44,461 bases of DNA from a virus, in the IMG/VR virus record IMGVR_UViG_3300047510_003113, positions 1 through 44,461 of that record; one strand, written 5' to 3'. The position numbers were made by a program, and so were the translations under genes. Positions 1 to 44,461 of the stretch are shown one piece after another (positions within the stretch are counted from its first letter, which is position 1; each line of letters opens with the position of its first letter). A model generated the notes under the pieces. The model did not search any database. It was not told where the DNA came from and saw nothing but the letters and a program-made list of their open reading frames with translations.

Positions 1-28
1 GGTGGCCCTGGGAGACTTGAGCGCATAA
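1..28 (+). CDS. 3' end of an upstream gene (partial)
   Basis: Reading from base 2 gives eight sense codons and a TAA at 26-28 that shares its last A with the ATG of the next gene. This TAATG overlap matches the coupled spacing used throughout the window, which is the only reason to propose a real gene end here. Nothing can be said about its product. Confidence 0.3.
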
Positions 29-990
29 TGGCTATATTTAAAGATTCTGGTGGAAAACAGCCAGGTACGCCGACAATTGGAACAGCCACATTTGACAACA
101 CAAATGGCAACGCCTCAGTTCCATTTACTGCGCCAACATATGCTGGGAAAGGTACGCTGACATATCGAATCAATGCGAGTACTGGTCAAACAGGAACTGG
201 AGCGAGTTCTCCGATTACCGTAACTGGCCTTACGGCTGGTACTGCTGTAACTTTTACTGTTACCGCAATATCAAATACTGGAACCCAGTCTGTTGCTTCT
301 TCCTCTTCGAACTCCATCACCCCTGGAATTAAACCAAGTGCTCCAACAATTGGCACTGCAACTCCTGGGAACGGCTCTGCAACTGTTGCTTATACTGCTG
401 GTTCTGCTGGTTCTGGTGGTGTAACTTACACCGCAACATCATCTCCTGGAAACCTTACTGGCACTGGTGCATCTCCAATTACCGTTTCTGGCCTTACAAA
501 CGGAACCGCATATACATTTACGGTGACAGCATCAAACACATACGGCTCAAGTACATCTGCTGCTTCAAACTCGGTCACTCCAGGTGTTGCGCCAAGTGCA
601 CCGACAATCGGAACAGCAACTGCTGGAAATGCTCAAGCAACCGTGACCTTTACACAAGGAGCCGCTGGAACCGCTGGCGCTGCTGGCGTTACATACAGGG
701 CTACTTCAAGTCCTGGTGGAATCGTGAAAACTGGAGTCAATGTGACTTCTCTTGTTGTTACTGGTCTTACAAATGGCACGGCGTACACATTTGTAGTGCG
801 TGCAGAAAGCGTGTATGGGAATAGCGCAAACTCTGCTTCTTCAAACTCTGTCACACCTGTGGCGCCTCCGTACTTCCCGCCATTCTTTCCTCCGTTTTTC
901 CCACCATTCTTCCCACCGTTTTTCCCGCCATTCTTTCCTCCGTTTTTCCCACCTTACTTCCCGCCTTTCTTCCCACCCGCTTTTAAGTAG
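28..990 (+). CDS. Fibronectin type III repeat protein with (PPxF)10 C-terminal tail
   Basis: The 320-residue product has three consecutive fibronectin type III-like beta-sandwich domains (about residues 12-98, 99-186 and 187-277). Each opens with a P(S/G)xPTIGTAT-type strand and carries the GLTxGTAxTFxV core typical of phage and bacterial FN3 repeats. Residues 280-319 are ten tandem PPxF units (x is F, Y or A), then a final Lys. There is no signal peptide, so a virion or intracellular location is likelier than Sec export. FN3 domains are common on phage tail and head surfaces, where they are thought to bind host glycans weakly. The gene is followed by a sulfotransferase and eleven 2OG oxygenases, so the proline-rich tail is a candidate modification substrate (inference). 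The ATG overlaps the upstream stop. Role as a tail or decoration protein is probable, not proven. Confidence 0.85.
   Translation: MAIFKDSGGKQPGTPTIGTATFDNTNGNASVPFTAPTYAGKGTLTYRINASTGQTGTGASSPITVTGLTAGTAVTFTVTAISNTGTQSVASSSSNSITPGIKPSAPTIGTATPGNGSATVAYTAGSAGSGGVTYTATSSPGNLTGTGASPITVSGLTNGTAYTFTVTASNTYGSSTSAASNSVTPGVAPSAPTIGTATAGNAQATVTFTQGAAGTAGAAGVTYRATSSPGGIVKTGVNVTSLVVTGLTNGTAYTFVVRAESVYGNSANSASSNSVTPVAPPYFPPFFPPFFPPFFPPFFPPFFPPFFPPYFPPFFPPAFK
865..984 (+). repeat. 12-bp tandem repeat encoding (PPxF)10
   Basis: Ten direct 12-bp units, each encoding Pro-Pro-(Phe/Tyr/Ala)-Phe, differ mainly at synonymous positions (CCN CCN TTY TTY). The unit length is a multiple of three, so expansion or contraction would change tail length without breaking the reading frame. 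Synonymous variation between units suggests selection for the peptide and not a very recent slippage burst. Confidence 0.9.
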
Positions 991-1013
991 GCATGGGTAG
1001 TACTGTTTAGTAC

Positions 1014-1784
1014 ATGGACATAGAGAGACTGCACTTTCTCCACATCCCAAGAACATCGGGTTCATCGTTTACAAAAGATGTCCAAGATATATTTTTTGAC
1101 AAGTACATGCATTCAACTGTTTCATGTGGTCAAAGGGAGTTTGTAAATCTTTCTGAACATGAACAGATAAAATTATTATCGGCTTATAATTTTTCACACG
1201 GGCATTTCTCGGTATCACCAATAAAGACTGCGTCTTCTTTAAAATCAATCAGCATAATTAGAGACCCATACGAACACCAAATCAGTTGTTTATCCTATTT
1301 GATGAAAAATATTAACAATGCCGATATGAAAAAATACGCAACAGAGTGGTTAGTCCATGATTCAAAATTCAGCAATTTAGACACACCGTATTGCGGTCAG
1401 CAAAATCCACAGGTTGGCTACCTAACTGGAAAACTGATAAAAAACAATATTGGTAAACTTGATTTAGTTGGAGCAGCAGACGGTCCACTGGATTCAATAT
1501 TGACTCAAATAAAAGACCTAAACATAGTTCTCGGTACATTTGAATCAAAATTTCGCCTTTTCAAATTGGTAATGAATTACTTTGGATACAGGATAGAAGA
1601 CAACTTTCAGCAAAATCACATTGGTTCTAGGAGACACGAGCACATTGAGGAGATTCTTCCAGCGTGGACAAGAGAGTACCTTGAAACAAGACATCAATTA
1701 GATTTTAAGTTATATAGATACATTAGTGATTATGAAAATTCAACCAATACTTTGTTCAACCAAGAAATTTTAAGTAAAAAATAA
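1014..1784 (+). CDS. PAPS-dependent sulfotransferase-like protein
   Basis: The 256-residue product starts with HIPRTSGSSF (residues 10-19), which matches the 5'-phosphosulfate-binding loop of the Sulfotransfer_2 / heparan-sulfate sulfotransferase superfamily (typical form HIPKTGGTS). Residues 81-91 (IIRDPYEHQIS) match the 3'-phosphate-binding element, with Arg83 and Ser91 as the expected ligands. Length fits the family. Such enzymes move sulfate from PAPS to sugar or tyrosine hydroxyls. The substrate is unknown, but glycosyltransferases and hydroxylases lie nearby, so a sulfated glycan or hydroxylated protein is plausible. A five-pair hairpin (1000-1013, loop GTTT) sits directly before the ATG and no good ribosome-binding site is visible. 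The family call is good; activity is inferred. Confidence 0.75.
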   Translation: MDIERLHFLHIPRTSGSSFTKDVQDIFFDKYMHSTVSCGQREFVNLSEHEQIKLLSAYNFSHGHFSVSPIKTASSLKSISIIRDPYEHQISCLSYLMKNINNADMKKYATEWLVHDSKFSNLDTPYCGQQNPQVGYLTGKLIKNNIGKLDLVGAADGPLDSILTQIKDLNIVLGTFESKFRLFKLVMNYFGYRIEDNFQQNHIGSRRHEHIEEILPAWTREYLETRHQLDFKLYRYISDYENSTNTLFNQEILSKK

Positions 1785-1789
1785 TTCAC

Positions 1790-2452
1790 ATGCAGCAACA
1801 AAAAACTAGTTTGACAATCGTCCCAGACTTTATTTCCAAAGACGACGCTGAAAAAATTATTGATTTAATATTTAAATCATCAAATCGGTTTAATTCAGAA
1901 GTTACCGAAGAAGGAAAGCAGATATCGACTGCCGATAATACTGCGGGCAATATGGGTTGGGAGGAAGCGCCAACAAAACTAAGGAACGGGTCATCGTATT
2001 ACATTCCTTCTTTTTCCCCCAATCCAAATCCGATGAATGATAATGGCTTTTCAGTTAATTACCGCGAGGATAGTGAATTGTGGTATTTAACAGATAAGTA
2101 TATTATGTCAGTTTCTGAACATATAAAAAGAATGTTCGGCATTAAAGAATTAGAACTAATGGCATCGATTCTTCGCCGCGGGAGTGTTGGGGCGAGTATG
2201 CCGCCCCACCAAGATGGACCAGTATTAAACGGTCAAGAGTTGGTCGATATTGATTTTAGTTGCTTTGTTTTCTTGAATGATGATTTTGATGGTGGTTCTA
2301 TAATCTTTGAAGAACTAGGTGTTTCGTGGAAACCACTGGCAGGTTCTGCTATTTTTTTAAGCAACACTTCAACAAAGTTGATGGTCCATGAGATTGAGAA
2401 AATTACCAGAGGACAGAGATTTTCAATAAATACATTTTTTAGGGCAATCTAA
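1790..2452 (+). CDS. Fe(II)/2-oxoglutarate oxygenase, prolyl-4-hydroxylase-like
   Basis: This 220-residue double-stranded beta-helix enzyme has the full facial triad: His140-x-Asp142 (PPHQDGP), His200, and Arg210 as the likely 2-oxoglutarate carboxylate ligand, ten residues after the distal His. FLNDDFDGGSI (161-171) is the hallmark strand of the 2OG-FeII_Oxy_3/P4H families. These enzymes hydroxylate protein side chains or small molecules using Fe(II), O2 and 2-oxoglutarate. The gene starts five bases after the sulfotransferase stop. The N-terminal half is lineage-specific and may select the substrate. Oxygenase identity is secure; the substrate is unknown. Confidence 0.88.
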   Translation: MQQQKTSLTIVPDFISKDDAEKIIDLIFKSSNRFNSEVTEEGKQISTADNTAGNMGWEEAPTKLRNGSSYYIPSFSPNPNPMNDNGFSVNYREDSELWYLTDKYIMSVSEHIKRMFGIKELELMASILRRGSVGASMPPHQDGPVLNGQELVDIDFSCFVFLNDDFDGGSIIFEELGVSWKPLAGSAIFLSNTSTKLMVHEIEKITRGQRFSINTFFRAI

Positions 2453-2469
2453 TCAGTTAGGATATAACC

Positions 2470-3093
2470 ATGACACCCCCATGGCTAGTTCCGCCTGGAT
2501 ACTTCGGGAAATCAAAAGATAATATTAGGATACTAGAAAACTTTATTGACATAAATGATGTTAAAAAAATATATGAGTTTTCAAAGTCAATTACTGAATG
2601 GGACAATCCAATCAAAGAAAATCAGTACGACCAAAATGGCATCTGCACATATGATGCGGATTACTGGAATGACCGCCAGTGCCCAGCGCATTTGATTAAG
2701 AAGCAAAGCCAAGAAATACACGACCTGGTTGATTTCTACATTATAAAAATGCAGAAATACGCAGAGGATTTTTTCAAGGTAAAACTAGACAAAAGAAGCC
2801 CAGTAATAGTTCGATGGTTCAAGGGCATTGAGCAGCGCCCGCATGCAGATAAGCAACTAAACGATGGTTCGCCAAATCCATTTACCGACTATGACTTAAA
2901 TGCGCTTTTTTACTATAACGATGAATTTGATGGCGGTGAACTTTACTATCCAGAGCATGATTTGGTTGTCAAGCCTCGGCCTGGACTTGCAGTAATCCAT
3001 CCAGGAGATATCCATTACCTTCACGGGGTAAAAATGGTTACCTCTGGAGAAAGGTTCACAACCCCAGCATTTTATTCTGTGACAGAACTATAA
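2470..3093 (+). CDS. Fe(II)/2-oxoglutarate oxygenase, prolyl-4-hydroxylase-like
   Basis: The 207-residue product carries the triad His125-x-Asp127 (RPHADKQ), His185 and Arg195. YYNDEFDGGELYYP (148-161) is the characteristic P4H-type strand, and KPRPGLAVIHPGDIHYLHGV is the second core strand with the distal His. It is compact, essentially a catalytic domain after a short N-terminal region (residues 1-20 include a PPWLVPPG segment). Among the cluster members it looks closest to single-domain prolyl-4-hydroxylase homologues. The preceding leader shares a TAGGATATAA string with the leader of the next gene (3119). The substrate is not visible from sequence. Confidence 0.88.
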   Translation: MTPPWLVPPGYFGKSKDNIRILENFIDINDVKKIYEFSKSITEWDNPIKENQYDQNGICTYDADYWNDRQCPAHLIKKQSQEIHDLVDFYIIKMQKYAEDFFKVKLDKRSPVIVRWFKGIEQRPHADKQLNDGSPNPFTDYDLNALFYYNDEFDGGELYYPEHDLVVKPRPGLAVIHPGDIHYLHGVKMVTSGERFTTPAFYSVTEL

Positions 3094-3118
3094 AAGCACC
3101 CTGATAGGATATAAAAAA

Positions 3119-3820
3119 ATGACAATACTTAAACTACTGCAAGCATCAAATAATCCCCCAAAGGTTGAACAGTCACGACTAAAGCGTGACTGGATGGATG
3201 CAACATACAATAAGCACGCATATCAATGCTTACCAATGACATATGCAAATGTGTACGGATGGGAACTCCAATTACAACAAGAGGTAGTTGTTGAATGGGA
3301 TGGCTCAAATACACCACCAAATATCATTAGCGGAGGAATTCTCGGAGACCAGGTAATTGCGAGCGGAAATATCATAGGAATGGTCTCCTTCAGGGTTGGC
3401 TATGCTTTCAGGACAGAAGAGCCGTACTCTCTATTTATAGGTGGCTCACCAAACTACTTTCTGGACGGCGCTGAGGCGCTTTCAGCAATTATCCCAAGCC
3501 AGTGGTGGCCAGATACATTCGAGATGAACTGGATGATTAACAAGGTGAATGAGCCAGTCGTATTCCCTGCTGGCATGCCATTTATGTTCTTTAATATCTT
3601 TGACTCAACTGTTCTTGAGAATGTAAAGATTGAAACAGAATCCCTTTGGGATGATACCGAACTAGTCGCTTCTCGCCAGAAGTACGGAGACATGAAGATG
3701 AAGAATCAGATGGAAAACCCGTGGACATGGACAAAAGGCATTCGTACTGGACTAGACGCTGATGGGAATAGAATAGGCCCGACATTTACTGGTTTGCCAA
3801 AACTGGATGAGCCTCAATGA
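3119..3820 (+). CDS. DUF6065-like protein of unknown function
   Basis: The 233-residue product fits the pattern I associate with DUF6065: an early RDWMDATY segment, CLPMTYANVYGWEL, then SFRVGYAFRT, LFIGGSPNYFLDGAEAL, IPSQWWPD and NEPVVFPAGMPFMFF. The family occurs in bacteria, often near 2OG oxygenases and sugar genes, and no biochemical role is established to my knowledge. No transmembrane segment or signal peptide is seen. Sitting between oxygenases, it may work in the same modification pathway, but that is only context. The family name is from memory and should be confirmed by profile search. Confidence 0.65.
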   Translation: MTILKLLQASNNPPKVEQSRLKRDWMDATYNKHAYQCLPMTYANVYGWELQLQQEVVVEWDGSNTPPNIISGGILGDQVIASGNIIGMVSFRVGYAFRTEEPYSLFIGGSPNYFLDGAEALSAIIPSQWWPDTFEMNWMINKVNEPVVFPAGMPFMFFNIFDSTVLENVKIETESLWDDTELVASRQKYGDMKMKNQMENPWTWTKGIRTGLDADGNRIGPTFTGLPKLDEPQ

Positions 3821-4011
3821 ATGATTTTGCAAGGCAGCAGGCAAAGTTGTACCTAGAGAGGTCAATTTCAACCCTTGAATCAATACTCGGCGTTGATGCT
3901 TTTTCGCTTGAGGAGATTCCAGTAGAACCATCTTCGGCCCTGTATGACTCATACTTCTGCTTATTGCATGAAGTTTCTGCTTACAAAAAGTTGTTAGATA
4001 ATGCAAAATGA
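3817..4011 (+). CDS. Small helical protein, unknown function
   Basis: A 64-residue acidic protein, predicted mostly helical by eye, with no recognised motif. Its ATG overlaps the upstream TGA as ATGA, which supports translation in the same operon. No function can be assigned. Confidence 0.6.
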   Translation: MNDFARQQAKLYLERSISTLESILGVDAFSLEEIPVEPSSALYDSYFCLLHEVSAYKKLLDNAK

Positions 4012-4477
4012 GCCGATAATCGGGATAGACCCAGTTGATTTTAAATCACTTGATAGTTCAAGAATTTATTGGGATAAGCAAAACGAGACATGGATTGTCG
4101 GTAATGGCGAGACAGCACACTGTCACCTATATGGCGAGCCAGTCTCCATTCTTCCATCTACTGGAACCGTTTCATGGAACTCTCCATCAGATTTAGATAA
4201 CGGCAAGCAGTGCTCTAAATACAATCCTGACTTAGACCTTGAATTTAATAGGTCAGAATTTTATGCATATATGTACATCCTGGGGTTTTCTGATGATGAT
4301 GTAAGTTTGTTAAAAATAGACGACATTGTTGACAAGGTGCGCAATACCTATAAATACAAGCATGGTCAGCCATCTGATATAGCCAGCCAAACATACATCA
4401 AGCGCAAAAACATCGCGCTGTTAAGGGGAATACGCAGAGCCCATCATAAAGTTCAGGTGATTACTAATGGAAACTAA
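4001..4477 (+). CDS. Unknown protein, 158 residues
   Basis: No family recognised. The N-terminal half contains aromatic beta-like segments (IYWDKQNETWIVGNG, HCHLYGEPVSILP). The C-terminal 40 residues are basic and helical, including KHGQPSDIASQTYIKRKNIA and RRAHHKV, and could bind nucleic acid or a partner protein. It overlaps the previous gene by 11 bases and the next by 11, so it belongs to the same operon. The ribosome-binding site before this ATG is weak and translational coupling is likely. Confidence 0.65.
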   Translation: MQNEPIIGIDPVDFKSLDSSRIYWDKQNETWIVGNGETAHCHLYGEPVSILPSTGTVSWNSPSDLDNGKQCSKYNPDLDLEFNRSEFYAYMYILGFSDDDVSLLKIDDIVDKVRNTYKYKHGQPSDIASQTYIKRKNIALLRGIRRAHHKVQVITNGN

Positions 4478-5192
4478 CTATAACCTTGCCAAACTTGCAG
4501 ATATATTTTCGAATACCCCATCGCATCAAGATGGTTTCCCTGGAAAATACTACGGGTATTCGTCAAAGTTGATGGCGGAGCATACTTCTTCAATTAACTT
4601 CGATAGGAGAAACATAGCAACTGGCGGAGTTGATATGGCTATATTCCCGTGGGAGATGTTTGAAGAGACAAATGAAAGAACATTCAGGACATACACCATC
4701 TCGCAAATTTTCCAAGACCTAATTTACGGTCTTAAAAATCCATCAAGCGTTTTGATTTGTGGGCCAGATTATTCAAGCACAAGAGTTGCCCAATGCTGCG
4801 AAAGTGGGATTAAAACTACATTGCTTAATGGCGTATCGTTGGATAATTTTGAAAAGTGCTTCACATCAATAAATGAAAGATTTTCAAAGTTGGAGTATGA
4901 TGTACTAACAATGCAAGATGTGGTTGGCGGGTGCAGTAGCAGATTTGACTTGATTGAAATTTGGGCAAATCAAATTGATATGTCTTTATCGCGGGCAGAA
5001 TACTTTGTTGACATGCTTGGCGATAATGGCCTAATGCTCATAAACGGAACATCGGACTGGGCATTTCTGTATGACAATGATACATACGGACACCCGATGC
5101 ACGACCTGCATGAAGAATTAAAGGGCAATGATTCTGTTTTTGTATACCACATTCCTCTGCACTATGGCTTTACGATTGTGACCAAGAAGTGA
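4467..5192 (+). CDS. Putative Rossmann-fold methyltransferase-like protein (divergent)
   Basis: The 241-residue product has a possible motif I strand-loop-helix around residues 92-115 (SSVLICGPDYSSTRVAQCC), a following strand TTLLNGV, and an FDLIEIWANQID segment before LGDNGLMLINGTSDW. These resemble strands 4 and 5 of class I SAM methyltransferases. The glycine-rich loop is degenerate (CGPDYSS and not GxGxG), so the protein may be inactive or bind something else. The gene overlaps its neighbours by 11 bases on one side and by GTGA on the other. The fold assignment is tentative. Confidence 0.4.
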   Translation: METNYNLAKLADIFSNTPSHQDGFPGKYYGYSSKLMAEHTSSINFDRRNIATGGVDMAIFPWEMFEETNERTFRTYTISQIFQDLIYGLKNPSSVLICGPDYSSTRVAQCCESGIKTTLLNGVSLDNFEKCFTSINERFSKLEYDVLTMQDVVGGCSSRFDLIEIWANQIDMSLSRAEYFVDMLGDNGLMLINGTSDWAFLYDNDTYGHPMHDLHEELKGNDSVFVYHIPLHYGFTIVTKK

Positions 5193-5869
5193 AAGTACTA
5201 GATGATTTCATTAAAGACGAGTCTCTTCTGCAGGAAATAAGAGATGACAAGTCGTTTTTCCCTGAATCTATGGGCGATGCAAAAAAAGTAAATTATTCCG
5301 TTCATCAGTACCATGACCCAGAATCAAAGTGCTTTTCGCCCTATATGTTCTGGGATGGGTGGTGGAGTTCCTCCGCAAACACCCTCAAAAAGCGCGTCAT
5401 CCAAGAAATATGGAAAGATAACCTTCCGCTTCCAGAGAAAGATATATGCGGATTTGAGTACTGGACTAAAACATTTAAACCTGGCCAGTACCTATCCCCG
5501 CATGTAGATGAGGATTCTCATCTTTATAAAGATGCTCAGGTATTTAGTGGCCCAATAACTGGTTGTGTTTATTACCCAGACTTTGAGTCTGTTGAGGGTG
5601 GTTTTCTGGAATTGCATGAACATAGGCTCCGAGATGGAGATACTTCTGCACTTGAGAGGGGAGTCCTAGATGCAGTACTATCCCCAATTGAGCGTCGTGA
5701 AAGGATTGCATTTAAGCCAAATAGGCTCGTCATTTTTGATGCTGGTCATATTGTGCATAATACAACTCCAACAGAGTCTGGAATAAGGCGAGTTTTGATA
5801 GTGAATGTTTGGACAAATGACAATAAGCCACTAGCATTAACAAATAACGGCTTTTATATGGAGAACTAA
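5189..5869 (+). CDS. Fe(II)/2-oxoglutarate oxygenase
   Basis: The 226-residue product starts at a GTG that overlaps the previous TGA (GTGA). Triad residues are His105-x-Asp107 (LSPHVDEDS), a distal His at 190 (or 187, from GHIVH) and Arg200 or Arg201 (SGIRRVL). VEGGFLELHEH (135-145) replaces the usual NDxFDGGE strand, so this member is more divergent than its neighbours. It has a 25-residue insertion (about 146-172) between the strand and the distal half. The general reaction class is secure from the triad; the substrate is unknown. Confidence 0.8.
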   Translation: MKVLDDFIKDESLLQEIRDDKSFFPESMGDAKKVNYSVHQYHDPESKCFSPYMFWDGWWSSSANTLKKRVIQEIWKDNLPLPEKDICGFEYWTKTFKPGQYLSPHVDEDSHLYKDAQVFSGPITGCVYYPDFESVEGGFLELHEHRLRDGDTSALERGVLDAVLSPIERRERIAFKPNRLVIFDAGHIVHNTTPTESGIRRVLIVNVWTNDNKPLALTNNGFYMEN

Positions 5870-6520
5870 ATGAGTAACGAAATTCAAGTTGAATATGTTG
5901 GCGACCCAAAGATGGGCATGCTTGTATACAGGAATATGCTCAAAAAAAAGATGAACTTAGTCGAGCGGCTTGAAAATACAATCGGCTCTAGTTCAACAGC
6001 GCCTTTTATGTGGATGGATGCGCTAGTTGGCGACAGTCAAAAAATGCCAGACTATAGGGACTGTGTTGACTGCAAACTTAGCGATAGGCATTTGGAGAAT
6101 TTGCCTTCTGAGTTTTCAGAACTAAAGAATATCTATGATGACACTGTAAACGCTTTGAATGCTTGCCTGAACCACTATCAGAGCGTGTACAACATAAAGA
6201 TGGACTACAGGGAGGCGATTAACTATGTTCGGTATAGGACTGGACAGCATTTTGCTGTGCATTCGGATTCTGGATTTTCTTACAATTGCACGCTCTCCTC
6301 GGTTATGTACCTGAATGATGAGTATGAAGGTGGAGAACTCTGGTTCCCATATTTAGACATCACATTCAAGCCATCGTATGGAGACATAGTTTTCTTCCCC
6401 TCTACCTATATCTATGCTCATGCATCAAAACCAGTAAGTTCTGGGACTAAGTATTCTGCTGTTACAATGTTTGACTGGAACGATAGAACCCATCAAAGTT
6501 ATGGACCACAATATGCATAA
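5870..6520 (+). CDS. Fe(II)/2-oxoglutarate oxygenase with Lys at the cosubstrate-anchor position
   Basis: The 216-residue product has His131-x-Asp133 (AVHSDSG), MYLNDEYEGGELWFPYL (146-162) and distal His184. The residue ten after the distal His is Lys194 (SGTKYSAV), where nearly every other member of this cluster has Arg. Lys is used to anchor 2-oxoglutarate in some members of the superfamily such as FIH-type enzymes, so activity is not excluded. A GGAG ribosome-binding site ten bases upstream supports the start. It resembles the single-domain P4H-like members of the block. Confidence 0.85.
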   Translation: MSNEIQVEYVGDPKMGMLVYRNMLKKKMNLVERLENTIGSSSTAPFMWMDALVGDSQKMPDYRDCVDCKLSDRHLENLPSEFSELKNIYDDTVNALNACLNHYQSVYNIKMDYREAINYVRYRTGQHFAVHSDSGFSYNCTLSSVMYLNDEYEGGELWFPYLDITFKPSYGDIVFFPSTYIYAHASKPVSSGTKYSAVTMFDWNDRTHQSYGPQYA

Positions 6521-6821
6521 TCAAAATTACGGAAATAGTTTCGTCATCTCAGCAAGCACTCCGTTTGGGAGCGAAGACTTTCTTTTGCTCATAGATGATA
6601 TGACAAAAGAAGCGGAAATATCGAACCAGCGTGGAAGCGCTAAATTCAAATCATATTCACTTGAGGAAGATTCGTTTTGCGCGAAATTTGATGTAGAAAC
6701 ACCAATGACTACAAATATAGAGATTGCTTTTAAGAAGTTAGATGGAATGGATATTTACACTGGAAAAGTAAGTATCGGAGAATTTATGACAGCACCAATT
6801 ACGGTAAAGAGGCATTCGTGA
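6501..6821 (+). CDS. Small beta-rich protein, unknown function
   Basis: About 106 residues, alternating hydrophobic and polar as in an antiparallel beta barrel: NSFVISASTPFGSEDFLLLID, KFDVETPM, IEIAFKKLDG, and a closing GKVSIGEF...APITVKR. This pattern resembles small bacterial domains built from paired TPxG...GxVxxGxFG strands that have no firm function. The start is uncertain: ATG 6501 and ATG 6513 are both in frame and overlap the upstream gene. Its stop overlaps the GTG of the peroxidase gene, so the two are probably coupled. Confidence 0.55.
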   Translation: MDHNMHNQNYGNSFVISASTPFGSEDFLLLIDDMTKEAEISNQRGSAKFKSYSLEEDSFCAKFDVETPMTTNIEIAFKKLDGMDIYTGKVSIGEFMTAPITVKRHS

Positions 6822-7432
6822 ATTTTGCATACGACATGAGTATCGCTTCAATCGACGGCAAAGAAAACATCCTCGATTCTGTAAAAGGCAAGGTTTCACT
6901 GTTCGTGAATATCTCGTCGAAATGCGGCTATGAACCAACATGCAGCAGGCTGTGGTCATATGCAAGAGCATCTAGGCAACTATGGGAACTTCAGCAAGTT
7001 CATGATGAATTCAAAGACAGAGGATTTAGCGTTGTCGGATTTCCTTGCAATCAATTTGGCGGGATGGAGCCAAGAAGCAATAAAGAGATTTCAGCATTTA
7101 TCTCTTGCAACTATCCATTTGTAACATTCCCAATAACTGAAAAAATTGATGTAAATGGACCAAATGAACACCCAATTTACACATATCTAAAAGGTCCAGA
7201 ACTTCGCAATTTTAGTGACAATACCGCCGACTCATCCGAGACGGCGCAACGCGGCCAGAATAAAGCGATGCAAGCGATGATGCGCATTCCGCACAATTGG
7301 GAAAAATTTTTGCTCAGCCGAGATGGAGTGTTTATCTCGCGCTTCAATTGGCAAGATTGGCCACTTGCTGATAAGCCTCTTGTGCATGGCGCTGCTTGGA
7401 CAATTAGGGAAGCGATAGACGCGGTTCTCTGA
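6818..7432 (+). CDS. Glutathione peroxidase-family thiol peroxidase
   Basis: The 204-residue thioredoxin-fold product has the family signatures: NISSKCGY with peroxidatic Cys36, GFPCNQFGG (74-82) with Cys77 and Gln79, and EKIDVNGPNEHPIY. The enzyme reduces H2O2 or organic peroxides using thioredoxin or glutathione. Two oddities stand out. About ten extra residues follow the Cys36 loop, with extra Cys42. The usual Trp-Asn catalytic pair (WNF) reads His159-Asn160-Trp161. The GTG start overlaps the preceding TGA as GTGA. Because Fe/2OG oxygenases make and suffer from reactive oxygen, a peroxide-removing helper inside this cluster makes sense, but that link is an inference. It could also counter host oxidative stress. 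Confidence 0.85.
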   Translation: MNFAYDMSIASIDGKENILDSVKGKVSLFVNISSKCGYEPTCSRLWSYARASRQLWELQQVHDEFKDRGFSVVGFPCNQFGGMEPRSNKEISAFISCNYPFVTFPITEKIDVNGPNEHPIYTYLKGPELRNFSDNTADSSETAQRGQNKAMQAMMRIPHNWEKFLLSRDGVFISRFNWQDWPLADKPLVHGAAWTIREAIDAVL

Positions 7433-7433
7433 T

Positions 7434-8354
7434 ATGCAGGTTGAGAATCTCGGCGGCGGAGTTCTCGTATTTAAAAATACGGTTGAAATAGACCATGATT
7501 CCTTAATTCCGTATCTTGCTGAACTTCATCAAAAAGTGGTTCACGAAGATTTCACCGTAATTCATGATGATGATGGGAATGAGTTATACGCAATTAATCG
7601 CTCTGGACACAGGTATCCACTCAGCGATATTTACAGGGTTAATCGAATTATGGGATTTGCCCCAGATGATGAAAAAGATGAAAAGTATATATTTTTTAAT
7701 AAATGCGAAGATGCAATTTATTCATGCTTATTAAGATACATCGAGCATTTTCCGATGATTCTTCCTTCTCTATGGTGGAAAACACAAGGACATGTAGTCG
7801 CGTATCGGAGTGAATCAGATATGGGTTTTCATTCTGACAATGATGTAAATTACCAGCCTGGCGCAATACCAGACATGCAGGTTGCTACACGACATGTTGT
7901 TGGGGCAATAATGTACTTTAACGATTCAGTCGACTCTATTGAAGAATGCGGGAAATATCAGTATGTTGGCGGCGAACTTGAGTTTGCTTATTTGGGTATT
8001 TGTTATAAGCCAAAGTCTGGCGATGTAATCATGTTCCCATCAAACTATATGGGAACCCATAGGGTCAAAGAATGCTTTGGCGGCTCAAGATACGCATATA
8101 TATCCTACTTCTCTCATGGCTCAGAAGACCCAGGCAAAGGTGTATGCCCATCTGACGCTGGAGCATTTAAACTAAAATCATCTCAAGTATGGATGCCAGA
8201 AGTATTTGAGGACTATGCTAATTATTTGAAAAATAAATATGGAAAAAGTCTGGATAACAATCACATGCTTACACTCCCTCTAAATAGAAGTAATAAGAGC
8301 AACGGCACCACAGAGGAAGTGATTAAGGAAAGAACTAAAAATGATTTACAATGA
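7434..8354 (+). CDS. Fe(II)/2-oxoglutarate oxygenase, LGxG paralogue group
   Basis: The 306-residue product begins with ENLGGGVLVFKN (4-15), a motif shared with four other enzymes of the block. The catalytic triad is His133-x-Asp135 (FHSDND), His209 and Arg219. FPSNYMGTHRVKE and GGSRYAYISYFSHGS are the second-strand signatures of the group. The sequence LRYIEHFPMILPSLWWKTQGH (100-120) precedes the core, also as in the paralogue encoded at 12100-13089. About 75 residues follow the catalytic domain. It starts one base after the peroxidase stop. The substrate is unknown. Confidence 0.88.
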   Translation: MQVENLGGGVLVFKNTVEIDHDSLIPYLAELHQKVVHEDFTVIHDDDGNELYAINRSGHRYPLSDIYRVNRIMGFAPDDEKDEKYIFFNKCEDAIYSCLLRYIEHFPMILPSLWWKTQGHVVAYRSESDMGFHSDNDVNYQPGAIPDMQVATRHVVGAIMYFNDSVDSIEECGKYQYVGGELEFAYLGICYKPKSGDVIMFPSNYMGTHRVKECFGGSRYAYISYFSHGSEDPGKGVCPSDAGAFKLKSSQVWMPEVFEDYANYLKNKYGKSLDNNHMLTLPLNRSNKSNGTTEEVIKERTKNDLQ

Positions 8355-9201
8355 TGTCCAACCAGAACACCTAGGCGGTGGGGTAATTGTATTCAGAGAT
8401 GCATTAACCTTTGACTTTGATTGGGCATGCAATTTTGCCGAAACTGCAGTTGCCGCCGAAATGGCAGATATGTACAAGGAAGGAGTTGACCCAGAAACTG
8501 GGAAAAAGGGATTTATAAATAAAAGCGGCTACTTCTTTGATTATGAAGACACGATGAATATGCCTCGTCGTGGCTCATCAATTCACAGGGATACAAGACC
8601 AGAAGTTATAGAGTTCTTAAAATTCCTTGAAGAATCAAAAGATAAATACCTGCTTAAGTATCTTGTGCAGTTCCCGCTCGCCTATAAAAATATATGGTGG
8701 AAGGTAAAAGGACACATTGTCTCGTATTCAGTTGACCATGGAGGAAGGTTCCTTGGCCCTCACTCTGATACAAGTGCCGACTATGCATATGGCTATCCAC
8801 ACCCGTCAGACCAGTTGGCCACCAGAAATACGCTTTCGTGCATTATCTATCTAAATGACAATTTCATGGGTGGTAGTCATTTTTTTAATTACCTAAATAT
8901 TAGGTACCAAGCAAATCGTGGCGATATTTTGATGTTTCCGTCTAACTTCGTCGCCGCTCATGAAGTAAGACCAGTTACGCATGGGAGTAGATATACATAT
9001 CTTGGCTGGTACGCTCACGGCTCTCCAAATCCAGAAGTAAATGAATTTATAGCAGACCCAGTGTCGCAGCCAGAACTTGCAAAAGTATCAACGAATGTAT
9101 ACATGCCCACACTTCGAGAGGACTTTAGGGCGCATCTTGAGGAAACAAATGTAAATAGAAATTGGCCAGCATGGCACCTTATCGAAAGCATGCATTCATG
9201 A
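8341..9201 (+). CDS. Fe(II)/2-oxoglutarate oxygenase, LGxG paralogue group
   Basis: The 286-residue product has the group N-terminus EHLGGGVIVFRD (9-20), the triad His141-x-Asp143 (GPHSDTS), His207 and Arg217, and the strand IYLNDNFMGGSHFF (169-182). The downstream LGWYAHGSPNPEV is characteristic of this subgroup. The first 14 bases overlap the end of the previous gene, which together with sequence similarity suggests origin by tandem duplication. The middle region (residues 40-95) is the most variable among paralogues and could define substrate choice. Confidence 0.88.
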   Translation: MIYNDVQPEHLGGGVIVFRDALTFDFDWACNFAETAVAAEMADMYKEGVDPETGKKGFINKSGYFFDYEDTMNMPRRGSSIHRDTRPEVIEFLKFLEESKDKYLLKYLVQFPLAYKNIWWKVKGHIVSYSVDHGGRFLGPHSDTSADYAYGYPHPSDQLATRNTLSCIIYLNDNFMGGSHFFNYLNIRYQANRGDILMFPSNFVAAHEVRPVTHGSRYTYLGWYAHGSPNPEVNEFIADPVSQPELAKVSTNVYMPTLREDFRAHLEETNVNRNWPAWHLIESMHS

Positions 9202-9941
9202 AAATGGAGCACATAGGAAATGGCGTAATGATTTTTAGGGGATTAGTCCCAGAACATGAAATTGCTGAGTTTGATATCGATGAAATTGAGAAAAATTGCA
9301 CACCGCAAGGATTCGAGAAGATTGATGGAAAACTTTATTCCAAGGGTGGATATGAGTACGACCCAGAAACCAATGGCAAAGACTACCCGTTAAGGTTTTC
9401 AGAAAATATTGATTCTATTTATTTCACGCAAAGGCTTGTCCAATTAATATACGATGCTGCAGTAAGTTACTGCAAAGTGTTTCCTACTGCAATTGAGTGC
9501 ATAACAGAGCACAAGCAGTTTCACTACATAAAGTATTCAAAGGATGCGCTCATGGGAGCACATTCTGACTGCTCGGCATCATACAAAAGTGATTCTATTG
9601 AGGTTTTGTCAAATAGCGCAATTAATAACACCCTCAGTACTTCAATTGTCCTAAATAATGATTTTTCTGGCGGTGAGTTTGAATTCCCAATTATTGGAAC
9701 TGATATAAAATTAGATGCTGGAGACGGCTTAATATACCCATCAAATTTTATGGGCTGTCATGGGGTTAAAAGAATTACATCTGGGAATAGATGGGCTTTC
9801 TTATCCTTTTTTGCACATGCAAGAACAGACTTTGTTACAACTGAAGAAATCGCCCACAAATATCAGTGGGCTAAAAAATTTCGTGATGATGTTAGCATGT
9901 GGAATTACAACCAGGAAAAAGTTAAGATTGGGCCAGTATGA
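9198..9941 (+). CDS. Fe(II)/2-oxoglutarate oxygenase, LGxG paralogue group
   Basis: I chose ATG 9198 because it overlaps the upstream TGA as ATGA and places the group motif EHIGNGVMIFRG at residues 4-15. The 247-residue product has His122-x-Asp124 (GAHSDCS), VLNNDFSGGEFEFP (151-164), His188 and Arg198. YCKVFPTAIE precedes the catalytic core, very close to YCKVFPVVIE in the next gene, so these two are sister duplicates. The C-terminal tail is short. The substrate is unknown. Confidence 0.88.
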   Translation: MKMEHIGNGVMIFRGLVPEHEIAEFDIDEIEKNCTPQGFEKIDGKLYSKGGYEYDPETNGKDYPLRFSENIDSIYFTQRLVQLIYDAAVSYCKVFPTAIECITEHKQFHYIKYSKDALMGAHSDCSASYKSDSIEVLSNSAINNTLSTSIVLNNDFSGGEFEFPIIGTDIKLDAGDGLIYPSNFMGCHGVKRITSGNRWAFLSFFAHARTDFVTTEEIAHKYQWAKKFRDDVSMWNYNQEKVKIGPV

Positions 9942-10687
9942 TTGTTTCGCACCTAGGTAACGGCATTATGCAGTTTAACAATGTATTCAGCATTGACAAA
10001 GAGCATTTTGAATCGTTCAAAAAAAGCCTCGAAAATACCACTAGGCGCGAAAACAAGATAATTGATGATGATGGCTCCGTGCATACAGAGGGGGCATACA
10101 AAATACCGATAGAGCACATCAAATATTCCCCAACAAGATATACCGACCTTTCTTCTTTTAATGGAAAAGATAAAGAATTAATTTCAACTCTTCAGCAAGC
10201 AATGCACCGATGCGTAGTTGAATACTGCAAGGTATTCCCAGTTGTTATTGAGAATATTAGATGGGTAACTAACGGCTATATCATTAAATACGAAAATGGA
10301 CAATCCATTGGTCCGCATTCCGACTGCAATATTGCATACGCAGAAGATAATGTGACCCCAATAAATACAATACCCATTTACAACATCCTTACTGTTGGAG
10401 CGTTTTTGAATGAGGATTTTGTTGGCGGTGATATTTCATATCGACCATGGGGAATAACTACAAAACCAAAAACTGGCTCTGTGCTTGTATATCCGTCTTC
10501 GTATATGGGCTGCCATGAAGTTTCACCAGTTACAGAAGGGGAAAGATATGCATATTTGCGTTGGTATGGCCATGGAGAGCCACCACACGCTAATAACGAA
10601 AGCGTAATGCATCTTCTGGAGAGTTTTAAAACTAGGAATACTGAGCAAAAACTTGTTCTAACTGGAAAACTTTACGAGACTGAGTAA
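9938..10687 (+). CDS. Fe(II)/2-oxoglutarate oxygenase, LGxG paralogue group
   Basis: The 249-residue product starts at an ATGA overlap with the previous gene and carries SHLGNGIMQFNN (4-15). The triad is His127-x-Asp129 (GPHSDCN), His193 (MGCHEV) and Arg203. The strand FLNEDFVGGDISY (157-169) is typical. It is the last + strand gene of this oxygenase run, and its final 16 bases overlap the convergent gene encoded on the other strand. Close similarity to the preceding gene indicates recent tandem duplication. Confidence 0.88.
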   Translation: MIVSHLGNGIMQFNNVFSIDKEHFESFKKSLENTTRRENKIIDDDGSVHTEGAYKIPIEHIKYSPTRYTDLSSFNGKDKELISTLQQAMHRCVVEYCKVFPVVIENIRWVTNGYIIKYENGQSIGPHSDCNIAYAEDNVTPINTIPIYNILTVGAFLNEDFVGGDISYRPWGITTKPKTGSVLVYPSSYMGCHEVSPVTEGERYAYLRWYGHGEPPHANNESVMHLLESFKTRNTEQKLVLTGKLYETE

Positions 10688-11298
10688 CTCTTCCAGTCGG
10701 AATAGTCAATGCTATTCCATTTTTTAACAACCCAAAATGTGCTGGTTGCTAGTCTGTTCCCAGATTTTATTTCTTTAACTCCATGAGAAAAGTTTGCCGC
10801 AGATGGAAATAGGAGCAGTGAACCTGCTTGTGGCTTGAACTCAAGCCCATATTGAGTGAAGTAAATCTCTCCACCTTCATAATTGTCGTTGAAATATAGA
10901 ACATTGCTTAGGTCACGCCATGACTCGCAAACTTTGTCAGCATGCTCGTTAAGTGCGGTTCCAGGAATGTATCGTGCAATATTGATTATTTCCGAATACC
11001 CAGAATCTGGATTTATTTCGCAATCAAAAATTGCCTCAAGAAGCGGATAAATTTTATTTCTATATCCCCTGAGAACATGGGTTATTTCAGTTTCATAATT
11101 ATCTACAACGCTCGATATTGACTCAATTGGGAGCATTGGATTTGATTTGATGTATTCTGCTTCCCTGCAGAAGTCCTGAATAAGTTCAAGGTCTTCCTTA
11201 GATATAAAATTCTCAATCAGGTGGATATGTTTTTTATCTTCCTGATTTATGACTACATCTTCCCAGCCATCGTAAATATATAAATCGGTGTTTTTCAT
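10672..11298 (-). CDS. Fe(II)/2-oxoglutarate oxygenase, prolyl-4-hydroxylase-like
   Basis: The 208-residue product encoded on the minus strand has His119-x-Asp121 (NEHADKV), YFNDNYEGGEIYFTQYG (135-151), His172 (FSHGV) and Arg182. It is a single-domain P4H-like member and lacks the LGxG N-terminus of its + strand neighbours. It is the last gene of a three-gene minus operon, starting one base after the TauD-like gene, and converges on the + strand oxygenase with a 16-base overlap. The substrate is unknown. Confidence 0.87.
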   Translation of the reverse strand: MKNTDLYIYDGWEDVVINQEDKKHIHLIENFISKEDLELIQDFCREAEYIKSNPMLPIESISSVVDNYETEITHVLRGYRNKIYPLLEAIFDCEINPDSGYSEIINIARYIPGTALNEHADKVCESWRDLSNVLYFNDNYEGGEIYFTQYGLEFKPQAGSLLLFPSAANFSHGVKEIKSGNRLATSTFWVVKKWNSIDYSDWKSYSVS

Positions 11299-11299
11299 A

Positions 11300-12094
11300 C
11301 TACGCTTCCGTCAAAACTGGAGATTGTCCAATTTCAATCTTATTGTAAATTCGCTCGCCGCGACGATATCCACCCATCACCGCATGAGCAACAGAGCGGT
11401 TATCCCAAATGACTAAATCGCCATCTTCCCATGGTATTTCAATCATGTTTTCTTTTTGCTCAAATATCTCAAGCAGTTTTAATTTGTATTCAACCCACTT
11501 GTCATTATCTTTTGCAACAGTGTTTTGACCGTTGTAGAATATTGAGCGTTTCCCAGTAACTGGATGCAACCTAATCGATGGGTGCATAAATTCTGGCTTC
11601 CTATACATTGGAGGCTCATTGATATCCGCATTCCATCCTGGAGAAACCATTCTTCTTATGAAATCAATATCCTTCTGGTCTAGGCAGTCATATGCTCGCT
11701 CCAGGTCAACGAACCTTGTATTCCCTCCAGTGTTTGAACTTTTTGTCATGTGCATGCAACTTATATCTACGACTAATTCTTTCCAGGAGTCGTCGATATG
11801 CCACCTATCTACTCCCCACCTTGAAAAATATTCATTAGCCGTAGGAAGTGGCTTTTTATTAGCCTCATAAAAATCAAACAACTGCCTGCTTGTTCTTCCT
11901 TCTTCAACTGCTATGTAGTTGCTATCGCTATGTATTTGTTTTAAAATAAATTCAATTGTCTCAAAAGGCATTTGTACATTCTTGAATATGAGTACTTTTC
12001 TATTTACTAAATCGCTCTTAATCATGCCAATATTCTGCTCAAATGAATCAACATCAAATTTGATGTACATTTTCCCGAGCATGGAATGAGTCAT
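11300..12094 (-). CDS. TauD/TfdA-family Fe(II)/2-oxoglutarate dioxygenase
   Basis: I start this gene at the ATG with first base 12094, five bases after the stop of the upstream minus-strand gene, giving 264 residues. A longer in-frame version would overlap that gene. Motifs are WHID (98-101) with His99 and Asp101, and DLVIWDNRSVAHAV with distal His237 followed by Arg248 in the classic H-x10-R spacing of TauD/TfdA. IRLHPVTGKRSIFYN (174-188) is the usual family strand. Relatives act on taurine, halogenated acids, amino acids and carnitine precursors. It is a different branch from the ten P4H-like enzymes here and more likely acts on a small molecule. Confidence 0.88.
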   Translation of the reverse strand: MTHSMLGKMYIKFDVDSFEQNIGMIKSDLVNRKVLIFKNVQMPFETIEFILKQIHSDSNYIAVEEGRTSRQLFDFYEANKKPLPTANEYFSRWGVDRWHIDDSWKELVVDISCMHMTKSSNTGGNTRFVDLERAYDCLDQKDIDFIRRMVSPGWNADINEPPMYRKPEFMHPSIRLHPVTGKRSIFYNGQNTVAKDNDKWVEYKLKLLEIFEQKENMIEIPWEDGDLVIWDNRSVAHAVMGGYRRGERIYNKIEIGQSPVLTEA

Positions 12095-12099
12095 GGCAA

Positions 12100-13089
12100 T
12101 TATTCTTTCCCAATCTCCTGGGCTGTATGTGTTCCGCCGTACTGGGTGACACACCTATTCTGGAAAACTGGGTTTGAACCAACCTCTAGGCCCTCTGGAG
12201 GATTCATCCATGGAGAATATTCTGACTTACAGTATCTCTCGTAGTCATCATAAATCTCGTCAAACCATACTGGCGGGCACCATTCTGTGCTGTCTTTGGA
12301 TTCAACGATTCTGATGTTGGCATCCGCGTCATCTGCACCTTGGCCAAAGAATGTCAGGTAGGCGTATCTTGTTCCAGCAGTCATTTTTGTTACGCCGTGC
12401 GAGACGACATAGTTCGTCGGAAAGAAAACAATGTCACCTTTTCTAGGCTTATATTCAATACCCAAGTACGGAAACTTTAGGCTTCCACCGCAGAAGTTTT
12501 CTCCATTCACTTCTTCTTCTGTTTCCACTTGGTCGTTAAAGTATGCAAGTGCACCAGCAGTCTGGCGTGATGCAACCATGCCCTTGGGGTAGTATCTGAC
12601 TCCGCCAGTTACCTTGTAGTTGGTGTCGTTGTCCTGATGCCAGCCAAGAATTCCTTGACCGCTATATCTAAGGACATGTCCGCGAGTTTTCCACCACAGA
12701 CTGCCAATTATCAATGGGAACATGTCTATATAGCGAAGCAGGCATTTGTAGATGGTGTCCTCTAGGTAGACAAAATAATCTGTAATTTCCTGTGATGTCT
12801 CATCTGTCACTGGGGCGAGCAGGCGAACAGGAGCGGCTGGAACATCTTCCATCCTGTACCTGAAGCCATCTTCATTGATTCCGTAGTCAATCCCGTCTTC
12901 CCCAACGATGTAATTCCAGCGACCTTTATGTGCCTCTTCCGCGCATTCATCTATGTGGGATAAAACAAACTTTTCAACATTAAATGCACTCCTGAAAACG
13001 ACGATTCCGCTTCCAAGGTCTTCAACTTGGAATTTGCTTATTTCAAGTAATTCATCGGGGCCTATTTTTGGCGTTGAAGGAAATATCAT
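12100..13089 (-). CDS. Fe(II)/2-oxoglutarate oxygenase, LGxG paralogue group
   Basis: The 329-residue product is the longest oxygenase here. It has EDLGSGIVVFRS (23-34), LRYIDMFPLIIGSLWWKTRGH (118-138), His151-x-Asp153 (GWHQDND), His231 (VVSHGV) and Arg241. It is clearly the closest paralogue of the + strand gene at 7434-8354, yet lies on the opposite strand, so duplication was followed by inversion or separate acquisition. It is the first gene of the minus operon and starts 50 bases from the divergent glycosyltransferase gene. Confidence 0.88.
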   Translation of the reverse strand: MIFPSTPKIGPDELLEISKFQVEDLGSGIVVFRSAFNVEKFVLSHIDECAEEAHKGRWNYIVGEDGIDYGINEDGFRYRMEDVPAAPVRLLAPVTDETSQEITDYFVYLEDTIYKCLLRYIDMFPLIIGSLWWKTRGHVLRYSGQGILGWHQDNDTNYKVTGGVRYYPKGMVASRQTAGALAYFNDQVETEEEVNGENFCGGSLKFPYLGIEYKPRKGDIVFFPTNYVVSHGVTKMTAGTRYAYLTFFGQGADDADANIRIVESKDSTEWCPPVWFDEIYDDYERYCKSEYSPWMNPPEGLEVGSNPVFQNRCVTQYGGTHTAQEIGKE

Positions 13090-13139
13090 AATAGTAAGTG
13101 TACCATTCGATAAATATTTCGGCTATACTGCTCAATAAT
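13090..13139. promoter_or_regulatory. Divergent intergenic region with probable promoter
   Basis: Fifty AT-rich bases separate the minus-strand oxygenase operon from the + strand sugar cassette. On the + strand, TATACT at 13124-13129 is a good -10 box only ten bases before the ATG at 13140, implying an almost leaderless transcript. No convincing -35 hexamer lies 16-18 bases upstream. A minus-strand promoter must also lie here, but I see only weak AT-rich candidates. Confidence 0.4.
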
Positions 13140-14237
13140 ATGAATGACCCTAACATTGCCTTCTTGACATTCGACTGGTCGTGGGGAACAAAACCACTTC
13201 AGCCAAATGGGTGCGGCTGGTACCGCTGCCTGCTCCCATCCAGGGAACTGAAGAAGCATAAGTGGGGAACTGGAATGGGTTTCCCTGGGTTCAATGAGGC
13301 GCACGGATTTGGCTTAATGGTCGAAGATGAAAAGGCAATTCACGGCTGGGACATAATCGTTTTTAAACTCATCATGCATCAGCGCATTCTTGATGAGATG
13401 GAAAAAGCAAAGGCAATGGGGCAGATTATCGTGGTCGACATTGACGACTGGCACGACGGTCTTGAAAAGACTAACCGAGCCTACGATGTAACCGACCCAG
13501 AAAAAAGCCCAGAAAATAACCGAGACATTTACAACAAAATCATCTCGCTTGCCGACGCCATCGTTGTTTCAACGCCATTCCTTGGTGAGTACTACTCAAA
13601 AATGAATGACAATGTATTTATGGTTCGCAATGGCATTGACTTAGATAGGTGGAAGAGAAAGCCAGTCAATTTCGTTGATAAACCAACAATCGGTTGGGTT
13701 GGCGCTACTCCTTGGAGGTCAAGCGACCTTGAGTCTGTAGCAGATTCAGTTGGCTCATTTATAAATAGCAACGGTCTAAAGTTCCATCACTCTGGGCATT
13801 TGCACATGAATGCTGCTCATGCTGCAGACCAACTTGGAATTAGCAGAGATAGCACGACAATTCTGCCGCTGGTTCCAATTCTTGATTATCCAAAACTATT
13901 TACGCCAATCGATATTGGAATCGTTCCTTTGAATGATGTGCAGTTTAATTATGCAAAGTCTTTTATCAAGGGACTTGAGTATGTCGCTGCTGGAGTTCCA
14001 TTTATTGCGTCATGGTCTCCAGAATACGAATTTATGGCAAGTCATGGAGTTGGAAGAGTCGCCCGCAATAAGAGCGAGTGGGACTACCACCTAAACGAAC
14101 TTATGGACCCAGTCATGCGCCGTGATGAGGTTGAAGTAAATCTTGAGAATGTGAAGAATCTTTTCACTATGGAAAAGCGCGGACCAGAATGGAACCATGT
14201 TTACCGCTCAATATTAGAAGGTGCGGAGAATGCATGA
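13140..14237 (+). CDS. GT-B fold glycosyltransferase (GT4-like)
   Basis: The 365-residue product has a C-terminal Rossmann half with PTIGWVGATPWRSSDLE, DIGIVPLNDVQFNYAKS and KGLEYVAAGVPFIASWSPEY. The last matches the GT4-type nucleotide-sugar-binding region, with a Glu in place of the usual donor Glu of the EAxAxGxP motif. VRNGIDLDRW marks the domain junction. The N-terminal half contains VVDIDDWHDG and a GWYRC segment. It moves a sugar from a nucleotide donor to an unknown acceptor. I chose ATG 13140 because it follows the -10 box by ten bases; an upstream GTG is in frame. It heads the five-gene sugar cassette. Confidence 0.82.
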   Translation: MNDPNIAFLTFDWSWGTKPLQPNGCGWYRCLLPSRELKKHKWGTGMGFPGFNEAHGFGLMVEDEKAIHGWDIIVFKLIMHQRILDEMEKAKAMGQIIVVDIDDWHDGLEKTNRAYDVTDPEKSPENNRDIYNKIISLADAIVVSTPFLGEYYSKMNDNVFMVRNGIDLDRWKRKPVNFVDKPTIGWVGATPWRSSDLESVADSVGSFINSNGLKFHHSGHLHMNAAHAADQLGISRDSTTILPLVPILDYPKLFTPIDIGIVPLNDVQFNYAKSFIKGLEYVAAGVPFIASWSPEYEFMASHGVGRVARNKSEWDYHLNELMDPVMRRDEVEVNLENVKNLFTMEKRGPEWNHVYRSILEGAENA

Positions 14238-14886
14238 CATTGCTTGGACATTTGGGATAATCACTGTTTACGAGGATAAGAATCGCCTCAATCAAATAGT
14301 TGAAAATATCCGCAGTCTTAGCATTCCTGAATACGAAATACTTTTTGTTGGTGGTGGAGATTCTTCTGGCATAGATGGCGAAGACATTGTCAAGATTGAC
14401 TTTGACGAGTCGGTAAAGCCAAGGTGGATTACTCGTAAGAAGAACATTCTTGTTCAGAACGCAAAGTACGAGAACATTGTTCTGATGCATGACTACCACA
14501 TTTTTGACGCTAAATGGTACGAAGAATTTAAGAAGTTTGGAACGGCATGGGATATTTGTTCATGCCCACAGTATTTGATTACTGGCGCACGAAACCCTAT
14601 GGACTGGTCGCTATGGGATAAGCCTGGGCATGGTAGGGCATGGTCGCTTGACTATAACGACTGGACACAAACGCAGTACATGTATATTTCTGGCGGCTTC
14701 TTTATCATTAAAAAACATGTGATGCTTGAAGAACCACTTGACGAATCGCGCGGCTGGAATGAGGAAGAAGATGTTGAGTGGTCTATGCGCGTTAGAAACA
14801 AATATGTGATGAAATGTAATGGCAGAAGTATTGTTCGCCATAACAAGTGGCATAGACACGCAGGACCGAATCCACATGAAAAGTAA
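14230..14886 (+). CDS. GT-A fold glycosyltransferase-like protein
   Basis: The 218-residue product has an N-terminal strand TFGIITVYEDKN, an acidic MHDYH metal-site motif at 87-91 in the DxD position, and WNEEEDVEWSMRVRNK (176-191), which resembles the conserved ED(x)EW acceptor helix of family 2 enzymes. WSLWDKPGHGRAWS lies between. Together these fit a compact GT-A transferase. The ATG overlaps the upstream gene by eight bases and has a GAAGG ribosome-binding site; an in-frame GTG nine bases upstream is possible. The acceptor is unknown. Confidence 0.75.
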   Translation: MHDIAWTFGIITVYEDKNRLNQIVENIRSLSIPEYEILFVGGGDSSGIDGEDIVKIDFDESVKPRWITRKKNILVQNAKYENIVLMHDYHIFDAKWYEEFKKFGTAWDICSCPQYLITGARNPMDWSLWDKPGHGRAWSLDYNDWTQTQYMYISGGFFIIKKHVMLEEPLDESRGWNEEEDVEWSMRVRNKYVMKCNGRSIVRHNKWHRHAGPNPHEK

Positions 14887-16249
14887 CTTCCTAGTCATCT
14901 TTGACCTTGATGGTGTTCTTATTGAATCAAGGGATGTGCACTATGACTCCCTAAATATCGCACTCAGTAGGGTTGACCCAAAATATGTGATTACTCGCGA
15001 TGAGCATTTGTCAAAGTATGACGGTCTTGGAACTACAACAAAACTTAAAATGCTCAGCCAGGATAAAGGACTTCCAGAGTCAAAGCATCAGCAGGTCTGG
15101 GAAGATAAGCAGTCTGCAACACTAAAAATATTGGCCGAGTTCCCAAAGAACTATGTTGCGATTGACATCATGCAGACGCTCAAAGAGCGCGGATGGAAAA
15201 TTGCTGTAGCCAGTAATGCAATTAGGGATACGGTAATCACGGCGCTGGATGCAATTGGCGTATTGAAGTATGTCAGTTACATCATGAGCAACGAAGATGT
15301 AAAGCACCACAAGCCACATCCAGAGATGTATTGGCAATGCATAGTGTCGCTAGATTCAACACCTGCGAATACTATAATCGTCGAGGATTCGCATATTGGC
15401 AGAGAAGGCGCACTAAGTTCTGGGGCTAACCTCTTTGCAATTAAGAATGCTGATGATTTAAATAAAAATAACCTGATGCGTTATGTCGATGAGATTGAAA
15501 CTCGCGGCAAAAAGCCAGTTGCTTGGAGGAACGAAAAGATGAATGTTTTGATACCAATGGCTGGCGCAGGCTCGCGCTTTTCACAGGCTGGTTATACCTT
15601 CCCAAAACCACTGATTGAGGTTAACGGAAAGCCGATGATTCAGGTTGTTGTCGATAATCTAAATGTTGACGCGCACTTTATTTTCCTAGTGCAGAAAGAG
15701 CACTACGAGAAGTACAACCTAAAGCAAGTCCTTGGCATTATAAAGCCAGGATGTGACATTGTCCTTGTTGATGGCATGACAGAAGGCGCTGCATGCACTA
15801 CCTTGCTGGCTTCACACCTAATCGATAATGACCAACCATTGTTGATGGCCAACTCTGACCAGATAGTTGAATGGGACAGCAATGAATGCCTCTATGCATT
15901 TGGCGCTGATGAGATTGACGGTGGGATTCTGACATTCAAGGCAACCCATCCAAAGTGGTCATACGCAAAAATTGGTGATGATGGGTTTGTGTCCGAAGTT
16001 GCTGAAAAGAACCCAATTTCGGATAATGCCACAGTTGGGATTTACTACTGGAAGCATGGCTCTGATTATGTTAAATACGCGAATCAGATGATTGAAAAAG
16101 ACATTAGAACGAACAATGAGTTCTATGTATGCCCAGTATTCAATGAAGCCATTGAGGACGGAAAAAAGATTAGGATTAAGGAAGTCCCAAAAATGTGGGG
16201 CATCGGTACACCCGAAGACCTTAATTACTATCTGGAGAACAACAAATGA
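14876..16249 (+). CDS. HAD-family phosphatase fused to sugar nucleotidyltransferase
   Basis: The 457-residue product has two enzymes in one chain. Residues 1-210 form a HAD phosphatase: FDLDGVL with nucleophile Asp10 and Asp12, Ser113 (VASN), Lys146 (KHHKPHP) and Glu170-Asp171 (IVEDS). Residues 222-457 form a nucleotidyltransferase: IPMAGAGSRF with the NTP-binding loop at 227-235, FPKPLIEVNGKPMI around Lys244, and LMANSDQ with metal-site Asp328. Such pairs make an activated sugar: the phosphatase removes a phosphate and the other half makes the NDP-sugar. It thus probably supplies donor for the glycosyltransferases beside it. It overlaps the upstream gene by 11 bases. The exact sugar cannot be read from sequence. 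Confidence 0.85.
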   Translation: MKSNFLVIFDLDGVLIESRDVHYDSLNIALSRVDPKYVITRDEHLSKYDGLGTTTKLKMLSQDKGLPESKHQQVWEDKQSATLKILAEFPKNYVAIDIMQTLKERGWKIAVASNAIRDTVITALDAIGVLKYVSYIMSNEDVKHHKPHPEMYWQCIVSLDSTPANTIIVEDSHIGREGALSSGANLFAIKNADDLNKNNLMRYVDEIETRGKKPVAWRNEKMNVLIPMAGAGSRFSQAGYTFPKPLIEVNGKPMIQVVVDNLNVDAHFIFLVQKEHYEKYNLKQVLGIIKPGCDIVLVDGMTEGAACTTLLASHLIDNDQPLLMANSDQIVEWDSNECLYAFGADEIDGGILTFKATHPKWSYAKIGDDGFVSEVAEKNPISDNATVGIYYWKHGSDYVKYANQMIEKDIRTNNEFYVCPVFNEAIEDGKKIRIKEVPKMWGIGTPEDLNYYLENNK

Positions 16250-16953
16250 GTAAGGGAAAGCAAGACTACCTTGGAATGCAGAACGCATACTATGACGAGT
16301 ATGCGGCAAAGTGGTCGCTTGACTTTAGGGACCCAGTAGTTGGTTCATATGATGCTCATAACAACTGGTCTGACTACGACGAGTTTCTATTTAAGAACTT
16401 CGATACAAATGGTCTCGTAGCGCTTGAATACGGCTGTGGGCCTGGAAGAAACATTGTCAAGTTCTCAAGCCGTTTTGCCAGAATTGATGGAATTGATATT
16501 TCCCATGTGAATATCGAGAAAGCGCGACTAAATGTCAAGGCGAACAACATCGCAGAGCCAAATCTCTATGTAACCAGTGGAGACAATCTTTCGGCAATTG
16601 CTGACGAAGTTTATGATGTCGTATTTGCGGTTATTTGTTTCCAGCACATTTGCGTGCATGAAATTAGATTCAATATCTTGAAGGATATATTCAGGGTTCT
16701 GAAGCCAGGCGGAAAGTTGTGCTTCCAAATGGGTTACGGCGGAAAAGGCGAGATACCAACTGCTGGGTACTACGACAACAACTATGACGCTGGCAGTACA
16801 AATGGTCACTCAGATGTAAGCATCCAAGACGAGCAGACACTGTTTGATGACTTAGTTGGAAAAATTGGTTTTACAAACTTCAAGTACGACATCAGACCAA
16901 CTGGCCCTGGCGACAACCATAAGAACTGGATTTGGGTTCAGGTTGAAAAATGA
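16246..16953 (+). CDS. Class I SAM-dependent methyltransferase
   Basis: The 235-residue product has motif I ALEYGCGPGRN (59-69), acidic post-I GIDIS (82-86), a motif IV region DVVFAVICFQHIC, and FRVLKPGGKLCFQM as motif VI. This is a typical small-molecule or sugar methyltransferase of the UbiE/Methyltransf_11 type. Its start overlaps the nucleotidyltransferase stop as ATGA, and its stop overlaps the next start the same way. Methylation of a sugar intermediate or finished glycan is the natural guess. Confidence 0.82.
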   Translation: MSKGKQDYLGMQNAYYDEYAAKWSLDFRDPVVGSYDAHNNWSDYDEFLFKNFDTNGLVALEYGCGPGRNIVKFSSRFARIDGIDISHVNIEKARLNVKANNIAEPNLYVTSGDNLSAIADEVYDVVFAVICFQHICVHEIRFNILKDIFRVLKPGGKLCFQMGYGGKGEIPTAGYYDNNYDAGSTNGHSDVSIQDEQTLFDDLVGKIGFTNFKYDIRPTGPGDNHKNWIWVQVEK

Positions 16954-18197
16954 TTTACATTTCGCACCGAGGCAATCTTCAGGGTCCAAAGCCAGAACTT
17001 GAGAATTCTCCAGAATATATTGACGCCGCAATAAATCAGGGATTTGATGTTGAGGTAGATGTTTGGGCTAATCAAGATGGCATATTTCTTGGGCACGACG
17101 GACCCCAGTATCAGATTGAACTTTCTTGGCTTCAGGAACGCTCAGCAAAGTTATGGATACATGCCAAAAATGATTTAGCGCTTGGGATATGCAAAGACGC
17201 TGGGCTCCACTGTTTCTTTCACAACACAGATGACTACACGATGACTAGCAATAGTTTTGTGTGGGCATTCCCAGGAAAGCCACTCGCTTCAAATAAGTGC
17301 GTTATGGTGATGCCAGAAACCCATTCAGATGTTAAAACGCTAGACCTATCGCATTATGCTGGCGTGTGTTCAGACTACATAAAGAAGATAAAGATGCCAG
17401 TTCTCAGAGAAGTTGACTACCAGATGCATTTTGTGATTGCAACTCCTCTTGTCGGTTGGAAGTGTGACGCTAAAGAGCACCTGAGTTGGATGGCCGACAG
17501 GGCTGAAATTATGCGTAGGTTCCCAAATGCAAAGTGGTTCTCTGCATTTGAACTTGACAGCAGAGGCATTGAGCCATTCGGCGAAGTAATTGAGGCTCTA
17601 AAGGAAGTCAATGGAGACTACTGGACATACTCAATTAACGATATGCACGCACAAGTCACCTCTGGCAATAGATGGATTCGGATTGAAACAGGACGCAACC
17701 TCATACGAGAATTCGCTCAACGAGTGCGCGTTACAAGCGGACACCATTGGGGCGAAGATTGCACAGAGTTAAATCACGGAGTTGTTAACTATCAAGCAAT
17801 CCTTTATGTTGATTCAGACATTTCAATAGATGCAGATATCATTGAAAAGATGCTTGAAGTGGATAGACCGCTCGTTGGCGTTGATGTTCCGTCATATGCT
17901 CTTTCTGGACCTATCGTCTGCCAAGAGCCAAGAATTGAAGAGCATTGGACTACTGCTGGGGCGCTTCTGGTAAATGCTCCTGCCTTTTATGACCTTCCGT
18001 GGTCGCACAACTCATACCTGAATCTCAGCGATGACCCAACATTCCAGTCAATGGCAGAAAGGCTTAAGCGCAGAGAAGGAGTTGACAATCTTGAGTCAAC
18101 ATACGGAATGACTTGGGTTCGTAAGGATATTCAGGCTCGCCATCATGGGAAACTAGTACCAGTAGAGCAAAGAGGCATCGCCGATAGACAGGTTTAG
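16950..18197 (+). CDS. GDPD-like phosphodiesterase / glycosyltransferase fusion
   Basis: The 415-residue product appears bifunctional. Residues 1-148 look like a glycerophosphodiester phosphodiesterase TIM-barrel fragment: ISHRGN (His6-Arg7), ENSPEYI, DVEVDVW (Glu35, Asp37) and FLGHD (His49-Asp50), the metal and catalytic positions of that superfamily, though the barrel is short. Residues 157-415 resemble a GT-A transferase with ILYVDSDISIDADII (DxD around 288-290) and VGVDVPSY. GDPD enzymes cleave phosphodiesters such as those in teichoic acids. One chain that trims and then glycosylates a phosphodiester polymer is possible. The gene closes the sugar cassette. Which half is active is not certain. 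Confidence 0.7.
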   Translation: MIYISHRGNLQGPKPELENSPEYIDAAINQGFDVEVDVWANQDGIFLGHDGPQYQIELSWLQERSAKLWIHAKNDLALGICKDAGLHCFFHNTDDYTMTSNSFVWAFPGKPLASNKCVMVMPETHSDVKTLDLSHYAGVCSDYIKKIKMPVLREVDYQMHFVIATPLVGWKCDAKEHLSWMADRAEIMRRFPNAKWFSAFELDSRGIEPFGEVIEALKEVNGDYWTYSINDMHAQVTSGNRWIRIETGRNLIREFAQRVRVTSGHHWGEDCTELNHGVVNYQAILYVDSDISIDADIIEKMLEVDRPLVGVDVPSYALSGPIVCQEPRIEEHWTTAGALLVNAPAFYDLPWSHNSYLNLSDDPTFQSMAERLKRREGVDNLESTYGMTWVRKDIQARHHGKLVPVEQRGIADRQV

Positions 18198-18219
18198 ATA
18201 GGCTACAAAATCTATCTAA
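18194..18219 (+). terminator. Weak AU-rich hairpin after the sugar cassette
   Basis: An eight-pair inverted repeat, TTAGATAG (18194-18201) and CTATCTAA (18212-18219), flanks a ten-base loop. It includes the stop codon of the preceding gene. The stem is AU-rich and followed only by TAAAATAGTTTTA, so it is a weak terminator at best and may instead be a transcript-end or regulatory structure. Confidence 0.3.
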
Positions 18220-18244
18220 TAAAATAGTTTTATCGTATAGCCCT

Positions 18245-20560
18245 ATGAGGCTGCGTAGAGGTTTTTGGATAGTTATCCCTGCGCTGCTTTTGGCATTATT
18301 TGGGCCAATCTCATCAGCGAAAGCAGATAGTTTTACGACTACTGGGACAAATGACTACTTCTTTACGCTAGAAGAGCCTCAGTTATTTACGGTGCGCACC
18401 TTTGCCCAGCAGTATGGCATTGACTCAATGCTGTGGCTGTACAACTCTGATAATCAGGTGCTCGCCGCAAACGATGACTACTTTGGTCTTGATTCACATA
18501 TCTCAATGGACCTTGGTGCTGGAACTTACCGTCTACGAACAGGCGTTTGTTGTGGCGACCCAAATCGTTGGTATGGAACATCGTATGTAGTGGATGTAAA
18601 CATTGCCCCGTCAAATCCACCAGAAACGACGACAACGACCAGCACCACTACCAGCACCACAACTACGACGACCAGTACAAGTACTTCCACCACGAGCACT
18701 ACTACAACTATTCCGCCAACGACAACCACTACAACAATTCCGCAACCCTCAGATGGGCCTGGATTAAATGCAATTGGTTACACAATTAACCAAATACCCC
18801 CAGTAATGAATGGGAATACTTACCCTAGTTGCGGCAGCGAAATAGAGAACAATATAAATAGAAACTATGAAGGTGAGCCATTTCAAAACTGCGGTACAGA
18901 CATGTTCATGGTTCGCTACTACGGGTATATCACCATCCCTGACGGAGTTACATCTGTTCGTTTTGCCATCGCATCAGACGATGGTGGTTTGATTTCCATT
19001 AATGGTAATTCTTTTGGAAATTGGGGAGACCAAGGCTGCTCGATGACTTACGACGAAAGAAGGATTTATCCAACAGCAGAGGCTTTGCCGCTAGATTTTT
19101 ATTATTACGAAAATGGCGGTGGAGCATGCGCGATGCTCTTTTGGCAATTCAACGCAGATAACCAGGATTGGAACATAGTCCCAGATTCTGCATTTAGCCT
19201 TAGTCCTTCTTCTGCCCCGACTACTACCACTACAACCACAACTACTGTCCCACCTACAACGACTACAACAACTACGACTACAGTTCCAGAATCAACGACT
19301 ACGACTACGACTACGACTACAACAACTACAAGTACTTCAACAACAACAACGACGGTAGCGCCGACAACAACCACACAGCCAGAAGTAATTGTCGTCCCCG
19401 TAGAACCTGAGCCAGAGACCACAGTCCCAGAAGAGACCACAACAACCACGGAAGAGACGCTGCCCGAAGAAACAACAACAACAACGACAGAGCCAGAAAC
19501 GGTAACGACAACAACTGAACCATCACCTGATACTACAGTTGATATGCAGGAATTAGAAGAGTTGCCAGATTCTCAACCACTCGACGAAGAACTTCTTGAC
19601 GCAATTATTGAGAATGTAACTTTAGATAGTAATACATCTGCAGAAGAAGCAGCCTCAATTCTTGTTGATGTAGTAAGTGCGGATATTCCTCTTGAACAAC
19701 TTCAAGAGGTGATGGACGCTGTGTTTAGCCAGTCTGCGTCACAGGAACAAGTGGTTGCCGTTATTGACAACTTGCTTGAAGCAGATTTATCAGGAAGCGA
19801 ACTTGCAGCAGTTTTCGACGCCGTATTTGATGCCGACCTGTCAGCAGAAGAGACGGTGGCGCTTGCCGAGGCAATTCTTGATTCACCCCTGAGCGATGAA
19901 GAATTCGGTACAGTCATTAATGCAATCTTTGACGAAAAAGTATCAGACGAAGTTTTGCTTGGAACATTCGATGCTGTTTTGAGCACCGAACTGAGCGAAG
20001 AAAAGTTCGCTGAAGTTGTTAATGTCCTGGAAAATGCAAATATCGATGGTGGACAAGTTGCGGCAGTTGTTGATTTGATTATTGAACAAGAAGGCGGCGT
20101 TTCTGGAGACCAAGCAACGGAACTGGCAACCAGCGCTAAAGTCCTGGAAAGCATTGATGCCACGCAGGCAACAGAAGTGTTTCATGCAATTGTCGTAGAC
20201 GATGTTTCGCCAGAAGACGGTGCCGCTATTGCCGAAGCCCTTGTGGATGCCTCAACAGATGTCAAGGAGTCATTTGAAGAGGAAATTAATGTCTTTGATG
20301 GCGTGTTTGACAACTATGTCGCAGTTGACTCATCAATTGATGTTGGCGATAGAAGGACGCTAGTCGCTGCAGGAGCCGCTGTAGCAGCAGTTGGGGCTAC
20401 TGCTGCACCTGCGCCATCTGGAGGCACTACAGGCCCTTCTGGAGGCTCTGGAGCCCCTTCTGGAGGTAATTCTGGAGGTGGTGGTGATATTCCTGCCCCA
20501 GATAGGAAGAATGCTGCCAAAAAGCAACGCCGTGTGCGTCAGCGTGCCCGCGTAAAGTAG
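18245..20560 (+). CDS. Secreted Thr-rich PA14-like surface protein with 17-residue helical repeats
   Basis: The 771-residue product begins with a signal peptide (basic MRLRR, hydrophobic 7-20, likely cleavage near SSAKA-DS at 27-28). Residues 29-120 form a beta domain like pre-peptidase C-terminal domains (DSMLWLYNSDNQVLAANDDY, then GAGTYRLRTG). A Thr-rich linker (128-166) follows, then a PA14-like module (172-318; RFAIASDDGGLISING). A second Thr/Pro/Glu-rich linker spans 325-431. Residues 463-615 are nine tandem 17-residue helical repeats. The tail has an Ala-rich hydrophobic stretch (705-722), Gly/Pro/Ser-rich sequence and a basic end (KKQRRVRQRARVK). This layout resembles actinobacterial wall proteins more than virion proteins. 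It may remodel the infected cell surface or be a host-derived adhesin. No enzymatic motif is seen. Confidence 0.75.
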   Translation: MRLRRGFWIVIPALLLALFGPISSAKADSFTTTGTNDYFFTLEEPQLFTVRTFAQQYGIDSMLWLYNSDNQVLAANDDYFGLDSHISMDLGAGTYRLRTGVCCGDPNRWYGTSYVVDVNIAPSNPPETTTTTSTTTSTTTTTTSTSTSTTSTTTTIPPTTTTTTIPQPSDGPGLNAIGYTINQIPPVMNGNTYPSCGSEIENNINRNYEGEPFQNCGTDMFMVRYYGYITIPDGVTSVRFAIASDDGGLISINGNSFGNWGDQGCSMTYDERRIYPTAEALPLDFYYYENGGGACAMLFWQFNADNQDWNIVPDSAFSLSPSSAPTTTTTTTTTVPPTTTTTTTTTVPESTTTTTTTTTTTTSTSTTTTTVAPTTTTQPEVIVVPVEPEPETTVPEETTTTTEETLPEETTTTTTEPETVTTTTEPSPDTTVDMQELEELPDSQPLDEELLDAIIENVTLDSNTSAEEAASILVDVVSADIPLEQLQEVMDAVFSQSASQEQVVAVIDNLLEADLSGSELAAVFDAVFDADLSAEETVALAEAILDSPLSDEEFGTVINAIFDEKVSDEVLLGTFDAVLSTELSEEKFAEVVNVLENANIDGGQVAAVVDLIIEQEGGVSGDQATELATSAKVLESIDATQATEVFHAIVVDDVSPEDGAAIAEALVDASTDVKESFEEEINVFDGVFDNYVAVDSSIDVGDRRTLVAAGAAVAAVGATAAPAPSGGTTGPSGGSGAPSGGNSGGGGDIPAPDRKNAAKKQRRVRQRARVK
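19631..20089 (+). repeat. Nine tandem 51-bp (17-residue) helical repeats
   Basis: Nine in-register units of exactly 17 codons encode residues 463-615 of the surface protein. The consensus is roughly (D/E)(L/V)S-x-E-E-x-x-A-x-V-x-(D/N)-A-(I/V/L)-(F/L)-(D/E/S), for example DLSAEETVALAEAILDS and PLSDEEFGTVINAIFDE. The pattern predicts a short helix and turn per unit, hence a solenoid or extended rod. Units differ a lot in DNA sequence, so the array is old. Confidence 0.8.
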
Positions 20561-20628
20561 TCGATACCTCCTATACCGACGGGTAATGATTAAATAAAAT
20601 AACTGTACCTAGTTGGCGAGGACAAGAT

Positions 20629-20802
20629 ATGTTGAAAAAAATCATTGGAGAACTTTCCTCTCTTGGCTGGACCCTTGCTGGAACTGGCCTTGTGCTAATT
20701 ACACTAAGTGGAGATACCCAAAAATGGGGAATCTATATGTCAATTGCAGCCCTTGTTATTCACATAATTGGGTTTGCTGCCAGTGCAGGAGACGATGAGT
20801 AA
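20629..20802 (+). CDS. Small two-helix membrane protein (holin-like)
   Basis: A 57-residue protein with a basic start (MLKKIIGEL) and two hydrophobic segments (about 12-27 and 33-51), joined by a short polar loop (SGDTQKWG) and ending in acidic GDDE. Size and topology fit a small phage holin or anti-holin. Its TAA shares an A with the ATG of the next gene. It is about 3.2 kb upstream of the endolysin, so other membrane roles remain possible. Confidence 0.6.
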   Translation: MLKKIIGELSSLGWTLAGTGLVLITLSGDTQKWGIYMSIAALVIHIIGFAASAGDDE

Positions 20803-21068
20803 TGACCGAAGTATATGTAGCACTGATTAGCACATTGGGTTTAGTTATTGTTGCATATTTTGAACACGGACGCCGTGCTTCCAAGCAGCACTGGGAAGAA
20901 AATAAAGCAGACCACAACTTTGTTGTTGACAAAATTGAAACCGTAGCAAAGAGTCTTGGCATTTCAATTGATAGAGTTGAAAGCACTGCTCTCAGAACAG
21001 AAGCAAAAATTGACGAGCACATTCGCGACCACGCTCGTGGGGAATTTAACGCTGATGCCCCCGCGTGA
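20802..21068 (+). CDS. Membrane-anchored coiled-coil protein (DUF2746-like)
   Basis: The 88-residue product has one N-terminal transmembrane helix (residues 4-18), a short basic stretch (HGRRASK), then a charged helix of about 50 residues. It resembles actinophage DUF2746 and holin-accessory proteins, which are often found in lysis regions. It is coupled to the upstream two-helix protein (TAATG). The stop codon lies inside a 16-bp perfect palindrome. The family name is from memory. Confidence 0.6.
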   Translation: MTEVYVALISTLGLVIVAYFEHGRRASKQHWEENKADHNFVVDKIETVAKSLGISIDRVESTALRTEAKIDEHIRDHARGEFNADAPA

Positions 21069-21106
21069 TATATCACGCCGATATACTGAATGCAAGATTT
21101 AAATCT
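21063..21106 (+). promoter_or_regulatory. Candidate operator/promoter: two palindromes flanking a -10 box
   Basis: A 16-bp perfect palindrome (GCGTGATATATCACGC, 21063-21078) is followed by a TATACT -10 box at 21082-21087. A second perfect palindrome (AGATTTAAATCT, 21095-21106) starts just where transcription would begin. No -35 hexamer is recognisable, and the first palindrome occupies that place, as at activator-dependent or repressor-controlled promoters. A TAGGAG ribosome-binding site precedes ATG 21123. Confidence 0.5.
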
Positions 21107-21122
21107 ATAGGAGTTAAAATTA

Positions 21123-21590
21123 ATGATTGATAAGAAAAATATTATGGACATCGCTAAGCGCGAATGCAAAGGCGACGCAACAACAGAGGAAATTGAGTGG
21201 TTGCAGGCGCCAGAAAACAGGCTTGCTTGGTGTCAGGCACTCCTAACAGCGTTATCTGACTACGAATCCTCAGCATCGTATCACCGCGAGCGCGTTAACT
21301 TCATGGCGCAAGATGTAAAACTTGGCGTTGTTTCGCATAAAGAATATCTTGACGAAAAAGAAAAGTTTGATACTTGGTACAGAAAATCACAGCGCTACCG
21401 AAATGGCATTAGCGAGCGTCTTTCGCAAGTAAAAACACTTCTTGGAGAAGACAAGACAGTTTCTTACATAAACGAGATTGCCCGCTTGACATACGCAATT
21501 CTCCAGCATAAAAAAGAATCAGAAGAGTCTGAGGCAATTCCAGAAGTTTACGACCTTATCCTTTGGTCGTCGCTTTCAGTTATTGAGTAG
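21123..21590 (+). CDS. Helical protein of unknown function upstream of the SNF2 ATPase
   Basis: The 155-residue product is charged and apparently all-helical, with WLQAPENRLAWCQAL near the N-terminus and YHRERVNFMAQDVKLG in the middle. No family recognised. It starts after a clear ribosome-binding site (TAGGAG) and its TAG is two bases before the SNF2 GTG, so the two are co-expressed. A partner or regulator of the ATPase is a fair guess based on position alone. Confidence 0.7.
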   Translation: MIDKKNIMDIAKRECKGDATTEEIEWLQAPENRLAWCQALLTALSDYESSASYHRERVNFMAQDVKLGVVSHKEYLDEKEKFDTWYRKSQRYRNGISERLSQVKTLLGEDKTVSYINEIARLTYAILQHKKESEESEAIPEVYDLILWSSLSVIE

Positions 21591-21592
21591 GC

Positions 21593-23746
21593 GTGGATAG
21601 CGAATATTCGCAGTTAGCAGAAGCACTGCGATTAATTGCCCTCTCATGCGATGGTGCAGTAACAGAAGACGGAACAGGATTTAATAAGTCTGATTCTCGC
21701 ATTGGCACTCAATTAGCACTAATTCCAGAATCTTACTGGACTCCGACAATGGCTTATTCTGCGTGGATAATGCTCGCAAAGTATTCAAAGCAGTTGAAGA
21801 AACTTGGCTTTAACTATGACGACATACCTCCACCAAAGCGCGCATACACAGATATTCATGATGACCTGAACTCTGTCTACGGCTCAAAAGTAGACAGGCG
21901 AATCACAAAAGTAAAAGATAATTTTATTATTCATTGTCAATACGACGAACAGGTAACTTCAGAATTAAAGCAAATTACTGGAATAGTCTGGAACTCAGCA
22001 GCATCTGTTTGGATTGCGCCAGAATCGGCTAAATTAGAAGTCGCAGAATTTGCATCTAAGTACCAATTCAATGTCTCGCAGGAAGCACAAACTCAATTGC
22101 CAGAAGTAATTCAAGACACAGAAAAGTCGCTCACAATTAGCAAGCGCGGAATGGCTGTAATCAAATTTCCGTATGACCCAGAAATTATTACCGAAGTCAA
22201 GAAACTACCTCAGCGCACTTGGGATATGAAGAAAAAGCATTGGACTGCTCCGATAACTATTGGCGTACTTGAATTTGCCGATAAGTACAAGTTTGATGTT
22301 GAAGATTCGGTCCGCGAAAAGATTATTGAACTTACAAAGAAGTCAACTGAACTTCTAGTCAAGTCAACATCTACTGATGCTGATGTAACTATTCCAACAC
22401 TTAACGGCACTCTAATGCCGTACCAAAAGGCTGGAGTTGCTTATGCTGGCTCAGTTGGGCGCTGTCTTATCGCTGACCAAATGGGTCTTGGAAAGACAGT
22501 AGAGGCTATTGCGTCTCTTGAATACAGAGATGCATTCCCAGCAATCATTGTCTGCCCAGCATCTCTTAAGGAGAACTGGAAGCGCGAAATAAACAAATGG
22601 CTTCCGCATCGCTCTGTAAATATTTTGAGTGGAAAAGGAAACATCGCAAATGTCGATGTGAATATCGTTAACTACGACATCATTGGCAGATTTGTGGAGC
22701 CAATAATGCACCTAAAGCCAATGGGTCTAGTTCTTGACGAATCACATTATGTAAAGACAAGCAAGACGAAGCGAACAGAAGCAGTGCGCGACATTGCAAA
22801 GAAAGTTCCGCAATCAGGAACTGTTCTGCTTCTCTCTGGAACTCCAGTAACGAATAGACCAGAAGAACTTGTAAGTCAATTAGAAATCATGGGAATGCTT
22901 AGTCGTTTCGGTGGCAAGTGGGCATTCCTTAAGCGCTACACAAATGCGTATCACAATGGATTCGGTTGGGATACAAAAGGCGCTTCAAATCTCAACGAAC
23001 TGAATATGAAACTTCGTCAGAACTGTTATATCCGCAGAACAAAAGATGAAGTGCTAAAGGAACTTCCAGCCAAGACACGAAATGTTGTCCATGTTGAGCC
23101 ATCTGGAAAAGGTTACGCAGAGTATCGAAAAGCAGAAGGCGACCTTCTCGCATTCCTTGCAGAAAACGGATACCGCGCTTCTGATACTGCAGAACACTTA
23201 AGAAGAACAACTGTATTGAAGCGTCTTGCTGCTGATGCAAAGATGGAAGCGGTAATTGAGTGGATTGATTCTTTCTTGGATTCATGCGATAGGAAACTCG
23301 TCGTGTTTGCACATAATGTCGCGATTGTTGATTACCTTGCTGGCAAGTATGGAAATCTTCGCGTCAGTGGTCAGGACTCTATGGAAGACAGACAGCACGC
23401 TGTTGACTCTTTCCAAAAAGACCCGAAAGCGAGAGTTATTGTTCTTAACCTTCAGGCTGGTGGAGTTGGACTAACTCTTACTGCTGGTTCAGATGTTTGC
23501 TTTGTCCAGCAAGGATGGACTCCTGGTGAGCATGACCAGGCCGAAGATAGATGTCACCGAATTGGACAGCAAAACAGCGTCCAAGCATGGTACTTAATTG
23601 GTGTTAATACAATCGATGAAGATATCTACGATTTGATTGATGCAAAACGCGCAGTCGTCGATGCTGTAACCGAAGGAGACGAAGTTCAGCAGGCGAGTGT
23701 TGTGGGTGATTTGATGAAACGGCTTTACGCTAAAACAAAGCCATAG
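21593..23746 (+). CDS. SNF2-family ATPase with tandem HARP-like repeats (SMARCAL1-like)
   Basis: The 717-residue product uses a GTG start two bases after the previous stop. Its two N-terminal modules, about 108-161 and 186-235, share xFxYDxxxxxELKxxxxxxWxxxxxxW followed by an xEFAxKYxFxV end. They match the HARP module of SMARCAL1-type annealing helicases. The SNF2 core follows: DQMGLGKT (Walker A, 295-302), DESH box (382-385), SGTPVTNRPEE, and a helicase C domain ending in AGGVGLTL and DRCHRIGQ. Such ATPases rewind or remodel DNA at replication forks. This phage-encoded one probably assists replication, recombination or repair. It has no nuclease domain. Confidence 0.92.
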   Translation: MDSEYSQLAEALRLIALSCDGAVTEDGTGFNKSDSRIGTQLALIPESYWTPTMAYSAWIMLAKYSKQLKKLGFNYDDIPPPKRAYTDIHDDLNSVYGSKVDRRITKVKDNFIIHCQYDEQVTSELKQITGIVWNSAASVWIAPESAKLEVAEFASKYQFNVSQEAQTQLPEVIQDTEKSLTISKRGMAVIKFPYDPEIITEVKKLPQRTWDMKKKHWTAPITIGVLEFADKYKFDVEDSVREKIIELTKKSTELLVKSTSTDADVTIPTLNGTLMPYQKAGVAYAGSVGRCLIADQMGLGKTVEAIASLEYRDAFPAIIVCPASLKENWKREINKWLPHRSVNILSGKGNIANVDVNIVNYDIIGRFVEPIMHLKPMGLVLDESHYVKTSKTKRTEAVRDIAKKVPQSGTVLLLSGTPVTNRPEELVSQLEIMGMLSRFGGKWAFLKRYTNAYHNGFGWDTKGASNLNELNMKLRQNCYIRRTKDEVLKELPAKTRNVVHVEPSGKGYAEYRKAEGDLLAFLAENGYRASDTAEHLRRTTVLKRLAADAKMEAVIEWIDSFLDSCDRKLVVFAHNVAIVDYLAGKYGNLRVSGQDSMEDRQHAVDSFQKDPKARVIVLNLQAGGVGLTLTAGSDVCFVQQGWTPGEHDQAEDRCHRIGQQNSVQAWYLIGVNTIDEDIYDLIDAKRAVVDAVTEGDEVQQASVVGDLMKRLYAKTKP

Positions 23747-23804
23747 CCGTTATATACACCCTGCTTCGATAAGACTTTGGGCAACCGAGTTATAAGGAGC
23801 AAAC

Positions 23805-24011
23805 ATGAAAGCAACAACAGCAGCAGACGGAATCGCAAAGGGTGGCGCAATGGGCGTCGTTGTCTACTTGTGTGACAAGTACAGCATTGACCCAATGCTC
23901 ACAGCACTTGCAATGCCGCTTGTAGCAGCAGTTCTTGCAATGGCATCAACAAAGATTGGCGACCCAGCAGTTGCTTCATTCTTTTCACCAAAAGCAGAGG
24001 TGAAGAAATAA
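23805..24011 (+). CDS. Holin candidate beside the endolysin
   Basis: A 68-residue protein with two hydrophobic segments (about 12-23 and 31-48) separated by the polar CDKYSIDP, and a short basic C-terminus (KAEVKK). This is class II holin-like. Its TAA shares the A of the endolysin ATG, so the two are translated together. Clear ATAAGGAG ribosome-binding site. Position makes it the best holin candidate of the three small membrane proteins in the window. Confidence 0.65.
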   Translation: MKATTAADGIAKGGAMGVVVYLCDKYSIDPMLTALAMPLVAAVLAMASTKIGDPAVASFFSPKAEVKK

Positions 24012-24583
24012 TGGCAAAGGAAAATTGGCCAGTAGTCCCAGTTAAATACTGCGAACATCTTGAAGGCAAGAAGCCAAGTCAAATCACTCCTGCAATGCTT
24101 CGCAAGTTGTCTGTTGGTGGACAAATGCACCACTGTGCAGCACGCGCTTTTGAAGCGATGAAAGCAGCCGCAGCAGCAGAAGGAATCAAGTTGGCTCCGA
24201 CTTCAGCAGGCGACACATTCCGCAGTATCGAGACCCAGAAAAAAGGATTTTTGACCAGATACCAAAAGGAATTAATTCCAGGCGCCTCAACCCGCACATG
24301 GAATGGCGAAAAGTGGTACCTCAAGAAGGGCAATGCTCCATTGGCTGCCCCTAATGATGACCCAAAAACCTGCTCACGCCACATGATGGGAATCGCCATT
24401 GACATCGCTAATGCAAACGGCAAGATTCTTGCTTGGTTGCTTGCAAACGAGCAGAAGTTCGGCTTCAGTCACGAAGTAGTTGAAAACCCAGGTGCAGAGC
24501 CTTGGCACATCCGTTTTACCGAAGGTAAGGCAATGCCACAGGCTGTTCTGGACTACGAAGCGGCTAATCCGCCACAGGCGTAA
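24011..24583 (+). CDS. Endolysin, M15-family peptidase
   Basis: The 190-residue product is a VanY/M15-type zinc peptidase. SRHMMGIAID (122-131) provides His124 and Asp131, and EPWHIRF (163-169) provides Glu163 and zinc ligand His166. SAGDTFRSIETQKKGF (65-80) is the usual upstream substrate-site segment. It should cleave a D-Ala-containing bond in peptidoglycan stem or cross-bridge peptides at the end of infection. There is no signal peptide, consistent with holin-dependent release. The N-terminal 35 residues could be a small wall-binding segment. A long hairpin begins at its stop codon. Confidence 0.9.
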   Translation: MAKENWPVVPVKYCEHLEGKKPSQITPAMLRKLSVGGQMHHCAARAFEAMKAAAAAEGIKLAPTSAGDTFRSIETQKKGFLTRYQKELIPGASTRTWNGEKWYLKKGNAPLAAPNDDPKTCSRHMMGIAIDIANANGKILAWLLANEQKFGFSHEVVENPGAEPWHIRFTEGKAMPQAVLDYEAANPPQA

Positions 24584-24640
24584 GTGTCTGGGTATGGGCT
24601 GAAAATATAGTATTATTTCGCTCATACCCTCGCACACTTA
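24581..24640 (+). other. 60-nt imperfect hairpin after the endolysin
   Basis: Starting exactly at the endolysin TAA, TAAGTGT (24581-24587) pairs with ACACTTA (24634-24640). After a small internal loop, GGGTATGGGC (24590-24599) pairs with GCTCATACCC (24620-24629, one G-U). GAAA/TTTC (24601-24604 with 24616-24619) extends the stem to a roughly 11-base apical loop. There is no U-tract, so it is not a classic terminator. An RNase III processing site or mRNA-stabilising structure between lysis and tail genes fits better. Confidence 0.65.
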
Positions 24641-24692
24641 AACATACAAATCGGTACAATTATCCATAGAACAAGCCAAAAGGAGTTTAGAA

Positions 24693-25250
24693 ATGGCCGC
24701 AAGTCAGTCCACAATTACATTTGATGTCCAAGATTGCAAGGTGTACCCAATCACCGCAGATGCAACTGGTGGCATCACCTACGGCGCAGCAGTAGATGTT
24801 CCTGGTATTCAGGAAGTTTCTGTTGAGCCAAACTTCGTTACCGTTGAACTTAAGGGTGACGGAAAAGTTCTTGCCAAGAAGGGTAAGATTGACCGTCTTA
24901 ACTTCTCAGCAACCTATGCAGAGTTGAGTCTTGAAGTTCTTAAGACCATCTTCGGTGGCACTGTTGCCGCTGCAGGTTCGGGTTCAACTGAAACCGCAAC
25001 CTACTCATTCGATGGTGCAAGTCTTCCATACTTCAAAGTTGAATTCTTGGTCAACGACCTTGAATCAGACTTGTCGGAGTTGGTATTCACACTTGCTAAG
25101 TGCCAAGTAACTGGTGGAACAATTATGTCAGGCTCAACTGACAACTTTGGAACGCCATCGTTTGACGCAGAAGCAATTCTCCCAGTTGCAACTGGTGTTG
25201 GCTTCGGAACCGTTCAGTTCCGTGAGTCGTCAAGCGGCCTCAGCGCTTAA
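24693..25250 (+). CDS. Major tail protein
   Basis: The 185-residue beta-rich protein has the composition and placement of siphovirus tail-tube subunits: ITFDVQDCKVYPI at the start, VELKGDGKVLAKKGKIDRLNF in the centre, and a Gly/Ser-rich C-terminus. It lies immediately before the tail chaperone and tape-measure genes, the standard order. A strong AAGGAG ribosome-binding site precedes the ATG, and codon use is regular, as expected for an abundant protein. A terminator hairpin follows. Confidence 0.88.
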   Translation: MAASQSTITFDVQDCKVYPITADATGGITYGAAVDVPGIQEVSVEPNFVTVELKGDGKVLAKKGKIDRLNFSATYAELSLEVLKTIFGGTVAAAGSGSTETATYSFDGASLPYFKVEFLVNDLESDLSELVFTLAKCQVTGGTIMSGSTDNFGTPSFDAEAILPVATGVGFGTVQFRESSSGLSA

Positions 25251-25279
25251 TTAATTTAAATTAAACTCCTCCTTGGGAC

Positions 25280-25310
25280 AAACGGCGGCCTTCGGGCCGT
25301 CGTTTGCTTT
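25280..25310 (+). terminator. Rho-independent terminator after the major tail protein gene
   Basis: An 11-pair GC-rich stem, 25280-25290 with 25295-25305 (one G-U pair), closes on a TTCG tetraloop and is followed by GCTTT. This is a standard strong hairpin with a short T-tract. Its 3' arm runs into the -35 box of the next promoter. Confidence 0.88.
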
Positions 25311-25332
25311 ATACCCGAATAGTGTGTATAGT
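25304..25332 (+). promoter_or_regulatory. Sigma-70-type promoter for the tail chaperone/tape measure operon
   Basis: TTGCTT (25304-25309) and TATAGT (25327-25332) are separated by exactly 17 bases. Transcription would start around 25339, essentially at the ATG (25340), giving a leaderless mRNA. No ribosome-binding site lies before that ATG, which agrees. The same -35/-10 style recurs at 38052. Confidence 0.8.
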
Positions 25333-25339
25333 TTCCCAC

Positions 25340-25870
25340 ATGGATTACACACCGTTAGTTTTAAAAAATAAGGGAGTTGCTTGCAAAATTATAAAAGTAA
25401 AGCAAATTCCTGGAAGCGATGAATATGAGCGCGAATTCGATGATGCTGGAAACCCAGTAATCGAAAGTGTTTTTGTTCGTTTTAGCAATAACACAATCGC
25501 TGATATTGAAGAACATTGGGGCGGTCTTGAAGTATGGCAAGAAACGCTTGAGAAAATGCCAGTGTCAACCGTTCGCCAGACTTTGTCTTTTGCTTTGAAA
25601 ATGAGCAATGTTGCTGTTGGCGAAGCAATGATTGACGGTGAAATTACAAACTATTCAAACATCATTGGAGTGGCATGGGCTATTGCTAACGGCGTGGACC
25701 CCTCCGTGGCGAGTCGATTGCTAGAGCAGAGCGTCGCGCTCGCCGAAGACCAAAGAAAAACATTAAACGAAGTAATCAGCAAGCAAGTGAAGGTACAGGT
25801 CTCCCCTGGAGACAGTGGTACACAACCTGGTCGCAAACCAACCGCTCGTACGAAGAGTTCTGGGAACTAA
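25340..25870 (+). CDS. Tail assembly chaperone, G-type product
   Basis: The 176-residue protein lies between the major tail protein and the tape measure, where lambda gpG-type chaperones are encoded. Its last 30 residues are a low-complexity Lys/Pro/Ser/Thr-rich tail. The conserved-looking continuation is in the -1 frame, as expected for the normal readthrough product of a programmed frameshift pair. I chose ATG 25340 because it sits at the predicted transcription start. It is expected to wrap the tape measure protein before tail-tube polymerisation. Confidence 0.8.
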   Translation: MDYTPLVLKNKGVACKIIKVKQIPGSDEYEREFDDAGNPVIESVFVRFSNNTIADIEEHWGGLEVWQETLEKMPVSTVRQTLSFALKMSNVAVGEAMIDGEITNYSNIIGVAWAIANGVDPSVASRLLEQSVALAEDQRKTLNEVISKQVKVQVSPGDSGTQPGRKPTARTKSSGN

Positions 25871-25980
25871 GTCCAGCCCAAGTAGCAGCAGTGTTTGAAG
25901 GTATGGGCTTTATGAAACAAAAAGCCCAAGCCAACGACATTATGCAATTTGCTCGCTCTCTTGGTCTTTCTAGCGAATAG
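25690..25980 (+). CDS. Tail assembly chaperone T-type extension, reached by -1 frameshift
   Basis: The -1 frame relative to the upstream chaperone is open from 25690 to the TAG at 25978-25980. It encodes YEEFWELSPAQVAAVF and a helical end typical of T-domain extensions (W-x-EFW-x-LSP). No good independent start exists, so it is likely made as a G-T fusion. The slip site is not a canonical X XXY YYZ heptamer; candidates are the CTCCCCT at 25801-25807 and the A-run at 25755-25760. The start shown is only the upstream limit of the open frame. Confidence 0.75.
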   Translation, partial: RRGPLRGESIARAERRARRRPKKNIKRSNQQASEGTGLPWRQWYTTWSQTNRSYEEFWELSPAQVAAVFEGMGFMKQKAQANDIMQFARSLGLSSE

Positions 25981-26021
25981 TCGTTTGTAATTTGCATTTA
26001 TACTAAATCTGTTTGCATAGC

Positions 26022-26047
26022 CTATTTTCCTATGAGAAAATAGTTTT
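26022..26047 (+). other. Hairpin directly before the tape measure gene
   Basis: CTATTTTC (26022-26029) pairs perfectly with GAAAATAG (26036-26043) around a six-base loop, followed by TTTT and then the ATG at 26048. It looks like an AU-rich terminator or attenuator, or a translation control element, since no ribosome-binding site is otherwise visible. A TATACT -10-like box lies upstream at 25999-26004, without a clear -35. Confidence 0.5.
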
Positions 26048-29000
26048 ATGTCTAATACAGGCGGTTCCGCTGGTGGTTTGCCACCACTGAATGTTCGCAT
26101 TCAAATAAACACAACTGGTGCTGGTGCCGCCGCGTCTGCGATGCGACAAGTCACTGGTGCTGCTGGCGGAATGGGCCGCTCTGTTGCGACTAGCGCAGTC
26201 CCAATCAGAATGATGGGTGACGCAATGCGTCAAACTGCATCGCTTATGAAGTACACGGTTCTCGGTGTATTTACAAACATGGGAACTCAGGCGATTCAGA
26301 TGTCTCGCCAATTTGAATTGTCAATGTCGAGAATCCAAGGCCTTGTTGGAATCACCGCTGGTGAAGTAAACAAGATGAAGGAACAAATTCTTGACCTTGG
26401 TGGCGCTACAACAAAGACTCCGCAAGAACTTGCCGATGCTCTTTACTTTATTACATCTTCGGGTTTTCAGGGCGCGGAAGCAATGGAAATTCTCACGCAA
26501 GCAGCACAGTCTGCCGCTGCTGGACTTGGAGAAACTCAGGTTGTTGCCGATGCATTGACATCAATCATGAGCGCGTACGGAGAGGGTGTTTACTCTGCCG
26601 CACAAGCAAACGATATTCTCACTGTTGCTGTTCGAGAAGGTAAGGCTGAAGCAGAAGATTTTGCTCCAGCGCTTGGTAAAGTTCTCCCAGTTGCGGCTGC
26701 ATTCGGTGCATCTTTTGAAGATGTTGCTGCAGGCGTTGCTGCTCTAACTCGTACTGGTGCTTCTGCTGGTACATCTGCTATTTATTTGCGTCAAGTTCTT
26801 TCCCAATTGCTAAAACCAAGTAAGCAGGCTGCAGATGCAATGTATGCTGCTGGTACATCAGCAGAAGACATGCGTCAAAGGATTAGTGAAGATGGACTGC
26901 TGAGCGCTCTAGAAACTCTCAATGCCCGACTTGGTGGCAGTCAGTACGAAATTGCATCAACTGGTCTTGCAAAGGTATTCGGCAATGTGCGAGCACTCAC
27001 TGCAGTTTATTCATTGCTTGGTCCAAACCTTCAAGAAAACCGTCAAATATTTGAAGAAATGGCTGGCTCTACTGGAGCAGCGAGCGACGCTTTTGAGGTA
27101 GCAGCGCAAACAGCAGATGCAAAATTCAGGTCTGCAATGGCAGAAATGCAGGCTGCATTAATTCGTGTCGGCGATGCAATCATGCCAATGGTAACAATGT
27201 TTGTTCAACTCGGCGGGACTATTGCAAATGTTGCTCAATCGGTATTATCAATTGGCGATGGTCTTGGATTTCTAAGCAAAGCCTTCAGAGGAACGATTAA
27301 GACAGTTCTTCTTCTTGGTGCTGGATTAGTAATTGCCTCAAAAGTTGGACTCGGTATGTTTAGAACATATTCATCCCTTGTTCGACTATTTGGTAACGCA
27401 CAAATTGTTATGCGTGGTTTGACATTTGGCATGCGTAGCAACTCTGCTGCTGCTCTTACGCAAAACAATGTTTTCCAAGGCTTGATACAAACAACTCGTC
27501 AGCAAACTGTTGCGCGAGCAATGCTCCAGCGAGCAGAAGCAAACGGCACTTTGTCTGTGCAAAAAGGTTTGCAAATTCTTGGAAAATATAACTCAAGCAC
27601 ATTGCAGCAAGTCCAACTGAACCGTGCTGCCGCTACAGCCAATACTGCCACTGGAGCAACATACACCCAGGTTGCTGCTGCTGCTGGGGTGGCAACATCA
27701 GCCACTAGAACATTTGGTCAAACTCTGGTTGCTTCACTTCCATTGGTATTTGGTATTGCAACTGCAATATTCACTGTTGCATCAATGTTTGGAATGTTTG
27801 GCAAGAATGATAAAGGCCTTGATTCTGATATCAGCAAACTTGAAGACCTTAATCAGGTTCTTGGCGGAACAGTAAAACTTGATGAAATTGATATCCAAGT
27901 TGCCTTTAAAACTGATTTCTATCAAGGAAGAGGAGACACTGGGCTAACACCAGAAGAACTAAAAGAACTTGAAGATAATGTAATCAAGCCAGCAAAAATT
28001 GATAAAGCAATTTCTAATGCAATTGATACATACGGTGCTGGTTCTGACCAGGCTGCAGAATTTGGTGCGGCAATTGTAAAGCGACTTGGTCTAACTGGAG
28101 AAGCAAACGAAAAGTTAAAGTCATATCTTGCAAATGAACTTTCAGTAGATGCAAGCGTATTTGATGATGTTAAGTTTACTGGAACTGGTCGTGGTGGTGC
28201 GGTTATATCTTCGCAAATTGCATCGGCAATTCTTGGCACTGAAGGAATTGATGGGACTGTTGCTGAGGCATTAAAAAATGCAGATACATCTAATTCACAG
28301 GCTGCTCTGAATGCCCTTTTATCAGGGTTTGATATTGCTCCAACTGTTGGAGAAAAAAGAGACATTGAAAATGCAGTAAAGAATATTGGGCAAACAATCG
28401 GTGCATCTTTTGACAAAACTGGAAATATAACAGTATTCCAGCAATCACTTGAACAAGTAGGCTCTGCAATTAATGCAACTTCAGCCCTTGCTGCAGACAA
28501 GCAAGAACTATTTAGAAAGTTTACACAAAGTGCATTTAGCAATATTACAGAAATGGGCGATTTCAAAAATGAAGTCGGTGGACTTCTTGGAATCATGCAA
28601 GAAGGCGATAACCAAGATGCACTTATTGCAACATTCACGAAATTAACTGGCAGCACTGCAACTGCAGCAATTGCGGCAAAAGCGTTTAAGACAGAGTTCG
28701 ATAAACTTGGTGAAAAGGCCACTCCAGAAGAGCAGTATCTTGCATTTTCTAGGGCTCTAAATACTGTTACCCAACAACAGTATAACTTCGGAGAAAGTTC
28801 TGATGATGTAATTGGAAAAGTAGAAAAGCAAGTAAAAACTACTTTCGATTTAGCAGACGCTTTTGATAATGGACTAAATCCAACTATTCAGGCAGTTGTA
28901 GATGAATATAAAAACTACAGCGATGCAGTCGACAGGATTACTGCTGGACAAGAAGCAGTAATTGATTTCAATAGTTCTGGCGTTAATGCTGCTATCGATT

Positions 29001-31093
29001 TTGCCGAAGCACAAAGAGATGTAACTGAGGCTATTACTGAATCTGGAGGAAGTCTTGCTTTTAATACTGAAGCAGGCGCTAACGCAATTAAGGCTATTCA
29101 GGATTACACAAAGAATCTTGGAAAAGTCGCTGCTGTTCAGGCACTAGACCCAGAACAAGGTCCAGCAGTAGCAAGCCAGACCATCAATGAAGGATATTTA
29201 GAATTAATTAGACAAATTACAATTGGAGGCAAGCGCACACAAGAGGAAGCAAAAGCAATACTTGGAGAGTTGGGAATTGACCCAATCTCTCTATTGAATT
29301 CAATTACTCCTGGTGAACTTGATACAGGAACAGCGCAAGGAAAGACATTTGTTCAGGACCTAGTTGATGGTGCAGGAATTGCATATGCCGATGGTGGAAA
29401 GCAATTAGCACCAGAAATTAAAGCATTTAACGATGCAATGCTCGCTGAAATTCAGGAGTATTGGAAGATTGAGTCACCTTCAAAAAACGCTGCAACATGG
29501 ATTGGTCAGCCAATCATGAAGGGCATCATTGATGGAATGACTGGCGCCAAGTCGCTCCAGTACGCAAAAAAGAATATTCCAACCCTTCTTGCAGCAATTA
29601 AAAAAGAAATGGTTGATAATGGTGAAGTAGTGCTTCCAAGAGTAATCGGTGGAGGCGGTGCAGGAAATCTTAGGGCAATGCGAGTAATGCCAAAGAATTT
29701 TGACCCTTATAACGATAAGGGTGGACTTGGCGATACTGGCGCTGGGCTTGTTTCAACTGTTGTAAGTGGAATTACTAATGGTACAAGTTCTGCAGTTTCT
29801 AAGGTAGCAACAAGACTCGGAAAACTAACTGGTGCCGCGCTTCAGAAGTCTGCAGCAGGTTATCTTAAAGCACTAAAGGATAAAGAAACTCCAGTTATTG
29901 ACCTTATTGAAAAGGTTATCGGTGACTCATCAAGTGCACTTGGAACTGTCGGCTCATACATCAGCGCGCAGATTTCACTTAATGATGCAATCGCTAACAA
30001 TACTAAACTTACAAACGAGCAACTCGGACTCCAGCAACAACTTGCAGAAGCCCAGCGCGAGCAACTTCGTAGCGTTCGTAAGGTCGGCTCCCAGATGGGC
30101 GCTGAAGTTACTGACTACGAACAAGCAAGAATTGAAGAACTCCAGAAGACATATGAAAAAGTACAGCGCGATTACTCAATGCGCCGTGCCACTGTCGCTG
30201 ACCTAATCGATGCAGAAGATGCTCTTAACGAAGCCCGCATATCTGCCTCTGAGGTTTCACCAGATGCGATTGACGCTCAAAATAAGGTAGTTGACTCACA
30301 GACTGCAATTAAGAATGCTGGACTTGAACTCTCAAAAGCAATTTACGATGTTGTAAATGCTCAGTTTGACCTAACTCAATCAGCAATCGACTTTAAGATT
30401 TATGGCGCTCAGGCTGCTGCAGTATTCCAGAGATTTGCCGATATGGCATTCCCTGGTCTTGAATACCGCGTTGGAACAGCAACTGGAGTAATTCACAAGG
30501 CTGGTCTGGCGCTTTCTGAAGATAAGGGCGTATTCCTGCAGTCGATAAAGGGACTCGGAACTTCAATTTATAATATGCTTGCGACAGCAATAAAAGAAGC
30601 GGCAGCCAGCAGTTCTGTGCTTGACTTTGTACCTCCAGCAGAGGAACCAGTAATTAAAGAAGCCCCAACAGCGACAAACCCTAATTTCACCCCAGCGCAG
30701 GCAAACGAAATTAATATTGCTTTCCAAAAAGAAATAATGCTGTACAAGAATGCTGGATTGATGAACCAGGCTGGTCCTGGCGGATTCTCCCCACGAGAAA
30801 TTCTTACTTCGATTATTGAAAATGTGCGAGGTTATGCAAGCGGCGGTTTGGTCACAAAGCCAGAATTAGCAGTAGTTGGCGAAAAAGGCCCAGAATTAAT
30901 TGTCCCCCTCAGCGGTCTTGGTGTAACTACAGCGCTCCAGAACCTTGTCCCAGTTGGCTCTGGTGGAACACAGCAGGCTCCGTCTAGCAATCAAGTATTT
31001 AATATTACTGTGAATAATCCAGTCCCTGAGACTGCATCAGATAGTATTTCTCGTCGTATGAAGTCGCTGGCTAACGCTGGCCTATTCGGGTAG
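26048..31093 (+). CDS. Tape measure protein
   Basis: At 1681 residues this is the longest gene. Residues about 90-320 match the TP901-type tape-measure domain (TPQELADALYFITSSGFQG, SIMSAYGEG, VAALTRTGASAG). Hydrophobic segments occur around residues 415-440 and 565-585, as in proteins that help DNA cross the membrane. Long helical regions follow. The C-terminus has the common ASGGLVTKPELAVVGEKG and PELIVPLSG signature. Length sets tail length: at about 1.5 angstrom per residue the tail would be near 250 nm, a rough estimate. It is expected to be wrapped by the chaperones encoded just upstream. Confidence 0.95.
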   Translation: MSNTGGSAGGLPPLNVRIQINTTGAGAAASAMRQVTGAAGGMGRSVATSAVPIRMMGDAMRQTASLMKYTVLGVFTNMGTQAIQMSRQFELSMSRIQGLVGITAGEVNKMKEQILDLGGATTKTPQELADALYFITSSGFQGAEAMEILTQAAQSAAAGLGETQVVADALTSIMSAYGEGVYSAAQANDILTVAVREGKAEAEDFAPALGKVLPVAAAFGASFEDVAAGVAALTRTGASAGTSAIYLRQVLSQLLKPSKQAADAMYAAGTSAEDMRQRISEDGLLSALETLNARLGGSQYEIASTGLAKVFGNVRALTAVYSLLGPNLQENRQIFEEMAGSTGAASDAFEVAAQTADAKFRSAMAEMQAALIRVGDAIMPMVTMFVQLGGTIANVAQSVLSIGDGLGFLSKAFRGTIKTVLLLGAGLVIASKVGLGMFRTYSSLVRLFGNAQIVMRGLTFGMRSNSAAALTQNNVFQGLIQTTRQQTVARAMLQRAEANGTLSVQKGLQILGKYNSSTLQQVQLNRAAATANTATGATYTQVAAAAGVATSATRTFGQTLVASLPLVFGIATAIFTVASMFGMFGKNDKGLDSDISKLEDLNQVLGGTVKLDEIDIQVAFKTDFYQGRGDTGLTPEELKELEDNVIKPAKIDKAISNAIDTYGAGSDQAAEFGAAIVKRLGLTGEANEKLKSYLANELSVDASVFDDVKFTGTGRGGAVISSQIASAILGTEGIDGTVAEALKNADTSNSQAALNALLSGFDIAPTVGEKRDIENAVKNIGQTIGASFDKTGNITVFQQSLEQVGSAINATSALAADKQELFRKFTQSAFSNITEMGDFKNEVGGLLGIMQEGDNQDALIATFTKLTGSTATAAIAAKAFKTEFDKLGEKATPEEQYLAFSRALNTVTQQQYNFGESSDDVIGKVEKQVKTTFDLADAFDNGLNPTIQAVVDEYKNYSDAVDRITAGQEAVIDFNSSGVNAAIDFAEAQRDVTEAITESGGSLAFNTEAGANAIKAIQDYTKNLGKVAAVQALDPEQGPAVASQTINEGYLELIRQITIGGKRTQEEAKAILGELGIDPISLLNSITPGELDTGTAQGKTFVQDLVDGAGIAYADGGKQLAPEIKAFNDAMLAEIQEYWKIESPSKNAATWIGQPIMKGIIDGMTGAKSLQYAKKNIPTLLAAIKKEMVDNGEVVLPRVIGGGGAGNLRAMRVMPKNFDPYNDKGGLGDTGAGLVSTVVSGITNGTSSAVSKVATRLGKLTGAALQKSAAGYLKALKDKETPVIDLIEKVIGDSSSALGTVGSYISAQISLNDAIANNTKLTNEQLGLQQQLAEAQREQLRSVRKVGSQMGAEVTDYEQARIEELQKTYEKVQRDYSMRRATVADLIDAEDALNEARISASEVSPDAIDAQNKVVDSQTAIKNAGLELSKAIYDVVNAQFDLTQSAIDFKIYGAQAAAVFQRFADMAFPGLEYRVGTATGVIHKAGLALSEDKGVFLQSIKGLGTSIYNMLATAIKEAAASSSVLDFVPPAEEPVIKEAPTATNPNFTPAQANEINIAFQKEIMLYKNAGLMNQAGPGGFSPREILTSIIENVRGYASGGLVTKPELAVVGEKGPELIVPLSGLGVTTALQNLVPVGSGGTQQAPSSNQVFNITVNNPVPETASDSISRRMKSLANAGLFG

Positions 31094-31100
31094 GTAAAAG

Positions 31101-31982
31101 ATGTCAGCAGTATTGCCAAAGTTTATTGAATGGTATGAAATTGATGGCGTTGAATTTGCCAATCACGGTTATTCTATTTCATCTATTACAAAAGGCCATG
31201 CCGAACACCGTGGCAATAATGTTGAGACTCCGTCTGTCCACGGTGTGCAGTGGAGAGAAAAGCGCCTGTCGGCACGCGCCGAAACATGGAATATTTGGAT
31301 TACTGACAATGAACCAGTATCTGGGTCAGTAGCAGCCACTGAAGAACTGCGCCGCCAGCAATTCAACTCAAACTATGACACGGTCATGCGCGTCCTAACC
31401 AAATTGCCTTCACTGATGACCGTAAAGCACTATAGACGAAATGGTGGAAGCACGGCAGTCCGTGTTGGGTATGCAGAAATTGTCAGCGCATTCAATATTG
31501 ACGACCATAAAGACTTAAATGTTGCCCAATTCTCTGTTGAAGCCATGTTCCCAGACCCACGCTGGTACGACGAGTCAAATCTCTCGCCATCGCTTACAGC
31601 AACGATTAGCAGCGGAACTTCTGCCTCTGTTGCATGCACCCAGACACAGGTAGGAACTGCACCAGTTACATACATGACGGTTACTTTTACTGCTACAAGC
31701 GGATACACACTCGTAAACCCTCGCCTCACAAACTCGACTTATGCTTCATCAACATCAGTAATTGGATACACGGGCTCAATAGCCTCAACAACAAGCGTGG
31801 TGATTGACACCGATGCTCTTACATGCAAAACTGGAACTGGAACTAATGTCATCACTGGGCTGTATCGCTATGGAGCAAGACAGGACTGGATGGAATTATT
31901 CCCAACTACCAATTCGCTTACCTTTACATGCACATCTGGGCGTGGAACTGTGACTATTGCATATAAGAGGGCATACATCTAA
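31101..31982 (+). CDS. Distal tail (Dit-like) protein
   Basis: The 293-residue product follows the tape measure gene by seven bases and precedes the hub gene with an overlap, the position of distal tail proteins. The N-terminal half contains HGYSISSITKGHAEHRGNN and YDTVMRVLTKLPSLMTVKHY, and FSVEAMFPDPRWYDESN marks the end of a Dit-like ring domain. The C-terminal part is a beta-sandwich-like domain with LRLTNS and FPTTNSLTFTC segments. It would connect the tail tube to the hub. The family is assigned mostly by order and size. Confidence 0.75.
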   Translation: MSAVLPKFIEWYEIDGVEFANHGYSISSITKGHAEHRGNNVETPSVHGVQWREKRLSARAETWNIWITDNEPVSGSVAATEELRRQQFNSNYDTVMRVLTKLPSLMTVKHYRRNGGSTAVRVGYAEIVSAFNIDDHKDLNVAQFSVEAMFPDPRWYDESNLSPSLTATISSGTSASVACTQTQVGTAPVTYMTVTFTATSGYTLVNPRLTNSTYASSTSVIGYTGSIASTTSVVIDTDALTCKTGTGTNVITGLYRYGARQDWMELFPTTNSLTFTCTSGRGTVTIAYKRAYI

Positions 31983-34900
31983 TGGCATTAGTAAAAACTA
32001 CAACTTGGGATTTACGGGTAGTTTCAGCGCAAAATGCTGCGTCCGTAATCTCTTATGTTCCGCGCTGGACAAGCATTGAGTTCTCCGACCAATTAAGTGA
32101 CATTGGCTCTGCGCGCGTAGTTCACGACTTGAATGACCCATTCTTTGATGCCTTTGAAGCAGAGAACGGTCAGTCGTTATTGACTGGTCCTTATGCCCTG
32201 CAAATTCTCAGAAACTCAACTGTTGTCTATACATTTTTTATCGAAGATGTCCAAGTTGATAGGGCTGGGCAGACACAACCTTTAATTATTTCTGGTCGCG
32301 GAATTGCTGCAGCGCTTGAATGGGCAGTAGTTCTACCAGAAAACTTCACTGGCAACACTCGTATCGGTGCAAGCACTGTTACCCGTCCGCGATTCTTTGA
32401 CCGCCTATTCCCTGGGTATAACAATGTAACCAGGTGCGCAACTACGGCAAATCTTGCTGCAACATATTCAAATGGATTCTCTACAGATATTCCTGGAGTA
32501 GGAGCGCAATTAACTTCTACATCCAATACTTCGCTAAATACATCTGGTATTGACGGAATCACTGACCTTGTAATTGGTGACACTGTTTTAGTTAAAAATC
32601 AAACTACTGCTGCACACAATGGAATTTATTGGGTTGTTGACTTTGGTTCTGCGTCACGCCCGTGGATTATTCAGCGCGTTGCAACTGCTGACGGCTCTCC
32701 AGTATCAGACCTAGAAATTGGTCGCCGTGTCTGGGTCCAAGAAGGAACAACAAATGGCTATAAGGGTTTTACCCTTACCCCAGCATCAACTATCACGACC
32801 CCAACACAGGTTGGTTCAGTTGGTCTTTCTTATTCTGAAATAACCTCAGTTGATGGTTCGTACACTGGTATTGGCGCATTTTATATTCTATTCCACGAAG
32901 CAAACAGCGGATACGAACATTACACACAGCAGACGCAAAATTGGGGACAGCAAAATCAATCTGCTGGTCGAGGCGCTGACCTCGCTGTTTCATGGCCACT
33001 TTCTCTTGACTCAACACTTGAATCAAGTCTTGGAAAAACAGACTCAAAAGGCAAGGTTGTTCAAGACGGTGGCACATTCTCAATTCCAGTTGGTAAAACT
33101 CTTATTGAGGTAATCAAGCAGGCTGCCGACCAAACACAAAGCCATTGGCATGTTGATGGAAATGGCGTTATCTCGATTGTTGTTAAGCCATTTAGCAGAA
33201 ACGGCGTTGTTAATAGTGTTCCATTTGGCACCGACAGAACAACAGGAAGTGGAGCAAAACTGCTATCTCTTCCAATGCTTGAACAGGTAGAGACAAAGAC
33301 ATCTGCAAGCGCTTTGAGGACTGTTGCCTACGGAAGCGATGGTCGCCAACTTGACCGTTTAATCTCTGGTTCTGCTGATACATACGGAATTAGAGAGTCT
33401 TATTTTGAGAACACTTCAGATGACGCCCCAGCAGTAGCCAATATCACTGCTAGTGCTATTCGTGAAGTTGAAGGCGGAAAAGTACAAGTAACCGCCTCAT
33501 TCGCTGAACGAGAAGGTTTTGTAGTTTATGAGGACTTCAACATTGGAGACAAGGTACTCGTTGAGTCAGAAGTTGGCGTTTATGTAGAAAGAATTGTCGC
33601 TGCTATCTCATGCTCGATTTCTGCAAACAATGAGCAAAAAATAGAACTGACATTTGGTGAGATTTTTCCAGACATTGCTGAAAACTTGAGTATCGCTGCT
33701 GGATTTGGTTCGCTTAACGCAAATACACTTGCGACATTTTCTGGCAAGCCATCAAATGTTTACCTATCTCCACCAACATCAACATCGATTGTTTCTGATG
33801 TTGTTGGGTTAAGCAACCGAGCAGTAATTAGTTGGGACTCCGCCGATGCTGGCCGAGTAAGTCAATACGAAATTGCTTCATACCGAGTTGAAGAAACTCT
33901 TTCTGGACTTGAATATGTTGAAAAAGTAAATTTTGCAAACGATATTCGACGAGAAGGAAATATTGCTGTTATAACTTTGCCAAGCGCTCATGGATACGCC
34001 GCTGGAAACTTGGTAAATATTGAATGCAATGCTGATGACCTGTTTACGGCATTCGCTATACCAATTCTTGCTGTCACATCTAGTGTTGCATTTGCGTACA
34101 ACAATCTTGGCCCAGATATCACTATCACATCGGCATCAGTTGCAAGTATCACAAAAGTAATTGAATATGCCTCAACAATGGTTGACGGCCATAAGAACTC
34201 TGCGGCAATTGAAAACCTAAGCAGTCCAGGACGGACATACTACGCAACAATAACCCCATACAACGAGTTTGGCCTGGCTGGAGAAACAAGTGTTCCAGAA
34301 TCGTTTGTAGCATCATTTGCTGCTTATGAACTTCTTGATGCGACTATCCAATCATCTGGTTATGTAGAGAATACATCTGGATGGAACATTGCTGCAGATG
34401 GTACGGCTGAATTTAACTCGCTAACCGCTACTGCAGACATTAATGGTGGTTCAATCACTATTGGCGGAAATGATTCCACATCATTCCATGTGCGTTCTGA
34501 TGGTGCAATGTGGCTTGGTTCCGCCAGTATTGCTAATGCCCCGTTCTTTGTGAACCCAACAGGAAGCATGTATGCAATATCGGGAAATATTGCTGGATTT
34601 GACCTGTACTCGGAGTACATGACAACTGGTGCATCGTTCGTTGGGAACATGCATTTCGGAAACTTGAATGCTGTTGGAATTGGTACTGGTGAAGAAAACT
34701 ACCAACTTGCTGGTCTATATGTTCTTGGTCCAGATTTTGTAGGCGCTAAAGGAAACAAAGCACTTTTAACATTTGACTCATTAAAGATGAGCAATGCAAG
34801 CAATGAAATAACATCTGTTCACCCAGATGGAATTAAATACTATGGAAATACAAGCGGAGACAAGTTCCGCATGCGGTTTGACAGTGATACTGGCCGTCTG

Positions 34901-35392
34901 TATGTTGATATTGAGCATTCAAACGGCGCTGTTGTAGAATATTGCATTGCTTCATGCGGAGAAGTAACAACAACAACAACGACGACTCCTGCACCTGGAA
35001 CCACTACAACAACAACGACAACCAGCACAACCCCTGCGCCTAATAGGTATTGCACCACTGGCGACCTCGGATTTCATACATGCGATAGTGTTGGGCAATG
35101 TAGGTCTGGAGCATCTGGAGCACTTTGTTCAAGCGACCTCACGACCACTACGACTGCAGCCCCCACTACAACTACCACCACGGCAGCACCTACGACTACC
35201 GCTGGGACAACTGCTGGAACTACGGCTGGCACGACAGCAGCCCCAATTGACTGCAGTAGCGGATATAGTTGCACAGATACTGGTGTCTGCAGCCCGTTGC
35301 CTCCTGGAGCGTCTGCAAACTGCAGGCAGTACACATGTACAAAAGCGGGCTGTGCTTCGTACTCGTACTGCAGTGGACCATCTTGCCCTTAG
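31982..35392 (+). CDS. Tail hub / baseplate protein with inserted fibre-type domain and Thr/Cys-rich tail
   Basis: The 1136-residue product starts like siphovirus ReqiPepy6 Gp37-like hub proteins (DLRVVSAQ, RWTSIEFSDQLSDIGSARVV, then LIISGRGIAAALEW). Residues about 151-285 look like a phage tail-fibre repeat (VIGDTVLVKNQTTAAHNGIY ... VQEGTTNGYKG) inserted into the hub, after which the hub sequence resumes. Later regions include FN3-like strands (590-790) and an Ig/beta region. The C-terminus has two Thr-rich stretches, each next to a Cys-rich module. The ATG overlaps the Dit stop. It probably forms the tail tip and contacts the host; the Cys modules may be disulfide-linked binding knobs. Confidence 0.82.
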   Translation: MALVKTTTWDLRVVSAQNAASVISYVPRWTSIEFSDQLSDIGSARVVHDLNDPFFDAFEAENGQSLLTGPYALQILRNSTVVYTFFIEDVQVDRAGQTQPLIISGRGIAAALEWAVVLPENFTGNTRIGASTVTRPRFFDRLFPGYNNVTRCATTANLAATYSNGFSTDIPGVGAQLTSTSNTSLNTSGIDGITDLVIGDTVLVKNQTTAAHNGIYWVVDFGSASRPWIIQRVATADGSPVSDLEIGRRVWVQEGTTNGYKGFTLTPASTITTPTQVGSVGLSYSEITSVDGSYTGIGAFYILFHEANSGYEHYTQQTQNWGQQNQSAGRGADLAVSWPLSLDSTLESSLGKTDSKGKVVQDGGTFSIPVGKTLIEVIKQAADQTQSHWHVDGNGVISIVVKPFSRNGVVNSVPFGTDRTTGSGAKLLSLPMLEQVETKTSASALRTVAYGSDGRQLDRLISGSADTYGIRESYFENTSDDAPAVANITASAIREVEGGKVQVTASFAEREGFVVYEDFNIGDKVLVESEVGVYVERIVAAISCSISANNEQKIELTFGEIFPDIAENLSIAAGFGSLNANTLATFSGKPSNVYLSPPTSTSIVSDVVGLSNRAVISWDSADAGRVSQYEIASYRVEETLSGLEYVEKVNFANDIRREGNIAVITLPSAHGYAAGNLVNIECNADDLFTAFAIPILAVTSSVAFAYNNLGPDITITSASVASITKVIEYASTMVDGHKNSAAIENLSSPGRTYYATITPYNEFGLAGETSVPESFVASFAAYELLDATIQSSGYVENTSGWNIAADGTAEFNSLTATADINGGSITIGGNDSTSFHVRSDGAMWLGSASIANAPFFVNPTGSMYAISGNIAGFDLYSEYMTTGASFVGNMHFGNLNAVGIGTGEENYQLAGLYVLGPDFVGAKGNKALLTFDSLKMSNASNEITSVHPDGIKYYGNTSGDKFRMRFDSDTGRLYVDIEHSNGAVVEYCIASCGEVTTTTTTTPAPGTTTTTTTTSTTPAPNRYCTTGDLGFHTCDSVGQCRSGASGALCSSDLTTTTTAAPTTTTTTAAPTTTAGTTAGTTAGTTAAPIDCSSGYSCTDTGVCSPLPPGASANCRQYTCTKAGCASYSYCSGPSCP
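34967..35247 (+). repeat. Thr-rich codon repeats around a Cys module
   Basis: Runs of ACN codons with interspersed Ala/Pro encode two Thr-rich linkers (about 34967-35042 and 35139-35247), including a triple AGTT unit. A Cys-rich segment lies between them and another follows. Similar Thr runs occur in the secreted protein at 18245. Thr-rich linkers are typical O-glycosylation targets. Confidence 0.8.
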
Positions 35393-35423
35393 ACTATTAG
35401 TATTAACCAAATAGGAGTAAAAA

Positions 35424-35639
35424 ATGGAATTTGAAGCAACCGAATTTGACACTTTTGCATTTGTCATAGATGGAGAAGTGGCGGTAACGCACTCATTTCA
35501 TCGCCCGACAATGCCAGGCCACTGCGCAGCATTGGCTTCGGAGCCACAAGTAGTGCTTATCCCGCAAGAAATAGTTGGAGAAGTACATAGCGGCTGGCAC
35601 TATATCGATGGGAAATTTGTTCCAGAGGAGCCAAAGTGA
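35424..35639 (+). CDS. Small protein, unknown function, after the tail hub
   Basis: A 71-residue acidic protein with a good AGGAG ribosome-binding site. It contains FAFVIDGEVAVTHSF near the start and a GWHYIDGKFVPEEP end, a pattern seen in small proteins encoded behind phage tail genes. No function known. Its stop overlaps the next GTG. Confidence 0.65.
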   Translation: MEFEATEFDTFAFVIDGEVAVTHSFHRPTMPGHCAALASEPQVVLIPQEIVGEVHSGWHYIDGKFVPEEPK

Positions 35640-35905
35640 CTCCTTGGGAAAAATATAAAGCCGAATTAAAGGCTAAAGAAAAATCACCTTGGCAAAAGTA
35701 CAAAGAGCAACTAAAGCAAGCAAATCCGCTCGACCTAATTGACCTAAATAATCATGCAGAAAAAGATGTGATTGAGCAACGCTATAACACTTGTCTTGAA
35801 TGCCCAGAACTTATCCAACTGACAAAACAATGCAAACAGTGCGGATGCTTTATGGGCTTGAAGACCAAACTTAAGGGTGCAACTTGTCCACTCGGGAAAT
35901 GGTAG
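35636..35905 (+). CDS. Cys-cluster (zinc-ribbon-like) small protein
   Basis: The 89-residue product begins with a direct repeat PWEKYKAELK ... PWQKYKEQLK. It then has six cysteines: CLEC (53, 56), CKQCGC (66, 69, 71) and Cys84 in ATCPLGKW. This resembles small phage proteins with DUF6171-like zinc- or iron-binding clusters (recalled, unverified). It uses a GTG overlapping the upstream stop, and its end overlaps the radical SAM gene by seven bases. An accessory, carrier or substrate role for the radical SAM enzyme is possible. Confidence 0.7.
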   Translation: MTPWEKYKAELKAKEKSPWQKYKEQLKQANPLDLIDLNNHAEKDVIEQRYNTCLECPELIQLTKQCKQCGCFMGLKTKLKGATCPLGKW

Positions 35906-36936
35906 ATAACGCCGAAATAGATTCGGCAATTTGGTCAAATATTGCATCTACCAAAATCGCAGATGCACAAATAGACCCATTTGGTTTCTGTAACGCCAAG
36001 TGCTGGTTTTGCCCAGTTAGATATCAAAAGAATCCACTGCATGCTGCTAAGCACATGCCAGTAGACATGATGGACAAAATACTTGGAGATTTAGCAAGCG
36101 AGAAACACTCTCCAAATGGCGTCGTATCAAAAGATTTTTTTCACTTTTATACTGCTCACTATAACGAGATTCTCCTATATAAGCATCTTGAAGACATGCT
36201 CAAACTTGCAAGGTCATACAAATTCAAGACAATGATTCTTTCTAATGGAACAAATTTCTCAGAAAAAAATGTTGAAATTCTTTCAAAATACAAAGATGTA
36301 ATTAGTGGAATCAATCTGAATATCCCTGCCTTTGAAGAAAAACTTTGGCAAGATAGAAGCGGCGTAACATCAACAAGTTTTGATGAAATGATTAATGGAA
36401 TCAAAGGCGCCATGTGCGAGTTTGAAGAATTCGTATCGAACGGTGGATTTTCTATTGGCGTAAATATCCCTACATGGGAGTCAATGTTTGAGTCTGGCGG
36501 CTGGATGAAATTGGGCGAAAACGCACCAAAGATTGATTTGTCTTCTCAAGGAGAGCAGTACCAACAGGTAAACTTGGCAAAGCAGATTTTTCCAAATCTA
36601 AATATTTTCCCAGTCTCTTCTTTGATTGATAGGGCATCAATACTCGCGTCACATGGCGTGATAGACAATTCAGAAGCGATTGTCAAGTTCAGACCAGGCT
36701 CAAAACGGGTTGTGAATTGCTCTAATGGTGCTACTGGAAGGCTCTATGGATGGCTCCATGTAAATGCAATTGGCGAGGCATTTATATGTTGCAACGACTA
36801 CAACTTTGACTATGTTTTTGGTTCTTTCAAAGAGAACAATTTGAGAGAGATTTGGCTGTCTGAAGACCATGCCAAAATGATTGCTCACTCGCTTAAAACA
36901 ATCTGCACAAAATGCGCATCAGCGGTATGGGAATGA
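35899..36936 (+). CDS. Radical SAM enzyme with C-terminal Cys-rich (SPASM-like) region
   Basis: The 345-residue product has the CxxxCxxC cluster motif at 31-38 (CNAKCWFC), which binds the [4Fe-4S] that cleaves SAM. TMILSNGTNF and INLNIPAFEEKLWQ are expected barrel strands. The C-terminal part has GWLHVNAIGEAFICCNDYN, FGSFKENNLREIW and ICTKC, like the SPASM/twitch auxiliary-cluster region of peptide-modifying radical SAM enzymes. I chose ATG 35899; an earlier TTG is in frame. It overlaps the glycosyltransferase downstream as ATGA. A post-translational or sugar modification is likely; the substrate is unknown. Confidence 0.85.
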   Translation: MVDNAEIDSAIWSNIASTKIADAQIDPFGFCNAKCWFCPVRYQKNPLHAAKHMPVDMMDKILGDLASEKHSPNGVVSKDFFHFYTAHYNEILLYKHLEDMLKLARSYKFKTMILSNGTNFSEKNVEILSKYKDVISGINLNIPAFEEKLWQDRSGVTSTSFDEMINGIKGAMCEFEEFVSNGGFSIGVNIPTWESMFESGGWMKLGENAPKIDLSSQGEQYQQVNLAKQIFPNLNIFPVSSLIDRASILASHGVIDNSEAIVKFRPGSKRVVNCSNGATGRLYGWLHVNAIGEAFICCNDYNFDYVFGSFKENNLREIWLSEDHAKMIAHSLKTICTKCASAVWE

Positions 36937-37880
36937 AAAGCGTTTTTATCCAGATTCCTTCATATAGAGACCTTGAATTGCAGAAAACAATTATTGATGC
37001 AGTTCACCAATCTTCTGGAGAAAACTACCTTCATTTTGGAGTGCACAACTGTTATCTAACAGATGACGAAATGCAGTTGGATTACCCAAAGTTTGAAAAT
37101 GCTAAAGTTTCGCAAGTAAATAGCCTTGCTCCTCAGAATATTGGGCTTCAACTATCTAGAAAAATTGCTAATAATTTTTACGATGAAGAAGATTTTTATC
37201 TTCAGATTGACTCCCATATGAGGTTCGTAAAAAATTGGGATAAGCATTTAATAGATGCATTCTCTATGTACCAGTACTTTGGGATTAAGAAGCCATTGAT
37301 TACCCAATATCCATCTACATATTCATACGACGCGCAGATGAACGAGCGGTATGTTCCTTCTAGAGAAGTAAGGAATATTGACTACCACCCAACAAGAATC
37401 TCATTTCACGAGAACAAACTGCAGTTCTCAAATATCAGAATTCCATCTCAGACAGCAATGTCAATGGACAAGCATTGCGCATTTACGGCTTCTGTATCAG
37501 GCGGCTTTATCTTTACTGAAGGTTCGTTCCACCAAATAACGCCAAACCCAAAGATTGCATTTTGGGGAGAAGAGCCACTGATTGCCGCGAGAGCATTTAC
37601 TAGCGGATTCGACTTAGTGGTTCCGCACATGGACATTGTTTGGCACCTATATGCGTCAGGGCAAGAGCAAAAATATGTAAGACGGCATCATGCTTGGCAG
37701 GATTTCCCAGAAATATGGCCAAAATTAGACTCTGATTCAAAGGCAGAATATTTCCGAATTATGACGCAAAGAGAAATTGGGCGCTATGCTCTTGGTTCTG
37801 AGCGAAGTCTTGATGACTTTGAGCAGTTTGCTGGGCTAGACTTTAGAACTGGCAAAGTTACACAGATAGACCTTAGATAG
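36933..37880 (+). CDS. GlcNAc-family glycosyltransferase (PF11397/GT60-like, Skp1 Gnt1-like)
   Basis: The 315-residue product starts at an ATGA overlap and opens directly with MKSVFIQIPSYRDLELQKTI, the start of the PF11397 GlcNAc family. Further signatures are FYLQIDSHMRFVKNWD (88-103) with the DxH metal site at 93-95, KPLITQYPSTY, SGGFIFTEGSF, and FWGEEPLIAARAFTSGFDL. Known members include the cytoplasmic UDP-GlcNAc:hydroxyproline-Skp1 transferase of Dictyostelium, which acts after a prolyl-4-hydroxylase. Given ten P4H-like enzymes in this window, hydroxyproline or another hydroxylated residue is a strong candidate acceptor. The family call is firm; donor and acceptor are inferred. Confidence 0.88.
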   Translation: MKSVFIQIPSYRDLELQKTIIDAVHQSSGENYLHFGVHNCYLTDDEMQLDYPKFENAKVSQVNSLAPQNIGLQLSRKIANNFYDEEDFYLQIDSHMRFVKNWDKHLIDAFSMYQYFGIKKPLITQYPSTYSYDAQMNERYVPSREVRNIDYHPTRISFHENKLQFSNIRIPSQTAMSMDKHCAFTASVSGGFIFTEGSFHQITPNPKIAFWGEEPLIAARAFTSGFDLVVPHMDIVWHLYASGQEQKYVRRHHAWQDFPEIWPKLDSDSKAEYFRIMTQREIGRYALGSERSLDDFEQFAGLDFRTGKVTQIDLR

Positions 37881-37895
37881 AAGAAAGTAAAAAAA

Positions 37896-38048
37896 ATGGA
37901 CATCTCACCAGATATCAACCAAGTGATGCTTGAACTCAGCAATCAAATTGCTTTACTGGCTCGTGAAAACGCAATTCTTAAAAGTATTGTCACCCAGCAA
38001 AAAGCAGCAATTGATTCAATTGCAAATAGCGCTGCTGTAGAAAAATAA
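37896..38048 (+). CDS. Small coiled-coil protein
   Basis: A 50-residue protein, all helical, with a leucine/isoleucine heptad pattern (MLELSNQIALLARENAILKS, about 11-30). It overlaps nothing and has a weak GAAAG ribosome-binding site. It may be a dimerising adaptor. No family recognised, and it is short enough that the call is moderate. Confidence 0.5.
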   Translation: MDISPDINQVMLELSNQIALLARENAILKSIVTQQKAAIDSIANSAAVEK

Positions 38049-38051
38049 AAG

Positions 38052-38080
38052 TTGCTATTTGAATATTGCTGGTGTATAGT
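38052..38080 (+). promoter_or_regulatory. Sigma-70-type promoter for the DNA-metabolism operon
   Basis: TTGCTA (38052-38057) and TATAGT (38075-38080) are 17 bases apart. Transcription would start near 38087, leaving a short leader with a strong GAGGAGG ribosome-binding site before ATG 38110. The -10 is identical to that at 25327, so both are likely read by the same host sigma factor. Confidence 0.82.
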
Positions 38081-38109
38081 CGAACTACATAACTAACAGA
38101 GGAGGCCGC

Positions 38110-38997
38110 ATGGCTGCTATTAATTTTGAAGACTACCTAAGCACTTCGGTGCGCTGGGCGATGTTTAAGGCTGATTGGCCAGATGCATCGATTGAATTCT
38201 CGGAAAGCACTCCGAGTGAGATTGGAATTCCTTCCACATTCTCAAAGAAAGATGAAAAGATTTGCGTTGCATTGGTAACGCGATATAAGGGCGATGAAAG
38301 CCCAATTGTTGCCTATAAGGCAGAGTCTGATGTTCGTGGTGCAAAAGATACCGACTCTTGGCACGCACTTTGCTCAAAGGCAATGGGTCGTGCAATGAAG
38401 AAGGCTGGATATCCAGACACAATGACAGACCTTAAAATTCTTATGAAGTTTCGTGAAGCAAAGACTGGAGTAAAGGTCGTGACTACACCTGTAGTTCAAG
38501 TTGCAAACCAAACTCTTGAAACCAAGTCGGCGATTGCTGGAGTACAAGTTGAGAGCAAAGTACCAACAGTTGAATCAAAAGAAAGCCCGCAAAAAGAAGC
38601 AACAAAGCCTCTTTTAGAGGGCTGGAAGAATGAAGGCGAACTTGAAGACGCACACCGTACATTTAAGACAATGTGTGCTGACCTTTCACCTGATGAACTT
38701 GAATCACTTCGTGACCACCACGACAAGTTAAATGGTCGTTCATGGCCCATGGAAAAGGGCGACCTAAATAATCTGATGGTTGCACTTCAGGGAATTCGTG
38801 CCGCTAGAGAAGAAGCAGATGCAGACAGCATGCTTCCATCAGCACCGCTGAAAGCCGCTTTTGCTTTGCTTAGCGAGCATGCACAAAAGGAAGTAATCCT
38901 CGCATTTGGCGACCCATCAAAGTGGGAAGAAAATATGCCAGAGCGTGAATACAACGCCATCATGGACCTATTTGAGGCTGCTTCACAAGAAGACTAA
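38110..38997 (+). CDS. Putative ssDNA annealing/replication protein (ERF/Rad52-like, uncertain)
   Basis: The 295-residue product has an N-terminal domain ending in DSWHALCSKAMGRAMKKAGY, which resembles the conserved helix of phage ERF/Sak-type annealing proteins and related actinophage proteins. A Lys/Glu/Ser/Pro-rich linker (about 125-165) leads to an acidic helical C-terminal part that includes GWKNEGELEDAHRTF. Clear promoter and ribosome-binding site precede it, and HIRAN and replication genes follow, which supports a DNA-metabolism role. No nuclease or Walker motif. The family is not secure. Confidence 0.5.
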   Translation: MAAINFEDYLSTSVRWAMFKADWPDASIEFSESTPSEIGIPSTFSKKDEKICVALVTRYKGDESPIVAYKAESDVRGAKDTDSWHALCSKAMGRAMKKAGYPDTMTDLKILMKFREAKTGVKVVTTPVVQVANQTLETKSAIAGVQVESKVPTVESKESPQKEATKPLLEGWKNEGELEDAHRTFKTMCADLSPDELESLRDHHDKLNGRSWPMEKGDLNNLMVALQGIRAAREEADADSMLPSAPLKAAFALLSEHAQKEVILAFGDPSKWEENMPEREYNAIMDLFEAASQED

Positions 38998-39335
38998 TGA
39001 TGACACCAAATATCTTTACGACAAAAGTCGTTGGGGTGTCATTCTGTGAAAATTATCCGCAGTCAATCTTTTCTATTAGCGCCAGCATCGCTCTAGGAAA
39101 AGTGTCTCTTGAATTAGAGCGCGACATGGATAACGAGTATGACGCCAACGCAATCAAGGTTAGTTCTCAAGGAGCGATGATTGGGTATCTCCCAATGTTT
39201 ATCTCAAGAGTTTTAGCCAAAGAAATTGACAACGGAACTAACTGGTCAGCAGAAGTTGATTCAGTATTAGTGTCCACAGAAAATGTTGACCAACCAGGAC
39301 TAAAAATCACAGTATGGAGAAACGATGAAAATTAA
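38997..39335 (+). CDS. Stand-alone HIRAN-domain protein
   Basis: The 112-residue product is essentially one HIRAN domain: FTTKVVGVSF at the start, LELERDMDNEYDANAIKVSS (42-61), IGYLPMFISRVLAKEIDNG. HIRAN domains bind the 3' end of single-stranded DNA, as in the HLTF fork-remodelling ATPase. Here the domain is separate from the SNF2 ATPase. It overlaps the previous stop (TAATG) and the next start. It may recognise DNA ends at stalled forks or damaged DNA. The call is good. Confidence 0.85.
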   Translation: MMTPNIFTTKVVGVSFCENYPQSIFSISASIALGKVSLELERDMDNEYDANAIKVSSQGAMIGYLPMFISRVLAKEIDNGTNWSAEVDSVLVSTENVDQPGLKITVWRNDEN

Positions 39336-39867
39336 TGAACAAATACAATCAGTAATGGATGTACTTTCCGAGACCGCTGGTCTTTCCATCAAGAGTTTCG
39401 AAGATGGTACTAGCGAATTCAACCCAGACGATGGCTTCAACGCCCTTGTCAATATCGCTGAACTTAAGCGTCAGACACGACAAATCGAAGACTCTATAAA
39501 CGAGTTGCTTGTCGCATGGATGCGTCTTAACGGTGAAAAGGTTCGCGATTATGGGACTCATGTTGCCGAGCGTAAGGTCAGTTCAAGTAGAAAAAATTGG
39601 GAGCATAAGACTTTGCTTGAGGCGGTTGTTAACACCTCTCTTGCTGATGAGGATAGCAGAGTAATCGACCCAAATACTGGAGAGGTAATTGACCTATTGG
39701 TAATTGCAAAGCCGATTATTGATGTTGTGGTGAAGAATATTGCTGATGCAGCAGCAATTCGCGACTGGCGAGTAACAGCACTGCGCGCTATGATTCCTGG
39801 ACTCAACCCAGACGACTTCTGTGAAGTTGAGAAGACAGAAAGGGTATCCATTCGGAAGAAGTCATGA
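39325..39867 (+). CDS. Unknown protein in the replication operon
   Basis: The 180-residue product is helical and charged, with IAELKRQTRQIEDSINELL (46-64), VAERKVSSSRKNWEHKTLLE, a VIDPNTGEVIDLLV segment and an IRDWRVTALRAMIPGLNPDDF end. No family recognised, though similar proteins sit in actinophage replication modules. It overlaps both neighbours, so it is co-translated with the HIRAN protein and the HTH protein. Confidence 0.65.
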   Translation: MKINEQIQSVMDVLSETAGLSIKSFEDGTSEFNPDDGFNALVNIAELKRQTRQIEDSINELLVAWMRLNGEKVRDYGTHVAERKVSSSRKNWEHKTLLEAVVNTSLADEDSRVIDPNTGEVIDLLVIAKPIIDVVVKNIADAAAIRDWRVTALRAMIPGLNPDDFCEVEKTERVSIRKKS

Positions 39868-40577
39868 GCGTATATTGCACCACTAGGGTATGGAAAAAAT
39901 CTAAGGCAACTGGAAACGATAAGTTAGTTCTTCTTGCCATTGCAGATAATGCGTGGGAAGACGGTACGAATGCATTTCCATCCATTAGGCATATCGCTCA
40001 CAAGGCTGGTCTTGATAAGCGCACAGTAAAGCGCATCATTAAAAAATTGATTGAGATGGGCGAACTTAAAAGACAACTACGCCATAATCAAAGCAGTCTT
40101 TTTACTGTTCTTATCCAAGACAGTTGGCCAGATATACCGATGAATATTCCAATTGACGACGATGATGACGAGATTCAGACTGAGCAATTACAACTTGAAG
40201 TAGTAGAGGTTGTGCCAGTTGAGCCAAAAAAGCCAGTGGCAAAAAAGAAGGCAACCTCTCCTGTAAAGAAAGAGCGTCCGCAAGACCCGATTTGGAACGC
40301 TGTAATGGATGTTTGCGGCATTGACCAAACTACGCTTAACCAGTCTGAAAGAAGCAAGTACGGCGGTTGCTGCAAGTTGCTGAAAGAAAGTCAGGCTACT
40401 GCCGATGAGATTTATGTTCGCGCAGAGCGTTATAGGAAGCGGTATGACGGGATAGTGCTAACGCCACCAGCGCTCGTCAATCACTGGTCATCTCTATCGC
40501 AAGACGATGTAACTGCTAAAGCAGTTCCTGCAGGCTGGGATGCAATTAAAGAAGCAAGAAAACAACGAGGAGCATAA
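39864..40577 (+). CDS. Winged-helix/HTH replication-type DNA-binding protein
   Basis: The 237-residue product begins with a helix-turn-helix of the HTH_36 kind (VLLAIADNAW, FPSIRHIAHKAGLDKRTVKRII, KLIEMGELKRQL). A Lys/Pro/Val-rich linker (110-140) leads to a helical C-terminal domain with CGIDQTTLNQSERSKYGGCC and PPALVNHWSSLS. This fold order (HTH, linker, helical domain) is common in phage replication initiator or origin-binding proteins that work with a helicase loader. The ATGA overlap supports the start. Confidence 0.75.
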   Translation: MSVYCTTRVWKKSKATGNDKLVLLAIADNAWEDGTNAFPSIRHIAHKAGLDKRTVKRIIKKLIEMGELKRQLRHNQSSLFTVLIQDSWPDIPMNIPIDDDDDEIQTEQLQLEVVEVVPVEPKKPVAKKKATSPVKKERPQDPIWNAVMDVCGIDQTTLNQSERSKYGGCCKLLKESQATADEIYVRAERYRKRYDGIVLTPPALVNHWSSLSQDDVTAKAVPAGWDAIKEARKQRGA

Positions 40578-40578
40578 A

Positions 40579-40809
40579 ATGGACTTTAACGAATGGATGA
40601 AATACGGAATTGAAAAAGGTTGGTGTGGACCGCCAGTTTGCTATCTGCATGATGGATTGCCGCTAACCCCAGAAGAAGAAGAAACGATGTACGACGGAAG
40701 CGAAGAGTACTGCGTACACATTGTTCGCATGTATGACAGCGAAGAGACTGCTGAAAAGGTTCGCGAGAATCACAGTCCATCGCAGTGGCGAGACCATTAC
40801 ACCCTATGA
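40579..40809 (+). CDS. Small acidic protein, unknown
   Basis: The 76-residue product starts two bases after the HTH protein stop, with a GAGGAG ribosome-binding site. It contains GWCGPPVCYLHDGLPLTPEEEETMYDG in pieces, with two Cys in CGPPVC, and an acidic C-terminal helix. No function recognised. Stop overlaps the next ATG. Confidence 0.65.
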   Translation: MDFNEWMKYGIEKGWCGPPVCYLHDGLPLTPEEEETMYDGSEEYCVHIVRMYDSEETAEKVRENHSPSQWRDHYTL

Positions 40810-41039
40810 CCCAGTATCTTTCTTACACTGACTTCATAGCCGATGTAAGCATTCGGCATGAGAAGTTGTTCAGGCTATTTGGCTGGCGTTACGGGCAGAC
40901 ATATTTTAATATGCTTGCTCAGGCAAAAATTGATGTAGCCAACATGATTAGAGGAACAGACCTAGACCCGTTCATGAGCGAAGAAGTTACCGAGTTGCAA
41001 CACAAAATAATTGAAGGAATTTGGAATGACCGCAGATGA
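40806..41039 (+). CDS. Small helical protein, unknown
   Basis: A 77-residue protein. I chose ATG 40806 because it overlaps the upstream TGA as ATGA; an in-frame ATG farther upstream would overlap more. It has RLFGWRYGQTYFNML and helical ends. No family recognised. Confidence 0.6.
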   Translation: MTQYLSYTDFIADVSIRHEKLFRLFGWRYGQTYFNMLAQAKIDVANMIRGTDLDPFMSEEVTELQHKIIEGIWNDRR

Positions 41040-41373
41040 AGCAGACCGAATAGTCGCTGAACTTAATATAATTTTTCCATCAAAGAAACTCATTGTTGAA
41101 GAAGTTTTGAGATGGGAAGAAAATCTTGCCCCGTATTCATATGAATCGGCAAAATCTGCAGTTCGCTCTATTGAGATGAACTCAAAGTACTGGCCGTCAT
41201 GGGCAGAATTCAGACAGATTATTGACCCGATTGAGCGCCGCAGTCAAATTGCTGCGAATCAGTTGGCGCTTCAGTCTGGTGCTGAAAAGCCCTGCACTCC
41301 AGAAGAGAACCTCGCCCATATTGCCGAAATCCGCAAGATTATGGAATTAAACAAGCGCAAGATTATCGAATAG
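41026..41373 (+). CDS. Putative helicase loader (phage G39P-like)
   Basis: The 115-residue product resembles the G39P loader/inhibitor fold in helix order and spacing: an N-terminal AELNIIFPSKKLIVEEVLRW, LAPYSYESAKSAVRSIEMNS, then YWPSWAEFRQII. The W-P-xx-xE-x element matches the family. A GAAGGA ribosome-binding site seven bases upstream favours ATG 41026 over an in-frame TTG. Such proteins load the replicative helicase at the origin opened by the HTH protein encoded upstream. The helicase itself is not in the window. The call is moderate. Confidence 0.6.
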   Translation: MTADEADRIVAELNIIFPSKKLIVEEVLRWEENLAPYSYESAKSAVRSIEMNSKYWPSWAEFRQIIDPIERRSQIAANQLALQSGAEKPCTPEENLAHIAEIRKIMELNKRKIIE

Positions 41374-41375
41374 GC

Positions 41376-41409
41376 TATACTCCCTCTATACCATTGTGCA
41401 GAGGAAGTT
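41376..41409 (+). promoter_or_regulatory. Probable promoter for the ParB-like operon
   Basis: Two -10-like boxes, TATACT (41376-41381) and TATACC (41387-41392), precede a GAGGAAG ribosome-binding site and ATG 41410. The first would give a leader of about 22 bases. No convincing -35 is seen, so this is less certain than the promoters at 25304 and 38052. Confidence 0.45.
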
Positions 41410-42726
41410 ATGTCAGAACAAATTAAAGTCGATACAGAAGTTGTAGATATCTCAATCCTAAAGGGATATCACCAAAATCCTCGTCGTGGAGATGTTGACG
41501 CTATTGCAAAATCGCTTGAGGTAAACGGACAGTACAAGCCAATCGTCGTTAATCGCAAAGATAATTCCATCCTCGCTGGCAACCATACTTGGCGCGCTGC
41601 AAGAAGTCTTGGCTGGACGCAGATTGCTGTTTCATGGGTAGATGTTGATGAGCATGAAGCGCGAAAGATTGTGCTTGCAGACAACCGCACCTCTGATGCT
41701 TCGGCATACGACGATTCAAAACTACTTGAACTTCTATCAAGTCTTTCTGACCTAGAAGGAACTGGATTTACAAGTGTAGACATTGACCAACTACAGGCGC
41801 TTATGAGCGGTGTTGGAGAGTTCACTGCTCCAGATGGTGAGCGCACAGGAAAAATTGGAGATGGGATTCGTATTTGCGTAGGTTCGTATCGCGTTCTTGT
41901 GGATGATGATATCTATGCTGATTGGTCAAAAGACTTTGAAAGCGCCTACAAAGATAACGATTCAATACTTCATGAATTGCGTCGACGACTCAATCTTCTT
42001 GATGCAAAAGCAATTCCACCGCGCCCACGAAAAGCAACTGTTAAGAAAAAGCCAGTTGCTAAGGCTGGAATGAAATCCGTTATTACAGAAACAACGAATG
42101 TTGATATCAATAGCGTTTTCCCATATCCAATGAATGCTCGACAAGGAGACATCGGAGTAATCGCTGAGTCACTGAAAGAAAACGGACAATTCAGGCCGAT
42201 TGTTGTCAACAAAGCAGACAACTCAATTCTTGTTGGAAACCATACTTGGAAAGCAGCAAAGATGTTGGGCTGGAAAGAAATCGCTGCAACATTTGTTGAC
42301 CTTGATGATGACGCTGCTGCAAAGATTGTTCTTGTTGACAATAAAACTGCCGACCTTGCAACATACGACCATGTTGAACTCGCTGAGATGTTGCGTGCAA
42401 TGTCATCGTTTGACGGAACTGGTTACAGCGGAGATGATGTCGACGAATTGATTAGCGATGTTGCTGGGTGGGGCATTAAGGAAGAAAAGGGCAAAGCAAC
42501 TGATGAGGATAAGCCACGAAATGTGACTGCCAATATCGGTAAGTGGGAAATCAAGTTTGAGCGCTCGTACTTCGATGCATGGGAAGAAGAAATGTTTAAG
42601 GCATATGGCTTCTCGTATGAGGAAGTATGTGGCGGAATGATGGAGATGCTGAATATCCAAGGCGACTCTTGGGTTAGTACACGCCAGCGCCGCTCCAAGC
42701 GCAAGAGTGCCCGCAGAAGCGAGTAA
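41410..42726 (+). CDS. ParB-like protein with full-length internal duplication
   Basis: The 438-residue product has two copies of a ParB/Srx-like unit. The first (about 10-200) has NPRRGDVDAIAKSLEVNGQ, AGNHTWRAA at 56-64 and ADNRT; the second (about 228-420) has NARQGDIGVIAESLKENGQ, VGNHTWKAA at 275-283 and VDNKT. Even the C-terminal helices correspond (DIYADWSKDF versus YFDAWEEEMF). The units are joined by a basic linker (RPRKATVKKKP). Phage ParB-like proteins of this type have nuclease/CTP-fold cores and often neighbour methyltransferases. Possible roles are DNA processing or DNA modification. No HTH is visible. Confidence 0.82.
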   Translation: MSEQIKVDTEVVDISILKGYHQNPRRGDVDAIAKSLEVNGQYKPIVVNRKDNSILAGNHTWRAARSLGWTQIAVSWVDVDEHEARKIVLADNRTSDASAYDDSKLLELLSSLSDLEGTGFTSVDIDQLQALMSGVGEFTAPDGERTGKIGDGIRICVGSYRVLVDDDIYADWSKDFESAYKDNDSILHELRRRLNLLDAKAIPPRPRKATVKKKPVAKAGMKSVITETTNVDINSVFPYPMNARQGDIGVIAESLKENGQFRPIVVNKADNSILVGNHTWKAAKMLGWKEIAATFVDLDDDAAAKIVLVDNKTADLATYDHVELAEMLRAMSSFDGTGYSGDDVDELISDVAGWGIKEEKGKATDEDKPRNVTANIGKWEIKFERSYFDAWEEEMFKAYGFSYEEVCGGMMEMLNIQGDSWVSTRQRRSKRKSARRSE

Positions 42727-42735
42727 CTAGATACT

Positions 42736-44283
42736 GTGAAGCCAGTTCTGACCCCTATAGGCGACCTACGGCCTTCTGCCTACAACCCCAGAAAAGCCGA
42801 TGAAGAACGCCTAAATCTGGTGGAGTTATCCCTGCGTAAATTTGGCTGGCTTCTCCCTATCTACGCTGATGTAAACGGAGAGATTCTAAGTGGCCACCAA
42901 AGGCACCTAGTAGCCTCCAGGATGGGCGCAAAGACCGTTCCTGTGGTTAGGACACCCCAAATGCCCGTAGAGCGTCGTATGGGCATAAATGTGCTCTACA
43001 ACCGTGCCACAAACGACCTTTACAAGAACCAGTCCTCTACCGACATGAAGGAAGCCCTTTTGTCGATGGACGAGATGATTAATAAAATAAATTCACTGCC
43101 AGATATTGAGGTGGATTCCCCAGACTGGTATCCAGTCATGAAAATGAAGCCCCAGTCCGTTCTGCGCCTCATGACCAAAAACGAGCGCTGGATGGAGCAG
43201 CACGCGATTGTCATGGCTGGGCAGATTAAGTCTCACGGACTCCCATCAATGCCAGTTATTTGCACTCCAGAATTTAAGGTTTTAAATGGTCGCGCGCGAC
43301 TGACATTTGCAGCGCAAGAAGGAAACGATTTTATCAATGTAGTGACCGTTCCATCAGAGATTGAAGATGCTGTTACTGCGATGCTCAATCTTTTATCCAT
43401 GGACTTTGATATCCAAGAAAGATATGCAGACCTGCTTCGACATAATTCTTTCAGACGGAAGAACCAGCGAGTAGAAATACTTACTCCAACATTTTTGGAA
43501 GATTTTTTGCGTCACTTTGTTCCTTCTGGAAATCGCAATGGTGCATTCCATCTTGATGACCCAAAGCATGTTGAACTTTGGAAGGGTTACTACGGAACGA
43601 CTGTAATTGACTTTGGCGCTGGTCTTTGCGACAAGACAGACATCTTAAACCGTCTAGGTGTTGACTGCACTCCGTTTGAGCCGTTCTTTCTTGCCAAAGA
43701 TAACGAAACAATCGATACAGAAGGCGCAAGAGAATTAACTAAAAGGTTCTTGAAGCGTGTTGCTGAAGGAACAGAGTTTGATTCAATCTTTATCGCCAGT
43801 GTTTTCAACAGCATCCCATTTCTGCAAGACAGAATCCATGTAATAAAACTTGTGGCTGCTCTCTGCTCGCCACACACAAAATTACATACCGCTGCGATAT
43901 GCACAGAGTCGGATAGATGGCACAATCATGCCCGTGGTGATGTCAAGAAAGGACACGACACATCAAGTGGCGGATTTCCGCTTGATTACGAGCCGCGAAT
44001 TATTGTTTCTGATATTGCCGCCAAGCCAAAGGTGCAGAAGTACCACACGCAGATTGAGTTCAAAGAATTAGTTCAGCATGGATTTAAGACTGTTGAAACA
44101 TTCTTGACAGCCAAAAACGGTCTCGTTCAAGCAGTTGGTTCTAATCCACGAAAGATAAGCCCTGAAGAACTTAAGGCAGCAATTGAATTTGAGTTTGACC
44201 TTCCTCATCCTGGTGGTTTGCGCCTAGGCATGGCAGAAGAAGCAAAGGCGGCATTCTCGAAGAGATTAGGAATTGAATTATGA
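42736..44283 (+). CDS. ParB-like domain fused to a SAM methyltransferase-like domain
   Basis: The 515-residue product starts at GTG 42736. Residues 8-75 are a ParB-like domain (NPRKADEERLNLVELSL, then SGHQRHLVASRMGAKTVPVV with GHQR 53-56). Residues about 157-240 may be a second, degenerate copy (LNGRARLTFAAQEGND). Residues about 285 onward look like a class I methyltransferase: TTVIDFGAGLCDKTDILNRL, then CTPFEPFF, and SIFIASVFNSIPF as motif IV-like. The combination suggests DNA modification. Its stop overlaps the next gene as ATGA. Confidence 0.78.
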   Translation: MKPVLTPIGDLRPSAYNPRKADEERLNLVELSLRKFGWLLPIYADVNGEILSGHQRHLVASRMGAKTVPVVRTPQMPVERRMGINVLYNRATNDLYKNQSSTDMKEALLSMDEMINKINSLPDIEVDSPDWYPVMKMKPQSVLRLMTKNERWMEQHAIVMAGQIKSHGLPSMPVICTPEFKVLNGRARLTFAAQEGNDFINVVTVPSEIEDAVTAMLNLLSMDFDIQERYADLLRHNSFRRKNQRVEILTPTFLEDFLRHFVPSGNRNGAFHLDDPKHVELWKGYYGTTVIDFGAGLCDKTDILNRLGVDCTPFEPFFLAKDNETIDTEGARELTKRFLKRVAEGTEFDSIFIASVFNSIPFLQDRIHVIKLVAALCSPHTKLHTAAICTESDRWHNHARGDVKKGHDTSSGGFPLDYEPRIIVSDIAAKPKVQKYHTQIEFKELVQHGFKTVETFLTAKNGLVQAVGSNPRKISPEELKAAIEFEFDLPHPGGLRLGMAEEAKAAFSKRLGIEL

Positions 44284-44461
44284 GAGATGAAATTATCCCA
44301 GGCCAAGAATGGTCATTCAACGAAGATGTAGCAAATGTCTTTGATGACATGCTCGGTCGTTCAATACCTGGCTATGAAAACATGCGCGAAACCGTAATCA
44401 GAATGATTGCTCCAATTGTGACGAATGGAGGATATGTTCTTGACTTGGGTTGCTCTCATGG
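44280..44461 (+). CDS. CmoA-like SAM methyltransferase, 5' part (cut by window end)
   Basis: The ATG overlaps the previous TGA. The 60 visible residues include FNEDVANVFDDMLGRSIPGYENM, an N-terminal signature strongly like CmoA-type (tRNA cmo5U34) and related carboxy-SAM or methyltransferase proteins, and motif I VLDLGCSHG just before the window end. Whether it acts on tRNA, DNA or small molecules cannot be told from this part. Confidence 0.75.
   Translation, partial: MRDEIIPGQEWSFNEDVANVFDDMLGRSIPGYENMRETVIRMIAPIVTNGGYVLDLGCSH

Follow-up and report, generated by a model that had tools for sequence, protein, structure and literature searches.

Two candidate gene sets for modifying low-complexity tail-protein linkers in an uncultured phage

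Mucin-type O-glycosylation of threonine and serine is initiated by ppGalNAc-transferases. Mimivirus hydroxylates and glucosylates collagen, a virus-encoded hydroxylate-then-glycosylate logic like the one that a preliminary description proposed for the phage locus studied here; Mimivirus differs in being a eukaryotic virus and in modifying collagen lysine. The GT60 family includes Thr/Ser polypeptide α-GlcNAc-transferases, to which the Skp1 enzyme is related (PMC8724618, PMC7185993), and shares the DxH metal motif with GT27 (PMC7185993). For phage 2OG oxygenases, roles in nitrogen metabolism or DNA repair have been suggested (PMC3037559).

The window analysed here is the whole of a 44,461-base virus record (IMGVR_UViG_3300047510_003113) of an uncultured phage. 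We consider it probable that the phage carries two separate gene sets, each acting on low-complexity linkers in tail proteins that the phage itself encodes: one combines oxygenases and a DUF6065 protein with a PPxF-repeat protein, the other a PF11397 glycosyltransferase with a Thr-run protein. The genes and their motifs are established, as are the modelled fold, the linkage and the co-occurrence. The preliminary description had observed correctly that a PF11397 gene, ten P4H-like oxygenases and ten PPxF repeats are all present in the window. Of its further glycosyltransferases one gene is supported (13098–14237; PHROGs, 7e-32), the gene at 14221–14886 has no family match, and its sulfotransferase is a weak match below the Pfam cut-off. 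The first set comprises the following features:

28–990, plus strand: fn3-repeat protein with a C-terminal (PPxF)10 tract, the proposed hydroxylation substrate
1790–2452, plus strand: P4H-like 2OG-Fe(II) oxygenase
2470–3093, plus strand: P4H-like 2OG-Fe(II) oxygenase, adjoining the DUF6065 gene
3119–3820, plus strand: DUF6065 protein (PF19541, 146 bits), conserved partner of the PPxF/P4H set
5189–5869, plus strand: P4H-like 2OG-Fe(II) oxygenase
5870–6520, plus strand: P4H-like 2OG-Fe(II) oxygenase
7434–8354, plus strand: P4H-like 2OG-Fe(II) oxygenase
8341–9201, plus strand: P4H-like 2OG-Fe(II) oxygenase
9162–9941, plus strand: P4H-like 2OG-Fe(II) oxygenase
9938–10687, plus strand: P4H-like 2OG-Fe(II) oxygenase
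10672–11298, minus strand: P4H-like 2OG-Fe(II) oxygenase
12100–13089, minus strand: P4H-like 2OG-Fe(II) oxygenase

The PPxF tract consists of exactly ten repeats (865–987) behind the fn3 domains, and its mixed codons rule out a simple DNA repeat. All ten P4H-like oxygenases retain an intact HxD...H triad and the K/R ligand for 2OG; the nearest sequence relatives with solved structures are a prolyl 3-hydroxylase, prolyl 4-hydroxylases and PKHD hydroxylases. These oxygenases would hydroxylate prolines in the PPxF repeats behind the fn3 domains. Ten are too many for a single substrate, so some surely act elsewhere, which counts against the proposed role. An eleventh 2OG enzyme in the window is of the TauD type (11300–12154). 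The array also contains a glutathione-peroxidase-like gene (6818–7432), which recurs in 16 of 88 PPxF locus groups.

The pairing of PPxF tracts with oxygenases is widespread. A DNA pattern search of IMG/VR returned at least 120 stretches encoding such tracts, with PPFF, PPYF, PPHF and APPGFF among the variants. PF13640 is present in 48 of 50 long PPxF records compared to 2 of 50 records chosen by a random 14-mer, a control unmatched for habitat and lineage (p = 3e-23), and most of the positive PPxF records carry five or more PF13640 matches. The nearest P4H-like gene lies at a median distance of 305 bp from the PPxF gene and is downstream of it in 70 of 73 cases. The association also appears among records selected for the glycosyltransferase instead: at least three P4H matches occur in all six that contain PPxF, versus 5 of the 44 that do not. 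Dereplication of the PPxF loci to 88 groups reduced kinship but did not remove it, so the sample may be partly related. The hydroxylation half of the proposed pathway, with P4H-like enzymes acting on the PPxF protein, is thus strongly supported by co-occurrence and adjacency, the tract itself being the putative substrate. Many PPxF proteins terminate exactly in PPxFK; in others (L011, L067, L087, L094 and L102), some tracts are followed by CINEDTLILTSEGYKM-like sequence resembling Hint (hedgehog/intein) domains.

DUF6065 accompanies this set closely. It is present in 41 of 50 PPxF records and in none of 50 random ones, and 44 of 49 DUF6065 genes have a same-strand oxygenase within 300 bp. In 37 of those 44 loci, the closest window relative of the adjoining oxygenase is the gene at 5870–6520. 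The DUF6065 model resembles a β-clip/dUTPase-like fold (Z about 10), a likeness of fold only. A second uncharacterised family near PPxF genes (consensus IPxWYK; L105, 3297–4028) is a remote DUF6065 homologue (hhalign, 96.8%).

Among the sequenced phage isolates searched, PPxF and DUF6065 do not occur together. P4H homologues are frequent in cyanophages. In Synechococcus phage S-SCSM1 (laboratory host WH7803), seven oxygenase genes surround that of a short tail fibre, SSCSM1_245, whose Arg/Pro/Phe repeats (RQPRNF/RAPFNF) are the clearest Pro/aromatic repeat of that genome. We regard S-SCSM1 as a lead for the PPxF/oxygenase set, not as proof; its authors remark that viral genes of this kind are functionally uninvestigated (PMC9602691). 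The same genome (L366, 3512–4678) contains an annotated tryptophan-halogenase-like gene, possibly another tailoring enzyme. The single 2OG genes of the T4-like cyanophages S-ShM2, P-SSM4 and ACG-2014g were rejected as members of the set: they lie in replication or head regions with no Pro/aromatic repeats nearby. In P-SSM4 and ACG-2014g the 2OG gene adjoins uvsX and has no Pro-rich neighbour, which counts against the proposed role.

These cyanophage copies beside uvsX are what would be expected if the substrates of the oxygenases were small molecules, DNA or host factors, as in the usual auxiliary-metabolic-gene view, and if their linkage to PPxF reflected shared ancestry or a cargo site by tail genes. 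The diversity of the 2OG families fits such a role, as do the published views, which name nitrogen metabolism, DNA repair and host reprogramming (PMC3037559, PMC9602691). We give this explanation real weight but consider it unlikely, because the directional linkage to PPxF persists across the 88 dereplicated groups and because Thr-run tail loci, at comparable sites, are nearly devoid of P4H (1 of 53).

The second set lies at the other end of the window:

31982–35392, plus strand: tail-tip-like protein whose C-terminal part holds Thr runs (tract 34967–35389) and ends in a Cys-rich stretch, the proposed O-glycosylation acceptor
35424–35639, plus strand: conserved 71-residue protein between the Thr-run gene and the glycosyltransferase gene
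35636–35905, plus strand: 89-residue Cys-rich protein (CxxCP..QCxxCG)
35884–36936, plus strand: radical SAM/SPASM protein
36912–37880, plus strand: PF11397 glycosyltransferase with a predicted ppGalNAc-T fold; start probably at 36933

Assignment of the last gene to PF11397, made in the preliminary description, was borne out by a profile search (131 bits against a curated cut-off of 21). The start at 36933 chosen there fits better than 36912, since relatives begin with a methionine at that position. Viral contigs yielded 80 relatives; grouping these and the window gene at 90% identity gave 43 clusters. Asp100 and His102 (the DxH motif), Glu221 and His245 are invariant in 40 sequences. A sequence search against the PDB found no relative, and matches came from fold comparison alone: the model (pLDDT 92.9) aligns best with ppGalNAc-transferases (Z 19–22), followed by the next group at 17. 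The analogy to Skp1 is too narrow, because GT60/PF11397 also holds mucin-type Thr/Ser transferases. Literature searches of incomplete coverage turned up neither PF11397 in phages nor mucin-like phage tails with a ppGalNAc-transferase.

The genomic surroundings point to threonine. With a Thr run defined as at least 11 threonines in 20 residues, sought on the same strand within 2.6 kb, runs are found upstream of the glycosyltransferase in 28 of 43 clusters, downstream in none, and in 0 of 522 random windows; among cellular relatives of the enzyme they occur upstream in 2 of 48. At least two T-x-x-P motifs are present in 24 of 26 Thr-rich proteins, and TAAP in 18. As a genomic association, this is the Thr/Pro-rich acceptor type of mucin-type (GT27/GT60) transferases. 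The CxxCP..QCxxCG motif is likewise directional (upstream in 27 of 43 clusters, downstream in none, 0 of 86 random loci), and proteins like that at 35424–35639 lie upstream of the glycosyltransferase in L127, L130, L172 and L192. We propose that the cytoplasmic, retaining, ppGalNAc-T-like enzyme glycosylates the tail-tip protein, whose gene lies 1.5 kb upstream: threonines of its T-run/TAAP/TPAP tract would receive a sugar, which the family suggests is HexNAc.

Of the Thr-rich tail proteins originally proposed, 31982–35392 can be kept on weak matches (Phage_Tail_Tip, 9e-4; minor tail, 5e-4), whereas 18245–20560 has no tail-protein support. The latter encodes a 771-residue protein that has long Thr runs and an N-terminus resembling a signal peptide, and it does not adjoin any PF11397 gene. 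The radical SAM/SPASM gene extends into the beginning of the glycosyltransferase gene, a pairing kept in L127 and L133. Just upstream of another PF11397 relative lies a tryptophan-halogenase-like gene, judged by eye and possibly another tailoring enzyme (L196, 7202–8758). In the reverse direction, Thr-run proteins were rejected as a general marker of the glycosyltransferase, as none of 50 Thr-run records has a PF11397 match above the cut-off.

The strict Thr run is absent from 15 of the 43 clusters, and some relatives sit among replication genes (L004/L005, L154); both facts count against a threonine-directed role. These few relatives within replication blocks would suit an enzyme that modifies DNA, a lipid or a host glycan and stands behind a tail gene incidentally, as would a distant jumbo-phage homologue that adjoins carbamoyltransferase and DNA-metabolism genes. 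We nevertheless judge a different acceptor of this kind to be unlikely, given the strictly upstream position of the Thr runs and the modelled ppGalNAc-T fold. The jumbo-phage homologue (L353, Xanthomonas phage XacN1, 5992–9709), by its carbamoyltransferase neighbour, suggests a different acceptor for that protein; the neighbours of a PF11397 homologue in a Stenotrophomonas phage (L354) are all annotated as hypothetical.

Could the two sets nonetheless form one pathway, in which the oxygenases make hydroxyproline in PPxF and the PF11397 enzyme adds GlcNAc to it, as on Skp1? All parts lie in one window, and P4H is mildly enriched in the same phages (20 of 50 glycosyltransferase records, 2 of 50 random). 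Across viral genomes the co-occurrence of P4H with PPxF was upheld, but that of PF11397 with PPxF was not: PF11397 is found in 2 of 50 PPxF records, exactly as in 2 of 50 random ones, and we reject a single pathway of the Skp1 type as the function in general. The usual neighbour of the glycosyltransferase is a Thr run and not PPxF (28 versus 2 of 43 clusters), and the neighbouring gene families of PPxF loci include no widespread conserved glycosyltransferase. In the window about 36 kb separate the PPxF gene from the glycosyltransferase; there and in G177, the sets stand apart, each beside its own partner. In L190/L192–194, a P4H-rich genome, the glycosyltransferase gene immediately follows that of a PPYF tail protein lacking a Thr run; L131 and L183 also have PPxF together with the glycosyltransferase, and L131 mixes both linker types. 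For the window phage we consider a single pathway very unlikely; the L190/L192–194 arrangement and the mixed linkers of L131 suggest that hydroxyproline glycosylation may hold in a minority.

The chemistry that we propose for both sets is read from linkage, motifs and fold, and their substrates and purpose are putative: modified linkers would be stiff, protease-resistant or shielding. A broader and rather speculative extension is a general system among aquatic phages for the chemical hardening or cloaking of low-complexity tail linkers, in which each kind of linker has its own kind of enzyme (prolyl hydroxylases and DUF6065 for PPxF, a mucin-type transferase for Thr runs), the minority with PPYF and the glycosyltransferase being a true phage hydroxyproline-glycosylation pathway.

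Compared to known systems, the mycobacteriophage virion glycosylation machinery reportedly uses other glycosyltransferases, with no Thr-run tail linker and no oxygenases described. It resembles the present case in that the capsid and tail proteins of the virion reportedly carry glycans at their C-termini (Freeman et al. 2023, cited in PMC12619734 and PMC10568470). The phage oxygenases share HxD...H...K/R with prolyl 4- and 3-hydroxylases and PKHD hydroxylases, their closest solved sequence relatives, and differ in forming multigene arrays beside PPxF tail proteins, their putative substrates. For abundant and unexplained phage oxygenases, a linked repeat-bearing tail protein suggests a definite candidate substrate, which could be examined by mass spectrometry. 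With the PF11397/GT60 α-GlcNAc-transferases (Dictyostelium Skp1 GnT1 and the T. cruzi mucin enzyme), the phage glycosyltransferase shares the Pfam family and DxH; its acceptor is most likely the Thr run, whereas a Skp1-type hydroxyproline acceptor is unsupported in most relatives. With the ppGalNAc-transferases (GT27) it shares the predicted fold (Z about 22 over 260–270 residues), DxH and the Thr/Pro-rich acceptor type, but the modelled protein spans only a catalytic domain, with no lectin domain, and is about 12–15% identical. Such an enzyme beside Thr-run tail proteins would, if our reading is true, mean mucin-type O-glycosylation of phage particles.
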